Below are positions 1 to 64,000 of a stretch of 64,000 nt of DNA, piece after piece. A program made the translations under genes and the position numbers. How positions within the stretch are numbered: the first letter of the stretch is position 1; every line of letters begins with the position of its first letter. The DNA is from Zobellia barbeyronii. GTDB taxonomy: Bacteria; Bacteroidota; Bacteroidia; Flavobacteriales; Flavobacteriaceae. A model generated the notes under the pieces. That model ran no database searches. It saw only the letters and a list, made by a program, of their open reading frames with translations, and had not been told where the DNA came from. Location of the stretch: NCBI RefSeq assembly GCF_018603515.1, contig NZ_JACATN010000003.1, positions 1 through 64,000 on the forward strand. Reading direction: 5' to 3'.

Positions 1-568
1 AGGAACTGCTGTTCGTATTGGAACCGTCAAAATGTTCCGTCTGTAAAAAGTTCGGCACCGATAGGCCCGCATAGAAATGGTCCGTGTGGTAGTACACCCC
101 CGCCCCGATATTGGGCGAGAACTTGTTATCGATATTGGGAAGGTTGCTCTCCGCACCGTAGTTCCTCAGCTTAGAGAAATCAACGTTCAAAAGATGGCCA
201 CCGGCCTTTAGACCGAAGGACAGCTTACCTTCGTCAGACGTCTTTACCGTATAGGAAAAGGCCGCGTCCACGTAGGTGTCCTGGTTCGTCCCGTTACCGA
301 TCTCATCGTTGACCACCGACAGCCCCAGGCCTACACGCTTGGAGACCGGCGTATGGAAATTGAGCGTCTGCGTCGTGGGCGCGCCGTCAAGGCCCACCCA
401 CTGAGAACGGTGCAGCGCAGCGATACTGAATACCCCGCGCGAACCCGCATAAGCTGGGTTCACAGAGATCGTGTTGTACATGTACTGCGTATACTGCGCG
501 TCTTGCTGGCCGAAGACAGAGACGAGCCCCGCAAACATCGATACGACTGTTATGATTACTTTTTTCAT
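1..568 (-). CDS. PorP/SprF-family type IX secretion-associated outer membrane protein (partial, C-terminus beyond left edge)
   Basis: An open frame runs from an ATG at 568-566 leftward off the window. The visible 189 residues begin with a signal peptide (basic start, hydrophobic core ending Val-Phe-Gly, then Gln-Gln). The family signature QYTQYMYNTISVNPAYAGS follows directly, and then membrane beta-strand-like segments. PorP/SprF proteins sit in the outer membrane and help secrete or anchor T9SS cargo that carries type B sorting domains. The gene starts 29 bp after the stop of the giant type B cargo gene, so the two are probably one transcript and a cargo/partner pair. G+C is clearly higher here than in the neighbour (35 of 60 bases in 61-120), with many G/C third positions. 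Family assignment is firm; the cargo partnership is inferred from adjacency and from known type B CTD/SprF pairing. Confidence 0.9.
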   Translation of the reverse strand, partial: MKKVIITVVSMFAGLVSVFGQQDAQYTQYMYNTISVNPAYAGSRGVFSIAALHRSQWVGLDGAPTTQTLNFHTPVSKRVGLGLSVVNDEIGNGTNQDTYVDAAFSYTVKTSDEGKLSFGLKAGGHLLNVDFSKLRNYGAESNLPNIDNKFSPNIGAGVYYHTDHFYAGLSVPNFLQTEHFDGSNTNSSS

Positions 569-597
569 GGTTATTTGGTTTTTTGGGAAACGTTTTT

Positions 598-3500
598 TTA
601 TCTGTTGATGTATAAGTAGCCTGCCTTGTTTAGGTTATCTCCTTTGTTCTCATATTTGATCACATAGAAGTATACACCAACCGGTAGTTTCGAATCTGTT
701 TGAATTGTTACTCTTCCGTTAGAAACTCCTCTAAAGGTGTTCGTAACATTATCGTAACCGTTCATTTCATAAACTATGATACCCCATCGGTTATAAATCT
801 GAACCGTGTTATTAGGGTAAGACTCAATATTATCTATTAAGAACTCATCATTTGTACCGTCTCCATCTGGAGTAATGACTTCGTTGATAACAGAAATACC
901 TGTCTCTACCAATTCTGGATCACAACCAGCTTCTAACGTTGGTACACCGTTCAATGAATCACAAGGATTAAGAGGATCTGTTCCGTCTTCTATTTCCTGT
1001 CCGTCTAGAATGGTATCGCCATCCGTATCTGCAACATCTGGATCAGTACCTATAGCCTCTTCTTGAGAAGTGGTTAAACCATCTTCATCACAATCAGAGA
1101 TTAAATAATCACCACCTTGTTCTAAGGTTATGCTACGCTCAATGTAATCACAAGGATCTTCTGGGTTGGTATCATCATCAATCTCTTGACCATTAATTAC
1201 ACCATCACCATCACAATCAGCAACTAAGTAATCACCAGAGAAAGCCAAAGTAACATTCTCTATTACGTAATCACATGGGTCATTCTTATCTGTCCCGTCT
1301 GCTTCTTCTTGCGTATCTAATACACCGTCTCCATCACTATCACCTATTTCTCTAAAGTTTACTTCTGGTGTAGTATCATCGTCATCATTATCCGTACCAT
1401 CGGCACCTGTATCTAAATCATTGTTTACATCTAGACCTGGTGTATCGTCAAAGCCGTCATCTAATCCGTCATTATCAGAATCGACACCTGTAAAGGTACC
1501 TTGACCAGCTTCATCAATATCTAGAACACCGTCATCTTCAGAATCAAGGTCTAAGTAATCTGGAGTTCCGTCACCGTCCGTATCTTCTGGAATCAATCCA
1601 CCTGGGTAGTTTGTATCCAAGCCTACTTCATCAAAAGCATCTGCTGGAACAACATACGCTAAGGTAGGCTGCGCTTCTACGTTATCTGGAATACCATCAT
1701 CATCAGCATCAATATCTAAGTAGTTAGCTCCACCAGTTCCATCTGTATTTGGTGGTACTGTTCCTTCTGAACTATCTGCTTGACCATCAGTATTTGCATC
1801 TGCAAAACCAGTATCATCAGCGTCAATAACACCATCACCATTTGTATCAAGTGCACCGTTACCGGCTTCCACTACATCTGTAATACCATCATTATCTGCA
1901 TCAATATCAAAGTGATTAGGAATTCCGTCACCGTCAAAATCAAACGCTGGTTCTGTTGTTCCGTTTACATCACCTACTAATGGATCGTTAGGATCATCAT
2001 CAGAATGGTTAGGAACACCATCATTATCATCATCTGCACTTGGGTCGATTCCGTTGGTCTCCACTAAATCAGCTATACCATCATTATCGTCATCAAGATC
2101 TATTGTATCAGGAATACCATCTTTATCGAAATCTAGGATATCTCTAAAATCTACCTGAGTTATATCAGCATCATCTTCGTTATCCGTTGCAATGGCACCT
2201 GTATCCAAATCATTGTTTACATCGTTACCAGGAGTATCATCATAGGCATCGTTAAGACCATCTCCGTCAGCATCTGCCAATGGATCAGTCATTGTACCTT
2301 GACCTGCTTCTAAAGCATCTTCTACTCCATCAGCATCTGAGTCAGAATCGATATAATCAGGAATACCATCCATATCTGTATCTGCTGGCTCTATACCACC
2401 TGGATAATTAGTATCCAATCCGGTTGCATCAAAAGCATCTGCTGGTACTATATAAGCATCAGTAGGTTGTGCTTCCACATTATCTGGAATACCATCATCA
2501 TCTGCATCTATATCCAAGAAGTTAGCTTCACCTGAACCATCTGTATTTGGTGGTACTGTTCCTTCTGAACTATCTGCTTGACCGTTTCCGGTTGTATCTG
2601 CAAATCCGTCATCATTACTATCAATAACACCGTCATTGTTTGTATCAAGATCTCCGTTACCTGCTTCCACTACATCTACGATACCATCATTATCAGCATC
2701 AATATCAAAGTGGTTTGGAATACCATCACCGTCAAAATCAAACGCTGGTTCTGTTGTTCCGTTTACATCACCTACTAATGGATCGTTAGGATCATCATCA
2801 GAATGGTTTGGAACCCCATCGTTATCATCATCTGCACTTGGGTCGATCCCGTTAGCCTCATCTAAATCTGAGATACCATCGTTATCGTCATCAAGATCTA
2901 TTGTATCTGGAATACCATCTTGGTCAAAATCTAACATTGACCTGAAATCTACCTCAGCCACATCTGCATCATCTTCGTTGTCAGTAGCAATTGCTCCTGT
3001 ATCCAAATCATTGTTTACATCTATACCTGGTGTATCATCAAAAGCATCGTTCAATCCGTCATTATCCGCATCGGCTAAAGCATCTGTTAAAGTACCTTGA
3101 CCAGCTTCTAACATATCAGATATACCATCTGCATCAGAATCATCATCTATATAATCTGGAGTACCATCGTTATCTGTATCTTCTGGCTCTAATCCGCCTG
3201 GATAATTGGTATCTAATCCTGTTAAGTCAAACACATCTGCAGGAACTATATAAGCTGCTGTTGGTTGTGCTTCTACATTATCTGGAATACCATCATCATC
3301 TGCATCAATATCCAAGAAGTTAGCTTCACCTGAACCATCTGTATTTGGTGGTACTGTTCCTTCTGAACTATCTGCTTGACCGTTACTGGTTGTATCGGCA
3401 AAACCAGTGTCGTTACTATCAATAACACCGTCATTGTTCGTATCAAGGTCACCGTTACCAGCTTCCACTACATCTACGATACCATCATTATCAGCATCAA

Positions 3501-6500
3501 TATCAAAGTGGTTTGGAATACCATCACCGTCAAAATCAAACGCTGGTTCCGTTGTTCCGTTAACATCACCTACTAATGGATCATTAGGATCATCATCAGA
3601 ATGGTTTGGAACACCATCGTTATCATCATCTGCACTTGGGTCGATCCCGTTGGACTCATCTAAATCTGAGATACCATCGTTATCGTCATCAAGATCAACC
3701 GTATCTGGAATACCATCTTGGTCATGATCTAATACAGATCTGAAATCTACCTCAACCAAATCAGTATCATCTACATTATCGGTATCTATTGCACCAGCAT
3801 CTAAATCATTGTTTACGTCATTACCTGGCGTATCATCATAAGCATCGTTAAGTCCGTCTCCATCAGCATCTGCTAAAGGATCTGTTAACGTACCTTGACC
3901 AGCTTCTAACATATCCGATATACCATCATCCTCAGAATCCAAGTCTAAATAATCTGGCGTTAAATCACCATCTGTATCTTCAGGAACTAAGCCTGTTGGA
4001 TAGTTGGTATCTACACCGTCTCTGTTGAAAGCATCCGCAGGAACTATATAACCTGTTGTAGGTTGTGCTTCTACATTATCTGGAATACCATCATCATCTG
4101 CATCAATATCCAAGAAGTTTGGATTACCTGCAGTGTCTGTATTTGGTAACGGTAATGGATTTGCTGCTGTATCATCATCAATACCATCATCATTAGCATC
4201 TGTAAAGCCATCAACACGACCGTCATTATCCGTATCGGTTCCACCAGCTTCAACAATATCAAGAATACCATCATTATCAGAATCTAGATCGAATGGATTT
4301 GGTATACCGTCACCATCAAAATCACATGATTGCGTTAATGTAATACCATCAATTCCAAAATCGTTTCCGATACCTCCGCCTGTGTTATTATCAATAGCGA
4401 AAGTCATATTTGTATCCGTAGCCACGAAGACTAAAGAAACTTCTTTCCATTCACCATCGTTAGGAATATCTCCCGAATCAAACTGATCCGCAACAATACC
4501 TCCACTATTTAGTACTATCATTGAAACATTTGGTGCAATAGGCGTGTTGCCTAAGAATTGTTCCGTACCGTTATCTGCATATCCAGGATTGAATAAGTTG
4601 ATAATTGCCGTTTTAAACTCATAGGTTTCTCCTACCGTTAAACCTGTTATGGTTTGTTCGTAGAAACGACCTGCTGTACCATCTGCGTTGAAAAGAGCAA
4701 AGTACCCTATCTCTCCAGGAGCATCAGTTGTGTAGTCTTCTATATCTAACCAGAAGTTAGGAATAGGCTCACCTGCTACATATGAAAGACCCATTGAGTT
4801 CGTAACCAATGCATAGTTACCATCTGATGGTCTAGGCGCATCATTACCATATGTAGTAGTAATACTAGCTGGCATTGATTTGGTATACGTGTTATAATTA
4901 TCTGGGTTACCAGCACCGTCTCCAGCACCGTTAAAATAAGTGTCGTTAGCAATATCTGCTACTCCAAAGTCTCCATCAGGAATTAATGATACACTTCCCA
5001 TACCGCTACACTCTTCCAAATCTGGAATTCCGTCGTTATCATCATCAAGGTCAACGATATCCATAATACCATCTTGGTCACGATCTAGTATAGATCTAAA
5101 ATCAACCTCAGCAGTATCAACATCATCTTCGTTATCCGTAGTGATGGCACCTGTGTCCAAATCATTGTTCACATCATTACCAGGAGTATCATCAAAAGCA
5201 TCATTCAACCCATCTCCGTCAGCATCTGCTAAAGGATTTGTAATTGCACCTTGACCAGCTTCCACTACATCTGTAGTACCGTCACCGTCAGAATCTGAAT
5301 CTATATAATCTGGAGTTAAATCACCATCTGTATCTTCTGGTCGTAAACCGTTAGGGTAATTTGTGTCTACTCCATCTCTATTGAAAGCATCCGCAGGAAC
5401 AATATAAGCTGCTGTAGGTTGTGCTTCTACATTATCTGGAATACCGTCATCATCTGCATCTATATCTAAGAAATCTGCATTACCGGTAGTATCTGTAGTT
5501 AAAGGTATTGTACCTTCTGAACTATCTGCTTGACCATCGTTATTAGCATCTAGAAAACCAGCATCAACACTATCAATAACACCATCGTTATTAATATCCA
5601 AAGCATCGTTTCCGGCTTCGTATACATCAAAGATTCCGTCATTATCCGCATCTATATCAAAATGGTTAGGAACACCGTCACCATCAAAATCAAAAGCTGG
5701 CTCAACCGTTCCGTTTACATCACCAACAAGTGGATCAGTAGGTGCATCATCTAAATAGTTTACGATACCATCGCCATCATCATCGGCACTTGGATCAACT
5801 CCGTTGGACTCATCTAAATCAGAAATACCATCATTGTCATCATCCAAATCAACAATATCCATAATACCATCTTGGTCACGATCTAAAATAGATCTGAAAT
5901 CAACCTCAGCAGTATCAACATCATCTTCGTTATCTGTAGTGATTGCACCTGTATCCAAATCATTGTTTACATCAGTACCCGGTGTATCTTCAAACGCATC
6001 ATTTAAACCATCTGCATCTGCATCAGCTAAAGGATCTGTGATTGCACCTTGCCCTGCTTCCACTACATCTGGCGTACCATCATCATCAGAATCTGGATCC
6101 AAGTAATCTGGAATTAAATCACCGTCTGTATCTTCCGGTGTTATACCACCTACATATTGAGTATCTAAACCTTCAGCGTCAAAAGCATCATCTGGAGCAA
6201 CATAAGCTGCCGTTGTTTGTGCTTCTACATTATCTGGAATACCATCATCATCTGCATCAATATCTATGTAGTTTGCACCACCTGTTGTATCTGTATTTAT
6301 TGGCGCCGTACCTTCTGTAGCATCTGCTTGACCATTGTCATTTGCATCTACAAAGACATCATCATCACTGTCAATAGCTCCATCATTGTTTGTATCTAAA
6401 GCACCTGTACCATTTTCAACTACATCTAGAATACCATCATTATCAGCATCTATATCTAAGTGGTTAGGATTAGCATCACCATCAAAATTATCTATTGGTA

Positions 6501-9500
6501 AAGCTGTACCTGGACCATCTGTAGCTGTTGGTGTTGTATTATCATCTGTATCTACGATATCTGAAAGTCCGTCACCATCTGCATCTATAATAAGTCCTGT
6601 ACCAATAACACCATCGTTATCTGGGTCTGAACCACCAGCTTCAGTTACATCTGGAATACCATCATTATCAGAATCTGTATCTATTCTATCATCAAATCCG
6701 TCACCATCAGTATCAGGATTCTCTAAAGGCGTACCAGGAGTTGTAGCATCTGCAGGATCTACACTATCTGCCAAACCATCACGGTCTGTATCTGTAGCGA
6801 AAGTATCTATAACACCATCGTTGTCTGCATCTGGACCACCAGCTTCTGTTACATCTGGAATACCATCATTATCTGAATCTAAATCTATTCTATCTTCGAT
6901 ACCATCACCATCTGAATCTTCATCTGGTAAAGGAGTCGTTGCAATTTCATCTGCAAGACCATCATTATTAGTATCCGTCATAGAAGTTGGGTCACCCGCA
7001 ATTGGGTAGTCTATATGACCATCACCATCTGTATCCGTACCACCAGCTTCTATAGAATCTGGAATACCATCATTATCTGAATCCAAATCAATACTGTCTG
7101 GAATACCATCACCATCTGTATCTCCTGTTTCATCAACATCTAAGATTCCGTCATTATCATCATCAATATCAACCGTATCCATGATACCATCATTATCAGA
7201 ATCTAATATGGATCTAAAATCAACCTCTGCAGTGTCTAAATCATCTACATTATCTGTAGCAATTGCACCTGTATCTAGGTCATTGTTTACATCATAACCA
7301 GAAGTTGTATCATCAAAAGCATCGTTCAAGCCATCAGCATCAGCATCAGCTAAAGGATCTGTGATTGTTCCTTGACCAGCTTCCTCAACATCACTAACAC
7401 CATCGGCATCAGAATCTGCATCCAAGTAATCTGGAATTAAATCACCATCTGTATCTTCTGGAGTTAATCCAACAGGATAACTTGTATCTAATCCGTTAGC
7501 AGCTTCAGCATCTGCAGGGGCAATATAACCCGCTGTAGTTTGTGCTTCTACATTATCTGGAATACCATCATCATCTGCATCTATATCTAAGTAATCTGGA
7601 CCACCTGTGGTATCTGAGTTAGGAATTGGAAGCGGAGAAGCAGCTGTAGCATCATCCCAACCATCTGTTGTAGCAGTATCATCAAAACCATCTACTATAC
7701 CATCTCCATTAACATCAAGACCACCAGCTTCTGTAGTATCTGTAATACCATCATTATCTGAATCTATGTCTAAGTGATTTGGAACACTATCTCCATCAAA
7801 ATTATCTATTGGTAAAGGTGTACCTGGACCATCTCCTAAGGCAGGATCTGTATTGTCATCTGGATCTACAATATCTGAAAGTCCGTCACCATCTGTATCT
7901 GTAATTAAACCAGAACCAATTCTACCATCGTTATCTGGATCAGTACCACCAGCTTCTATAACATCTGGAATACCATCGTTTTCAGAATCTAAATCTATTC
8001 TATCATCCAAGCCATCATTATCCGTATCCGGATTTGGAATTGGCGTACCAGGAGTAGCAGGACCAACTGGGTCAACGCTATCTGCAAGTCCGTCATTATC
8101 GGTATCAGTCATGAAAGTGTCAATAATACCATCACCGTCACCATCCATACCACCAGCTTCAGTAGTATCTGTAATTCCATCATTATCAGAATCTAAATCT
8201 AATCTATCTAGAATTCCGTCATTATCAGAATCTTCATCTGGTAAAGGCGTAGCATCAACACTGTCGGCAACACCGTTACCATCTGCATCAACAAAACTAT
8301 CTACAGCACCATCGCCATCAGCATCTTCGCCGCCAGCTTCTAAAGTATCTGTGATACCATCATTATCTGCATCTAAATCTAAGTAATCTGGATTACCATC
8401 ACCATCAGTATCAATTGGATCAATACCATCTGTATCTGCACCAACTGCAGGTATACCTGTTAATGGATCAATAGCACCAGGAGCAATAAAGCCACTTGTA
8501 GTTTGTGCTTCAACCGTATCTAAAATACCGTCATTGTCACTATCTAAATCGTAAGCATTAATTATTCCGTCGCCATCAAAATCTCCACTATCATCAGTAG
8601 TACCATCACCATCTGTATCAAAAACATTTGAAGTTGAATTAATTTGTACACAACCATTCTGTGGTGTACAAGGTGCACTACCTTCTGGACCATCTGTAGT
8701 ATCATTATCTACTACATCTGCAAGTCCGTCATTATCTATATCTGTAATATTATCAAGAACACCATCACCGTCTGCATCTATATTACCAGAACCACTCTCA
8801 ACAATATCAGTAATACCGTCATTGTCAGAATCTAGGTCTAATTGATTTGGAACACCATCACCATCTGTATCAAAATTAATACAGATACCGTTAGCATTTA
8901 ATCCCCCACAAGTTGGGAAATCAGCATCATAATAATTTGGAGTACCATCGCCATCTAAATCATCATCTGGATCAGGTAAGCCCATTGTTGCACAATCCCA
9001 TCCGTTAACACCATCAAAGGTTGCAGCACAGAAATCTGGATCTTCATAATCTAAAGTTCCGTCACCATCTGCATCGCCATTATAAACTTCAATAACATCC
9101 GGTATACCATCATTGTCATCATCTAAATCTAACGGAGCTCCTGAAGCTACAGCAACGGGAATTAAGATAGCCTCGCACTGACAATTGGTACTAGAAGGTA
9201 AAAACTCTACTATAAAATTAGTGCCTGAACAAGCAGCACCAACAGTAGTGAATATAATTTCATCTGTAATTGTAGACGAATTAGGAATAGCATCAGCTAT
9301 AGTACCTGTTGAGATAGCAACACCATCAATATCTCCATTTACATCTGCACAGTATACACTATAAGCATAACCGGCATCTGCATCTACAAGAGCTGTATTT
9401 TCAATATCTAACGATAAATGATATTCGTAATTATTACTAGTATCTACCGAAAAGAAACTATCATTTGGCGTTCCAACCAAAATTGGTTTTTCTAATGGCA

Positions 9501-12500
9501 TTATCTCATAAGAAGAACCTGTAGCTACTTGAAAATCTGAACAGCTAGCAGCGGAACAAGTTACCCCAGAAACCGTTACATAGTTTACTATCTGAACTTC
9601 TGCCTCATCATCACAAATACCTTCATTGGTAGTGATAAAATCAAAGTCAAAAGTTATAGTAGACCCTGCAGTAACACCTGATGGATAGTTTAATATAAGC
9701 TCTTCGTGGTCTCCCACAGTAGCTATACTATTAAACGTTGCTCCGTCTGCACTAGCAAAAGAAGAAGGTACATATTCTATACCCGATCTTAAAGTTACCT
9801 TACCAAAATCAGAACCTCCTGTGGTACCGCCAGTAATTGTAGTAACTACATTAATATTATCTGTAACACCACACCCTTGAATTGGCGCACCAAAACCAGG
9901 TAAGTTAATTGTGCTTAAAGCATTGTAAGGCGATACTGCACCTTGCGCTTCTATAGAATTAGAAACTATTCTAGAACCATTACCCGCGGCAATATCGCCA
10001 CACGGTTCTTCTCCGTAAACCTTAAAGGTGAATTCAGAATTGGATATAAAATCGCACTCCAATTGAATTTCAAGATCAACATGTGCGGTTCTTTCATCTA
10101 TAGAGTTCACAGCAGGATTACCAGCAATACCCTTTAAAGCAAGAATAGCCGTATGTTCCAATAAATTTACTTTAGCTATACCATTTTCTATGGTTACAGT
10201 TACTGGCTGAGTATCAGCAGACCCTTTAGGATAAGTAACATCTGTACTTACTATAGTAATACCACCAGCTCCACCAGGAATGGCAAACTGTAAGGAAGGG
10301 TTTATTAAATCTCCCAATTGTGCACTAATAACATCAACTCCTATATCAAACGGAGTACATAAATCTTGTGCCGTACTAGGTTGATTCGTAATGCCTACCT
10401 GTACTTGTGAACCTTTTGGCTCTAATGTTATAGAAGTAGAATTCTGATAACAGGTAGCTCCCACTCCTAGAAAATCTGAAGTATCTATACTTGCATCTGG
10501 ATAGCCAGGGTAACCTGAACAATCCCAACCATGCTCAACAAGTACGGTCAAATTTTCACACTCATCAAAATCTGCTTTGAATCGTATAGATTTTGTGGCA
10601 CCTGAAGCAACAGAACCTGCTTCAATCCACGTTTTATCTCCAGATTGATAAAAATTAACTGGAGTTTCTAAGCCACCAGATACACTAGACGCGCTTGTGA
10701 TGTTTATACCAACTGGAGCAGTAACTTGCAACCAGTTAAAATCTACTGCTTCTGGACTGGTGTTACTTATATTCGTATCAAAATCTACCGTATAGGCATC
10801 ACCATTAATAGTAGGTAGTGGTGATTGTACAATAAATGTAGGTTGTGTATAACTAAAGGTATTCTTATAGCTATAACTTGAAGGTACAGGCGTTGCATAT
10901 GCAAAATCGTCATAATTAACGGTAAAGTCATATTGCGTTGACGCAGGTGACTCACAAGTTCCCATAAATTCTACATATAATCGTGGTATTATTGTACCAC
11001 TTTGATCTCTATTTCTAAAATTAGGACCAGGAGTAATGGTTATTTGACCACCACTTTCTGTCGCTATAAATTCGCCAGTAGTTGTTGAATATGCACCTTG
11101 AAATTGTATTGATGTAACATTTCCTGTAAATCTAGCCCCTTCAGGAATATCTATTACAGTAGAAGTCCATAATGTCAAAGGTCTGTATTCATCAGCATGC
11201 ATATCAGCCGGTGCCATATTTTTTACCATATTATATATGACTCCATTAGATGGCGTACAACCATTAGTAGCATGAGCTAGGTTACCTCCATAAATTCTAG
11301 GTCTAGAATAATAGGCTCGATCTCCCCAAGTGTCGCACCCTACTCTATTAGGTGCAGTGTTTGCCGGGTAATCAGTAAAAGCAAAGAATTCACCTCTTAA
11401 ATTGGTAAGTTCAAAGTAAGCTATATCTTGAAAATCTTTACTAAACTCAAAAGTCAATTCAACTTCAACAATATCTCTATTTGTAGCGTCTCCTTCAAAT
11501 AAGTATGCTGCGCTTATTAAATCTTTTTCATCGCTCAAATCAAAACTTAACATATGCTCTGTAGAGCCATTGGTAGTTAAAACCGGTGCTGCATTAATTA
11601 CACCAGAACTAGAAGTGCCAGCACTATTATCATTAATAGTAATTTTAGTATCTATCAATGTAATGATATCCGAACCACCAGCAGCTAAACTAGCTGTATC
11701 ATAAGTTAAATCGAAATAAAGGTTATCTAATGAAATACTATTTATAGAAGCTGTAGTGGTAATCTTCATTTGATCACCTGCTAAATATTTATTGATACCA
11801 TCTGTATTATCATCTAAGACAACTTTAGTGGTCATGGTATCATCTGTCCAACCAGCGGTAAGTCTTCTGGCAGTAAAGCCTTCAATTGCAGGACCAACAC
11901 AACCACCTGGGCAATGCGTATATATATTTACTGTACCGCAATGAATATCTTGTGTCCAACAAACACCAGCAGCACTTGTTGCCGTATAGTTCGTTTTATA
12001 AGGTATTGCTTGATTACCATTTGGACCACATGTAAAAGTCATAGGAAAATCTACCCATTCTTTAAATCTTCCTGCATACATGTCTGTTGTTGAATACGTT
12101 ACTTCGTTCCCGCTTTGCGTAAAACCAGCTGGTAATGGTGTTTGTAACGCCATACCTGTAGGTACTGTAAGGGTTATACTCCATACTGAAGAGGCATCAT
12201 TAGAAAACATAGCAGTACCGTCTATAGTAGGTAAACCTGCTCCACCCGCATAGAATGCCGGGGCAATACTCACAACAAAATCCTCATTATTTACGATGTC
12301 CGTTGGTGCTTCAACTTCTGTAACATCTTGGTAATCTCTAATAATATTGAAATATCCAATATCGATACGTTCAGGAATGCGATCACTTTTACATTGATCT
12401 TTAAAATACGTATCTATATAGGTATGCTCCCAAGCCATGTAATCAAATCTAGCCACACCACAATTATCTTTAGGTGTTACTGTAAAATCGAACGAAAACT

Positions 12501-13884
12501 CTGTAGCTTCCCCTGGTGGTAAATCATCAAACCAACCATCATTATCTAAATCATCAAAACCTCCCGGTCCATCAGGATCGGAAGCAAAAAAGTTTGGTGG
12601 TATAGAAACTGTATTACCAGAACCTCTTGTAGCATATACTGTACTTGGTCTATCTTGAGGTGTAAAAGAAATACCGGAAGCAAACCTAAAATTAGAAACA
12701 TCTCTGGTATCATAGAAGTCAAAATCCCAAAGCGGGTTTGTAGCAGCAGTACTCACAGGAGAAGCATTTGCGCCACTACCAATATTAACACCTAAATCTA
12801 AGGCCATAGAGCCTACAGTAGTATTCGTATTTTCTATTCTAATCGTATAGGTAACTGCACCACATAAATCTGGTGTAGTAGAACCTACTTTTGAAATGGC
12901 TATATCCGGTACATTGGCACCAAAATTTAAAGAACCTGTTTGTGGTTCTGCCGCTTGGCACGTTTCGCCAGGGCTACAACCCCAATAGGTATTGTGTACT
13001 ATAGCGGTATCTAAACAGTCATCTACCCTAAAGGCTTCTTGAAGAATAATTACTTCGCCATTATCAAAGCAATTATTTCCATCACCAACAGTCCCTGCAA
13101 AAGGAGCTGCGTTTAAATCTATATTATAAGTCAAAACCTGACCTGTTGTGTTAACTGGCGTTAAAAGCGTACCATTATAAGATAAGGTATACAGGTCATC
13201 TACATCTTCACCTAAATCTACATAATAGGTAAATGTTTCCGTACAACCATTACCACCTTGTGCTAGAGTAATATCTCTAGTGTACGATTCGCCAACATTT
13301 GCATCTACAGTTGGTATGGCAGAAATATTTAAAGAAGCGGCCAATAACGGATAAGAAGCTATAGTTACTTCCGTATCCGAATCTGAGTTAGCTCCACCGG
13401 CATCTTGAAAATTAATAGTATGTGCATCTTTGAATAACCCACCTGAGTTAGAATGCGCCACCGCATCACAATTTGCACTACGTTCAAAAGTAAAAGTTAC
13501 TTCATCACCAACATCCCAATTTGCATCACTAGGACGCAAAATAGTAAAAATAGGGTCAGAAGGCGTACCACCCTCCCCTATTGAGTATTGATCTGAAGCA
13601 ATTGGATTACCAAATGAATCTGTTTGCGAAGTTATACTTGCCGTCCCTGAGACATATTCCACACCGGGCGGAAGGTCAAAAGTAATACTGAAGTCATGAC
13701 AAGTAGCATTCTGACCTCTAATAAGGACTTCTTCAAGAGAATTGTTGACTCCTCCACAGGTAGCCAAATTTTGAGGTGTCAATAGAACCGTGTATCGGTT
13801 ACTATCGATTTGTGCGTTCGAATTGATAGCATAGAATAGTACAGCAATCAAGGTAAGAACACTGGTTTTAATGGAAAAATTCAT
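598..13884 (-). CDS. Giant secreted TSP3-repeat protein with type B T9SS C-terminal sorting domain (gliding motility-associated type)
   Basis: 4428 residues. Residues 1-24 are a Sec signal peptide ending Asn-Ala-Gln. About 25-1580 is a series of Cys-containing Ig-like/DUF11-like beta-sandwich segments. About 1580-4290 is a very Asp-rich array of thrombospondin type-3-like Ca-binding repeats (DxDxDG, DNDGI and DGDG motifs by the dozen). A roughly 233-residue jelly-roll-like module is embedded at 4320-5021 (+ coordinates). The last 100 or so residues ([26 protein letters not shown]) match the gliding-motility-associated C-terminal domain, the type B T9SS signal. The protein is expected to be exported by T9SS and held at or released from the cell surface, perhaps as an adhesin; its ligand is unknown. 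The PorP/SprF gene follows 29 bp downstream. The start ATG is supported by the signal peptide that follows it at once. Function beyond surface protein is not shown by the sequence. Confidence 0.93.
1534..3927 (-). repeat. Tandem 798-bp coding modules (three consecutive copies) inside the giant TSP3 protein
   Basis: The string ccgtcaaaatcaaacgctgg begins at 1931, 2729 and 3527, which is a period of exactly 798 bp (266 codons). Long flanking stretches match in register. A related marker (ccataatacc) recurs at 5061 and 5859, again 798 bp apart, so at least five modules exist. The spacing between the third and fourth copies is stretched to 1356 bp by the embedded domain. Each module encodes the same order of TSP3-like units and ends with a conserved VDFR-S-LD-DQDGI-type segment. 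Ends are set by register and are approximate. This looks like recent tandem duplication or gene conversion and is a likely site of copy-number change and assembly collapse. Confidence 0.85.
4320..5021 (-). other. Carbohydrate-binding-module-like jelly-roll domain embedded in the TSP3 repeats
   Basis: Within the giant protein the Asp-rich pattern breaks for about 233 residues, between ECSGMG and SCDFDGDG. The segment is rich in aromatic, Gly and Asn residues. It has the pattern of a CBM4/9-like or galactose-binding-like beta-sandwich: an N-terminal LIPDGDFG strand, then YEFKTAIIN, a [12 protein letters not shown] edge strand, and a final FGIDGITL strand. A Cys near each border could form a disulfide that closes the domain. 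It may bind carbohydrate or another surface ligand; this is inferred from the fold pattern only. Confidence 0.55.
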
Positions 13885-14373
13885 AGTGCGGTGGTTAGTG
13901 TTAAAAATATAGGTTTACCTTAAAAGTAGGTAAAAGACTACATATAAATAGTTAATGTTATCAAATATATCATTAGAAGAAAAAAAAAACCACTATTTGT
14001 TGTCTGCCAAGTGATCATTGTATGTGAAAACCACTTTTTTGTATATGAGATAACGAAGGAATCGTGCACTTAATCGATAACCCCAATAATAACAATACTT
14101 TCAAGAGTGTGTATTTATAAAAAAAAATGAGAATCAACTATAACGTTGTAGTAACTTACTTTATAATTCTAACTTTAAGTCCATAATTTGCGTTATTATT
14201 TAACAGTGAAAAAGTCTGTGAGCAAGTGTGAACGTCAGGCTGGGCAATAAATTAAGTTTTAAATAAAATGTAAGAATTTTTAATGCGATAATAGCCATAT
14301 CTGCCCACCTCCTTTTAAAATAATTCTATACATTTACTTCTCTTATATTCCCACAATTGTATTATTTGTAGTT
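13885..14373. promoter_or_regulatory. Divergent intergenic region with a candidate promoter for the giant gene
   Basis: About 490 bp of A+T-rich DNA separates two divergent genes. On the minus strand, TATATTTG (complement of 13962-13969) fits the Bacteroidota -7 element TAnnTTTG and lies 77 bp before the giant gene's start. No convincing -33 TTG was found at the usual spacing, so the promoter call is weak. An imperfect 16-bp palindrome lies at 14138-14153 (ACTATAACGTTGTAGT, two mismatched positions per arm pair). No TPP riboswitch motifs were seen before thiD. Nothing else was recognised. Confidence 0.35.
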
Positions 14374-15174
14374 ATGACCACAAGCTATCCTAGTGTACTT
14401 ACCATAGCCGGAAGCGATTCTGGTGGTTGTGCCGGTATTCAGGCAGATATTAAAAGTATTAGTGCCAATGGCGCTTTTGCAGCATCTGTCATTACAGCTA
14501 CTACCGCTCAAAACACGCAGGGCGTTTTTGATATTCACCCCATTCCTGTTACCCATATACGCAAACAATTAATTGCGGTTCTTGAGGATATTGATTTTGG
14601 CGCTATTAAAATAGGAATGCTCCACTCTGCAGATGTTATAGAATTGGTACAGAAGACCCTTAGGGAATACCCTATTAAGAAAATAGTTTTGGATCCTGTC
14701 ATGGTGGCTACCTCTGGAGATAGACTTCTCAATAAAGCTGCACTAGGGAATTTGAAATCTTTTTTAAGCGATGCTTACCTTATTACTCCTAATATTCCAG
14801 AAGCTGAGATTTTAATCGATAAAAAAATAGATGCTCAGAAGCTTGGTGAGGCCGCAAAAGAAATAGGGAATACATTTAAAACTTCTGTTTTATTAAAAGG
14901 AGGGCATTTGGAAGATTCCGAACAAATGACCGATACCCTATTTTTATATGACACCCAAAAAAGCATTTCCATTTACAACAAAAGGGTACAAACAAAGAAT
15001 ACCCATGGTACAGGATGCACTTTATCTTCTGCCATAGCCGCACAATTAAGTTTAGGTCTTCCCTTAGAAGAGGCCGTAAAGAAAGCCTGCTCCTATTTAA
15101 ATAAATCCATTACACAGGGTAAAGACAAAACTTTGGGTAAAGGCAACGGTCCGGTACAGCATTTTCCTAAATAA
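14374..15174 (+). CDS. thiD: Hydroxymethylpyrimidine / phosphomethylpyrimidine kinase ThiD
   Basis: 266 residues, the usual length for ThiD. The start is followed at once by the family N-terminus VLTIAGSDSGGCAGIQADIK. Further conserved segments are GMLHSADVI, the LDPVMVATSGDRLL motif (Asp-Pro-Val-Met) near residue 110, LITPNIPEAEIL, VLLKGGH, and the ribokinase-fold anion-hole motif NTHGTGCTLSSAIAA near the C-terminus. The enzyme is cytoplasmic and phosphorylates HMP and then HMP-P to HMP-PP for thiamine synthesis. It stands alone with no other thiamine genes nearby and no recognisable TPP riboswitch upstream. The next gene starts 51 bp downstream behind its own inverted-repeat element, so thiD is probably a separate transcript. 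Confidence 0.95.
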   Translation: MTTSYPSVLTIAGSDSGGCAGIQADIKSISANGAFAASVITATTAQNTQGVFDIHPIPVTHIRKQLIAVLEDIDFGAIKIGMLHSADVIELVQKTLREYPIKKIVLDPVMVATSGDRLLNKAALGNLKSFLSDAYLITPNIPEAEILIDKKIDAQKLGEAAKEIGNTFKTSVLLKGGHLEDSEQMTDTLFLYDTQKSISIYNKRVQTKNTHGTGCTLSSAIAAQLSLGLPLEEAVKKACSYLNKSITQGKDKTLGKGNGPVQHFPK

Positions 15175-15197
15175 AAAAATGTTAAATCTTAAACTAC

Positions 15198-15217
15198 ATA
15201 TCGATAAATACCGATAT
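15198..15217. promoter_or_regulatory. Inverted-repeat operator candidate upstream of the ArsR-type regulator gene
   Basis: ATATCG-N8-CGATAT is a perfect 6-bp inverted repeat that ends 8 bp before the ATG of the ArsR-type gene. A near-identical element sits before the next gene, at 15544-15563. A shared palindrome before a small winged-helix regulator and its neighbour is typical of an autoregulated operator. Binding is inferred, not shown. Confidence 0.65.
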
Positions 15218-15225
15218 TTGCATCT

Positions 15226-15528
15226 ATGGATGTAAAAGAAGCAGTTGAAATTAGTAAATGTTTATCTAATCAGACTCGAATGCAGATAATGGAATGGCTG
15301 AGAGAACCTGAAAAGAATTTTCCTCCTCATATTAGCATAGACCATTTTGATGATGGCGTCTGTGCTACATACATTCACGAGAAGTCTAAACTATCGCAAT
15401 CTACCGTTTCAAATTACTTAACCAATATGGAAAAGTGTGGGTTATTGGTTATGACCAAACACGGAAAATGGTCTTATTATAAAAGAAATGAGGCTATAAT
15501 TACTGATTTTGCAAAATATTTATTATAA
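15226..15528 (+). CDS. ArsR-family winged-helix transcriptional regulator
   Basis: 100 residues, typical for the ArsR/SmtB family. A helix-turn-helix core is visible: SNQTRMQIMEWL near the N-terminus, then the recognition-helix region KLSQSTVSNYLTNMEKCGLL (about residues 63-82) and the wing MTKHGKWSYYKRN. The segment between the helices is longer than usual (FPPHISIDHFDDGVCATYIHE). There is one Cys in it and another in the wing region, but no clear ELCVCDL metal-binding motif, so the signal may not be a metal. The matching inverted repeats before this gene and before 15574 suggest that it controls itself and the membrane protein/dehydrogenase pair. The ligand cannot be told from sequence. Confidence 0.85.
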   Translation: MDVKEAVEISKCLSNQTRMQIMEWLREPEKNFPPHISIDHFDDGVCATYIHEKSKLSQSTVSNYLTNMEKCGLLVMTKHGKWSYYKRNEAIITDFAKYLL

Positions 15529-15543
15529 AATTATTAACCTACA

Positions 15544-15563
15544 AATCGATATATACCGATATT
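15544..15563. promoter_or_regulatory. Second inverted-repeat operator candidate, before the small membrane protein gene
   Basis: AATCG-N8-CGATAT repeats the element at 15198-15217 with the same 8-bp spacer length and almost the same spacer bases. It lies in the 45-bp gap between the ArsR-type gene and the membrane protein gene and ends about 11 bp before that start. It implies a second promoter under the same regulator. Confidence 0.65.
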
Positions 15564-15573
15564 ACTATTTAAG

Positions 15574-15843
15574 ATGAAGTTATTAATTGATGTTTTCGGA
15601 TGGACGGGCTCGGGGCTCATCATCTTGGCCTACGCCATCACAATGATGGAGAATAGAAAGTATTTAGGCTACAGTAAGTACTTAAACCTACTTGGTGGAT
15701 TATTAATCGCGGCAAACTGTTATTACTACAGTGCCATTCCCCCATTTGTATCCAACTTGTTGTGGAGTATTATAGCTACCCTTACTATTTATAAGACTCG
15801 AAAAAAAAGACCAAAGCAGAATAATAGAAAACGTTTGACCTAA
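15574..15843 (+). CDS. Small multi-pass inner membrane protein (CBU_0592-like)
   Basis: 89 residues with three hydrophobic segments: about 5-25 (FGWTGSGLIILAYAITM), 36-52 (YLNLLGGLLIAANCYYY) and 56-73 (PPFVSNLLWSIIATLTI). A strongly basic C-terminal tail follows. The GW-G-LIL-AY start and the N-LG pattern resemble the CBU_0592 family of small membrane proteins of unknown function. It is preceded by the second ArsR-type operator candidate and followed 12 bp later by the dehydrogenase, so the two are probably co-transcribed. A role in transporting or sensing the regulator's effector is possible but unproven. Confidence 0.75.
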   Translation: MKLLIDVFGWTGSGLIILAYAITMMENRKYLGYSKYLNLLGGLLIAANCYYYSAIPPFVSNLLWSIIATLTIYKTRKKRPKQNNRKRLT

Positions 15844-15855
15844 AACAAAAGAGCT

Positions 15856-16458
15856 ATGAGAATCTTGATTATTGGAGGACACGGAACCATCGGAAAAAAA
15901 GTAAGTGCTCATTTTTCTGAAGATAATGAGGTACTAATTGCCGGCAGAACCAATGGTGACTTCTTGGTAGATATAGAAGATATTTCCTCTATTTCTAAAA
16001 TGTTTGAGAAAACCGGCCAATTAGATGCTATTATTTGCATAGCCGGCGAAGCCAAATGGGCCAATTTCAACGACCTTTCTGAAGACGATTTTCATATTGG
16101 ATTAAATAGTAAATTAATGGGGCAAGTAAACCTTGTTCGTCTAGGTCAAAATGTTCTTAACCCTAAAGGTTCCATCACCCTTACTACTGGTATTTTGGCA
16201 GATGACCCTGTGGTTATGACTACCAGTGCAGCTATGGTAAATGGTGGCATTCATAGTTTTGTACAGGCGGTAGCTTTAGAATTAGAAAATGAAATTCGAG
16301 TCAACGCTGTTTCTTCCGGTATGGTAGAAGATGCTTACGAAAAGTATAAAGATTATTTTCCTGGGCACAATCCTATTCCCATGAAAAAAGTAGTTAATGG
16401 ATACGTTCGCAGTGTGAACGGAAAAGGCAATGGCGAGGTCATTCGCATCTACGATTAA
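15856..16458 (+). CDS. Atypical short-chain dehydrogenase/reductase (SDR) family protein
   Basis: 200 residues, shorter than the usual 240-280. The N-terminal Rossmann motif GGHGTIG (residues 7-13) and Arg-Thr after the second strand support nucleotide binding. The IAGEA segment at about 72 replaces the NAG motif. The usual catalytic Tyr-x-x-x-Lys is not visible; the equivalent region reads TTSAAMVNGGIHSFVQA. The later RVNAVSSGMVEDA motif is the typical post-active-site turn. It belongs to an SDR subgroup with a non-standard active site, so its reaction is unknown. It lies 12 bp after the membrane protein and probably answers to the same ArsR-type regulator. Confidence 0.82.
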   Translation: MRILIIGGHGTIGKKVSAHFSEDNEVLIAGRTNGDFLVDIEDISSISKMFEKTGQLDAIICIAGEAKWANFNDLSEDDFHIGLNSKLMGQVNLVRLGQNVLNPKGSITLTTGILADDPVVMTTSAAMVNGGIHSFVQAVALELENEIRVNAVSSGMVEDAYEKYKDYFPGHNPIPMKKVVNGYVRSVNGKGNGEVIRIYD

Positions 16459-16483
16459 AACACCTTTTTTTTTATTACCCCCT

Positions 16484-16518
16484 ATTTTGGCAACTAAACC
16501 TCGTTTATTTGCCAAAAT
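16484..16518. promoter_or_regulatory. 10-bp inverted repeat between the SDR gene and the PUL
   Basis: ATTTTGGCAA at 16484-16493 and TTGCCAAAAT at 16509-16518 are perfect complements with a 15-base spacer. No U-run follows, so a simple intrinsic terminator is not clear. It could be an operator or terminator for the preceding dehydrogenase gene. It lies 99 bp before the first PUL gene. Confidence 0.45.
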
Positions 16519-16617
16519 CAACTCGTTTAAAACATATGTGGTAGTTTAAAAAATGTCTGTTGTCCTAGTTAAGGCTATAAATTTAGAATTTACGGCCTCA
16601 TTAGAACATGAGAACAG

Positions 16618-17367
16618 ATGAAAACTAAAATCACTCCCGTTGTAACATTACTGCTTTACTTTTGTGCCTTTTTTTTATTTTCTTCTCAAAAAAATGCACC
16701 CGAAAAACCATCTTCAAATTGGGTAAATCCTTTTCCTAAAGATGGATTAGGCAAGAGTTATTCAATTACTCCAAATGACCTGCCCGATAATCAACAATTA
16801 TTCAATATAAAAAAGAATAAAATAGAGGTTCTCTATGCTTGGAAAGGAGACGAAGCTCCCTTTGGAATGATTACCACTAATAAAGAATACAGCCACTTTA
16901 ATTTTGAGCTAGAATACAAGTGGGGAGAGCGCAAATTTGCCCCTCGCTTAGAAGCAAAAAGGGACGCTGGTATCGTCTTTCATATTAAAGGAGAAAAAGT
17001 TGTCTGGCCCACATGTCTTGAATGTCAAATTCAAGAAGGTGACACTGGTGATTTATGGGTTATTAAAGGCCCAAAAGTTAATTGGTTCCAAAAAGATGGT
17101 TCTACTTTATTATTAGATTCTAGTGGTGAAAAAGACTATCTAGAAGGTGATAAATACAGTAATCATGAAGTTGATGGTTGGAACAAAGTACGCGTAGAAG
17201 TAAGAGGTTCAAAAAGTGCCAAATTCTTTGAAAACGGACAATTGGTTAATGAGCTAAAGGACTTTTTAAATGCAGATGGCACTCCGTTAGGAAAAGGAAA
17301 CATTGCACTGCAAGCAGAAGGCTCTGAAATAATCTATAGAAATATCAGGATTCAAGAAGTAAAATAA
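16618..17367 (+). CDS. Secreted DUF1080 (3-keto-disaccharide hydrolase-fold) protein
   Basis: 249 residues. An N-terminal hydrophobic segment (about 5-24) looks like a signal peptide. The remainder is a concanavalin-like beta-sandwich of the DUF1080/3-keto-disaccharide hydrolase family: FNFELEYKWGE, DAGIVFHIKGE, WPTCLECQIQEGDTGDLWV (family pattern P-x-x-x-E-x-Q), WNKVRVEVRG and NGQLVNEL, ending IALQAEGSEIIYRNIRI. Relatives act on 3-keto-glycosides or bind glycans in the periplasm. It opens the first PUL transcript, with GH29 21 bp downstream. A second DUF1080 gene lies at 61904, so the locus encodes two. Substrate unknown. Confidence 0.85.
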   Translation: MKTKITPVVTLLLYFCAFFLFSSQKNAPEKPSSNWVNPFPKDGLGKSYSITPNDLPDNQQLFNIKKNKIEVLYAWKGDEAPFGMITTNKEYSHFNFELEYKWGERKFAPRLEAKRDAGIVFHIKGEKVVWPTCLECQIQEGDTGDLWVIKGPKVNWFQKDGSTLLLDSSGEKDYLEGDKYSNHEVDGWNKVRVEVRGSKSAKFFENGQLVNELKDFLNADGTPLGKGNIALQAEGSEIIYRNIRIQEVK

Positions 17368-17388
17368 GAACAAGCATACTTTATTCAA

Positions 17389-18900
17389 ATGAAAAACAAG
17401 ATTGCCCTTCTTTTGGTATTGGGCCTTATAGGTGTATCCTACGCTCAAGAAAAATTTGAGCCAGAATGGGAAAACCTCAAACAACATAAAGCTTCTCCTG
17501 AATGGTTTGCAGATGCCAAGTTAGGTGTCTATTTTCATTGGGGCGTATACAATGTTCCTGCCAACGGAAATGAATGGTACGGCCGTTTTATGTACGAGAA
17601 TGACCGGGCAAAGACTTGGGGTAAAGATGTCTATGATTACCATACCAAAACCTATGGAAGAGATGTAGATTATCATGATTTTATACCCCAATGGAAAGCC
17701 GAAAAATTCTCTGCTAAACGTTGGGTGGATATGTTCGAAAACATGGGTGCCAAATTCATAGGAACCATTGCAGAGCATCACGACGGATTTTCCCTTTGGG
17801 AGAGTGAAGTCAATCCTTGGAACTCCTTTGATAAAGGCCCTAAAATTGACGTGGTAAAGCAAATTGGTGACGAAGTAAAGAAGCGCAACTTAAAATTTAT
17901 GACTACTTTTCATCATGGATTTCACATGCATTTTTATCCTAAAAAAGAGAACAGTTTTCTTCGTCCTGTAAGCATGCATGCCGTAACTTATGATAACCCA
18001 GAAGTTCCTCAGGAAGATGAATACCGCATTCTTTACGGAAATACTACCTATAAAGAAGAATGTGATATCTGGCTAGGAAAATTGAATGAAGTAATAGATA
18101 CTTATTCTCCTGATTATATTTGGATGGATTTTGCCCAAGGATATGTTCAAGAAGAGTATCGAAAACAATTTTTGGCCAACTATTTTAATAAAGCGAAAGA
18201 GCAAAATAAAGAGGTGGTAGTAAATACCAAAGGGTCATTTTTTCCAACGGATTTGGCTGTGGTGAATTTAGAAAGAGCTACGGTAAAAGATATTGCTCCA
18301 GAAGTTTGGGTAACGGATTTTCAGTTGGGTAGCTCATGGGGCTATAATAAAGATAAACGTACTGCTTTAGACCCTAAAAAAGCCATTCGGATTTTGGCCG
18401 AAGTGGTGAGTAAAAACGGAGTAATGATTTTAGCCGCTGCCCCAATGGCAGAAGGTATTATTCCTGAAGAACAAGCCAAGGCAATGGAGGGAATTGGAGC
18501 TTGGTTAAAACTATACGGAGAGTCTATTTACAAAACACGTCCGTTTGTTGCGTATGGTCAAGGACCAACCGAATTGCAACGAAATCCAGAAGACGAGTGG
18601 AATGATTATGGAGCCATAAAAGCTGGTTTATATGACTTGAATTCAGCTGATATTCGCTACACCAAAAAGGACAAAACAGTCTACGCCATTCAATTGGGTT
18701 GGCCGGGTGAGAATACAGAAACGGTGCTGACAGTTTTTGCTAACAAAGCCAAGGATATGGAAGTTAAATCGGTTTCTGTATTGGGTAGCAAACAAAAAAT
18801 AAAATGGAAAAAAACAGCAGAAGGCCTTTTGGTTACTTCTCCAAGAAAAATGCCTGCCGAAGCGGAAGCTGCACTAGTCTATAAAATAAATTTAAAGTAA
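17389..18900 (+). CDS. GH29 alpha-L-fucosidase-family exo-glycosidase (secreted)
   Basis: 503 residues. Signal peptide 1-19 (ends SYAQ). The GH29 barrel starts with WFADAKLGVYFHWGVYNVP. The family motif H130-H131-D132-G-F is intact in AEHHDGFSLWES. The likely nucleophile is D247 in YIWMDFAQG, and the VVSKNGVMIL strand follows. A C-terminal beta-sandwich (IRYTKKDKTVYAIQLGWPG) completes the usual two-domain form. GH29 enzymes are retaining alpha-L-fucosidases; some act on alpha-L-galactose, which differs only by the C6 hydroxyl. With GH16, GH117 and sulfatases in the same locus, both substrates are plausible. The acid/base cannot be fixed by eye. Sulfatase 20 bp downstream. Confidence 0.92.
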   Translation: MKNKIALLLVLGLIGVSYAQEKFEPEWENLKQHKASPEWFADAKLGVYFHWGVYNVPANGNEWYGRFMYENDRAKTWGKDVYDYHTKTYGRDVDYHDFIPQWKAEKFSAKRWVDMFENMGAKFIGTIAEHHDGFSLWESEVNPWNSFDKGPKIDVVKQIGDEVKKRNLKFMTTFHHGFHMHFYPKKENSFLRPVSMHAVTYDNPEVPQEDEYRILYGNTTYKEECDIWLGKLNEVIDTYSPDYIWMDFAQGYVQEEYRKQFLANYFNKAKEQNKEVVVNTKGSFFPTDLAVVNLERATVKDIAPEVWVTDFQLGSSWGYNKDKRTALDPKKAIRILAEVVSKNGVMILAAAPMAEGIIPEEQAKAMEGIGAWLKLYGESIYKTRPFVAYGQGPTELQRNPEDEWNDYGAIKAGLYDLNSADIRYTKKDKTVYAIQLGWPGENTETVLTVFANKAKDMEVKSVSVLGSKQKIKWKKTAEGLLVTSPRKMPAEAEAALVYKINLK

Positions 18901-18919
18901 TAAGAACACAGATACAACT

Positions 18920-20311
18920 ATGAATACAAAACTCATCTTTACATTAGCCATGGGTCTTATGACCACTTTACCGAGTATGGCACAAGAAAAAAAACCTAAC
19001 ATTATAGTAGTCTTAACGGATGACCAAGGTTGGGCAGATGTAGGCTTTAACGGAGCTACGGATATTCCCACTCCAAATCTAGATAAATTGGCCTCGCAAG
19101 GGGTAATTTTTGATAATGCTTACGTATCACATCCTTATTGTAGCCCGTCTAGAGCCGGACTTTTAACGGGCCGTTATCAGGCGCGTTTTGGTCATGATTG
19201 TAACATGCCTTACAAATCTGAAAATGATGCTACCGTTGGTACACCACTTTCTGAAAAAATGATTCCAGAGGCCTTAAAAGAGCAAGGTTACCGAACTAGT
19301 GCCATTGGTAAATGGCATTTAGGCGATCACCCTAGCCTTCATCCTATTCATCAAGGTTTTGACCATTGGTTCGGTTTTGCTGGTGGTGGAATGAACTATT
19401 GGGGTATACCAGATGGTCCTATCAAGACTATCGTAAGAAATGGCAAACCGGTTCCTCAAAATGAATTACGGTACCTAACCGATGATTTTACAGATGAGGC
19501 AATCGATTTCATTACTAAGAAAGATGATAAGCCCTTTTTCATGTATTTAGCTTATAACGCGCCACACGCACCTGACCAAGCTACTAAACAATACCTTGAG
19601 CACACCAAACATATAGAATATGGTGGGCGTAGCATTTATGCCGCTATGGTAAATGCAGTAGACTCTAATGTTGGTAGAATAGACTCTACGTTAACGGCAA
19701 ATGGTATGAAAGAAAATACAATTTTGGTTTTCTTAAGTGATAACGGAGGTCGCGTGGAACACGCAGATAACAGACCGTACCGTGGTCATAAAGGCATGTT
19801 GTTTGAAGGAGGAATTAAAGTTCCTTTCTTTATTACCTGGCCAGAAAAACTAAAGGCTGGGCAACATTACGAAAAGCCTATTAGTTCATTAGACCTTTTC
19901 CCTACATTTTTGCAAGCTGCAGGAGGTAATATAAAAGATGAATCTCAATTAGACGGCACCACTCTCCTACCCTATATTTTAGATGGCAAAACAGATACAC
20001 CTCATGAACAATTATTCTGGCGTTCTGTTGGCGGATTTGAATATGCAGTTAGAATTGGAGATTTTAAACTTTACAAAAGTGCCTACAAGCAAAAAACACT
20101 ACTTTTTAATCTTAAAAATGACCCTTGGGAAAGAACGGATGTAGCTGACAAACACCCTGATGTAATTGCTCAATTAGAAAAGGCTTACACAGCTTGGGAT
20201 TCTAAAAACCTTGTACCAGGTTGGTTTGATCCTCATAGCGAAAATGTACTCAAAGAAGAAAAAGCTTTTGAGTCTATGCGTAAAAAAGCTGAAGGACCAA
20301 CTGGTAAATAA
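18920..20311 (+). CDS. S1-family (type I, formylglycine-dependent) sulfatase, secreted
   Basis: 463 residues. Signal peptide 1-21 (SMAQ). The first metal-binding motif is NIIVVLTDDQGWADVG. The formylglycine motif is C74-S-P-S-R (HPYCSPSRAGLLTGR). Also seen are the GKWHLGDH motif, the YNAPHAP segment and the late metal site ILVFLSDNGGRVEHADN followed by RGHKG. It would remove a sulfate ester from an algal glycan in the periplasm or at the surface after Cys-to-formylglycine maturation. No maturase gene is in the window. It lies between GH29 and a second sulfatase. Regiospecificity cannot be inferred from sequence alone. Confidence 0.94.
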   Translation: MNTKLIFTLAMGLMTTLPSMAQEKKPNIIVVLTDDQGWADVGFNGATDIPTPNLDKLASQGVIFDNAYVSHPYCSPSRAGLLTGRYQARFGHDCNMPYKSENDATVGTPLSEKMIPEALKEQGYRTSAIGKWHLGDHPSLHPIHQGFDHWFGFAGGGMNYWGIPDGPIKTIVRNGKPVPQNELRYLTDDFTDEAIDFITKKDDKPFFMYLAYNAPHAPDQATKQYLEHTKHIEYGGRSIYAAMVNAVDSNVGRIDSTLTANGMKENTILVFLSDNGGRVEHADNRPYRGHKGMLFEGGIKVPFFITWPEKLKAGQHYEKPISSLDLFPTFLQAAGGNIKDESQLDGTTLLPYILDGKTDTPHEQLFWRSVGGFEYAVRIGDFKLYKSAYKQKTLLFNLKNDPWERTDVADKHPDVIAQLEKAYTAWDSKNLVPGWFDPHSENVLKEEKAFESMRKKAEGPTGK

Positions 20312-20350
20312 GACTAAAAAGAAAGTATTAAAATTCTTATAGAAGATAAA

Positions 20351-22033
20351 ATGAAACAATCCAAATGGTTTAAATCTTGGCTCATTGTACTGGCTATTTA
20401 TGCCTATCCAACGGTTCAGGTTTTAGCCCAAGAGCAACCCAACTTCATATTCATTTTAACCGATGACCAACAGTATGGGCTTATGGGGTGCACGGGCAAT
20501 ACTATAGTTCAGACGCCTAATCTTGATAAATTGGCTGCAGATGGTGTATTGTTTACCAATGCACATATAACCAGTGCTATCTGTACGCCAAGCAGAGCCA
20601 GTATTCTCACTAGTCAATTTGAGCGGAAACATGGGGTTAATTTTAATTCCGGCACCAGTATGTCTGAAGAAGGTTGGGCTAATACCTACCCAATGGTCAT
20701 GCGAGAAAATGGTTACTATACAGGATGGGTCGGCAAGAACCATGTTCCTGTTGGCAAAGGCGGCTATGATAGTGGCCTTATGGAAAAAAGTTTTGATTAT
20801 TGGTATGCCGGACACGGCCATTTAGGCTTTTACCCCAAAGACCGTCATGAGATTTTTAAAGATGCTAAATATGATACTCAAGTTGAAGTTGTAGACGAGG
20901 GAATCCAAGACTTTTTATCTAACGAGCAAAAGTTGGGCGGTGCCATAAAATTCCTTGATCAAAGACCAACGGAGAAGCCTTTTATGCTTTCCGTTTGTTT
21001 TAACCTTCCTCACGGTGCGGGTACCGGTTCTATGCAAATGCGAGATTCTGACGATGAGATTTACAAAACGCTTTATCGCGACCAAAATATTCCGTTACCA
21101 GAAAATTATATCGCTAGAAAAGATATAAAAACTCCAAAGCTACCGGCAGAACTGCTTCACGCAGAAGACCGTCAACCAGGTTATGATTATGTAGATACAC
21201 CTGAAGGTTTCAGAGAGCGATACATAAGGCAAATGGAAGCCATGACAGGGATAGACCGTCTTTTAGGGAAGCTTAGAAAAACCTTGAAAGACCAAAAATT
21301 AGATAAGAATACGGTAATTGTATTTACTTCTGACCATGGTCTTTTTATGGGGCAATTCGGTCTTGGCGGAAAAGCTTTGTGCTATGAAGAAACTACCCAT
21401 GTACCCATGATTATCTTTAACCCAAACACCAAAAAATCTAAGAGAGGAAAAACATCCGATGCTTTGGTACAGAGTATAGATATTGCCCCAACTATGATGG
21501 CCATGGCCGGCGTAGCTATTCCTGACAGTTACCAAGGCAAAAACTTAACCGGACTTTTAGCTGGTGAACAAGAAGCTGTGCGCCCATACCTTTACACTGA
21601 AAATTTATGGTCTACCCAATTTGGAAATCCAAGATGTGAAGCTGTCCAAGACCATGAATGGAAATACATTCGCTATTATAAAAACGAGAATTTCTCGGCA
21701 TTGAAAAAAATAGCTACTGCTAAAGAAATGGGTATGAATACCAGCGCAATGTTGTACAAAGTTCACGACCCAGATATAGCTGTTTACAGAGATTATGCAG
21801 ACGGACCACTAAATGGCGAACCAGCTGTCTATGAAGAGCTTTTTAATCTTAAAAATGACCCCAAAGAAACGACAAATTTAGCTATAGACACTGCAAACAC
21901 TAGTAAACTAGAAGAATTAAGAAAAATATGGAAAACAGAAATCACCAATGCTAGAGGCACAGATTTTCCAAAAGTTCTTAGGTATACATCAGATAGTGAA
22001 GTAGAAAGAGGGGTTATAATAGAGCCTAAATAA
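20351..22033 (+). CDS. S1-family sulfatase, secreted (long form)
   Basis: 560 residues. Signal peptide about 1-26 (VLAQ). Metal motif FIFILTDDQQYGLMG. The formylglycine site is C78-T-P-S-R (ICTPSRASILTS). Then VGKNHVPVGKGGYD replaces the usual GKWH, so the sulfate-binding Lys and His survive but the intervening residue is Asn. The late metal site is TVIVFTSDHGLFMGQFGLGGK. The insert around 200-300 makes it longer than the upstream sulfatase, from which it is clearly different in subfamily. It starts 39 bp after that gene and is followed by a strong terminator, so it is probably the last gene of the first PUL transcript. Confidence 0.93.
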   Translation: MKQSKWFKSWLIVLAIYAYPTVQVLAQEQPNFIFILTDDQQYGLMGCTGNTIVQTPNLDKLAADGVLFTNAHITSAICTPSRASILTSQFERKHGVNFNSGTSMSEEGWANTYPMVMRENGYYTGWVGKNHVPVGKGGYDSGLMEKSFDYWYAGHGHLGFYPKDRHEIFKDAKYDTQVEVVDEGIQDFLSNEQKLGGAIKFLDQRPTEKPFMLSVCFNLPHGAGTGSMQMRDSDDEIYKTLYRDQNIPLPENYIARKDIKTPKLPAELLHAEDRQPGYDYVDTPEGFRERYIRQMEAMTGIDRLLGKLRKTLKDQKLDKNTVIVFTSDHGLFMGQFGLGGKALCYEETTHVPMIIFNPNTKKSKRGKTSDALVQSIDIAPTMMAMAGVAIPDSYQGKNLTGLLAGEQEAVRPYLYTENLWSTQFGNPRCEAVQDHEWKYIRYYKNENFSALKKIATAKEMGMNTSAMLYKVHDPDIAVYRDYADGPLNGEPAVYEELFNLKNDPKETTNLAIDTANTSKLEELRKIWKTEITNARGTDFPKVLRYTSDSEVERGVIIEPK

Positions 22034-22056
22034 TAGGTTATATTTTATTTAAAAGA

Positions 22057-22094
22057 GGGTACAAAAGGCAAAAATACTATTGCCTTTTGTACCC
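22057..22094 (+). terminator. Intrinsic terminator after the first PUL transcript
   Basis: A perfect 15-bp stem: GGGTACAAAAGGCAA at 22057-22071 pairs with TTGCCTTTTGTACCC at 22080-22094, with an 8-base loop and a pyrimidine-rich tail (TTCTTC). It lies 24 bp after the sulfatase stop. Confidence 0.8.
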
Positions 22095-22518
22095 TTCTTC
22101 AATTGAACGCTCTTCAAAATAGCCCAGTTGGAGTTGAAACCCAACACGTTCGAAATACACGGAATCATGAGAATTTTCCTTCGACTTTACTACTTACTGG
22201 TAAAAACATGATGAAACCGCAATTTTCCATTTTGGTATAACGGAATTTGTATTGGTTATCCATTAGCGGTAAAAACCAAAATAATCAGATAGTTGTAATA
22301 CCTAGAATTATTAAAGTTAGGCCGATAGTTAGGTGTAGATTATCAATTACAAGTCCCCTACTGAGTGCAAACATGCGCACATTCAACTTTTTATCAATTC
22401 ATTTTCTGTGCTTCTCATTGAATTCCACTAAGTGGTCAATTTAAACTATAGACCGGACAGATTTATTATAGACACTCTGTAACCTATGTTCTCATTAACG
22501 GTTCGTTCTAAAAAAAAG
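22095..22518. other. Intergenic stretch with no recognised gene
   Basis: About 420 bp between the converging transcript ends. One 65-codon plus-strand frame (22247-22444) has no signal peptide, domain or conserved motif and is not called. Nothing else is recognised here. Confidence 0.6.
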
Positions 22519-22551
22519 AAACCGCCTCAATTTACCAGTTTGAGGCGGTTT
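22519..22551 (-). terminator. Terminator of the susCD/glycan-binding operon
   Basis: AAACCGCCTCAA at 22519-22530 pairs with TTGAGGCGGTTT at 22540-22551, a 12-bp GC-rich stem with a 9-base loop. Read on the minus strand it is followed by a T-rich run (complement of aaaaaaagaa). It lies 35 bp past the stop of the surface glycan-binding gene. Confidence 0.8.
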
Positions 22552-22585
22552 TACTAAACAATCAAAACACTACTAACAATTTTAA

Positions 22586-24589
22586 TTAAGGCCGATTATC
22601 ATCTATTTGAATGGTATAATCGTCATAATAAACATCACTTACACCAGCTGGTACTGGTTGAATACGTACGGTTCCGTTTGAAGTTGCTGCGGCGATAAAG
22701 GTAAATTCTACCAATTGCCATTTGCCCAACTCGTCTTCTGGATCGTTCCACTGATCATTTATATTTTGATCACCAAAGAAGTGTTTGGCGAAAGCTGTAG
22801 ACGTCGTGCTACCTAAATATCTTTTATATTTTACCCTGTAGGCAGTTCCCGCTTCAAAAGCAAATGTACCGCTGGTAATAGTATTAGGCTTATTGCCATC
22901 AGGAGCAAACAAATGCATAACGTTACCAGAAGGCACTACATCAGAAACTATATCTGGTATTGGTGCCGCAACTATTTCTGCTGCTCCGGCTCCGTTAGAA
23001 CCCGTATTTAACCAATCCGTATCAAGGGCGTTTTCAAACATCCCTACATCACCTAATATATTATCCTCATCAGGTACCACGGTAACCGGACCAAAATCTA
23101 CCAACTCTCCCGCTCCTATGGAAAGAATGTCTCCTGGGCCAACATAAGAAATAGTAATCTCATCATCTCTATACAATTCTTCGCTAAGCATTATTCTTAA
23201 AACAGTAGCATCCGCAGCATCTACCTCAACAGAACTTACTACCGAAGCAACACCATTAACCATTGCAGAAAAGCCCATAGTGGCATCTGCAGAGGCCATA
23301 ACCGAAGCAGGATCTAACTCTTGATCAAACATTACTAAAATGGCATCATCTTCAGTCACTTTTTGAACAGTTCCCACATTATTAACCGGAATTGGAACGT
23401 ATACCTCAACAGGCACAGCGCTAAAAGCTTCAAGAACACGCTCATCTACTGATTTTAATGTGGTGCTACCACCATCATAAGAAACCGTGACCGTATTGGC
23501 TGCATCCGTACCTTCTAATTGCGTTTCTAATACAAGTATTAGCTTATCTACATTAAGTTGATTTTGAGATACAGAAGCAACTGGTCTTGCCACACCGTTA
23601 ACTTCTACCATGAAATTGGAAGACACATCTTCCGTAAGTTCTACCAATTTTGAGCTTAAAGAAACTTCAATTGAATTATCTGCCATTTCAATCACATCAC
23701 CTGCTTGCTCCAAGGCCTCGTCCAAAGCGGTAACATTAAATGTTACAGGAATCTCATACGTCTCTTCGTCTGCTTGTACAGCTTCGGTTCTATCTCTTTT
23801 GGAAACCAAACGACCTTGAAACTTTCCTATCCGCTTGTTGAAAACCAACGTATCTATTGTCTTTTCTTCGTTGACATTTATGATGTTTTCCTCATCTTCT
23901 TCATTTTCCTCAATAGTATGAATTGTCCATACGGTAGAGGTTGGTCTAGATGTATTATTCTGGCGACTCAAGTCTTCAAAAACAAGTGCATCACCAAACT
24001 TTAAATCAATTACATCTTGACTTTTAAAATCGATTTTACTTCCGGCCAAGTTTCTGATTTCCATATCTGCCACGATAGTATCGTACACATCCACAATAAT
24101 GGTATAATCCAAAACCCAAGCTGCACCTTTTTGAACCGTTCGCAGGGTGTCAAAAATGGATGAGTTGGTTTCTGTGTCCCATCCTGTTGGCAAAACAAAC
24201 TCCGTATATTCTTCATACTCGTTATGCAACTTTATAGGCGTAAGTGAATCCCCTTTCGTAAACAATACATGTACCGTTCTTTCGTCAGATACCATACCGG
24301 CACCCTCAATAATACTAGATTCAAAACTATCTGCTTTTGTAGGCAGAGGGCCCTCTAGAAAAAACGTTCCTTCCGGAATGGTCCACTCATGTTTAGTAGT
24401 ACCATTGGATAAGTCCATAAAGGACCCATAATTGTTTATATCTACATCTTTATCTACCGATGTACCCCAAGTTGTGGTAAAAGCGGCATCAACAAAGGTG
24501 TTTGGTGCTACGTACTCGTCATCATCTTCACAGCCAACAATAATCAGCAGTAAAAAAAGAAACCTAATACTATATTTTATATCTCTCAT
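22586..24589 (-). CDS. Surface glycan-binding lipoprotein (SusE-position) with SwmB-like domains and a C-terminal jelly roll
   Basis: 667 residues. Lipoprotein signal with lipobox IIVGC (C20) followed by acidic EDDDE, which favours surface export in Bacteroidota. About 25-290: PKD/Ig-like beta domains. About 290-400 and 400-505: two SwmB-like repeats (NSIEVSLSSKLVEL and DAILVMFDQELDPASV). About 510-667: a galactose-binding or CBM4/9-like jelly roll (ENALDTDWLN start, FAFEAGTAYRVKYKRYLG, KWQLVEFTFIA, SDVYYDDYTIQID). It is the third gene of the susC-susD operon, 21 bp after susD, the position used by SusE/SusF-type glycan-binding proteins. Direct homology to SusE is not claimed. Likely role: capture of the locus's polysaccharide at the outer surface. 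Confidence 0.82.
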   Translation of the reverse strand: MRDIKYSIRFLFLLLIIVGCEDDDEYVAPNTFVDAAFTTTWGTSVDKDVDINNYGSFMDLSNGTTKHEWTIPEGTFFLEGPLPTKADSFESSIIEGAGMVSDERTVHVLFTKGDSLTPIKLHNEYEEYTEFVLPTGWDTETNSSIFDTLRTVQKGAAWVLDYTIIVDVYDTIVADMEIRNLAGSKIDFKSQDVIDLKFGDALVFEDLSRQNNTSRPTSTVWTIHTIEENEEDEENIINVNEEKTIDTLVFNKRIGKFQGRLVSKRDRTEAVQADEETYEIPVTFNVTALDEALEQAGDVIEMADNSIEVSLSSKLVELTEDVSSNFMVEVNGVARPVASVSQNQLNVDKLILVLETQLEGTDAANTVTVSYDGGSTTLKSVDERVLEAFSAVPVEVYVPIPVNNVGTVQKVTEDDAILVMFDQELDPASVMASADATMGFSAMVNGVASVVSSVEVDAADATVLRIMLSEELYRDDEITISYVGPGDILSIGAGELVDFGPVTVVPDEDNILGDVGMFENALDTDWLNTGSNGAGAAEIVAAPIPDIVSDVVPSGNVMHLFAPDGNKPNTITSGTFAFEAGTAYRVKYKRYLGSTTSTAFAKHFFGDQNINDQWNDPEDELGKWQLVEFTFIAAATSNGTVRIQPVPAGVSDVYYDDYTIQIDDNRP

Positions 24590-24610
24590 GTTCTTTTATT
24601 TAGGTTTGAT

Positions 24611-26518
24611 TTATTGAACGAACTCGTCCCAGTTAAGGTTGGAATCGATTTCACTTTGTGGCATTGGCAGGTATGCATGTAAGCTTTCATTAAATTTCTG
24701 AGCTCCTACCGTTGCATCTTGAATTTCTGGCGGCTGATTGAAAACCTTTACACCATCATAAGTTGTTGGCTCTTCTCCTGAAACGGTTAGATAGCACTTG
24801 TACCTTGTACCATGCTTACCGTTCAAGTTTTTTTCATAATGCCAGTAATCATACTTAATAGATGCCAAGTTTTCCAATTGCTCTTTGAACTTACCCCAAC
24901 GTCTTAAATCAGTAGCACGATCACCTTCTAAAGCCAATTCTAAAGGTCTTTCCGTAAAACGTAAATGTTCCATCAAATTCTGAAGAGTAACGGGCTGTGT
25001 GCCATTTGAGGCATCAAAATCTATATCATCCATATACGTGGTTTCTAGATTATTGAACTCCGCTCCCGCTTCAGAAGCTTTTCCTAGTAAAATTAAGTGC
25101 GAACGTTTTCTTACCCTGTTAATGTATTTTAAACCTTCGGAAAGATTACCAGATTCAAGCATACATTCCGCATACATTAAATACACGTCTGCTAGACGAA
25201 TAACAGGAATATTAATTCCCGATCTGTTGTTCATTAAAGTTGACCTATCTTCTCCTGCTCCACCACCAATGGTGTTCCAATGCAAGAATTTTTTGAACAT
25301 AGTAACCCGGTTTCTAGCGAATGGGGCTACTCCTGTAGCGTTACCATACTCTCCATTAACTGCTCCGTACATAGGTGAATCTGGATCATCTACTTGACCC
25401 ATACAATCTCCCATTCTTTTGCTGTACAAACGCATTCTATCTTCAGTACCTATTATTTCTCCGTTCTCATTGTATGCATCTGCACCAATGTTCATATTAG
25501 CAGGGTCTGCAGGGTCTGGCTTCTCTGCTCTATACTTCATGGACAACCATGAACTTGGCTGAATATTAGCATTAAAAACTAGGTAGGTAATATTCTGTGC
25601 CAATGATTCCTCTCCCGAAGTTTCTAAATTGATATTAGTAGTATAGTTGATTTCAAAAATAGACTCGGAATTAAACTCAGCTATACCCGTTACAGTGGTA
25701 GCAATATCTTCTGCCAACGTATAATTGTAATTTTCCATTACATTTTTGAAATAGCCTTCAGCAGTTATAAAGTCATTTTCCGCTAAGTAACTTTTACCCA
25801 TAAGTGCTTCACATGCCCCAGCTGTAATACGACCTAAATTATTGCTTCCAAGTGACTCCCACTCTGAGTAAGTTTTAGGAAGATTATCAATCCCATACTG
25901 CAAATCATCACGATAAAAAGCTTGCACGGCATCAGAGGAAGACAAGGCTTTCTGAAATTCTTCAAAATCTTTAGGTACCTTAATTACCAATGGTACATTA
26001 CCATCATTAAAGCTGGTATTCAATACATAATAGAAATAACCTCTTAAGGCGCGTGCTTGGGCATATACCTCTAACCCTTGCTCTTTAGCCGCTTCAGTGT
26101 TATAATCTTCGGATAGCCGTTCATAATTTTCTATTACCTGATTAGCTCTAAAAACACCTAGGTAAAGTGCATTCCATTTGTTCTCTACGTACTTTGTATT
26201 TGCCGTAAAGTCTTGAAAATACATCTCATCTGGTCTAGTAGCCTGCCTGTATCCACTGGGCACCGCTAAATCTGTACGTACAGATTCATTTTGAATACCT
26301 AATACATCATTATCTTTTAATGCACTATAGACCGAATTCAACCCCTGATTGAGTTGGGAATTATTTTTCCAAAAACTTTTAGTGGTCAAGGAATTTGGAT
26401 TTGTCTGATCCAAAAAATCATCGCTACATGCCTGCGAAATTAGCATTAGCATGCACAACGCCATAGCTCTCCTGTAGAGGCTATTCGTTCTCAAATTTAT
26501 GTTATGTGTTTTTTTCAT
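24611..26518 (-). CDS. SusD/RagB-family outer membrane glycan-binding lipoprotein
   Basis: 635 residues. Lipobox ISQAC (C31) followed by SDDFLDQTNPNSLTT, the hallmark N-terminus of mature SusD proteins. TPR-like helical segments include NKWNALYLGVFRANQVIENYERL, ARALRGYFYYVLNTSFNDGNVPL and MYAECMLESGNLSEGLKYINRVRKR-type motifs (seen in parts), then FTERPLELALEGDRATDLRRWGK and the C-terminal LPMPQSEIDSN-NL motif. The protein forms the lid of the SusC transporter and binds glycan at the surface. It lies 11 bp after susC. Length is slightly above average (500-600). Confidence 0.96.
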   Translation of the reverse strand: MKKTHNINLRTNSLYRRAMALCMLMLISQACSDDFLDQTNPNSLTTKSFWKNNSQLNQGLNSVYSALKDNDVLGIQNESVRTDLAVPSGYRQATRPDEMYFQDFTANTKYVENKWNALYLGVFRANQVIENYERLSEDYNTEAAKEQGLEVYAQARALRGYFYYVLNTSFNDGNVPLVIKVPKDFEEFQKALSSSDAVQAFYRDDLQYGIDNLPKTYSEWESLGSNNLGRITAGACEALMGKSYLAENDFITAEGYFKNVMENYNYTLAEDIATTVTGIAEFNSESIFEINYTTNINLETSGEESLAQNITYLVFNANIQPSSWLSMKYRAEKPDPADPANMNIGADAYNENGEIIGTEDRMRLYSKRMGDCMGQVDDPDSPMYGAVNGEYGNATGVAPFARNRVTMFKKFLHWNTIGGGAGEDRSTLMNNRSGINIPVIRLADVYLMYAECMLESGNLSEGLKYINRVRKRSHLILLGKASEAGAEFNNLETTYMDDIDFDASNGTQPVTLQNLMEHLRFTERPLELALEGDRATDLRRWGKFKEQLENLASIKYDYWHYEKNLNGKHGTRYKCYLTVSGEEPTTYDGVKVFNQPPEIQDATVGAQKFNESLHAYLPMPQSEIDSNLNWDEFVQ

Positions 26519-26529
26519 CTTTCGTTGTG

Positions 26530-29500
26530 TTAGAATTGTAATTGTAGACCCACTTTATACTGTGATGTTACCGGGTATGTACCTTGGTCAATACCCCTAC
26601 TACTAAAACCATTGTTACCTACTTCAGGGTCAAAACCGGAATAGTTGGTAATGGTGAATACATTTTGGGCTTGGACATAAAATCTAAGCTTAGCTATCTT
26701 CATCTTATCACTTAATTTTGAAGGAAAAGTATATCCTAGGCTAATATTCCTAAGTCTTATGAAAGAACCATCTTCTAGAAAATAGTCTGAAGCATCTCTG
26801 TACGAATTGGTATTTGGCGACCCATCATAATAAGGAATATTAGATGTTGGGTTAACCGTTGTCCATGAATAATAAATATCTGCATGGGTCCCAGTTTGGT
26901 AGGCATAGGCCTTACTACCATTCATTACCTCGGCGCCTTGCGAACCATACCAGTTCATAGAAAAGTCAACTCCTTTAAAATTGGCTCCAAAATTGAAGCC
27001 CATATTAAAGTCTTCTGAACCACTACCCTTATACACCTTATCATCTTGATCTATCTTACCATCACCTGCATCTGGGATACCATCATCATCTGTATCTACA
27101 GTAAGTTGATCTACATATTTTAATTGTCCCAAAGAAGCTGCTGGATCAATTTCTCTATAAGCTTCAAGCTCTTCTTCTGTTTTGATAATTCCATCTGTTT
27201 CACGCAAGAAGAAAGCAGCCGCTTCATAACCTTCACGAATAACACTCACCAATTCTCGAGGACCTCTTTGTGAGATATAACTATTATCTAAGAATATGAT
27301 AGGATTGTTAGGACTTGTTTTAGTAACCATGTTTTCGTTTTTCGCATAGGTTAAGCTCAAGTTCCAGTTAAATCCTTTCTTCCCGTAATGATTGAATTTC
27401 AAAGCCATTTCATGACCTGTATTTCTCATATCACCAATATTCAGAATACTACTTCTGTTAGATCCAGAAACTCCTGTTGAAGGCGGGTTTACCACCCCAA
27501 ACAATAAATCTTTCTTTTCACTCACATACACATCGTTAGAGAAAGTAAGCTTCCCATTAAAGAAGGCTAAATCAATCCCTAGATTGCGCTCTTTGGAAGT
27601 TTCCCATTTTACATTTTCGTTCGCATACCTTTCTTGAGTGGTTCCTAAAGCAGGGGTTTCTGTTGTAGAATCTAAACTTGGGTCTACATCTGCACTACCA
27701 AATACATAATCTTGTCCTAGATCAACAACGGCTTGGTTGCTATAAGAAGCAAACCTATCATTACCTGTTGTACCGTAACCCACTCTAATTTTGAATGAAT
27801 TGACCGTTTCTTTAATAGGTTCCCAAAAAGCTTCATCGGAAACGTTCCATCCTAAAGAGGCACTAGGAAACCATCCCCATCTGTTTTGAGGACTAAATTG
27901 AGACGAACCATCTCTTCTTAAACTACCACTAAAGATGTACTTCCCGTCGTAGTTATATTGAATTCTACCTAGATAACCGATAAGTGTTCGTGTATAATCC
28001 CTTCCATCTGAAGTAATTAAATCTCCCGTAGTATATCCATCAAAAACGGTAACCGCTGCATCTGCATTGTCTCTCTTCTCTGCTCTGAAATATTCATTTT
28101 CAGTCTGTTCTAAAGAATTTACCAATAGTACGTTCACGTCATGCTTACCGAACTTTTTATGGTAATTCATCATACCCTCAAACGTTAACTTATTGTTGTC
28201 CGTAACAGCCGTCTGTATTAAAGAAATATCCCACGGGTTTGGTGGAATCAAATCTCCTGAGGTATTGTATACATCTAGTCTTGGAATGATACGCACACCT
28301 TTTTCATGCGAGAAATTAGCACCTCCCCTAGCTGTAAACTTCAATGATGGCGTTGCATCAAAATCAATCTGAATGTTGGCACCATTACTGGTTCCGTCTC
28401 TCACCTCTTTGGTGTTTAGGTTTCTAGCCACCCCACCAAGGGCTCTAATTGGTCCTATTCCACCAGGCTCATCAACTTCATCTTCTGTAACATCTGTAAG
28501 CTCCGTTTGCCCTAATTCAATAGATGGCTGAAAGGGCTTGTATTCCAATATTTTATTAAAAACACCATAATTAGGTAGCGTTTTCTCATCTCTTTTAAAA
28601 GTTAACCCCGTTGCTATTTTCCAATTTCCTTTTGTAAACTGAGTGTTGGATCTAATGTTAAACCGACTATAATCTGAATTGATCATAATACCAGATTGGT
28701 CATAAAAACTGGCATTAAAATTATAGGTCAAACCATCTTTACCACCAGAGACATTAATTGAATGGTTCTGTATAGGTGCTAAATCATTAAGTATTAAATC
28801 TTCTAATTGAGTGTCATTAGTAAACCAGGATCTATTTCTGTGAATTTCTGCATTTACACCACCTTGTACTTTACCGCTAGATAGTGCTCCACGAAGCATA
28901 TCCATATATGTAAGTTGGTATGAAGACATAAGCGGCGTTCCAGATGTAATATCCTGTACCCCATACTCAGAGTTAACCCGAATATCCATCTTACCTACTT
29001 TACCTTGTTTGGTTGTAATTAGAATTACACCCCCGGCACCACGTGTACCATAAATAGAAGCCGAAGCAGCATCTTTTAATACATCTATAGATTCAATTTC
29101 ACTAATGCTTAATTGAGGATCACTATTATAAGGAATACCATCTACTACATAAAGTGGACCGTTTTGCCCATCTAAAAGTGAGCTAAAACCACGTATAAGA
29201 ATATTAGCCTCTTCACCAGGTTGCCCAGAACTAGCCGTAATATTCACACCCGCAATTTGGCCTTGTAGTGCTGTACCAATATCCGAAGTAGTGGTTTTAG
29301 CCAACTCTTCTGACTTTACCTGCACTACCGCACCTGTAAGTTCTTTTTTCCGTTGCGTACCATATCCAACCACAATAACTTCATCTAGCTCAGAAGCATC
29401 TTCTTCTAAACTAACATTTATACTCGTTTTACCGCTTACGGCAATTTCCTTGGTAGCAAATCCAATATAGCTAAAGATAAGTACCTCTGTAGATGCTGCA

Positions 29501-29709
29501 CTTATAGTATACAGACCATCAAAATCTGTAACGGCTCCTGTTTTTGTTCCTTTCACTACCACACTTACCCCGGGTAATGGTGCTCCATCCGCAGAGACGG
29601 TTCCAGATACGGACTGCTCCTGCGCATTAGCAAAACCAAAGCATAAGCTCAACACGAGTGTCATGAGCTTTAACTTTGAAGTTCTGATTAATAGTAGTTT
29701 GTTTTTCAT
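26530..29709 (-). CDS. SusC/RagA-family TonB-dependent outer membrane transporter
   Basis: 1059 residues. Signal peptide about 1-29 (ANAQ). A CarboxypepD-reg-like Ig domain follows (about 32-110; VSGTVSADGAPLPGVSVVVKG). Then come the linker ELDEVIVVGYGTQRKKELTGAV, the plug domain (about 120-235; DIGTALQGQIAGV, ILIRGFSS, YVVDGIPY, IEVLKDAASASIYG-type motif seen as IDVLKDAASASIYGTRG), and a 22-strand-type barrel ending in an aromatic residue (LQLQF). It imports oligosaccharides into the periplasm using TonB energy, paired with the SusD lid encoded next. The gene is divergent from the hybrid two-component regulator, the classical arrangement for PUL control. It is the only SusC in the window. 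Confidence 0.97.
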   Translation of the reverse strand: MKNKLLLIRTSKLKLMTLVLSLCFGFANAQEQSVSGTVSADGAPLPGVSVVVKGTKTGAVTDFDGLYTISAASTEVLIFSYIGFATKEIAVSGKTSINVSLEEDASELDEVIVVGYGTQRKKELTGAVVQVKSEELAKTTTSDIGTALQGQIAGVNITASSGQPGEEANILIRGFSSLLDGQNGPLYVVDGIPYNSDPQLSISEIESIDVLKDAASASIYGTRGAGGVILITTKQGKVGKMDIRVNSEYGVQDITSGTPLMSSYQLTYMDMLRGALSSGKVQGGVNAEIHRNRSWFTNDTQLEDLILNDLAPIQNHSINVSGGKDGLTYNFNASFYDQSGIMINSDYSRFNIRSNTQFTKGNWKIATGLTFKRDEKTLPNYGVFNKILEYKPFQPSIELGQTELTDVTEDEVDEPGGIGPIRALGGVARNLNTKEVRDGTSNGANIQIDFDATPSLKFTARGGANFSHEKGVRIIPRLDVYNTSGDLIPPNPWDISLIQTAVTDNNKLTFEGMMNYHKKFGKHDVNVLLVNSLEQTENEYFRAEKRDNADAAVTVFDGYTTGDLITSDGRDYTRTLIGYLGRIQYNYDGKYIFSGSLRRDGSSQFSPQNRWGWFPSASLGWNVSDEAFWEPIKETVNSFKIRVGYGTTGNDRFASYSNQAVVDLGQDYVFGSADVDPSLDSTTETPALGTTQERYANENVKWETSKERNLGIDLAFFNGKLTFSNDVYVSEKKDLLFGVVNPPSTGVSGSNRSSILNIGDMRNTGHEMALKFNHYGKKGFNWNLSLTYAKNENMVTKTSPNNPIIFLDNSYISQRGPRELVSVIREGYEAAAFFLRETDGIIKTEEELEAYREIDPAASLGQLKYVDQLTVDTDDDGIPDAGDGKIDQDDKVYKGSGSEDFNMGFNFGANFKGVDFSMNWYGSQGAEVMNGSKAYAYQTGTHADIYYSWTTVNPTSNIPYYDGSPNTNSYRDASDYFLEDGSFIRLRNISLGYTFPSKLSDKMKIAKLRFYVQAQNVFTITNYSGFDPEVGNNGFSSRGIDQGTYPVTSQYKVGLQLQF

Positions 29710-30351
29710 ACATTCTCGTTGTTAAAATTTAGTTAAACAAATGTTGATTTTTTATTTCATTGGAATGATGACATATGATTTGATCCTTAGGCCAAATGAT
29801 TAATGAAGAAAGTAAGGTGTGCCGTATATGGTTAATTGAGAAGACTTTAAGGTGATAATTTGCAATAACAAAAGCCTTGAAGTAGTAGAAATAAAGGAAC
29901 ATTGAACAAAAAAAAGCGCGTAAACACGAGCGCTACAAACGTTAATATTATGTTAGCAAAAGCCCATTCAAGCGAGGTTTTTTAAATTTCAAAAAATACA
30001 AACCATACAATTAGTTATAAAAATTCAAAAAAACACTCATTTTCGCAATCCACCTAATAACGGGGCTTTCCAAGAGGAAAAACACATATGTTTAATCATA
30101 TGTTTTACTATCTAAACCATTTACTCCGTTTCAAATCTTAGTTTTATCTTACATTGTTATCTAAAATGCTAGAGATTACGATAGCATAAGTTTTACGTTG
30201 AATAACAACAGGCAACAAACTTAAATTCCGCTAAAAAACTCGTAGTTTATTCAAAGCGTTTACGAGTCAAATTAGATACTCTAAGAGGAAAAAACGTAAC
30301 GTTTTTCTCTAAATTATAGACTGACCCATAACCACTAATTCATTTTTACAA
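29710..30351. promoter_or_regulatory. Divergent control region between susC and the hybrid two-component regulator
   Basis: 642 bp with no gene. It holds several symmetric elements. AGCGC-N10-GCGCT lies at 29915-29934. ACATATG-N6-CATATGT lies at 30084-30103 in an A+T-rich block. An imperfect hairpin near 30285-30310 (AGAG, A-run, CGT, then AACGTTTTTCTCT) sits about 45 bp before the regulator ATG. The string AAGAGGAAAAA occurs twice, once before each of the last two elements (about 30072 and 30283), and could be a direct-repeat site. No clean TAnnTTTG/-33 pair at the right distance from either start was found. Promoters and regulator sites for both genes must lie here. Confidence 0.5.
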
Positions 30352-33300
30352 ATGATGATTGTAGTACCTAAAAAAATGAAATTATATTGCTTTCTTACTT
30401 TCTTTTGCCTGAACATGCTGACCAATGCATTTGGGCAAAACCAAATTTCATTTCAACATATATCTACAAAAGATGGTCTATCGCAAAGTGATGTCAACAC
30501 CATTTATCAAGACAAATTAGGGTTCATGTGGTTTGGAACCCATGATGGCATAAATAAATATGATGGTTATGAATTTACTGTCTACAATCTTGATGATAAT
30601 AATCCTGACAGTATAAATAGTAACCTAATTTTTGATATTGCAGCAGATGATGAGGGCAATCTATGGATTGGAACCACCGGAAACGGACTAAATTTCTTTA
30701 ATGTAACTACGGGTAAATTCACCCAATACACACACGACAAAAACAACCCAAAAAGTATTTCTAGCAATCATATTACTAGAGTTTTTATTGATAGTAAAAA
30801 ACGATTATGGATAGGAAACAGAAATGGTCTTGATAGATTAGACCTTAATACGGTGGTTTCTGATGAAATTGAATTCGAACATTTTAACTCTGAAATTAGC
30901 TCTCCTATTCCTAAGTATGACGGTTCTTTTATAAGCGCTATATATGAGGACAAAAAAGGCGGGCTTTTTGTAGGTGGTAAAGTTGGGCTTTACAAACTTA
31001 GAAAAGATGGAAAAGGTAAAGACTTCTTCGCAAATGTTACTGACGAAATAGGCTTACCAAAAACCACTATTAGAAGTATCGCCGAAGATGCTACAGGTCG
31101 TCTTTTTATTGCTACCGGCAGAGGCCTTTATTACCAAACTTTAGGTATAGAATCAGGTTTTGAACGATTTCACAAAGGTGGCTTCGGAACTATTCTCATT
31201 GATAAAGACAATCATATTTGGGCAGGATCAGACCGTGGTCTTTTCTATTTTGAAAATTTTACGGATGACAAACCTCCTGTGTTTTTAAAGCAATTTCAAT
31301 ATGATTCAAAAGACCCTTCTAGTTTAAGTAAAAACATAGTGAGATCTTTGTTCATGGATGATACAGGTATTATTTGGATAGGAACAAATGGTGGCGGTAT
31401 TAATATTTTTGACCCTAAGAGAAAGCAGTTTAAAAACATTAGAAATACTTCTGACCCTAATAGCTTAAGCTATGATAAAATTAGGTCGATCTTTGAAGAT
31501 AGTAATGGAACGTTATGGATAGGAACCGAAGGCGGTGGGTTAAACATGCTTAAAAAAGCCAATGATAACGGTTCCTATAAGAGCTTTAAACATTTTAACT
31601 CCCTAAAAAAAATATTTGCTATTTCAGAAACCAAGATTGGAGGAAAACCAAATTTAATGATTGGTTCCGAAGGGTTTCCCGGGCTTTACTTCTTAGATAT
31701 CTCAAACCCCGAAAATATCTCTGAAGAGAACTTAACGGGAACAGATTTAAATAATGGTGTTTTTAGTCTATTATCTGATTCTAACGAAAATATTTGGGTT
31801 GGAACTTATAATACGGGCATACACCGATGGATGAAAACCGACACTATAGGCAAATTTAAAAAGCAATCTTTTGGACATTACCCCGGCAAAGCAAATTCTA
31901 TTTCCAGTAATATTATCAGAAATATACTAGAAGACAGCCAAGGAAATATTTGGTTAGCTACTGGTGATGGACTTTGTGTGCTTAGCGCAAAAGAACGGTA
32001 CAAGAAGAGGCCTAAATTCAAAGTATATAAGCATGACCCAGCAAATGCTAAATCCATTAGCCACAACTACGTTCTTTCTCTCTATGAAAGCTCAGCAGGA
32101 GTATTGTGGGCTGGAACATTTGGTGGTGGACTAAACAAATTTATACCAGGTACAGACGAACAACCTGATACTTTTGAGCACTATTCTTCATTAGACGGTT
32201 TGCCTAACAATGTTATAAAAGGAATCTTAGAAGATAGTAAGCAAAACCTATGGCTATCAACCAATAAAGGGCTTTCTAGTTTTGACCCTGAAAAGAAAAC
32301 ATTCAAAAACTACAATTCAAGTGATGGTCTTCAAGATAATGAATTTCAAGAGCTTGCTTGTTTAAAAAGACCCGATGGCGAAATGCTTTTTGGAGGTATT
32401 AACGGCTTTAACGCCTTCTACCCAGATGAAATTCAGGAAAACAAATATCCCGCAAAAACAGTAATCACAGATTTACTGATTTCTAATAAATCCGTAGAAA
32501 TAGGAGAAGAAATTAACGGCAAGATTATTCTTGAGAAAAACATCAGCAAAAGCAAAGAAATAGAACTAAACTACGGCAATACTAATTTTTCATTTGAATT
32601 TGCAGCATTGCACTATGCAGCTCCTTCTAAAAACCAGTATGCATATAAATTAGAAGGATTTGATACGGAGTGGACGGAGACTACCGCCAAAAAGAGATAT
32701 GCTACTTACACCAATCTAAAACCTGGCGATTATGTTTTTAAGGTGAAAGCTTCCAACAATGATGGTATTTGGAATTCCGAACCAACAATCTTAAACATAC
32801 ATATCATTCCACCATGGTACCGCACCAATTTTGCCTATGTATGCTATGGTCTTTTGTTCATGGGAATGCTATGGTTATTCTGGCGCTATACTTTTATCAG
32901 GACTTCAGAAAAACATCAATTAGAGCTGGAATCCGTTGAGCGGGAAAGGTCTGAGGAGTTACAGCGCATGAAGTTGGAGTTTTTTACCAATATATCCCAT
33001 GAATTTAGAACACCGCTAACTCTAATAAAAGGCCCCTTGGAATACGTTCAAAAAAACGTATCAACTCTAGACCAAAAATCGCTAAAAGAGCAATTGGCCC
33101 TAATGCAAAAGAACACTAATTACTTGCTACGTCTAGTGACTCAACTTTTAGATTTTAGAAAAATCACACAAGGCAAAATGAGGCTTGTAATGAGACATGG
33201 TGATATTGTCGCATTCATTCGTGAGGTGGCTGAACCTTTTCAGTTTATGGCACATAAGCAATCTATAGACTTTGAACTAGATGCTGCTTCCGATACTTTG

Positions 33301-34593
33301 ATTACTTGGTTTGATCACGAAGCTTTAGAGAAAATAATGAACAACCTACTCTCCAATGCCTTCAAGTTTACCCAGGCCGGAGGGCAAATAAAGGTTAAGA
33401 TTTCGGAAGATATCGTTGACGGAAAGAATGAAGTCGTCATCAAAGTAAAAGACTCTGGAATTGGAATGCCTAAAGCAAAAATGTCAAAAATATTTGAACG
33501 TTTTAATTCCGCTAAAGAAGGAGAGAAAAACCATAAGATAAACCCCGAGGGTATTGGCATTGGACTTTCATTTACCAAGAACTTAGTAGAGCTTCACCAA
33601 GGTATTATAGAGGTTTTTAGTAAACCAGAAAAGGGTACAAAATTCGTTGTTAGATTGCCTATGGATAAGGAGGCCTATACCAATATTGATGAAATTAGCT
33701 GTAAGGATGTTTCCGACAATGACTTCCTAGTAAGGTCTTCCGAAACTGAATCATTTGCTATTGGCCTTAATGATGACCTTATTGACGAGGGCATGTCTAA
33801 AACCAGGCCTAAATTACCTGTTCTTCTGGTCGTAGATGATAATCCTGACATCCGTACATTTATAAGTAAAGTCTTGGGCAAGACATACACCGTTTATCAG
33901 GCTGAAAATGGACAGAAAGGACTTGAAAAGGCTAAAGAAGTAATGCCTAATATTGTTATTTGCGATATTGTTATGCCTATTATGGATGGTATTGAATTCT
34001 CTAGGATTATGAAAAGTCAACCAGAGACGAGCCATATTCCCATTATCATTCTAACGGCAAAATCTTCGCAAGAAAGTGAGCTACAGAGCCTAGAACTGGG
34101 TGTTGACGAATATTTGAGAAAGCCATTCGATTTTGAATTACTTAAACTCAAACTTTCAAATATTATTAAACGTCGTGAGCATCTAAGAAAACGATTCAAC
34201 AAAAAGATTACGGTTCAGCCAAGTGAAATTGCCGTAACGTCTATGGACGAAAAGTTTTTGATCCAGGCCATTGCCATTGTTGAAAAACATATGATGAATA
34301 CCGACTTTAACGTAGAAATGTTGGTAAAGGAAATGGGTCTGAGCCGAAGCACGCTTTACCTGAAATTTAAAGAGCTTACAGGCTTATCTTCTAGTGAATT
34401 CATTAGAAGTGTGCGCTTAAAAAGAGCTGTACAATTCTTTAATCAGAGCGATTATTCCGTAAAAGAAATCATGTACAAAACCGGTTTCAGTACTGCTTCA
34501 TACTTTTCTAAATGTTTTAAAAAGCAATTTGGTGTAGTACCTAGTGAATATGTGAAACAAATTAGTAAACAGAAAGAGGCTGCAGATAAATAA
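30352..34593 (+). CDS. Hybrid two-component system sensor histidine kinase/response regulator (HTCS)
   Basis: 1413 residues. Signal peptide about 1-28 (NAFGQ). About 30-720 is a two-domain periplasmic beta-propeller with at least ten WIGT-like reg-prop motifs (MWFGTHDGIN, LWIGTTGNGL, IWIGTNGGGI, LWAGTFGGGL and others). About 730-820 is the Y_Y_Y beta domain. A membrane helix lies at about 826-848. HisKA carries H883 in FFTNISHEFRTPLT. HATPase has NNLLSNAFKFT and GIGIGLSFTKNL. The receiver has VVDDNPDIR and phospho-acceptor D1205 in VICDIVMPIMDG. An AraC-type HTH follows (about 1317-1400). It senses a periplasmic oligosaccharide and activates the PUL. It is divergent from susC. Two Met codons and MK at 30376 are alternative starts; all lead into the signal peptide. 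Confidence 0.97.
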   Translation: MMIVVPKKMKLYCFLTFFCLNMLTNAFGQNQISFQHISTKDGLSQSDVNTIYQDKLGFMWFGTHDGINKYDGYEFTVYNLDDNNPDSINSNLIFDIAADDEGNLWIGTTGNGLNFFNVTTGKFTQYTHDKNNPKSISSNHITRVFIDSKKRLWIGNRNGLDRLDLNTVVSDEIEFEHFNSEISSPIPKYDGSFISAIYEDKKGGLFVGGKVGLYKLRKDGKGKDFFANVTDEIGLPKTTIRSIAEDATGRLFIATGRGLYYQTLGIESGFERFHKGGFGTILIDKDNHIWAGSDRGLFYFENFTDDKPPVFLKQFQYDSKDPSSLSKNIVRSLFMDDTGIIWIGTNGGGINIFDPKRKQFKNIRNTSDPNSLSYDKIRSIFEDSNGTLWIGTEGGGLNMLKKANDNGSYKSFKHFNSLKKIFAISETKIGGKPNLMIGSEGFPGLYFLDISNPENISEENLTGTDLNNGVFSLLSDSNENIWVGTYNTGIHRWMKTDTIGKFKKQSFGHYPGKANSISSNIIRNILEDSQGNIWLATGDGLCVLSAKERYKKRPKFKVYKHDPANAKSISHNYVLSLYESSAGVLWAGTFGGGLNKFIPGTDEQPDTFEHYSSLDGLPNNVIKGILEDSKQNLWLSTNKGLSSFDPEKKTFKNYNSSDGLQDNEFQELACLKRPDGEMLFGGINGFNAFYPDEIQENKYPAKTVITDLLISNKSVEIGEEINGKIILEKNISKSKEIELNYGNTNFSFEFAALHYAAPSKNQYAYKLEGFDTEWTETTAKKRYATYTNLKPGDYVFKVKASNNDGIWNSEPTILNIHIIPPWYRTNFAYVCYGLLFMGMLWLFWRYTFIRTSEKHQLELESVERERSEELQRMKLEFFTNISHEFRTPLTLIKGPLEYVQKNVSTLDQKSLKEQLALMQKNTNYLLRLVTQLLDFRKITQGKMRLVMRHGDIVAFIREVAEPFQFMAHKQSIDFELDAASDTLITWFDHEALEKIMNNLLSNAFKFTQAGGQIKVKISEDIVDGKNEVVIKVKDSGIGMPKAKMSKIFERFNSAKEGEKNHKINPEGIGIGLSFTKNLVELHQGIIEVFSKPEKGTKFVVRLPMDKEAYTNIDEISCKDVSDNDFLVRSSETESFAIGLNDDLIDEGMSKTRPKLPVLLVVDDNPDIRTFISKVLGKTYTVYQAENGQKGLEKAKEVMPNIVICDIVMPIMDGIEFSRIMKSQPETSHIPIIILTAKSSQESELQSLELGVDEYLRKPFDFELLKLKLSNIIKRREHLRKRFNKKITVQPSEIAVTSMDEKFLIQAIAIVEKHMMNTDFNVEMLVKEMGLSRSTLYLKFKELTGLSSSEFIRSVRLKRAVQFFNQSDYSVKEIMYKTGFSTASYFSKCFKKQFGVVPSEYVKQISKQKEAADK

Positions 34594-34764
34594 ACTTCCC
34601 AATCTCAAAATAGCAAATCCATACTACAAAACACAGACATGCAGCAGTATATGAATACTTCATAAAGAAAATAATGCAGAAACAACATTTTTAGTTTCGA
34701 TCCAATAAATTTACGCTTACCATATTAACCAGAACACAAACAATTTAACCTAAAAATTAATCCT

Positions 34765-36282
34765 TTGAAAAATTTAACGCTTGCCCTTATCTCAGTACTG
34801 CTCTTCTCTTGCAAGGCTGAAAAAAAAGAAGTACCACCTTCTAAACCCAATGTAGTTTTCATTTTTGCCGATGACATGACCTATTCAGCAATAAATGCTT
34901 TGGGAAACAAAGAAATTCAAACTCCGAACCTAGATAAATTGGTACATAAGGGCACCACCTTTACCCATGCTTTTAATATGGGCGGATGGAACGGTGCCAT
35001 TTGTGCAGCATCTAGAGCCATGATCATTTCCGGACGTAAGCTTTGGGAAGTAAACGAGTTCCGTGAAAATTGGAGCAACGGAAAAGAATTTGATAAAACA
35101 TGGGGTAAACTCATGGAAGGCGCAGGCTATGACACCTATATGACGGGTAAATGGCATGTTGACGCAAAAGCTCAAAACGTCTTTCAAAATGTAGTCCACG
35201 TACGTCCGGGAATGCCTGGTGACGCATGGGCTGCCGAGAATACCGGTTCCAAGTTTAAAACATTAAAAGAACAAGGTAAAAAACCCGCAGATATTATGCC
35301 TGTGGGCTACAATAGACCTCAAAACGAAAATGATACCGTATGGACACCTACAGATATGAAGTTTGGAGGATTCTGGCAAGGTGGCAAACATTGGAGCGAA
35401 GTTCTAAAAGATGATGCTCTTGGCTTTATAGACCAAACTAAAACGAGTGAGAAGCCTTTCTTTATGTATTTGGCCTTCAACGCACCTCATGACCCGAGAC
35501 AGGCGCCACAAGAGTTCGTAGACTTGTACCCTATAGATGATATTAGCGTTCCTGAAAGCTTTCTACCCCTCTACCCTTATAAAGATGGGATGGGTAATAG
35601 TCCAAGTCTTAGAGATGAAGCTTTGGCTCCTTTCCCAAGAACAGAATATGCCATAAAGAAACATACGCAAGAGTACTACGCGCTAATTTCTCACCTTGAT
35701 TTTCAAATCGGGGAGATTTTGGATGGATTAGAGAAAACCGGTAAAATGGATAATACCTATATCATTTTTACTGCTGATCATGGTCTAGCAATGGGTAAAC
35801 ATGGCCTTTTAGGTAAACAAAGTCAGTTTGACCATAGTATACGTGCTCCATTTATGATTGTTGGGCCTAAAGTTCCGGAAAACAATAAAATTGATTCTGA
35901 TATCTATTTACAAGATGCTATGGCCACAACTTTAGAACTAGCTAGTATTGAAAAACCCGAATATGTGTTCTTTAATAGCGTTTTAGACCTTGTAAAAGGA
36001 GAACGTAAGGAGAGCCACTACGACGCTATCTACAATGGTTATATAGACTTACAGCGTATGATTCGTAAAGACGGTTACAAACTTATTATTTATCCAAAAA
36101 TGGATGTGGTTTTGTTATACGACTTAACAGCTGACCCAAAAGAAATGAATGATTTAGCAGCTAATCCTGAATACAAGGAAAAAGTAGATACCATGTTTGC
36201 CGAGTTAATGCAACTCCAAAAAGATATGGAAGACACGCTAGATATTAGCAGCGTACTGGAAAACTACAGAGCAAAGAAGTAA
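34765..36282 (+). CDS. S1-family sulfatase lipoprotein with CxAxR active-site motif and TTG start
   Basis: 505 residues. The start is TTG at 34765: the lipoprotein signal (lipobox LLFSC, C16) begins there and no in-frame ATG precedes it suitably. Metal motif NVVFIFADDMTYSAIN. The formylglycine motif is C80-A-A-S-R, the permitted Ala variant of CxPxR. The metal and substrate residues look intact: GKWHVDAK, FNAPHDPRQAPQ, and the late site YIIFTADHGLAMGKHGLLGKQ. It shares the APHDPRQAPQ segment with the sulfatase at 43683, so the two are close relatives. It stands between the regulator (171 bp upstream) and a terminator, so it is probably a single-gene transcript. Confidence 0.9.
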   Translation: MKNLTLALISVLLFSCKAEKKEVPPSKPNVVFIFADDMTYSAINALGNKEIQTPNLDKLVHKGTTFTHAFNMGGWNGAICAASRAMIISGRKLWEVNEFRENWSNGKEFDKTWGKLMEGAGYDTYMTGKWHVDAKAQNVFQNVVHVRPGMPGDAWAAENTGSKFKTLKEQGKKPADIMPVGYNRPQNENDTVWTPTDMKFGGFWQGGKHWSEVLKDDALGFIDQTKTSEKPFFMYLAFNAPHDPRQAPQEFVDLYPIDDISVPESFLPLYPYKDGMGNSPSLRDEALAPFPRTEYAIKKHTQEYYALISHLDFQIGEILDGLEKTGKMDNTYIIFTADHGLAMGKHGLLGKQSQFDHSIRAPFMIVGPKVPENNKIDSDIYLQDAMATTLELASIEKPEYVFFNSVLDLVKGERKESHYDAIYNGYIDLQRMIRKDGYKLIIYPKMDVVLLYDLTADPKEMNDLAANPEYKEKVDTMFAELMQLQKDMEDTLDISSVLENYRAKK

Positions 36283-36309
36283 AACTCCTTTGCAGCTTGC
36301 CTTTATTAA

Positions 36310-36345
36310 AAACAGCCTTGTTCATCTGAATGAACAAGGCTGTTT
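36310..36345 (+). terminator. Terminator after the lone sulfatase gene
   Basis: AAACAGCCTTGTTCA at 36310-36324 pairs perfectly with TGAACAAGGCTGTTT at 36331-36345 (15-bp stem, 6-base loop) and is followed by CTTTGC. It lies 27 bp after the sulfatase stop. Confidence 0.8.
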
Positions 36346-36410
36346 CTTTGCATTCAACTTTACAATGAGCATCCAAAGCATTTTTATAATCTCTGGTATG
36401 AACATAAAAA

Positions 36411-36442
36411 AAGTGCATCGACTATTAACAATCGATGCACTT
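36411..36442 (-). terminator. Terminator of the minus-strand GH29 gene
   Basis: AAGTGCATCGA at 36411-36421 pairs with TCGATGCACTT at 36432-36442. On the minus strand the hairpin is followed by a T run (complement of the A run at about 36405-36410). It lies 41 bp past the GH29 stop. Confidence 0.75.
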
Positions 36443-36483
36443 AAAACTAACACAAAAAAACAATCTTTTAAAAGAGATTTACT

Positions 36484-38040
36484 CTAAATTGTAATCTCTA
36501 ATACGTGGGCATATTCACCCGATTTCTTACCTAAATCCTTAATTGTAAGGGCTTCTTTCGTTTGCTCAAAATCTATTTTAGCATCACTACCCAATAATTT
36601 TACTGCTTTGATATCCACGCCTTCTGCAAATGCATTGGTACTTCCCAAAGACTCTATGTCAATCTTACCATTCTCTGGCCAAGCCAACATAATAGCGTAT
36701 AGCTTATCTCCTTTTTTGGTAAACCGAATATCTTGTCCTGTAAACTCTTTGTTTTTTCCTTCGGAATGGTGTCCTTTTTTAACCTCTGTAGGGCCTTCTC
36801 CAAAAGTTTTCCAATATCTAGTATCGTAGATAGCATCGCCGTTAACAGCTAACCAATCCCCTATTTGCAATAGAATTTCTTTTTGGTCATCAGGAATGGT
36901 TCCATCTGCTTTTGGGCCTACGTTTAGTAGTAAATTTCCGTTTTTAGAAACAATATCTACTAAATCATCTATCAATTGGTTAGGAGTTTTAGAATCCCAA
37001 TTCGTAACATGAGACCAAGAATTTTTACCTATTGAAGTATCTGTCTGCCATGGCAACTCACGAATACCAGGAAGCTTTCCTCTTTCTAAGTCATAGATTA
37101 CAGTTCCTTCAGGAAAGGCTTCATGCCCAAAATTCTTATCATTTATTAAAACCTCTTTACCCCATTCACGACCTTTGTTATAGTAGTATGCTGCCAATTT
37201 TGGTCTTAAGTCTGCAAAATCTTCAATATCTACATAGAAATCGAAATAAAGAATGTCTGGCTGATACGTGTCTACCAAATCAATAGTTCGCTTCCACCAT
37301 CGTTCTTTAAACTCCTCCGAAACAGGCTGCGTTAAGTCCTTTCCTTTACTAGAATACAAATCGGCATACTCAGGGTCAACGGTATCAAACTTATCCTTCT
37401 TATTATAAAAAGACCAGTTAAAAGCAAAGTGAGAAGAAGCCCCCATTTTTAAACCCTGCTCACGACCTTCTTTAAAAAGTTCGCCTAATACATCTCTTTT
37501 TGGACCCATATCAAATGAATTCCAACGTGTTGTATTAGATTTATACATAGCAAAACCATCATGGTGGTCTGCAACTGGGACTACATATCTAGCACCAGAT
37601 TTCTTAAAAAGGGTTATCCATTCTTTAGCGTCAAATTTTTCGGCCTTGAACATTGGGATAAAATCTTTGTAACCAAATTCCTTTTGGTCTCCCCACGTCT
37701 TTTTATGGTGCGTATAAGTTGCATTAGGTCCTTTCTTCCCTTTTTTAAGTGTGGCAGAAAAAGTAGCCGTATCCATATACATCTGTCTAGGATACCATTC
37801 TGAACCAAAAGCAGGAACCGAATAGGCTCCCCAGTGAATAAAAATCCCGAATTTATCGTCACTAAACCATTTAGGGTCTTTATAGTTTTTCTTGATAGAT
37901 TCCCAATTAGGCTGAAAGACTTTAGTCGTATCAGCAGCACTTAATTGTGCTGTATCCTTTTGATTTTTCTTATCTGAACTGCCGCAGGAAGCTATACAGA
38001 TAATGGCGACTGAAAGTGCCGCTAAATGTTTAAAATTCAT
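36484..38040 (-). CDS. GH29 alpha-L-fucosidase-family lipoprotein
   Basis: 518 residues. Lipobox CIASC (C19). The barrel start KFGIFIHWGAYSVPAFGSEWYPR is typical of GH29. The motif H159-H160-D161-G-F is intact (VADHHDGFAMYKS) and is followed by TRWNSFDMGPKRD. The likely nucleophile is D267 in ILYFDFYVD. The conserved DLVDIVSKNGNLLLNVGP strand and GDWLAVNGDAIYDTRYWKTFGEGP loop are present. It would cleave terminal alpha-L-fucose or alpha-L-galactose at the periplasmic face or outer surface. It is transcribed alone and divergently from the GH2-led operon, with its own terminator, so its control may differ from the other two GH29 genes. Confidence 0.93.
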   Translation of the reverse strand: MNFKHLAALSVAIICIASCGSSDKKNQKDTAQLSAADTTKVFQPNWESIKKNYKDPKWFSDDKFGIFIHWGAYSVPAFGSEWYPRQMYMDTATFSATLKKGKKGPNATYTHHKKTWGDQKEFGYKDFIPMFKAEKFDAKEWITLFKKSGARYVVPVADHHDGFAMYKSNTTRWNSFDMGPKRDVLGELFKEGREQGLKMGASSHFAFNWSFYNKKDKFDTVDPEYADLYSSKGKDLTQPVSEEFKERWWKRTIDLVDTYQPDILYFDFYVDIEDFADLRPKLAAYYYNKGREWGKEVLINDKNFGHEAFPEGTVIYDLERGKLPGIRELPWQTDTSIGKNSWSHVTNWDSKTPNQLIDDLVDIVSKNGNLLLNVGPKADGTIPDDQKEILLQIGDWLAVNGDAIYDTRYWKTFGEGPTEVKKGHHSEGKNKEFTGQDIRFTKKGDKLYAIMLAWPENGKIDIESLGSTNAFAEGVDIKAVKLLGSDAKIDFEQTKEALTIKDLGKKSGEYAHVLEITI

Positions 38041-38401
38041 AGTGTGGTTGTTATTGACGATACCATTTTATTTCGCCCTATTAGAAGTTGCTAAATTCTA
38101 ATTTTATGCCCCATCTGCGAGCCACGAATGTGCTAAAGTTTATAACAAATGAACATTTACTCTTGCTGTTTTAAGCAACCTACATGCTTCTATTGGTTTA
38201 TGATAAACCTAAAAACTAGACAAAACATTGACAAACCTTAATCTCTCATAAATCTCAATGTTTACTCTGTGACGCCCTAAACTCCAGACTCACTTATCTG
38301 AGCTTCTCTAAAAAAACCATCTGTTCTATTCTTTCAGCTGTACGTGGTCTTTTGCCTGAAAATTATTTTAGACTTTCACCACTATAATTATTAACGCAAA
38401 A
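38041..38401. promoter_or_regulatory. Divergent promoter region between GH29 and the GH2-led operon, with palindromes
   Basis: 361 bp with no gene. It holds a perfect 7-1-7 palindrome GGTTTAT-G-ATAAACC at 38195-38209. It also holds a 9-bp inverted repeat, AAACATTGA at 38223-38231 and TCAATGTTT at 38255-38263. The first is a good operator candidate for one or both divergent genes. No clear TAnnTTTG promoter was found. Confidence 0.45.
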
Positions 38402-40879
38402 ATGATGTTGAAAAAAAGCTTTCTATTTATCCTTTTACTACAATTCAGTTTTTCTTTTGGTCAACTGAGTTCTGAAGCTACAAATGGTGATGTATCCTTT
38501 AATAGCGGTTGGCTCTTTCAAAAGGGCGACCCTTCTGGAGCTGAAAAGTCCACTTTTAAAGATGCCGATTGGCGCAAGCTTAATTTACCGCACGATTGGG
38601 CCATTGAAGGTCCTTTTGATAAAAAATACAATGCTCGTACAGGAGGTTTGCCCGTTCACGGTACGTCATGGTACCGCAAACATTTTACGATAGACAAAAA
38701 ATATGCAGCTCAGCAAATAGCTGTGTTGTTTGATGGTATCATGAACAATAGTAAGGTCTATATAAACGGAACGTATATTGGTGAGCGTCCTTTTGGTTAT
38801 ATGGGTTTTGAACTGGATTTAACACCATATATTAAATTTGGGGAAGAAAATGTCATTGCTGTTAGAGTTGCTCCAGAGGATTTAGCTTCTCGCTGGTATT
38901 CCGGAGCTGGTATCTATAGAAATACCTATCTAAAAATAAATAACCCCGTCCACATTCCACTTTGGGGAACCTATATTACCACGCCTGAGGTATCCGATGA
39001 AAAGGCTACGGTAAAAATTGAGACTACGGTAAAGAATGCCGTTGGTAAAGTAGCTTCGGTTACTTTAGAAACCAAAATAATTGACGGACTTAATAACGTA
39101 GTGGCTTCTAGTAGTCAAAAAATCAAACTAGAAAAATCTTCTGATAAAGTAGTTATAGACGAAATAACAATGAACAATCCCAACCGATGGGGAATTGAAA
39201 ATCCTTATTTATATGATGTTGTTACTCAAGTAAAAAAAGGAAATACAATTTTAGATGAGTATAGTAGTACTTTAGGAATTCGGAGTATTTCCTTCGATGC
39301 TAAAAAAGGATTTCTGCTGAATGAAAAACCAGTAGAATTTAATGGGGTATGTATGCATCATGACCTTGGGCCTCTAGGTGGTGCCGTAAATTACAGAGCA
39401 ACCGAGCGCCAAATGCAAATTATGCAGAGTATGGGCGTGAACGCGTTACGAACCAGTCACAACCCTCCGTCTCCAGAAATGCTTCAGATATGTGATAAAA
39501 TGGGCATTGTAGTATTAGACGAAGCTTTTGATGAATGGAAAATACCAAAGGTCATTAACGGGTACAACAAGTTTTTTGACGAATGGCATGAGCGTGATTT
39601 GAGAGATATGATCAAAAGAGATCGTAACCACCCTTCTGTAGTAATGTGGAGTATTGGTAATGAAATCATAGAGCAACGCGAAAAAGACGGCTGGAAAGTT
39701 GCTAAAATCCTTAGCGATATTTGCCATGATGAAGATCATACCAGACCAACTACCGCAGGTTTCAATAATTACCCAGGAGCATTTAAAAATAAACTAGCCT
39801 ATCAGATAGATATTGTAGGTCTTAACTACAAGCCTTTTGATTATGGGGAAGTGATTAGAGAAAACCCTGATATGATTGTTTACGGTTCGGAGACCTCATC
39901 GCAGACCAGTAGCCGTGGTACTTACGCCCTACCTATTACACATGACCATAAGAAGGAAACGTTGGAAGTTTCTAGTTATGACGTAACTGTTGGTCCTCCA
40001 TGGGCATATCCTCCAGATGTTGAGTTTGACGTACAAGCCGAAAACCCTACATTTTTAGGTGAATTTATGTGGACGGGCTTTGATTATCTTGGCGAACCTA
40101 CCCCTTACGGTGGTCGCGATAATTCTACGGATGGATATTGGAATGCAGATTGGCCAGTACACGCCTCTTACTTTGCTCCAGTAGATTTATGTGGATTTCC
40201 AAAAGACAGATACTACCTCTACCAAAGCCAATGGACTACAGAGCCTATGGTTCATGTACTACCACACTGGAACTGGGAAGGAAAAGAAGGTGAAGAAATT
40301 CCAGTTTATGCCTATACCAATTGTGATGAAGTAGAATTGATCGTGAACGGAAAGTCAATGGGTAAAAAAGTAAAAGGAGTTGATACTACCGATATCCCAG
40401 CGGAATTCCGTGGATTTGAAAAAGGAATGTACACTTCAAAATATAGATTGAGTTGGAATGTTCCTTACCAACCGGGAAGCTTAAAAGTAATTGGTTATAA
40501 AGATGGTAAAGCTGTTGCTGAAAAAGTAATTAAAACAGCTAAAAAAGCATCAAAAATACGCTTAACAGCAGACCGTACGGAAATAACTGCCGACGGAAAA
40601 GACCTTTCTTTTATTGAAGTAGATATTACAGATGCGGATGGAAACCTTATTCCTAATGCCGATAACCAAGTACAATTTACCATAGAAGGCGCTGGAATTC
40701 TTGCCGCTGTGGGTAATGGAAACCCAGCTTCTTTAGAGTCGTTTCAAGATGCTAAGATCAAGGCATTTAATGGAAAATGTTTACTCGTAGTAAAATCTAC
40801 CGAAGCTGCAGGAAACATTACAATTTCTGCTTCTTCTAACGGATTGGAAAGCACAAAAACAATAGTTAAAACAAAATGA
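38402..40879 (+). CDS. GH2 beta-galactosidase-family enzyme, secreted
   Basis: 825 residues. Signal peptide 1-20 (SFGQ). Sugar-binding N-domain about 30-200 (SFNSGWLFQKGD, LPHDWAIEGP, GTSWYRKHF, SRWYSGAGIYRNTYL). Ig-like domain about 205-315. TIM barrel about 316-600 with VNALRTSHNPPSPEML, acid/base E421 in WSIGNEI and nucleophile E497 in VYGSETSS. DUF4982-like and big/Ig-like C-terminal domains about 640-825. The FLGEFMWTGFDYLGEPTPYG segment is typical of bacterial exo-beta-galactosidases. It leads the long co-directional operon and overlaps the next gene by 4 bp if the first ATG is used. Likely role: release of beta-D-galactose from desulfated galactan oligosaccharides. Confidence 0.94.
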   Translation: MMLKKSFLFILLLQFSFSFGQLSSEATNGDVSFNSGWLFQKGDPSGAEKSTFKDADWRKLNLPHDWAIEGPFDKKYNARTGGLPVHGTSWYRKHFTIDKKYAAQQIAVLFDGIMNNSKVYINGTYIGERPFGYMGFELDLTPYIKFGEENVIAVRVAPEDLASRWYSGAGIYRNTYLKINNPVHIPLWGTYITTPEVSDEKATVKIETTVKNAVGKVASVTLETKIIDGLNNVVASSSQKIKLEKSSDKVVIDEITMNNPNRWGIENPYLYDVVTQVKKGNTILDEYSSTLGIRSISFDAKKGFLLNEKPVEFNGVCMHHDLGPLGGAVNYRATERQMQIMQSMGVNALRTSHNPPSPEMLQICDKMGIVVLDEAFDEWKIPKVINGYNKFFDEWHERDLRDMIKRDRNHPSVVMWSIGNEIIEQREKDGWKVAKILSDICHDEDHTRPTTAGFNNYPGAFKNKLAYQIDIVGLNYKPFDYGEVIRENPDMIVYGSETSSQTSSRGTYALPITHDHKKETLEVSSYDVTVGPPWAYPPDVEFDVQAENPTFLGEFMWTGFDYLGEPTPYGGRDNSTDGYWNADWPVHASYFAPVDLCGFPKDRYYLYQSQWTTEPMVHVLPHWNWEGKEGEEIPVYAYTNCDEVELIVNGKSMGKKVKGVDTTDIPAEFRGFEKGMYTSKYRLSWNVPYQPGSLKVIGYKDGKAVAEKVIKTAKKASKIRLTADRTEITADGKDLSFIEVDITDADGNLIPNADNQVQFTIEGAGILAAVGNGNPASLESFQDAKIKAFNGKCLLVVKSTEAAGNITISASSNGLESTKTIVKTK

Positions 40880-42288
40880 TTCAAATGAAAATATCTCGAT
40901 TTTTCTGTTTTGCTATATGCTCATTATTTTATTTGCAGGCGGCAGCCACAGACTTTAATGTACTTGATTTTGGCGCAAAGGCCGATGGTGTTACTATAGA
41001 CACCAAAGCCGTACAAAGCGCCATAGATGCATGTACCAAAAATGGCGGTGGCAGGGTTTTGATTCCCGCTGGTAAAACAGTAGTAACAGGTACCATTTAC
41101 TTAAAGGATTTTGTTACCCTTCACGTTGAAAATGGAGCAACACTTCTTGGGAGTCCCAATTATGATGATTATGCAACGGACACCCATAAGAATATGTACA
41201 AGAACGAACCTCACATGGATCGTTGCTTGATCTTTGCCAAAGACGCACGTTCCATTGCCATTGAAGGTTATGGAACTATTGACGGGAATGGGCACAAAGA
41301 AAACTTCACCAAGAAAAAAGGTGGTAGACCAATGATGATCAGGTTTGTAAACGTGAAAGACATCCACCTTAATGATATTACCCTAATCAATCCTGCGGCA
41401 TGGACGTCTGCTTGGCTCTACTGTGATAATATTTCTGTGAGCGGAATCAACATCATAAGTCGCGTAAACAATAACGGAGACGGGCTGGATTTTGATGGAT
41501 GTACAAACGTGCGCGTAAACAATAGTAATTTTGATAATAGTGATGATAGTATTTGCTTGCAAGCCTCAAGACCGGACAAACCTTGTAAAAATATTACAGT
41601 CAGCAATTGCCATTTTAGTACCAAATGGGGCGGAATGCGCATTGGACTCCTATCTCGCGGAAATATAGAATCGGTTACCGTTACCAACTGTACTTTTAAG
41701 AATATTCAGGATTCGGGACTTAAAATTCAGCAATGCGAAGGTGGCGAAATGAAGAATATGGTCTTCAGTAATTTGGTAATGGAAAATGTACCACGCCCAA
41801 TTTTCATGACTTTCGCACAACAAATTGCTTCCGTAGATACGCCTGAGGGCCAGTTTGAGCCGCTAAAGAGAATGCACAACTTTAGCTTTAGCAATATTGT
41901 GGTAGACAATTCCAAGCTAGATAAAAACTCAGCCTTCTTTCTAACAGGCTTCCCAGGGCATTCAATTGAAGATGTCACTATCAAAGATGTTCAATTTGTA
42001 GTTTCTGGTGGCGGGACTAAAGAAGATGCAAAAAAAACAGATATCAAAGAATACACCCCAGAAGTACTTAATGGTTGGTGGCCAGAATTCAGTTTAGTGG
42101 GTACCCTACCCGCTTCCGGACTTTATGCTCGTCACATAGATGGATTGATTGTTGAAAATTTCAGAATAAAGACGGTAAACGAAGACAAAAGAGCTCCAAT
42201 TGTTCTAAAAAACGTCACAAATAGCGAAATAAGTAAGATTTACTTAAATAAAAAAATCGTTACTAAGGAACAAATCCAGAGAAACTAA
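40876..42288 (+). CDS. GH28 family (polygalacturonase-fold) glycosidase, secreted
   Basis: 470 residues from the first ATG, which overlaps the GH2 stop (ATGA). The second Met (40885, MKISRFF) gives a more normal signal peptide and is the likelier start. Right-handed parallel beta-helix of GH28: FNVLDFGAKADGVTIDTKAVQSAI start, GGGRVLIPAG. Candidate catalytic carboxylates are D202 and D205 in NGDGLDFDG and D223-D224 in SDDSI. The usual GHG histidine motif of pectinases is absent; the region reads KWGGMRIGLLSRG. The enzyme is therefore probably not an endo-polygalacturonase and may attack another alpha-linked uronic acid or sugar. It is followed 1 bp later by a second GH28. Confidence 0.9.
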   Translation: MIQMKISRFFCFAICSLFYLQAAATDFNVLDFGAKADGVTIDTKAVQSAIDACTKNGGGRVLIPAGKTVVTGTIYLKDFVTLHVENGATLLGSPNYDDYATDTHKNMYKNEPHMDRCLIFAKDARSIAIEGYGTIDGNGHKENFTKKKGGRPMMIRFVNVKDIHLNDITLINPAAWTSAWLYCDNISVSGINIISRVNNNGDGLDFDGCTNVRVNNSNFDNSDDSICLQASRPDKPCKNITVSNCHFSTKWGGMRIGLLSRGNIESVTVTNCTFKNIQDSGLKIQQCEGGEMKNMVFSNLVMENVPRPIFMTFAQQIASVDTPEGQFEPLKRMHNFSFSNIVVDNSKLDKNSAFFLTGFPGHSIEDVTIKDVQFVVSGGGTKEDAKKTDIKEYTPEVLNGWWPEFSLVGTLPASGLYARHIDGLIVENFRIKTVNEDKRAPIVLKNVTNSEISKIYLNKKIVTKEQIQRN

Positions 42289-42289
42289 A

Positions 42290-43678
42290 ATGAAGATTCA
42301 ACTACATTATATAGGTCTATTAATCACTCTTATTCTGTTTGTAGGCTGTAATACAAAATCAGATAGTTACAACGCTGCTGATTTTGGTGCCATAGCCGAT
42401 GGAAAAACAGTAAATACAGAGGCTATTCAACAAGCCATTGATGCCTGTAACCAAGATGGAGGCGGTACCGTAATACTTGAAAAAGGAGATTATGTTTCAG
42501 GTTCGCTGCTATTAAAAGATAATGTTACGCTTCATATTGCCAAAGATGCTAAACTAATTGGGAGCTCCAATCCTTTAGATTACCAAAGTATAGATACGTT
42601 TACTGATGCTACGGGACAAAAAAGGGGCAATTGCCTTATTGGCGCAAAAAATGCTACAAACATTGCCGTAACCGGTAAGGGGACTATTGATGGAAACGGG
42701 GAAGCTTTTCTATCAAAAAACATAAAGGCAAAAATTAAGGAGCTGAACATTACCGAAACCGAAGGTTTTGGCTCAAACAGGCCTTTTCTTTTACGGTTCG
42801 TAAATTCTTCTCAAATTAAAGTACAAGATGTTCATTTACGCCAACCAGCTGCGTGGACTTGCCATTTTTATCAATCCAATGATATTTTGGTGGATAACGT
42901 TTCCATTTATAGTCACGCCCATAAAAACAATGATGGAATTGACTTAGATTCCAGTTACGATGCTGTTATTAAAAATTGCGACATCAACACAGGCGATGAT
43001 GCTATTTGCATTAAGACCACGAGTCCAAAACCCACCTATAACGTAAAAGTTAGCGATTGTAAGCTCAGAAGTGACTGGGGTTCGATCAAGTTCGGAACCG
43101 AGTCTATGGGAGACATGTACAACATAGACATTAAAAACTGCCAGATTTATGACACCAAAGGAGGGGGCATCAAAATCTTAAGTGTGGACGGCGCCAATAT
43201 TCACGATGTGACTATAGACGGCATTCAAATGGACCGAGTAGATATGCCTATTTTTATTAGGCTTGGAGAACGTTTGCGTACCTACCGCGATGCCGAAAAA
43301 CAAGCGGTTGGCTCTATCACTAATGTAGTTATCAAAAATATTAAAGGCAATGCCCGGGTTTTGGATAGCTCTAGGGTAAAACCACCTTCGGGCATATTAA
43401 TTACGGGAACTCCAGACCATAAAGTTGGTAAAATAACTTTAGAAAATATTGAATTGGAACTACCGGGCGGAGGCTCAGAAGAAGATACCATGGCCAAAGT
43501 TGTGGAAGATGTTGAGAGGTATCCAGAATTCAGCTTCTTTAAAATACTACCTGCCTACGGCCTCTACGGAAGGCATATAGAAAGTATACAAACCAACAAC
43601 GTCGTGTTTACTTTAAACGGTGACGATAAAAGAGAATCTCAAGTTTTAGTGGACACCAATACAACTCAATCAGAATAA
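42290..43678 (+). CDS. GH28 family glycosidase, lipoprotein
   Basis: 462 residues. Lipobox LFVGC (C20). Beta-helix start YNAADFGAIADGKTVNTEAIQQAIDACNQDGGGTV. Candidate catalytic carboxylates are D215 and D218 in NNDGIDLDSS and D236-D237 in TGDDAI. As in its neighbour, no GHG motif is seen; the equivalent stretch is DWGSIKFGTESMGD. The two GH28 proteins differ in anchoring (soluble against lipid-anchored) and in loops, so they probably act on different linkages rather than being recent copies. Sulfatase 4 bp downstream. The substrate is not predictable; uronic-acid-containing side groups are one option. Confidence 0.9.
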   Translation: MKIQLHYIGLLITLILFVGCNTKSDSYNAADFGAIADGKTVNTEAIQQAIDACNQDGGGTVILEKGDYVSGSLLLKDNVTLHIAKDAKLIGSSNPLDYQSIDTFTDATGQKRGNCLIGAKNATNIAVTGKGTIDGNGEAFLSKNIKAKIKELNITETEGFGSNRPFLLRFVNSSQIKVQDVHLRQPAAWTCHFYQSNDILVDNVSIYSHAHKNNDGIDLDSSYDAVIKNCDINTGDDAICIKTTSPKPTYNVKVSDCKLRSDWGSIKFGTESMGDMYNIDIKNCQIYDTKGGGIKILSVDGANIHDVTIDGIQMDRVDMPIFIRLGERLRTYRDAEKQAVGSITNVVIKNIKGNARVLDSSRVKPPSGILITGTPDHKVGKITLENIELELPGGGSEEDTMAKVVEDVERYPEFSFFKILPAYGLYGRHIESIQTNNVVFTLNGDDKRESQVLVDTNTTQSE

Positions 43679-43682
43679 CATT

Positions 43683-45251
43683 ATGAATTTTAGAAATCGA
43701 TTTTCCCTTTGCTTTTTAGTCGTTTTTAGTACGCTATCGGCTCTTCCGGTCAATGCACAAAAACGCAAAGCAAAAAAGAAAGACCAACCCAATGTACTTA
43801 TTATCTATACAGATGACCACCGCTTTTCAGGGGTACATGCATTGGGCGGAATGCAAGTAAAAACACCAAATATGGATACTTTGGTTGCCGATGGAGTTTC
43901 ATTTTCCAACAGTTATCTAATGGGAGCATTTTCCGGTGCCACCTGTGTTCCTAGTAGAGCTATGTTGCTTACTGGCAGAAACGTATTTGATTTAGAAGGG
44001 CAAGGACACAGTATTCCTCCTGAACATAAAACTATAGGCGAAGCTTTACAAGCCCAGGATTACAACACCCATATTGTTGGAAAATGGCATCAAGATAATG
44101 CTTCCTTGGCACGTTCTTTTGATTCGGGAGATAGGCTTATGTCCAGAGGTTTATATCTAGTCGACCATTTTCGTATGCCTTTGTGGGACTGGAAAAAAGA
44201 TGGTGACTACAAATTTGAAGATGGCTACCTATTGGAATATGATGAAAACGGAAAAGTCGTTCGCAGACCAGTAACTAAAGATGAGAAAAGAGGTCCGTCT
44301 GGTACGGAGAAAAATGGCCCACACACCTCTGAAATCTATGCAGAAAGTGCTTCCGAATTTATTACAGACTATAGAAAGAAAGACCCGTTCTTTATGTATT
44401 TAGCTTTTCACGCACCACATGACCCAAGACAGGCACCACAGAAATACAAAGACATGTATCCTGTTGAAGACATCGTACTTCCTCCTTCTTATATGGCGCA
44501 ACACCCTTTTGACAATGGAGATATGTTCCTTAGAGACGAAGAATTGGCCGTGTGGCCCAGAACACCAGAAGTTGCCAAACAAGAACTTTCTGATTACTAT
44601 GCCATTATTACGCATCTAGATGACCAAATAGGTAAAGTCATTGCTTCATTGAAAGAAAGCGGTGCCTATGAGAATACGTTAATCGTTTTTGCTGGTGATA
44701 GTGGTCTTGCAGTTGGAAACCACGGCTTAATGGGAAAACAGAATATTTATGATGAAGACGGAGTTCATATTCCACTTGTCTTTTCAGGAAATCTTATAAA
44801 AGATAAGGGCAGTAAAAGAGATGCCTTTGCCTACAATTTTGATATTTTCCCAACCATATTCGATTTTATCGATGTTGACGCGCCTAGTTCTGTAACAGGC
44901 AAAAGTCTCTTACCTGTTATCAATAAAGAGAAAACAAGTGTTCGCGATTATACGTACCACGCCTACAAACAATTCCAAAGAGCGTATAGAAAAGGTGATT
45001 ATAAATTAATTGAGTACGTACGTGCCAATAATTATGACAAAAAAAACGGAGAAACCGTAAAAGGTTCCCGTGTTACCCAATTATTCAATATAAAAAATGA
45101 CCCTTGGGAAGTTTATGACCTTTCCTTCTTTCCAGAATATGCGCAGCAAGTGAAAACTATGCAACAAGAAATGAAAGAGAAAGCTAAAGAATTGGGCGAC
45201 ACCAAAGAAAATATTGAAGGAGAGAAATATGGTTTTTGGGAGTTTTATTAA
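43683..45251 (+). CDS. S1-family sulfatase, secreted
   Basis: 522 residues. Signal peptide about 1-25 (VNAQ), then a Lys-rich stretch. Metal motif NVLIIYTDDHRFSGVHALGG. The formylglycine motif is C88-V-P-S-R (TCVPSRAMLLTGR). VGKWHQDNASL is the sulfate-pocket motif and FHAPHDPRQAPQ is shared with the sulfatase at 34765. The late metal site is LIVFAGDSGLAVGNHGLMGKQ, where the usual Asp-His/Asn is Asp-Ser-Gly, so one metal ligand may differ. It is tightly packed between GH28 (4 bp) and another sulfatase (53 bp). Confidence 0.93.
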   Translation: MNFRNRFSLCFLVVFSTLSALPVNAQKRKAKKKDQPNVLIIYTDDHRFSGVHALGGMQVKTPNMDTLVADGVSFSNSYLMGAFSGATCVPSRAMLLTGRNVFDLEGQGHSIPPEHKTIGEALQAQDYNTHIVGKWHQDNASLARSFDSGDRLMSRGLYLVDHFRMPLWDWKKDGDYKFEDGYLLEYDENGKVVRRPVTKDEKRGPSGTEKNGPHTSEIYAESASEFITDYRKKDPFFMYLAFHAPHDPRQAPQKYKDMYPVEDIVLPPSYMAQHPFDNGDMFLRDEELAVWPRTPEVAKQELSDYYAIITHLDDQIGKVIASLKESGAYENTLIVFAGDSGLAVGNHGLMGKQNIYDEDGVHIPLVFSGNLIKDKGSKRDAFAYNFDIFPTIFDFIDVDAPSSVTGKSLLPVINKEKTSVRDYTYHAYKQFQRAYRKGDYKLIEYVRANNYDKKNGETVKGSRVTQLFNIKNDPWEVYDLSFFPEYAQQVKTMQQEMKEKAKELGDTKENIEGEKYGFWEFY

Positions 45252-45304
45252 GTCCATTCAGCATATAAAATCAACTTACTTTAAAACAGCTTCAAACTAG
45301 AAAA

Positions 45305-46921
45305 ATGAAATTTACGAATCACAAAATCATATGGGCCTTAGTTGGTTGCTTTACCATTTCATCTGTTGGAACGGCCCAAGAAAAACCTAATATCATCCTT
45401 TTATACGCTGATGATATTAGCGCTCGTGAATTACCCATTTATGATTCTACAGTTTGGAGTCCTCCAAAGGGAGGTAATACCTCAGAGCCTCAATACAGAG
45501 CTGAAACACCCGTGCTTAACCAACTCTCTAAAGATGGGTGTTATATTAAAACGGCATGGGCAGCAACGGTCTGTGGGCCTAGTAGGGCAATGATGATGAC
45601 GGGAAGGTATGCGCATTTACATAAATGGTGGCACAATAAGGATAAAGGCAAGGCGCCCAACGGCAAAGGCATTTGGGACTTATATGACAGTTCTCCGCAC
45701 TCCATAGCTAATGTGGCTAAAGCTGGAGGCTACGCTACATTTTGGGCAGGAAAAACGCAAATGAATATTGAAGGGTTTCAGTTTGACGAAGCTTGTTTTA
45801 CACCTGGTGAAGGCTCTTACAACAAAGCCATTCATACCACGGACTTCCGATTAGAAACTAGAAAAGAAGATGGAAAAAAGAAGATTTTCAATGCAGACAC
45901 CAATAAAGAAATTCACAAGAAAAGTTATGTGCAATCCGGTTGGTACTGGAAACCGCATGTGCAGCTAAAGAATTATCCGGGAACGAACAAAGAATTTGTT
46001 TGGTGGCCCAATACTAAAAAAGCGGAAAAAGATTTTGGGTTAAACACCTTTGGGCCTGATGTGGAGTTAGATTTTATTTTTGATTTCATGGAAAGAAAGC
46101 AAAAAGAAAAGGAACCCTTCTTTGTATACCACACGAGCCACCTAGGTCATGACGCATGGGATTTTCTTAACCCTAATTCTGGAAACAAATGGCCAGGAAC
46201 TCCAAAAATTAGTTGGGACGGCAATAAATATACTCGTGTTACACCCAATGTTACGGGAGATAATGGCAAATATGACACGCACGGAACTGTTACAGAAAGT
46301 GGTATTCACAACCATGTCAATTATCTAGATTATCAAGTTTGGAAGTACATGAATAAACTAAAAGAGCTTGGTATTGAGAACAACACCATTTTTATTTTCT
46401 GTGCAGATAACGGAACAAGTGGTTATGGAAAATCTAGTCCAGTTTCACAAAAAGGAACCCACGTGCCACTTATCATTTACGCTCCGGGTATGAACCTCAC
46501 CAAAAAAGGTATGCAAGATGTACTCGCAAATATGTCAGACATGCTTCCTACCATTGCAGATATTGTTAATGTGAAAATACCGGACAGCTACGAAATCAAC
46601 GGAGAAAGTCTTATTCCATTTTTAACGACGAATAAAAAAACGCATCGAGAGTGGATTTACGGGTATCACAAAGAGACCCAAATAGTAAGAGGAAACCTCG
46701 TACTTAAAGATGGAAATAATGTTTGGTATGATGTGAGCAAAACTCCTCAAGACCTAATCAGTTTTCCTGTAATTAAAGATTGGAGCAAGGTATCCGAAGC
46801 GCATAGAAAAGAACGCGATAAGTTATTGAAAACTATTCCTAAGTTTGATTTACATGAAACGGAGCACGATGCTCCGGTAAATGGTATAGGAAAGGTAGAA
46901 CCGCTAAAGTTGAAAAAATAA
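45305..46921 (+). CDS. S1-family sulfatase, secreted (divergent subfamily)
   Basis: 538 residues. Signal peptide about 1-24 (GTAQ). Metal motif NIILLYADDISARELP. The formylglycine motif is C90-G-P-S-R (VCGPSRAMMMTGRYAH). The Lys-bearing pocket motif is FWAGKTQMNIEG, without the usual Trp-His. The late metal site is TIFIFCADNGTSGYGKSS followed by QKGTHVPLI. It has a large aromatic insert (about 200-270; WYWKPHVQLKNYPG, VWWPN) that could shape recognition of a polymeric or long oligosaccharide substrate. Next gene is GH16, 12 bp downstream. Confidence 0.92.
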   Translation: MKFTNHKIIWALVGCFTISSVGTAQEKPNIILLYADDISARELPIYDSTVWSPPKGGNTSEPQYRAETPVLNQLSKDGCYIKTAWAATVCGPSRAMMMTGRYAHLHKWWHNKDKGKAPNGKGIWDLYDSSPHSIANVAKAGGYATFWAGKTQMNIEGFQFDEACFTPGEGSYNKAIHTTDFRLETRKEDGKKKIFNADTNKEIHKKSYVQSGWYWKPHVQLKNYPGTNKEFVWWPNTKKAEKDFGLNTFGPDVELDFIFDFMERKQKEKEPFFVYHTSHLGHDAWDFLNPNSGNKWPGTPKISWDGNKYTRVTPNVTGDNGKYDTHGTVTESGIHNHVNYLDYQVWKYMNKLKELGIENNTIFIFCADNGTSGYGKSSPVSQKGTHVPLIIYAPGMNLTKKGMQDVLANMSDMLPTIADIVNVKIPDSYEINGESLIPFLTTNKKTHREWIYGYHKETQIVRGNLVLKDGNNVWYDVSKTPQDLISFPVIKDWSKVSEAHRKERDKLLKTIPKFDLHETEHDAPVNGIGKVEPLKLKK

Positions 46922-46933
46922 AAAAATATTCAA

Positions 46934-48211
46934 ATGATTCTAAAACCAGCTATTGTAATCTTCGCTTTTATAACCGGTAGTCTTTTTGCTCAAGCCCCAC
47001 CCGAAGCCAAAGTTTCTCCAGAACAAGAAACGCGTCAAGGGCCACCTAAGCCTCCTATGGGTAAGCGATGGGTGCTAAACCCTGATTTTTCTGATGAGTT
47101 TAATGGAACCGAGTTGGATTCTACAAAATGGTATGACCACCATCCTAGTTGGATTGGTAGAGCACCTGGTTTATTTATGCCATCACAGGTTTCGGTTAGT
47201 GATGGTTTCTTGAAAATGGAAGGCAAAAAATTTGAAAAGGACACTATAGTCCATGCATACGGCAAAGACATTACTTTTAACATAGCCGGTGCCGCTGTGG
47301 TATCTAAAAAATCTACCAAATTCGGATATTATGAATGTCGGGTAAAAGCTGCAGCAACCACGATGTCAACAACATTTTGGTTTTCTAGCTCTAATAATTT
47401 TACAGGCCCTAACGATTGTGATAAATACGGATTGGAATGGGACATTCACGAATCGGTTGGTAGAGAAGGTGATTTCAGCGGAAGTTATTTTGCCAGTGGC
47501 ATGCACTCCAATTCACATTTTTGGTATACGGATTGCGAGGGTAACAAAGAGGATTACCGAGCACCACAAGTCAAATTTGAAGACAGCAAACTTACTTCTG
47601 AAGACTTTAATATCTACGGCGGTTGGTGGCAAGACGAAAGTACAGCCAGCTATTATTACAATGACCGGACGCCAAAACACCAAAAGTTTTATGATAAAGT
47701 AAAAGACAAGCCTTTTGACCAACCTATGTTCATGCGTTTGGTTTCGGAGACTTACCCCTTTCCTTGGATTGAACTACCAACAGACAAAGAACTTGCAGAC
47801 CCTACTAAAAATACAGTCTATTATGATTGGGTTAGGGCTTACAAACTGGTTGATAGCAACAATCCAAATTCCGATGAAAAAAATAGTATAAACCTTTACA
47901 ATGAAAATGTATCGTTTGACAGTCCTATCATTGCCCAAAAACAGTCTACATCTATAGAAATACCTCTCACCTATCAAGCAAATAAAGACCGAGAAATTGA
48001 ATTAAAATTATTTGATGATGAAGGTGAAAAAATAGCTGAATCTAAGTTTATCGCTTACGAGGGATATGCTAATCTAACTTCTGTTATTAAAGTCGATGAA
48101 AAATTATCTACAGACGCTCCTTATAAACTAACAGCTAGTATCCGCCCAGTAAATGGGGATAGCAAAAGCACATTGGATCAAAATACGTTATACATCAATT
48201 TGATAAATTAA
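46934..48211 (+). CDS. GH16 family endo-glycanase (agarase/porphyranase-like) with C-terminal beta domain
   Basis: 425 residues. Signal peptide about 1-20. GH16 jelly roll about 45-310: NPDFSDEFNGTELDSTKWYDHHP start, GAAVVSKKSTKFGYYECRVK, and the catalytic ExDxxE motif E168-W-D170-I-H-E173 in YGLEWDIHESVGR. E168 should be the nucleophile and E173 the acid/base. YYDWVRAYKL closes the domain. About 320-425 is an extra beta-sandwich of unknown role. There is no T9SS sorting domain. GH16 enzymes of this type cut beta-linkages in marine galactans (agar, porphyran, carrageenan); the exact one cannot be read here. It is the only clear endo-acting depolymerase in the window. Confidence 0.9.
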   Translation: MILKPAIVIFAFITGSLFAQAPPEAKVSPEQETRQGPPKPPMGKRWVLNPDFSDEFNGTELDSTKWYDHHPSWIGRAPGLFMPSQVSVSDGFLKMEGKKFEKDTIVHAYGKDITFNIAGAAVVSKKSTKFGYYECRVKAAATTMSTTFWFSSSNNFTGPNDCDKYGLEWDIHESVGREGDFSGSYFASGMHSNSHFWYTDCEGNKEDYRAPQVKFEDSKLTSEDFNIYGGWWQDESTASYYYNDRTPKHQKFYDKVKDKPFDQPMFMRLVSETYPFPWIELPTDKELADPTKNTVYYDWVRAYKLVDSNNPNSDEKNSINLYNENVSFDSPIIAQKQSTSIEIPLTYQANKDREIELKLFDDEGEKIAESKFIAYEGYANLTSVIKVDEKLSTDAPYKLTASIRPVNGDSKSTLDQNTLYINLIN

Positions 48212-48245
48212 AAAGACTTCGGTTTACACAAAAATCCAAAATGGT

Positions 48246-48386
48246 ATGAGCAAAACCATCCTATCTAAAATAGTTCCATCAACCTTCTTTCTGATAGGAA
48301 TGGGTGTCAGCAGGCAAGCTCCTCAAAAAAGTGATGCCTTTTTCAAGCGTCTAAAGACAGAAAAAGTAGCTTTATTACTCCACTAA
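48246..48386 (+). pseudogene. 46-residue frame with signal-like N-terminus, possible gene remnant
   Basis: An ATG at 48246 opens a 46-residue frame: basic start, a hydrophobic core PSTFFLIGMGVS, then a basic tail ending LLLH. It resembles the first codons of a secreted protein gene whose remainder is lost, in an operon where all neighbours are secreted. Its stop lies 15 bp before the GH117 start. It could also be chance or a tiny real peptide. No domain is recognisable. Confidence 0.3.
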
Positions 48387-48401
48387 TATTAGAACAGAAT
48401 T

Positions 48402-49664
48402 ATGAAACAATTTATTTTAACCGTATTAAGTCTTAGCAGTTTTCTTCTTTCCTATGGACAAGAAAAAGCTTTTCCGTATGATTTACCAGAAGAGAAACCC
48501 AACCGTCCTTTGAGCGCTGCTTTAGAACGGAACTATGATAATTATTTAGGTGCCCGTCCTGAATCCAACGAATTATTTACCCAGTTTAAGTATACGGAAC
48601 TTAAGGGTTTTGATTACCACGATAATGATGGTACTATATCTAGAAGAGACCCTTCTAAAGTGATTTTCGAAAATGGGAAGTACTATATTTGGTATACTCA
48701 CCGGGAAACTCCTGTGGCTCCAGTAGGCATTCCAAGGGTTGAAGAATCTAATGACACTATTCCTTCTGCAGATTGGGATTTAGCCGATATTTTCTACGCG
48801 ACATCAAAAGATGGGTTTACTTGGGAAGAGCAAGGTGTTGCAGTTCCTAGACCTCCAAAACCACAAGTAGGTTGGCGTTCTGTTACCACAACAGATGTTT
48901 TAAAATGGAAGGGCAAATACTATTTATACTACCAAGCTTTTTCTGAAGCTCCAGGAAAAAGTGGAGGGGACAATTGTCCCGTTGCGGTTTCTTATGCTGA
49001 TTCTCCTAATGGCCCTTGGACACCTTTTAAGAAAGAAGTAATACCTAACGGCGCACCTGGCTCTTGGGACCAGTTTTCAATTCATGACCCCTACCCTATA
49101 GTTCATAATGGTAAAATTTACCTGTATTATAAGTCGGATTTTGGCAAAACCAAAACTAAAGGTAATGTCCGCATGCATGGGCTGGCCATAGCAGATGACC
49201 CATTAGGTCCTTTTGAAAAACACCCACTGAATCCAATACTAAATTCAGGACACGAGACTACTTTGTTTCCATTTAAAAAAGGGGTTGCTGCTTTTGCCAT
49301 TAGAGATGGTAATGAACTGAACACCATACAATATGCCGAAGATTGGGTGAATTTTGAAATAGCTGCTATGGTAGAAATGATGCCCGATGCAGGTGGGCCT
49401 TTTGTTGCTGATGCTTTTACCGATACCAAAGATGGTCGCGGAATTACTTGGGGAATTTCCCATTTTGCGAACCCTACGCGCGACTGGAAAAAGAACCATG
49501 TAGTCTTAGTCCGTTTTGATTGCGACCTGAGCCTAGATGTTGATGACAAACAAATGAAACGCCACCACAACACGCCTAAGTTCGAGTATTTGTTGGAGCA
49601 TGGACTGAATGCTAAACAACGAGAGCGTGCAATAAACGCTACTAAAAAGCTGAATGGGAACTAA
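48402..49664 (+). CDS. GH117 family exo-alpha-3,6-anhydro-L-galactosidase-like enzyme
   Basis: 420 residues. Signal peptide 1-19 (SYGQ). Five-bladed beta-propeller with GH117 features: ELKGFDYHDND, SRRDPSKVI with D83, KYYIWYTHRE, FYATSKDGFTWEEQG, KGKYYLYYQAF, SIHDPYPIVHNGKIYLYYKSD with H228-D229, and NSGHETTLFPF with H284-E285. The last is the region of the proposed catalytic His in characterised GH117 enzymes. Known members release 3,6-anhydro-L-galactose from neoagaro-oligosaccharides; other clades have other specificities. This protein suggests that the target contains anhydrogalactose or a related terminal sugar. It is followed 12 bp later by DUF6786. Confidence 0.85.
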   Translation: MKQFILTVLSLSSFLLSYGQEKAFPYDLPEEKPNRPLSAALERNYDNYLGARPESNELFTQFKYTELKGFDYHDNDGTISRRDPSKVIFENGKYYIWYTHRETPVAPVGIPRVEESNDTIPSADWDLADIFYATSKDGFTWEEQGVAVPRPPKPQVGWRSVTTTDVLKWKGKYYLYYQAFSEAPGKSGGDNCPVAVSYADSPNGPWTPFKKEVIPNGAPGSWDQFSIHDPYPIVHNGKIYLYYKSDFGKTKTKGNVRMHGLAIADDPLGPFEKHPLNPILNSGHETTLFPFKKGVAAFAIRDGNELNTIQYAEDWVNFEIAAMVEMMPDAGGPFVADAFTDTKDGRGITWGISHFANPTRDWKKNHVVLVRFDCDLSLDVDDKQMKRHHNTPKFEYLLEHGLNAKQRERAINATKKLNGN

Positions 49665-49676
49665 AACTGCAAAGCA

Positions 49677-50849
49677 ATGACCAACTACCTAAAATTAGTA
49701 TTCTGTACCGGACTTTTATTTGCATTTGGTGCAAACCTTCAAGCTCAAAACACTTTTGGTGAAGACTTGAATTTTCTAAAAAAGCACCAAGAGGTAATCA
49801 CCTTAAATGCAAATCAAGGCAAAAGCCTGCTTATAGTGTCTCCCGCGTTACAGGGTAGAGTAATGACCAGTACTTCAAATGGTCTAAAAGGCAATAGTTA
49901 CGGGTGGATGCATTATGATTTGTTGGCCTCCGGAAAGTTTGAAAAGCATATTAACCCGTTTGGTGGCGAAGACCGTTTTTGGATTGGCCCTGAAGGTGGT
50001 CAGTACTCCATTTTCTTTAAAAAGGGAACAGAATTTTCTTTTGAAAATTGGTTCACACCCAAAGAATTAGATACCGAATCTTTTGATGTTATAGCAAAAA
50101 ACGAAAGCACTGTTACTTTTCAAAAGAAGATGAATTTGGTGAACTACCAAGATTTCAAATTTGATATTGAGGTGAATAGAAAGGTCTCGATTTTCAATCA
50201 AAAAGAAATAGAAAAAGAACTGAATATCGACTTAAAACAAATCGACTTTGTAGGCTATCAGTCTGAAAATGAAATCGTAAATATGGGAACACAAGCATGG
50301 TCTAAAGACACCGGACTATTATCTATTTGGATTTTGGGAATGTTTATTCCTTCTGAAAATACTACCGTTATACTACCTTATAACAACAAACTGGCCCTGA
50401 ACAGTTCATACTTTGGTACAGTACCCCCAGAGCGTTTGACCATTACGGACAAACATGTGCTTTACAAAGGTAATGGTACATATAGGTTTAAGCTGGGACT
50501 TCCGCCGCAAAACATCATTCCTTACATCGGCAGTTATGATTCAAAAAAGAATATCCTCACTATTGTAAAATATAGCTTTAAGGGAGATACCACTTATGTA
50601 AATTCCGTTTGGGCCGAACAAGAGCATCCTTATAAAGGTGATGTTGTAAACTCTTATAATGATGGCCCATTAGAAAACGGTGATCAACTCGGTCCTTTTT
50701 ATGAACTAGAGTCATCTTCAAGTACCCGAGAATTAAAACCGAAAGAAGCTATTCAACACCTGCAAAAAACCTATCATTTTGAGGGTGATAAGGCCGCTTT
50801 AAATCGTATTTCTAAACACATATTGAACATAGACTTAAACGAACTTTAG
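49677..50849 (+). CDS. DUF6786 family secreted protein
   Basis: 390 residues. Signal peptide about 1-23 (LQAQ). The protein matches the DUF6786 pattern: FLKKHQEVITL start, VSPALQGRVMTSTSNG, YGWMHYDLLASG, the block HINPFGGEDRFWIGPEGGQ, ENWFTPKELDTE, GTQAWSKDTGLLSIWILGMF, YFGTVPPERL and PPQNIIPYIGSYD. The overall beta-rich layout with conserved Gly-Glu-Asp and Trp residues suggests a galactose-mutarotase-like supersandwich, but no reaction is established. The position 12 bp after GH117 and before a GH43-like enzyme points to work on the released sugar or oligosaccharide in the periplasm. This is inference. Confidence 0.82.
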   Translation: MTNYLKLVFCTGLLFAFGANLQAQNTFGEDLNFLKKHQEVITLNANQGKSLLIVSPALQGRVMTSTSNGLKGNSYGWMHYDLLASGKFEKHINPFGGEDRFWIGPEGGQYSIFFKKGTEFSFENWFTPKELDTESFDVIAKNESTVTFQKKMNLVNYQDFKFDIEVNRKVSIFNQKEIEKELNIDLKQIDFVGYQSENEIVNMGTQAWSKDTGLLSIWILGMFIPSENTTVILPYNNKLALNSSYFGTVPPERLTITDKHVLYKGNGTYRFKLGLPPQNIIPYIGSYDSKKNILTIVKYSFKGDTTYVNSVWAEQEHPYKGDVVNSYNDGPLENGDQLGPFYELESSSSTRELKPKEAIQHLQKTYHFEGDKAALNRISKHILNIDLNEL

Positions 50850-50899
50850 TACCACAGTATTTACCGATACTTACAAACTTACCAGCAACACTATACCAA

Positions 50900-51889
50900 A
50901 TGAAAACTAGAACCTTTCAATTTTTAGCAGTATCTTTTTTACTCTTTCAAACTGGGCTTATGGCTCAAGAGAATTTATTGGTACCACAACAGGCCAATGA
51001 ATATGTACGAATCTATAAGCCTGATGGTGATTATTTTTTCGCCCCCGATACACCAAACCTAAAAGAAGGAAAATGGTATGATGAATGGGTTCCCAACGAC
51101 CATACTTTTGTAAAGGGAGATGATGGTAAGTGGCATATATTCGGGATTACCCACCCATTGGTAGAAACAACCCCTCTCAATAATGGCATACACGAAGGCG
51201 AGCATGGTTCTTTTCATGCCGTATCAGAAGCAACAGATTTTAAAGAAACGGTAAAAGAACATCACTATAATGATCTCCCTAAAATATTGACTCCAAAAGA
51301 CCGTCCTGGAGAAATAGCTGCTAACCACGCACCTTATATTGTTAGAAAAGACGGACTCTTTCAGATGGTTTATGGCCATAGCCCAATGCGATTGGCAGTC
51401 TCTGACAACCTATATGATTGGGAACCAAAAGGAGAGCTTTTTTCGGACCCAGATGGTGCACGAGACCCTAATTTACTTTTATATAAAGGCACGTATTATC
51501 TGACGTATTGCTCAATAAAAAGTGTCCGAATGGTAACTTCTAAAGATTTGATTAACTGGAGTAAACCTAAAATCATTCTTAAGACCAACAAGTTTGATCC
51601 TGAATCGCCATCCCTACTGTTTCACAACAATACCTTTTACCTTTTTGTTTGCGCGTGGGAAGGTGGCTGGGACGGCAAAGACATACAAGGTGCTTATACC
51701 CATAAAGCTTATGTATACAACTCCAACGACCTGAACGACTTTGGCTCGGACCAAGAGAAAGAAATTGCCGTATTAAATGCCCATGCTCCCGAGATTTTTC
51801 AAGGCGAAGATAACCAATGGTATATCTCTAGTGTAGAGTGGCCGTACCGAGGAGTGAGCATTGATAAATTAGAGTGGATTAAAAAATAA
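50900..51889 (+). CDS. GH43-like five-bladed beta-propeller glycosidase, secreted
   Basis: 329 residues. Signal peptide about 1-22 (LMAQ). Propeller motifs recur: PNDHTFVKGDDGKWHIFGIT, ANHAPYIVRKDGLFQMVYGH, GARDPNLLLYKGTYYLTYC, ESPSLLFHNNTFYLFVC and HAPEIFQGEDNQWYISS. This is the blade-start pattern of the GH32/43/62/68/117 superfamily. Candidate carboxylates are the Asp of PNDHTF, the Asp of ARDPN and the Glu of PESPS. Family number is uncertain and could be GH43 or an unassigned relative. It is a second propeller enzyme close to GH117, so it may take the next sugar from the chain. Confidence 0.72.
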   Translation: MKTRTFQFLAVSFLLFQTGLMAQENLLVPQQANEYVRIYKPDGDYFFAPDTPNLKEGKWYDEWVPNDHTFVKGDDGKWHIFGITHPLVETTPLNNGIHEGEHGSFHAVSEATDFKETVKEHHYNDLPKILTPKDRPGEIAANHAPYIVRKDGLFQMVYGHSPMRLAVSDNLYDWEPKGELFSDPDGARDPNLLLYKGTYYLTYCSIKSVRMVTSKDLINWSKPKIILKTNKFDPESPSLLFHNNTFYLFVCAWEGGWDGKDIQGAYTHKAYVYNSNDLNDFGSDQEKEIAVLNAHAPEIFQGEDNQWYISSVEWPYRGVSIDKLEWIKK

Positions 51890-51926
51890 CAACATCATAA
51901 ATAAGCACAACTTAGAACACTGAGCT

Positions 51927-54584
51927 ATGAAAAAAACAATAGTATTTCTCCTAACTATTTTCTTGGGACATAATCTACAGGCACAAGGAAAGTCAGATTT
52001 TTTTCAAGAAATTAAAACGGAAAAAATAGCATCCGACCCTTCCGTTGAATGGAAAAATTTTGGTCCTGGCATGTCCGGTTATTGTGAAGAATTTTGGAAC
52101 CACCCTACTGATGAAACTGTAATGTTCATGAGTCCGGATATGCATGTGAGCTATGGCTCATGGGACAACGGAAAATCATGGCAATCGTTGAAAGACCCTG
52201 ATGGTTTGGGTCATGACATGAAACGAGTTTTAGATATTGAATTTTCATTACAAAATCCTGATTACGGGATGGCGATTGATTGGAACGGTTGGGTTTTTGA
52301 AACTATTGATAAGGGTCATCACTGGAAAAAAACTAGGGAATTAGGCGGAAGCCATAAAGACGTAAACATTGACCCTAACGACCCTAAATCATTTGAAAAG
52401 GGTTGGTATTATGAACAACAGGGCACACGCTTAAGTGAACTTTCCGTAGACCCAACCAATGACAATATCTGGTATGCAGGTGCAGGCGATTTTTGGAATG
52501 TAAAGAGCAACCATAGATCAGCGGAAAATCCCAACGGCATCTTTTTTAAATATGCAGCTTACGGTTCTATCTATAGGTCTATGGACAAGGGAAAGACTTG
52601 GAATAAAATCACCAAAGGCCTTCCCGAAAAGACGGATGTTGGTAAAATCATTGTTAATCCTAATAACAACTTAGATATTGTAATGGTAACCAATTACGGA
52701 TTAATGCTTAGTAACGATGGTGGACTTTCATGGACAAAAGGAGGTAATGGTCTTCCTAGCAACCTACCGCGTGACCTAACATCTTATTATGACCAAAAGA
52801 CAGGCGAGTTTGTTCTGTTTGTGGTAGACCAAACGGTTTATGAAGAAAAAGGAACTACAATAACTTCCAAAGGAGGTGTTTTTAAAAGTACCGATGGTGG
52901 TGAAAACTGGAGTAACATTACAGGGAATCTATTTTTTGACATGACAGCCCTCCACTCCACGGCAGAAGTTGATCGTTTCCATAAAACGATGGGTTATTGG
53001 TTCGGTATCTCTAAAAATAAATCGAAAGAAAAATTCTCTTCTCTTCCTACTAAAATCCTTCCTGTTTTCAATAGATTGGTAGTTAACCCTTTGAACAAGA
53101 ACGAAATCTATGTATCCTATAACCGTAAACACGATTTCACTTTTGGCCCAGGTGATGTATGGCGAAGCTTAGATGGTGGAAAAACTTGGGTTACATGCGC
53201 CAGATACGGTCCCTATTGGAAAGGAAATAATGATTTAGAGTATTGGAAAAACAGAAATAACCCCACTGGGACCAATATTGAATTCGCGCATTTACAGACC
53301 TATATGAATGGTACTTCAGGTTCTTCCGGTAACCGGATGATGTCTATTGACCCTAAAGGAAATGTTTACATTGGTATAGATCAGCAAACCCTAAAATCAA
53401 CCGATAAAGGCAAGACATGGAAGCAAGTAGATGATTTTGAAACTTCTAAAGGCAGTAACAAATGGATTGGTAGAGGTGATAGTAATCTTCCTGGTAGGTT
53501 TATGCTTTTAGAAACGGGTATTAAAAATAGACGCATACTCTGTAGTGGCGAACATGGGTTGTGGCAAACTACTGATTTAGACGGGTGGCCAGACAAGCAA
53601 GCCGTTGCTGTGGAACAAATAGAAGGTCAAGTTCATGATCATAGCGGTAATCATGGTGCCCATTCCATCTCTACCGTAGCAGTACACCCAAATGACCCAA
53701 ATACTATTTTCATATTAGCATGGCGACAAGAACACCGAGGTAAACTTCGCAAGACCACAGATGGTGGAAGAACTTGGAAAAACATTGCCACAATTTTTGA
53801 CGCGGCCAATAACTCTTGGCAAAGTGTTGCGGCTCAAAACTCACTTCTGATTGATCCTAACAATCCTAATAACATGTATTTCTGTTCAACCACTAGAAAA
53901 ATTTCAGAAATAGGCGGTGGAAAAGCTCAAGAACTCACCAAAGGCGGTTATGGTTTCTATCGTTCTTTTGATGGTGGATTTTCTTGGGAATTGAGCAATA
54001 CCGGTTTTCACAAAAATGCCAGTGTGCGTCGCATTATTATGCACCCTGACCAACCAGAAACCTTATACGCTGCTTTAAATGATAAAAATGGCGGACTTTA
54101 TATTTCTAAGAATAAAGGAAGTAACTGGAAGAAAATGACTATTCCATCCGTCATAAATTCGGTGAACAATGTATTTATTGACCGCAACACCAAGGATATA
54201 CTTATTTCTACCGGGCAACGTGGTGGTACTTATGAAGAAGGCGGAGTTTGGCGCAGTACGGACAATGGTAAAACTTGGCAACAAATTTTTAAAGCTCCTT
54301 TTGTCTGGCAAGCAGAAACCTCACCAGTTGATTCAAAACTAATCGTAATCAGTGCTGCAGGTCAACAAGTTAGCATGTCTGGCGAATTCATGAATCCGGG
54401 TGTTTATTTGAGTCAAAATGGAGGAGACAACTGGAAAAAAATCAATAAAGGTTTAGGCCAACCAGATAAAATCGTAGACGTTAAACCTGACCCCTACAAC
54501 AAAGATGTACTCTGGTGCGCCGCTTGGGGCAGTGGTTGGTTTGTAACCTATCTAAACGGAGCAACAGAAGGTTGGGCAGAATAA
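51927..54584 (+). CDS. Large Asp-box beta-propeller protein (sialidase/VPS10-like fold), secreted
   Basis: 885 residues. Signal peptide about 1-20 (LQAQ). At least twelve Asp-box motifs (S/T-x-D/N-x-G-x-x-W) are spread along the chain, such as SWDNGKSW, TIDKGHHW, SMDKGKTW, SNDGGLSW, STDGGENW, SLDGGKTW, STDKGKTW, TTDGGRTW, SFDGGFSW and STDNGKTW. This implies two propellers or one large one, as in sortilin-like or GH74-like proteins. No Arg triad or other catalytic set can be fixed by eye. Placed between two glycosidase genes (37 bp after one, 20 bp before the next), it is probably a new glycan-active or glycan-binding enzyme of the locus. The function is unknown. Confidence 0.75.
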   Translation: MKKTIVFLLTIFLGHNLQAQGKSDFFQEIKTEKIASDPSVEWKNFGPGMSGYCEEFWNHPTDETVMFMSPDMHVSYGSWDNGKSWQSLKDPDGLGHDMKRVLDIEFSLQNPDYGMAIDWNGWVFETIDKGHHWKKTRELGGSHKDVNIDPNDPKSFEKGWYYEQQGTRLSELSVDPTNDNIWYAGAGDFWNVKSNHRSAENPNGIFFKYAAYGSIYRSMDKGKTWNKITKGLPEKTDVGKIIVNPNNNLDIVMVTNYGLMLSNDGGLSWTKGGNGLPSNLPRDLTSYYDQKTGEFVLFVVDQTVYEEKGTTITSKGGVFKSTDGGENWSNITGNLFFDMTALHSTAEVDRFHKTMGYWFGISKNKSKEKFSSLPTKILPVFNRLVVNPLNKNEIYVSYNRKHDFTFGPGDVWRSLDGGKTWVTCARYGPYWKGNNDLEYWKNRNNPTGTNIEFAHLQTYMNGTSGSSGNRMMSIDPKGNVYIGIDQQTLKSTDKGKTWKQVDDFETSKGSNKWIGRGDSNLPGRFMLLETGIKNRRILCSGEHGLWQTTDLDGWPDKQAVAVEQIEGQVHDHSGNHGAHSISTVAVHPNDPNTIFILAWRQEHRGKLRKTTDGGRTWKNIATIFDAANNSWQSVAAQNSLLIDPNNPNNMYFCSTTRKISEIGGGKAQELTKGGYGFYRSFDGGFSWELSNTGFHKNASVRRIIMHPDQPETLYAALNDKNGGLYISKNKGSNWKKMTIPSVINSVNNVFIDRNTKDILISTGQRGGTYEEGGVWRSTDNGKTWQQIFKAPFVWQAETSPVDSKLIVISAAGQQVSMSGEFMNPGVYLSQNGGDNWKKINKGLGQPDKIVDVKPDPYNKDVLWCAAWGSGWFVTYLNGATEGWAE

Positions 54585-54604
54585 TAGTTAAAACGAGAAC
54601 AAAA

Positions 54605-56263
54605 ATGATAACATACTTAAAAACGCTTTCTACATTTTGCTTTGCACTTTTGCTTCCTTTTATAGGCAGTTCACAGTCCAAAATATTTGAGAATCCAAAG
54701 GCTAATACGGTCATAGAATGCCAACAATGGGAAGTTATTGATTTAATCTTTCCTGTAAATAAAAAAGTAAAGGCTCCTTTTGAAGTTACTGCCACTGCTG
54801 AAGTTACCGACGGTACAAGAACGCAACAAATTCCTCTTTTCTATAATGACAACGGCACATGGGTTTTACGATATTCTAGTGCTATCATTGGCGAAAAATC
54901 TTTCGTAATAACTTCTGAACTCAAGGGTTTAAACGGTAAAAAGGGAAAGATTTCAATCTCAGAAAATAAAAAAGCAGAACGCCATGGAGGTATCGTACTT
55001 AATGAAAATAATCCTCAACATTTGTTTTATGAAGACGGTTCCCATTACTTCAATTTAGCTTTTGAGTGCGATTGGCTCTTTGCACTAGATTATGGAGAGA
55101 AAGATATTGCCAAGACTAAGCACCTCTTATCGCTAATAAACGAATATCGCTTCAATCAGGTGGTCATGAACGTGTATTCATACGACGTTTCTTGGCCAAA
55201 AGACAAGCGTCTGGCCGAACATCCTGAACATGAATATGGCGGGCGTGAAGATATTTTTCCTTTTCTAGGGTCCAACTCTAAACCGGACTATAGTTCTTTA
55301 AATATTGACTTTTTTAAGCATTTTGACAAGGTCATCTCAGAAATGCACGATCAAGAAATCGTTAGTCATCTCATGATTTACGTTTGGAACAAACTAGTGT
55401 CTTGGCCGGAAATGGAATCTGAGGCAGACAACAGATATTATGATTATGTCATAAAACGATACCAAGCTTTTCCGAATATAGTTTGGGACGTTTCAAAAGA
55501 AGCGCTTCACAAAACAAGGGCGACTGCCGGCTATATTTCGGAACGTATTGAACGAACTAGAAACCTAGATTCTTATGATAGGTTGGTATCCGTTCATGAT
55601 TACGGATTCTGTAGAAACCATGCGGATGAAGTCGATTTTATTTCGATGCAAAACTGGCAACATACTTTATACCAAAATATGCTAAATGCTCGCAACGATT
55701 TTCCGAACAAACCTATTTTCAATATTGAACACGGCGGTTATGAAGAATCGCCCTATGTAGTTTTTCCTGGGGCTTACGCCAATGCAGAAGTTTGTTTGCG
55801 CAGAAATTATATGTGCCTTTTTGCAGGTGGCTACACCACGTATTATTGGCAAGGGGCTTCTTGGAATGCTCTAATCCACAACCCGTTTGAACAGCCTGAT
55901 GATTTTGAAAAGCCTCATTTTGAGTATTTCACTCATATGCAAAAACTCTTTGATACGGCCCCTTTTGAAAACTTTGAACCTAATGCTCGCTACAACGGTA
56001 GTGGTTATAACCTGACCAATAAAAAAGACGGCATCATTATGATGTATACCCCAAAAGAGAATCATTATACGTCTGCTAAAGTTCAAATTTCAAAAGAGTT
56101 CAATTACGAAAATGCAACGCAACAATGGTTTAATACCATTACTGGAGAATTCACACCTAAAGAGAAATATAAAATGGTAGAACTTGGTTTTTGGGATTTT
56201 CGTCCATGGCGATACGAGGCAGACGCCATTCTTATCATTAGGAATTTAAAACCAAAGAACTAA
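54605..56263 (+). CDS. DUF5060-containing TIM-barrel glycoside hydrolase, secreted
   Basis: 552 residues from ATG 54605. A longer frame from 54515 would overlap the previous gene and bury the signal peptide, so the later start is chosen. Signal peptide about 1-22 (GSSQ). About 30-125 is a DUF5060-like beta domain (QWEVIDLIFPVNKKVKAPFEV, GTWVLRYSS). About 135-455 is a barrel with HYFNLAFECDWLFALDYG, RFNQVVMNVYSYD, acid/base candidate E299 in IVWDVSKEALH, and nucleophile candidate E375 in IFNIEHGGYEES. A C-terminal beta domain follows (about 465-552). The two Glu after strands 4 and 7 suggest a clan GH-A retaining enzyme. Its stop is adjacent to the next start (TAA-ATG). Substrate unknown. Confidence 0.8.
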   Translation: MITYLKTLSTFCFALLLPFIGSSQSKIFENPKANTVIECQQWEVIDLIFPVNKKVKAPFEVTATAEVTDGTRTQQIPLFYNDNGTWVLRYSSAIIGEKSFVITSELKGLNGKKGKISISENKKAERHGGIVLNENNPQHLFYEDGSHYFNLAFECDWLFALDYGEKDIAKTKHLLSLINEYRFNQVVMNVYSYDVSWPKDKRLAEHPEHEYGGREDIFPFLGSNSKPDYSSLNIDFFKHFDKVISEMHDQEIVSHLMIYVWNKLVSWPEMESEADNRYYDYVIKRYQAFPNIVWDVSKEALHKTRATAGYISERIERTRNLDSYDRLVSVHDYGFCRNHADEVDFISMQNWQHTLYQNMLNARNDFPNKPIFNIEHGGYEESPYVVFPGAYANAEVCLRRNYMCLFAGGYTTYYWQGASWNALIHNPFEQPDDFEKPHFEYFTHMQKLFDTAPFENFEPNARYNGSGYNLTNKKDGIIMMYTPKENHYTSAKVQISKEFNYENATQQWFNTITGEFTPKEKYKMVELGFWDFRPWRYEADAILIIRNLKPKN

Positions 56264-57796
56264 ATGAAAAGTCCAACCAAATCCATCCTTTTTAAGTTAA
56301 ATACGTTCATTCTATTTTTCTTGACCGCTACACTAAGTTTTGCTCAAAAGTCAGCAACGATAAGTGAAAAAGTGGCTATGCCATATCAAGCAGATTGGTC
56401 GTCTTTACAAAAGCACACTACTCCAGATTGGCTTTATGGAATGAAATTCGGAATCTATTTCCATTGGGGTCCTCAGACCGTACAAGTAGCTTCTAAAAAT
56501 CCAGAAATGACCGTTCTGGAAGCTATTGATACTTGGAAAGGTGAAAAATTTGATGCTGAAAAGTGGGCAGATTTAATGCAAGCAGCAGGTGCCCAATTTG
56601 GTGGGCCCGTGGCATGGCATGGTAGTGGTGTCGTAAATTGGGATAGTGATATAACGGATTGGAATTCCGTAAACAAAGGACCTAATGTAGATATATATGG
56701 GAGTTTAGCAAAAGAACTTCGCAAACGTAATATGCCCATAATATCCTCTTTCCATACAGGAGACTTTTGGAGTCGTATGTGGGGCCAATTATCCAAAGAA
56801 GACCCAACTTACCTTAATCCTTATGAAGATAATTCAAAGTACGCCACTGCTAATAAAGGTCGTATTTCAGATGCTATTTTCAAAGCTTGGTTTGACCGTA
56901 TTTCAGAAGCTATCGATAAATACGAGCCAGACATGATTTGGTTTGATACTGGATTTGGCGGAACTGTAAAAGGAGAATTGAAAAACTACACAGACAATGG
57001 CCGCCTCTTGCCAGACGGAGCTAATGAACTAAATAGTGTTCCGGAAAGCTACCAACAAAAATTGATCAGTGATTACTTCAACAAAGGCTTGGACTTGGGC
57101 AAAGAGGTAGAAGTATTTTACAAAACTCATGATATCCCACCAGGAATAGGGCTTCGCGATATAGAAGATGGGAACTTACTTGGTATGCAATATGACCCAT
57201 GGATGGCAGACATTAATATGCAACGTCATTTTGAGTGGCGTAGTACCTGGTTTTACAACCCTGTAAACAAGGTGAAGGATGCCGGTACATTAATCGATAT
57301 GTTGGTTGATATGACCAGCAAAAACGGCAGAATGCTTCTAAATGTACCTCCCATGGCCGATGGTAGTTTTTCCGAGGAAACCAAGAAGGAATTATACGCC
57401 ATGGGCGATTGGCTAAAGATAAATGGGGAAGCTATTTATAACACCATGCCATGGATATTTTATGGTGAAGGCCCCACAGAAGTAACCAATCCAGGCCATC
57501 ACGGACAAGGAAAAGACCATGGTGAATTGATTCCAAAATATACTTCAGAAGATATCCGGTTTACTCAAAACGGTAAAAACCTATATGCCATTTGTATGGA
57601 ATGGCCAGGAGAACAAATTACCATTAGAACATTAGGTAGTAAAGGGAAACTCTATCCAGGTGACATCAAAAATATTTCAATGTTGGGAAGTAATGAACAT
57701 ATCAAATGGGAACAGAAACCAGAAGGTTTGGTGGTTACATTTCCAAAAGAAAAACCATGCGATTTCGCTTATGTATTAAAAATTGAGCGGCGTTAA
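56264..57796 (+). CDS. GH29-like enzyme with altered active-site motif
   Basis: 510 residues. Signal peptide about 1-27 (SFAQ). The GH29 scaffold is clear: WLYGMKFGIYFHWGPQTVQ, DITDWNSVNKGPNVDIYG, the likely nucleophile D228 in MIWFDTGFGG, LVDMTSKNGRMLLNVPPMADG and WIFYGEGPTE. The normal His-His-Asp-Gly-Phe motif is replaced by W-H119-G-S-G-V (VAWHGSGVVNWDS), so the second His and the Asp are lost. The nearby strand PIISSFHTGDFW also differs from the other two. It is probably active, since the nucleophile remains, but on another sugar or a substituted one (for example L-galactose or a sulfated or branched residue). It starts directly at the stop of the DUF5060 gene. Confidence 0.85.
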   Translation: MKSPTKSILFKLNTFILFFLTATLSFAQKSATISEKVAMPYQADWSSLQKHTTPDWLYGMKFGIYFHWGPQTVQVASKNPEMTVLEAIDTWKGEKFDAEKWADLMQAAGAQFGGPVAWHGSGVVNWDSDITDWNSVNKGPNVDIYGSLAKELRKRNMPIISSFHTGDFWSRMWGQLSKEDPTYLNPYEDNSKYATANKGRISDAIFKAWFDRISEAIDKYEPDMIWFDTGFGGTVKGELKNYTDNGRLLPDGANELNSVPESYQQKLISDYFNKGLDLGKEVEVFYKTHDIPPGIGLRDIEDGNLLGMQYDPWMADINMQRHFEWRSTWFYNPVNKVKDAGTLIDMLVDMTSKNGRMLLNVPPMADGSFSEETKKELYAMGDWLKINGEAIYNTMPWIFYGEGPTEVTNPGHHGQGKDHGELIPKYTSEDIRFTQNGKNLYAICMEWPGEQITIRTLGSKGKLYPGDIKNISMLGSNEHIKWEQKPEGLVVTFPKEKPCDFAYVLKIERR

Positions 57797-57841
57797 AATT
57801 TCTCACTAAAGTCATATAACAATCGTATAGTAACTCAGAAA

Positions 57842-60322
57842 ATGATGTATTTAAATTACCATCGGCAAAAAGAAAAAACCACAATTACATTTACTTTATT
57901 ATCAATTATATTTTTTCTTTTTTGGAGCTTGGGCTTGTCAGCTCAAAGCGTTCTTCTTGGGGATAACGCCCCCTATCCCAATGTAAATGATGGTGATTTT
58001 AAATTGATAAAGGCCGGTTCTTGGCGCCTTGGATTGCAGTCTCCTTTCTGGACGCCCTCTAATGAGCCACAAAAAGAAGGTCATTCTATGGGTTTGGTTA
58101 CTGGACGGTATTTTAGTTCTTTTGATTATGCTTATATCGATTCTAAACCCCTGAACACCAATTCTGATCATCAAAACCTGAAACCCGGTGATGAACTGAA
58201 TTGGAGCCTTGGTGCCGATTTGGAATACATAAGTAACGGTACTATTTCGTTACATCTATTCTTTGGAAATCAAGAGTACATCTTAGCCGAAAATATGAAA
58301 CTCACAGGCTCTGACAAAACTGTTGAACATTTCTCAGGAAGTTATACGGTTACAAAAGCAGATGTTGTAGCCGGACCTCCACATATTCGTGTCTCATTCT
58401 ATTCAAGTGAAGACGTTAAAGTCTATCTAGATTATGTGAACTTGAATATAAAAACGCCTGAAAAACAAGGCCCTAAGCTTTCAGGAAAAGTTATTGACCA
58501 AGGTATTCAGTTAGATTGGCAAGATGAAAAAGCAAATCCAGATAGTACATTTTCAATATACGGAAGCAAAGGTGAAAACGGAGAATACAAAAAACTGAAT
58601 ACTACCCCTAACTCTACCTTTACGGATACAAACCTTATTAACGGTATTACATATAGCTACGTTGTAACCCGTCTCAACACCTCAGAATCTGGAGGATCTA
58701 ACAAGGTACTTCTTAAGAAAATAGACAGTGATGCCCCTACCCCTCCAACAGCCCTAAAAATTAAGGCATTTGATACCGAGATTAAAATTGAATGGGAGAA
58801 AAACCCAGATATTGATGTAGCCAATTATTCGGTTTATAGGGGGGATGCCAACGGGAACCATCTACGACAAATTGCTCATGACCTTACGGATTCTAAATAT
58901 GTAGATTTTACCCCTATAAAAGATTCCCTTAACTCCTATTTGGTATTTGCACACGATTATTCAGGTAATAAAAGCATGGCTTCTCAAATAGTAAAAGCAA
59001 AAGTAAAAGCAGTTTCCGGAGCTTCCTTTAGCGACCTTATTCTACCGATGCCCATTCACAATAAACTAAGAACCGATCTTTGGGGAACGGAGGGTGTTTT
59101 GCCTCGTGACCCGGATAACGGTATTGAAGACCCTGAGTGGAGCTATTGGGGTGGTAGACCTGTAAAAGATAGAGACAACAAATACCATATGTTGGTAACT
59201 AGGTGGCCAGCAAACGCAACTAAAGGTCATTGGGAATGGCCAAATTCAACTGTAGCGCATGTGGTCTCTGAAGCACCTACTGGACCATACAAGGTAAAAG
59301 AAGATACGGCGTATGATTTTCACAATGGGCTGGGCCATAATCCCGATATTATATTGTTAAACGACGATACATATCTGTTTTATTCTTTGGTAAATTGGGA
59401 AGCTACATTATTTACTTCCAAAACCATGAATGGCCCATGGAAACGTCTAGGGGTTATGACGGTAGATTGGAAAAGCACAAATGAAGATGAAAAACTGTCG
59501 TACCGTTATTATCGTAATCTATCTGGAGTTCAGTTAGAAGATGGTAGGTTTCTATTTGTGACAAAGGCCGGAGAAATGATGCGCAGTGAAACAGCTGATC
59601 CTCTAGGGCCGTATACCGTTCTGACCGATCAGATTAGATACAACCAAATTATTCCCGAAAAATATAGAAACTCCAATTACGAAGACCCAGTACTTTGGAA
59701 AGATGAAGTACAATACCATATGATGATTAATGCCTTTTGGGACTATCGTGCAATTTACCTACGTTCCCCAAATGGTATCCATTGGAAATTCAATCCCGGA
59801 ACGGCATATACACCAGACAATACTTCCTATGAAGATGGTACGCGAACCCATTGGTACAAATTAGAGCGGCCCCATGTATTACAGGACCAGTATGGTAGAG
59901 CCACTCATCTTTCTCTTGCAGTAATAGATGTCTCAAAGGCAGATGATTTGGCCAGAGATAAACACAGTTCTAAAAATATTATTGTTCCCCTTACTGTGCA
60001 TAAACGCATTAAGATGTTGAATAAAAAGAAGATAGATTCAACCACAAAAAAGATTAAAATTCTGGTGTTTTCAGAACAGGGTTTTGATGCTCAAAAAGAT
60101 ATTGACCTTGCCTCTTTGCGATTCGGTGCTACGGAGGAGGTTGATTTTGGAAGGGGATCAAAAGCTATTAAAACCAAGAAAAAAGGGAATGACCTTATTA
60201 TTGAATTCAACGGCACCGGAAACGGAATTACAGCTATCAATTTTGCAGGAAAACTACTTGGAAAAACAAAGGAGGGTAAGTTGATTATAGCCTTTTCAAA
60301 ACTTTCATCAAACAAAGATTAA
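57842..60322 (+). CDS. Multidomain secreted protein: N-terminal jelly roll, FN3 pair and GH43/117-like propeller
   Basis: 826 residues. Signal peptide about 1-35 (LSAQ, long basic start). About 40-195 is a CBM-like beta-sandwich (FKLIKAGSWRLGL, VKVYLDYVNLNI). About 200-385 are two FN3 domains (GIQLDWQDE, ITYSYVVTRLN; EIKIEWEKNPDIDVANYSVYRG). About 400-700 is a five-bladed propeller with WSYWGGRPVKDRDNKYHMLVTRW, GLGHNPDIILLNDDTYLFYS, YEDPVLWKDEVQYHMMINAFWDYRA (in parts) and KLERPHVLQDQYGRATHL. About 715-826 is a C-terminal beta domain. The propeller resembles GH43/GH117 relatives, with the Asp of NPDI and the Glu of YEDP as candidate carboxylates. It is likely an exo-glycosidase on an unassigned linkage. 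Confidence 0.72.
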   Translation: MMYLNYHRQKEKTTITFTLLSIIFFLFWSLGLSAQSVLLGDNAPYPNVNDGDFKLIKAGSWRLGLQSPFWTPSNEPQKEGHSMGLVTGRYFSSFDYAYIDSKPLNTNSDHQNLKPGDELNWSLGADLEYISNGTISLHLFFGNQEYILAENMKLTGSDKTVEHFSGSYTVTKADVVAGPPHIRVSFYSSEDVKVYLDYVNLNIKTPEKQGPKLSGKVIDQGIQLDWQDEKANPDSTFSIYGSKGENGEYKKLNTTPNSTFTDTNLINGITYSYVVTRLNTSESGGSNKVLLKKIDSDAPTPPTALKIKAFDTEIKIEWEKNPDIDVANYSVYRGDANGNHLRQIAHDLTDSKYVDFTPIKDSLNSYLVFAHDYSGNKSMASQIVKAKVKAVSGASFSDLILPMPIHNKLRTDLWGTEGVLPRDPDNGIEDPEWSYWGGRPVKDRDNKYHMLVTRWPANATKGHWEWPNSTVAHVVSEAPTGPYKVKEDTAYDFHNGLGHNPDIILLNDDTYLFYSLVNWEATLFTSKTMNGPWKRLGVMTVDWKSTNEDEKLSYRYYRNLSGVQLEDGRFLFVTKAGEMMRSETADPLGPYTVLTDQIRYNQIIPEKYRNSNYEDPVLWKDEVQYHMMINAFWDYRAIYLRSPNGIHWKFNPGTAYTPDNTSYEDGTRTHWYKLERPHVLQDQYGRATHLSLAVIDVSKADDLARDKHSSKNIIVPLTVHKRIKMLNKKKIDSTTKKIKILVFSEQGFDAQKDIDLASLRFGATEEVDFGRGSKAIKTKKKGNDLIIEFNGTGNGITAINFAGKLLGKTKEGKLIIAFSKLSSNKD

Positions 60323-60370
60323 GCATTACACACATTTCAAAAAAGAGATGGCCTTAAACCAAAAAATAGG

Positions 60371-61795
60371 ATGAATACATTTAAAATAGTTTTCTTTTTT
60401 CTGTTCTTATTTTCTTCAGCACAGATAGAAGCTCAGTCTAAAAATGTCATTATCATCTTCACAGATGACCAAGGGTATGAAGATTTGAGCTGTTTTGGTT
60501 CGAGTAATTTACAAACCCCAAATATTGACCGTATGGCCAAAGAGGGTCTAAAGCTCACTAGTTTTTATGTGGCTTCATCTGTCTGCTCTCCTTCCAGAGC
60601 TGCTTTATTAACGGGAAGAATGCCCAAACGTGTAGGCGTGCCGGGTGTATTGTTTCCTAAACCGAATGAAGGCGGACTTCCTCCGGATGAAGTAACCATT
60701 GCAGAGCTTTTAAAAGAAAAGAACTATAAAACCGCATTGGTAGGCAAGTGGCATTTGGGGCATGATAAAAAGTATTTACCCTTAAATCAAGGCTTTGATT
60801 CGTATTACGGTATTCCGTACAGCAATAACATGTCTGTTGCTCCAGGTATTGACATTTCAAAAGATGTAGTATTAAACGATAACTACACGTATGAACATAT
60901 GGCTTCGGATATCAGTAGAGTAGAAAAAAACCTAACTAAGGTGCCCGAAGAAGACCTTAAAAACAAACCTCCATTAATGCGGGGAAATGAGATTATTGAA
61001 TACCCTACCAATCAAACAACACTTACCGAACGGTATACCAAAGAAGCCGTTTCTTTTATCGAGCAGAATAAAGAAAAACCGTTCTTCCTATACTTCGCTC
61101 ACTCATTTCCGCACGTGCCTGTTTTTGTTGGTGACAAGTTCAAAGGAAGTAGTGGAACTACCCCGTATTATGATGCCCTTCAAGAAATTGACTGGAGTGT
61201 GGGTGAAATTTTAAAAACACTAAAAGAGAATGGTTTAGATGAAAATACAATGGTGATTTTCACTTCTGATAACGGACCAAACCGTCACGGTTCTGCTAAA
61301 CCGCTCAAGGGAAGAAAATTCGATACGTATGAAGGCGGACAACGTGTTCCGGCAATTATCTGGGCTCCAGGTAATATAAAAGCTGGTACGGTTAGCGATG
61401 AAATTGTTTCATCACTTGATATTTTCCCCACCATAGCTAATTATGCGGGTATTTCTTTACCAAAAAATAGAGTGTTTGATGGTTACGATATGTCATATTT
61501 TTTCAGCGGAAAAACCAAAAAATCACCTAGAAAAGAAATGATTTTCTATGGTTCTAATTCAACAAAAATTGACGGTATTCGTGTTGGAGATTGGAAGTAT
61601 TTAATTAAGGGGTATAGAAAAACCTCTTGGCATAAACTTTCTGAGGCAGACCTTAAAATTAAATTATTCAATGTAAAAGATGATAAATCCGAGTCTGAAA
61701 ATGTAATTGATTTGAATGCTAAAAAAGCAAAAAAACTTTTAAAACGAATGCAGCATTTTGATACTGATTTAGAAATGGATATTTCAAAAAAATAA
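60371..61795 (+). CDS. S1-family sulfatase, secreted
   Basis: 474 residues. Signal peptide about 1-22 (IEAQ). Metal motif NVIIIFTDDQGYEDLSCFG. The formylglycine motif is C72-S-P-S-R (SVCSPSRAALLTGRMPKRVG). VGKWHLGHDKKYLPLNQGFDSYYGIPYSNNM is typical of arylsulfatase/N-acetylgalactosamine-6-sulfatase-like enzymes. FAHSFPHVP and the late site MVIFTSDNGPNRHG with PLKGRKFDTYEGG complete the metal and sulfate pocket. It resembles the sulfatase at 18920 in overall motif set more than the others. It starts 48 bp after the propeller gene. Confidence 0.94.
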   Translation: MNTFKIVFFFLFLFSSAQIEAQSKNVIIIFTDDQGYEDLSCFGSSNLQTPNIDRMAKEGLKLTSFYVASSVCSPSRAALLTGRMPKRVGVPGVLFPKPNEGGLPPDEVTIAELLKEKNYKTALVGKWHLGHDKKYLPLNQGFDSYYGIPYSNNMSVAPGIDISKDVVLNDNYTYEHMASDISRVEKNLTKVPEEDLKNKPPLMRGNEIIEYPTNQTTLTERYTKEAVSFIEQNKEKPFFLYFAHSFPHVPVFVGDKFKGSSGTTPYYDALQEIDWSVGEILKTLKENGLDENTMVIFTSDNGPNRHGSAKPLKGRKFDTYEGGQRVPAIIWAPGNIKAGTVSDEIVSSLDIFPTIANYAGISLPKNRVFDGYDMSYFFSGKTKKSPRKEMIFYGSNSTKIDGIRVGDWKYLIKGYRKTSWHKLSEADLKIKLFNVKDDKSESENVIDLNAKKAKKLLKRMQHFDTDLEMDISKK

Positions 61796-61903
61796 TGCAC
61801 TCATTTAGTTTGCACGAGTGATACCTCCTGGAAAGGAAAAGCACTGATGAGTCTAAGTAGGCTGATATGAAATTATCAAAGATTAATGTAAAAAAATAAA
61901 TTT

Positions 61904-62698
61904 ATGAGATTATATAAAATGATTTTTGGCTTTGCTATAGTGCTTACTTTTTGCCAATGCCAACAGCTAAAAAACCAAAAAACGGATAAGGAAAATTGGC
62001 AAGTTCTTTTCAATGGAAAAAATTTGGCCGGATGGGTAGTTAAGTTCAACCATCATGAATTAGGAGATAATTATGCAAATACTTTTAGAGTGGTTGACAG
62101 TGTGATTCAAGTAAATTATGATGGTTATACTGAATTTGGAGAACGCTTTGGACATTTATTTTATCATAAACCATTTTCAGCTTATCACCTTAAATTCGAA
62201 TATCGTTTTACAGAACAGTGGATGGACGAGGCTCCTATTCATGCCTATCGTAACAGCGGTATTATGTTTCATTCACAAGACCCAAAAATCATTTTAAAAG
62301 ACCAGAAATGGCCTGTAGCTGTAGAGTTTCAATTTTTAGCCGAAGAAACAGAGGGGGAACCAAGGCATACGGGAAATTCATGCAGCCCGGGAACGCACAT
62401 TCATAAAGATGGTAAATTAATTAAACAGCATGTGGTACAGTCTAGTTCCAAAACTTACAAATGGAATCAATGGGTGAAGGGTGAGTTAATTGTAGATAAG
62501 CAATCTAATATAACGCATATAGTGGAAGGAGATACTGTTTTGCAATACTCCAACCCTATAATTGGAGGTCGTGCTATAGTAGGTTCTGATCCAGCTATGC
62601 TAGTTGATGGCAAAGCAATATCAAGTGGCTTTATTGGTCTACAGGCAGAAGGTCAAGGAGTAGAATTTAGGTCTATTAAGATTAAGACACTGGATTAA
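61904..62698 (+). CDS. DUF1080 (3-keto-disaccharide hydrolase-fold) probable lipoprotein
   Basis: 264 residues. The N-terminal hydrophobic segment ends FCQCQQ; C17 or C19 could be lipid-modified, though the lipobox is imperfect. Family motifs are WQVLFNGKNLAGWVVK, FRVVDSVIQVNYDG, AYHLKFEYRF, NSGIMFHSQDP, PVAVEFQFLAE, WNQWVKGELIV and the C-terminal SSGFIGLQAEGQGVEFRSIKIK. The full LFNGKDL-W start makes it a more canonical member than the one at 16618. Likely periplasmic, acting on a (keto-)glycoside or binding an oligosaccharide. A 108-bp gap upstream may carry its own promoter; none is clearly seen. Confidence 0.87.
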   Translation: MRLYKMIFGFAIVLTFCQCQQLKNQKTDKENWQVLFNGKNLAGWVVKFNHHELGDNYANTFRVVDSVIQVNYDGYTEFGERFGHLFYHKPFSAYHLKFEYRFTEQWMDEAPIHAYRNSGIMFHSQDPKIILKDQKWPVAVEFQFLAEETEGEPRHTGNSCSPGTHIHKDGKLIKQHVVQSSSKTYKWNQWVKGELIVDKQSNITHIVEGDTVLQYSNPIIGGRAIVGSDPAMLVDGKAISSGFIGLQAEGQGVEFRSIKIKTLD

Positions 62699-62793
62699 AA
62701 ATTACAGAAAAAGGAAAATAATTACATCATAAATTCTCTCCAATATTGAATTTAATGGAACAATTAAGGCTTAATAAATATTAGACAAAAAAC

Positions 62794-64000
62794 ATGATGA
62801 CTTTTTTTAATAAACAGACAACACTATTAATTCTTCTACTATTGATAAGTGGATGCTTTGCAGAGGCAGCTAGTCAACAAAAGCCAAACATCCTTTTTTG
62901 TATTGCCGATGATCAATCTTTTGTCCATACTTCCGCTCAAGGTACGGCAGAGTTAAACACGCCTAATTTTGACCGCGTTGCCAAGAGTGGGGTTATATTC
63001 AACAACGCCTATACGAACGTGTCTTCTTGTGCTCCGTCAAGAGCTTCCATTTTAACCGGGCGTAACATTTGGGAACTTGAAGAAGGGGGACTATTGTTTG
63101 GAGGATTGCCTAAAAAATACACCACTTTTTCGACTCTATTATCCCAAAACGGATATAGCACAGGGTATTCTGGCAAAGGGTATATGCCGGCCAATCAAAA
63201 AGAACCCTACCAGATACGCCCATTAGCTCCAGAGTTCAACGACATTAAAATGGATGCCCCAAAAAATATGTCCAATAAAGATTATGCGGAAAACTTCAAT
63301 GCATTTCTTTCTAGTAAAGAAGAGGGCAAACCTTTCTTTTTTTGGTTCGGGTCACATGAAGCCCACCGAGGATACGATGCTGGAAGTGGCGCTAGAGCAG
63401 GCAAAGATATTTCAAAAATAGAGGTACCCGGATTCTTACCCGACAATGAATTGATACGTAATGATATCGCCGATTATTACAATGAAATAGAATGGTTTGA
63501 CTCGCACTTGGGTCGTATGATCAAAGCGCTAGAAGAAGCCGGAGAGTTGGAGAACACTATCATAATTGTAACGGCAGATAATGGAATGCCTTTTCCCCGT
63601 GCAAAAGGTACCTGCTATGATTATGGCACACATATGCCTTTAGCCATATGTTGGGGCAATAAAATTAAAGGGGGCAACCACGTAGATGATTTTATAAGCT
63701 TCACTGATTTTGCTCCCACTTTACTAGAAGCCGCTGGTATTGCTGTTCCCGAAGATATTACAGGAAATAGTTTTCTAGAAGTTTTGCTGTCCAATAAAAG
63801 CGGGCAAATTGACCCTAAAAGAGATCGGGTATTTACGGCTTTGGAACGCCACACCTATTGCCGTCCCGGAGGAGCTCCCTATCCCATACGAACCATTCGC
63901 AAAGGCGATTGGTTGTACATGCTAAATTTTGAACCTGACAGATGGCCTTCCGGTAATCCTGATTTTGCTTCTCCACACCAAGGTTTTTACGGAGATATTG
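62794..64000 (+). CDS. S1-family sulfatase (partial, C-terminus beyond right edge)
   Basis: 402 residues are visible from ATG 62794 with no stop before the edge. The N-terminal signal contains a lipobox-like LISGC (C21), but cleavage at EAAS is also possible. Metal motif NILFCIADDQSFVHTSAQG. The formylglycine motif is C79-A-P-S-R (SCAPSRASILTGRNIWELEEGG). GYSGKGYMP replaces GKWH. FGSHEAHRGYDAGSG and the late site IIIVTADNGMPFPRAKGTCYDYGTH follow. The motif set is heparan-N-sulfatase-like, a subfamily seen often in algal PULs, and does not by itself give the substrate. It shows that the PUL continues beyond the window. Confidence 0.93.
   Translation, partial: MMTFFNKQTTLLILLLLISGCFAEAASQQKPNILFCIADDQSFVHTSAQGTAELNTPNFDRVAKSGVIFNNAYTNVSSCAPSRASILTGRNIWELEEGGLLFGGLPKKYTTFSTLLSQNGYSTGYSGKGYMPANQKEPYQIRPLAPEFNDIKMDAPKNMSNKDYAENFNAFLSSKEEGKPFFFWFGSHEAHRGYDAGSGARAGKDISKIEVPGFLPDNELIRNDIADYYNEIEWFDSHLGRMIKALEEAGELENTIIIVTADNGMPFPRAKGTCYDYGTHMPLAICWGNKIKGGNHVDDFISFTDFAPTLLEAAGIAVPEDITGNSFLEVLLSNKSGQIDPKRDRVFTALERHTYCRPGGAPYPIRTIRKGDWLYMLNFEPDRWPSGNPDFASPHQGFYGDI

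Follow-up and report, generated by a model that had tools for sequence, protein, structure and literature searches.

A Zobellia gene cluster related by sequence to ZGAL_3628-3640 that may target a sulfated, L-galactose-containing red-algal galactan

The stretch of 64,000 nucleotides analysed here (the window) covers the left-hand portion of a roughly 94-kb gene cluster, which is one polysaccharide utilization locus (PUL) or two adjoining ones. The cluster begins at 16618 and runs on along the same contig to about C31:110321, so that its end at 64000, as first supposed, is only the place where the window cuts it; the part beyond adds four sulfatases, one GH29 (the fourth), a second SusC/SusD pair (C31:78653-83606) and genes for sugar acids. 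A Pfam scan of the 26 open reading frames (ORFs) of at least 150 amino acids between 16618 and 64000 recovered the GH2, the GH16, three GH29, two GH28, seven sulfatases, the DUF5060 barrel and the DUF6786 protein that a sequence-only reading had named, and a PDB match recovered its GH117; that reading had recognised no GH86, GH50, GH127 or GH129 homologue, and none of these models matched any of the 26 ORFs. By sequence comparison, the core of the cluster is orthologous to the PorD/PorE locus described for Z. galactanivorans, ZGAL_3628-3640 (PMC5698469). Our comparison genome, G005, is very probably that of Z. galactanivorans, judging from bit scores and gene order, and 22 of the 26 window genes have orthologues at 70-93% identity in one region of it. 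Percentages given with genes below refer to G005, and genes lie on the forward strand unless the reverse strand is named.

The arrangement by which a PUL is recognised, a SusC/SusD pair beside glycan-active enzymes and a regulator, was found by Pfam at 24611, 26530 and 30352, in addition to the second pair. The SusC/SusD/surface glycan-binding protein (SGBP) trio and the hybrid two-component regulator had gone unlisted in the sequence-only reading. On the reverse strand lie a putative surface glycan-binding lipoprotein (22586..24589; ZGAL_3639 position, lipobox-like N-terminus, SWM_repeat, 79%), a SusD-like protein (24611..26518; ZGAL_3638 orthologue, 85%) and a SusC-like TonB-dependent transporter (26530..29709; ZGAL_3637 orthologue, Pfam, 91%), followed on the forward strand by the regulator in the ZGAL_3636 position (30352..34593; Reg_prop, Y_Y_Y, HisKA, response regulator and AraC-type Pfam domains, 83%). 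Two DUF1080 or 3-keto-disaccharide hydrolase-like proteins (PF06439 for the first) are encoded near the ends of the window portion, at 16618..17367 (82 bits, 75% to the G005 gene at the same place) and at 61904..62698 (Pfam, 117 bits).

The GH16 (46934..48211; ZGAL_3628 orthologue, 76%) resembles the beta-porphyranase PorD. It carries the ExDxxE motif as EWDIHE at residue 168, and four porphyranase entries lead its PDB matches (4awd, 3juu, 4ate and 3ilf at 169, 132, 119 and 114 bits), while the other listed entries reach 46 bits at most. Among the GH29 genes, a (17389..18900; Pfam 294 bits, 72%), b (36484..38040, reverse strand; ZGAL_3634 orthologue, Pfam 354 bits, lipobox-like N-terminus, 93%) and c (56264..57796; Pfam 198 bits, 87%), it is GH29b, the core GH29, that groups by sequence with the porphyran exo-alpha-L-galactosidase 7ljj (446 bits), next to 7snk, a chain named alpha-L-fucosidase (457 bits), with the next different GH29 at 274 bits. 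The GH2 beta-galactosidase (38402..40879; ZGAL_3633 orthologue, Pfam, 87%) scores 898.5 bits to the NCBIfam GalB model against a cut-off of 900. The GH117 (48402..49664; GH43-model Pfam match) is of the 4u6d/4u6b type (656 and 516 bits) and scores only 201 bits to the anhydro-galactosidase 4ak5, so we rejected its assignment as the 3,6-anhydro-alpha-L-galactosidase AhgA. A small GH43/GH130-like propeller protein lies at 50900..51889 (PF04616 38 bits, PDB 9fj8 25 bits, 84%). The protein at 57842..60322 (81%; AF2 model mean pLDDT 75), first called an FN3/propeller protein, kept the propeller kinship in its C-terminal half, which is GH117/GH43-like and 26-29% identical to GH117-like proteins, while its FN3 part is weak (E=0.0037) and no Pfam family matched.

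Two GH28 genes follow the GH2, a (40876..42288; ZGAL_3632 orthologue, Pfam, 90%) and b (42290..43678; ZGAL_3631 orthologue, Pfam, 88%), and GH28a was found in all eight other Zobellia genomes searched, at 86-92% identity. The histidine of the GHG motif and the Arg/Lys of RIK are, we take it, the positions that contact galacturonate in polygalacturonases; both are replaced in each of the 30 aligned orthologues of the pair, and we rejected a polygalacturonase assignment on this ground. In their stead all 30 carry W[GA] and either GLKIQ (18/18) or GIK[ILV]L (12/12), while N-x-D and DD are retained in all 30. Replacement of these positions in both proteins speaks against galacturonan as the target, and the uronic-acid branches once drawn from the presence of GH28 are not supported. 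We found no printed account of this loss.

The Asp-box protein at 51927..54584 is predicted to adopt a GH74 double-propeller fold (AF2 mean pLDDT 84): a Foldseek search with the model returned GH74, xyloglucanase or OXG-RCBH entries at all of ranks 1-25, at 14-17% identity, and we found no printed account of such a model. The twelve Asp-boxes originally counted are present with a loose pattern, but strict S-x-D-x-G-x-T-W fits four. The Asp of a PDM motif is presumably one of the two GH74 catalytic residues; at position 71 it is Asp in 10 of 13 aligned rows and Asn in 3, and the second catalytic Asp could not be placed. Next comes a DUF5060 plus Apiosidase-like enzyme (54605..56263; PF13204 61.5 and PF16586 31.6 bits, PDB 4n0r 62 bits, 85%), whose ORF as opened at 54515 shares 70 bases with the preceding gene, so that translation more likely starts near 54605, ahead of a signal-peptide-like stretch. 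The DUF6786 protein is encoded at 49677..50849 (Pfam 520 bits).

All seven window sulfatases are S1 by Pfam and carry C-x-[PA]-S-R near residue 72-90: a (18920..20311; 238 bits, CSPSR, 89%), b (20351..22033; CTPSR), c in the ZGAL_3635 position (34765..36282; CAASR, 91%, best PDB match 148 bits), the S1_28 and S1_30 orthologues of ZGAL_3630 (43683..45251; CVPSR, 91%) and ZGAL_3629 (45305..46921; CGPSR, 86%), with subfamilies from PMC5698469, d (60371..61795; CSPSR, best G005 match only 40%) and e (62794..64000, on to C31:64314, 506 aa; CAPSR, best G005 match only 25%). None of the three compared with the PDB (20351, 34765 and 43683) is a clear L-galactose-6-sulfatase orthologue (118-120 bits). 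Homologues of S1b adjoin GH28 in other genera, and its nearest solved relative is PDB 6hr5 (216 bits), named alpha-L-rhamnosidase/sulfatase. This match, the many sulfatases and the four GH29 of the full cluster would suit a fucose-containing (fucoidan-like) or ulvan-like substrate, a reading we consider very improbable: relatives of the GH16, GH2 and GH117 act on galactans, the published carrageenan induction of the core (PMC5698469) weakens it further, and in the part of a brown-alga study that bears on this no known red-algal-polysaccharide PUL clustered with the induced set (PMC9296495).

Outside the window, the distal sulfatase S1i is S1_11-like, with 348 bits to an exo-L-galactose-6-sulfatase, yet 506 to 7p24. 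Together with the porphyranase-like GH16, the L-galactosidase-type GH29 and the GH117, it could mark a locus strictly for porphyran or agar, the polysaccharides that dominate the cell walls of Porphyra or Gelidium. We hold this improbable, since the two GH28, the GH74-fold protein, the DUF5060 protein and the many sulfatases go beyond the porphyran pathway in the part of the published account at hand, the GH86 model (PF18206) has zero matches in this genome (one of nine Zobellia genomes matches), and the main text of the agar and porphyran transcriptome study names other clusters and lacks the string ZGAL_36 (PMC5613140).

In Z. galactanivorans, ZGAL_3629-3634 and 3637-3638 are induced by kappa-carrageenan (log2 7.1-9.9) and iota-carrageenan (3.9-6.9), and the GH2 ZGAL_3633 has beta-galactosidase activity and acts on odd-DP oligo-carrageenans (PMC5698469). 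The GH16 ZGAL_3628 is not in that induction table, which is a selection, and none of the galactans tested, carrageenans, porphyran and agar among them, was bound significantly by the SusD ZGAL_3638; the authors proposed another sulfated galactan as the target (PMC5698469). If the locus were instead an accessory to carrageenan use, then the GH2, GH29, GH28 pair and sulfatases would finish side branches or unusual sulfation of kappa-/iota-carrageenan, with the PorD GH16 a bystander or a carrageenase. Co-occurrence lends this some weight: among 199 genomes of the family, 10 of which (this one included) carry a GH28a orthologue, 7 of the 10 have a DagA-type GH127, against 14 of the 189 others, and all 9 genomes with DUF5060 have DagA too. 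However, GH127 and GH129 were found neither in the 26 window ORFs nor in the part of the distal ORFs scanned, PF07944 (GH127) matches only contig C22 across the whole genome, the GH16 is porphyranase-like, the SusD ZGAL_3638 shows no significant carrageenan binding while the carrageenan pair ZGAL_3580/3581 lies elsewhere, and the three GH28a genomes that lack DagA (G024, G026 and G207) keep GH2-GH28-GH28-S1_28 neighbourhoods. We regard an accessory carrageenan role as unlikely, though less so than the two readings above.

The porphyranase-like GH16, the kinship of GH29b with exo-alpha-L-galactosidase and the three DagA-less genomes favour a galactan bearing L-galactose. Co-occurrence with GH28a in the 199 genomes also speaks for it, the GH16 type being present in 10/10 versus 4/189 and GH29b in 9/10 versus 7/189. 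Our preferred reading, to which we give a probability of roughly 0.6, is that the cluster, orthologous to ZGAL_3628-3640 with its flanks, imports and dismantles a sulfated L-galactose-containing red-algal galactan, either a sulfated agaran or an agaran/carrageenan D/L-hybrid. It builds on gene content, orthology, motifs and linkage observed here and on the induction and GH2 activity reported for orthologues, and S1i is in line with it. The original proposal of a red-algal galactan locus, probably neither plain agar nor plain carrageenan, holds up on the GH16, GH29b and the placement of GH127 on another contig. In this scheme, the GH16 would cut beta-1,4 bonds within porphyran-like stretches, and the oligosaccharides would enter the cell by way of the SusC/SusD/SGBP proteins and be sensed by the hybrid two-component regulator. 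S1_28, S1_30 and the other sulfatases would remove sulfate, GH29b and GH2 would take alpha-L-galactose and beta-D-galactose in alternating exo steps, as in BpS1_11-BpGH29-BpGH2C, the GH117 and GH43-like proteins may remove anhydro- or modified L-galactose, and the GH28 pair may open a non-galacturonan linkage. Carrageenophytes produce galactans of the other group too, as a passage of PMC7511586 has it, and we propose that carrageenan preparations induce the locus because these algae also make agaran or D/L-hybrid galactans.

Several observations count against an L-galactose-bearing substrate. The kappa-/iota-carrageenan induction and the action of GH2 on odd-DP oligo-carrageenans fit carrageenan as directly as a hybrid, and the ZGAL_3638 SusD lacks significant porphyran or agar binding. 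In the PDB, GH29b scores highest against the chain named alpha-L-fucosidase, and the BpGH29 similarity cluster also contains xyloglucan fucosidases (in part of PMC11189522). Sulfatases 20351, 34765 and 43683 lack clear L-galactose-6-sulfatase orthology, the stretches fetched from G024, G026 and G207 contained no PorD-type GH16, and DUF5060 goes with DagA throughout.

If the preferred reading is true, the puzzle of 2017, a porphyranase-bearing locus switched on by carrageenan, would be solved by a target with L-galactose motifs within carrageenan or next to it, and bacteria would own a dedicated tool for a minor, widespread galactan that chemists separate with difficulty. Candidates for new enzyme activities are the GH74-fold protein and both GH28 subfamilies, all of which have homologues in other genera. 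A bolder and doubtful extension is that this is the first such locus known to us for the D/L-hybrid or agaroid galactans of carrageenophytes, that the GH28 pair has moved from galacturonan to an alpha-linked galactose bond, and that the GH74-fold protein founds a new galactan-active family.

Among known systems, the carrageenan-specific PUL ZGAL_3145-3159 (GH127/GH129) is switched on by carrageenans together with the ZGAL_3629-3638 core in Z. galactanivorans but differs in its GH127, whose model finds no match here and matches this genome on another contig. The porphyran PUL of Bacteroides (Phocaeicola) plebeius (BpGH16B, BpS1_11, BpGH29, BpGH2C), as far as given in part of PMC12316285, has in common with this cluster a porphyranase-like GH16, a GH29 that groups with the BpGH29-type exo-alpha-L-galactosidase, a GH2 and sulfatases. 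GH86 was not found here and the S1_11-type sulfatase lies only in the distal part, whereas two GH28, the 4u6d-type GH117, the GH74-fold protein, DUF5060 and DUF6786 are extra. PorD has also been named by phylogeny in Z. amurskyensis and Z. laminariae (Zam_1698, Zmar_1649, Zlam_2939) in a paper whose main text does not use the terms PUL or polysaccharide utilization locus (PMC6950322). Closest of all is ZGAL_3628-3640. The G005 region lacks orthologues of DUF6786 (49677), the second DUF1080 protein (61904) and sulfatases 60371 and 62794, an orthologue of the second GH16 (PorE position) is absent here, and the GH117 is placed differently, its closest G005 homologue (70%) lying elsewhere in that locus. 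The published order of ZGAL_3628-3638 (GH16, S1, S1, GH28, GH28, GH2, GH29, S1, HTCS, SusC, SusD; PMC5698469) nevertheless fits, the core proteins from GH16 through SGBP are 76-93% identical, and gene 14374 (80%) and DUF1080 16618 (75%) are conserved in the flanks; the locus type is already known, its core having been in print since 2017.

Pfam searches on the window ORFs (named by start position) bore out the gene inventory of the sequence-only reading, which had placed a red-algal galactan PUL at 16618-64000. The cluster extends beyond the window (G000:C31:1-64000, within a genome of 4.98 Mb), to about C31:110321. Its distal part adds four sulfatases, the cluster's fourth GH29, a PVC-type heme protein, two FAD oxidoreductases and a CstA-like carrier, as well as three GH2 proteins (two assigned by Pfam, one by similarity), another SusC/SusD pair, SSF carriers, a GH97, a DHDPS-type aldolase, GH117-like proteins, a lactonase-like protein, and an enolase-family protein whose nearest relative is galactonate dehydratase. 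Opposite-strand genes, including one of the glutamate-dehydrogenase family and one for a sigma-54-type regulator, lie beyond the cluster, and 16.6-110.3 kb may be a single locus or two adjacent loci. NCBIfam gave no name for the three window GH29 proteins, the fourth GH29 outside the window, or the DUF6786 protein (49677).

In the distal sulfatase-family protein S1g (G000:C31:96906-98363), residues 41 to 129 contain nothing that fits the pattern [CS]-x-[PA]-x-R; the protein may therefore be a variant or lack activity. The aldolase, galactonate-dehydratase-like enolase and sodium symporter at G000:C31:93159-96909 possibly form a lineage-specific sugar-acid module, with no orthologue in the compared region of genome G005 (for the symporter, a 35% paralogue only). 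Past the cluster, G000:C31:119919-139942 carries two further SusC/SusD pairs and sulfatase-like genes (by similarity only), and one SusC there is a 50% match to the G005 orthologue of the window SusC. Also adjoining the locus is an ORF of 4428 aa (window 598-13884, minus strand) in which Pfam detects a CHU_C type IX secretion domain (91 bits); its giant product is probably secreted. A 16-pair hairpin at window 36310-36345, where genes 34765 and 36484 converge, is likely a bidirectional terminator. Promoter-like sites in 29600-48500 show no excess, numbering 50 against a shuffle mean of 55.2.

Two enzymes bear on the substrate. Against the PDB, the GH16 protein 46934 scores 169 bits with a beta-porphyranase, 132 with PorB, and 119 and 114 with PorA, the others among the matches listed reaching at most 46. 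GH29b (36484) scores 457 bits with 7snk, named an alpha-L-fucosidase, and 444-446 with exo-alpha-L-galactosidase entries, the next GH29 following at 274. In the available passages of PMC12316285, the porphyran pathway of B. plebeius proceeds through a sulfatase, then a GH29 of the exo-alpha-L-galactosidase type, and then a GH2. No orthologue of BpS1_11 was found among the three of seven window sulfatases compared. Elsewhere in the genome, contig C22 carries a second GH29 (G000:C22:471918-473435) at 78% to GH29b and four GH117 relatives, the nearest at 435547 and 447476, which suggests another L-galactose locus.

The GH28 pair (GH28a, 40876; GH28b, 42290) had been read as pointing to possible uronic-acid branches, which alignment does not support. 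N-x-D and DD are retained in 30/30 aligned orthologues, and across all 18 a-type and 12 b-type sequences the GHG position is W[GA] and the RIK position is GLKIQ or GIK[ILV]L. Since both positions, which we take to be canonical polygalacturonase sites, are replaced in all 30 orthologues, we dropped a uronic-acid target as the leading reading; a comparator GH28 on C22 also lacks GHG, so it does not serve as a canonical control. The best NCBIfam model for GH28a, rhamnogalacturonidase, scores 220, far below its cut-off of 500. We noticed no such signatures in the portions of published work consulted, which came from searches not directed at them.

The sample for co-occurrence comprised 199 genomes of the family from 198 genera (our own and G008 both being Zobellia), with cut-offs set after the lists had been seen: GH28a at least 60%, GH16 type at least 100 bits, GH29b at least 70%, and DagA-type GH127, a carrageenan enzyme, at least 45%. 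In some genomes, only part of the first-look candidates was scored. A GH28a orthologue occurs in 10/199 genomes, own genome included. The GH16 type accompanies it in 10/10 genomes versus 4/189 others (G066 falls 0.2 bits below the cut-off), GH29b in 9/10 versus 7/189, and DagA-type GH127 in 7/10 versus 14/189. Left out of the analysis were a partial GH28a match in G081 (64% over 112 residues) and short DUF5060 pieces in that genome; including G081 would make the GH28a counts 10/11, 9/11 and 7/11, respectively. The cassette therefore tracks the GH16 and GH29 types (porphyranase and L-galactosidase, respectively) more closely than it tracks DagA, yet it correlates with DagA too. Because the DagA query was a single GH127 paralogue, genomes scored as lacking it may use carrageenan by other means. 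Three such genomes (G024, G026 and G207) retain neighbourhoods of GH2, GH28, GH28 and S1_28, and a GH16 of porphyranase-like type is absent from the stretches fetched around the cassette.

The DUF5060 plus Apiosidase-like protein 54515 (at least 46% over most of its length) occurs in 9/199 genomes, with DagA in 9, GH29b in 8 and the GH16 type in 8, and the full-length FN3 protein type, 57842, in 7/199, all seven with GH28a. Foldseek with the 57842 model gave 50 rows, mostly FN3 or receptor chains, with no GH43/GH117 propeller among them, which leaves the putative assignment of its C-terminal half to sequence. For the AF2 model of the Asp-box protein 51927 (mean pLDDT 84), ranks 1-25 were GH74-type entries, with E down to 3e-32; a GH74 fold for such a protein was not noticed in the published passages seen, for which it was not a search term.

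Homologues of GH117 48402 reach 92-94% in Zobellia amurskyensis, Z. russellii and Z. uliginosa, and 91-94% (six) or 71% (two) in eight same-genus genomes, which places the source organism in Zobellia. Among 77 non-Zobellia GH117 loci, 31 have at least one of 17 chosen partner genes (at least 50%) and 17 at least two, in a set picked by GH117 with some loci from the same genome and thus no independent test. In G005 (5.5 Mb, one contig), the GH117 query scores 656.7 and 515.6 bits, near the 656.2 and 515.8 for PDB 4u6d and 4u6b, presumably Zg3615 and Zg3597 of Z. galactanivorans, from which we infer that G005 is this species. Its region C1:4150001-4258000 holds 70-93% matches for 22/26 window ORFs (16618-62794), including 75% for the DUF1080 protein 16618, in reversed order except for GH117; 49677 and 61904 are unmatched there, and 60371 and 62794 reach 40% and 25% only. 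Gene 14374, which flanks the locus here, adjoins it in G005 too (80%), so the left edge is conserved.

According to the accessible sections of PMC5698469, the log2 induction of eight listed core genes was 7.1-9.9 with kappa-carrageenan and 3.9-6.9 with iota-carrageenan (ZGAL_3628 lying outside that selection), ZGAL_3633 was active on odd-DP oligo-carrageenans, and the SusD ZGAL_3638 showed no significant binding. Its authors considered some other sulfated galactan, sulfated agars for instance, the likelier target of the locus; Kappaphycus and Eucheuma are named as substrate sources. Agar-group galactans are reportedly also produced by carrageenophytes, whose KCl-soluble fractions are reported to be enriched in D/L-hybrids (PMC7511586, in excerpt), which would explain induction by carrageenan preparations. 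The galactan interpretation is supported in part, without the uronic-acid target drawn from GH28.

Within the literature text retrieved, the tags ZGAL_3628, 3640, 3633, 3634, 3615 and 3597 appear in PMC5698469 only, Zg3615/Zg3597 in PMC2897777 only, and PUL40/41/42 with Zobellia in PMC9296495 only. Compared with G005, which has a GH16 at the PorE position and one more gene, there is here only a 552-base gap (window 22034-22585). The family order equals that of Table 1 in the available part of PMC5698469 (ZGAL_3629 S1_30, 3630 S1_28, 3631/3632 GH28, 3633 GH2, 3634 GH29, 3637 SusC, 3638 SusD), whose text names the GH16 proteins ZGAL_3628 and 3640 PorD and PorE; a later paper (PMC6950322, in excerpt) extended the name PorD to Z. 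amurskyensis and Z. laminariae. Given this shared order and the high identity, the locus is already described, and what we report is a further copy of it.
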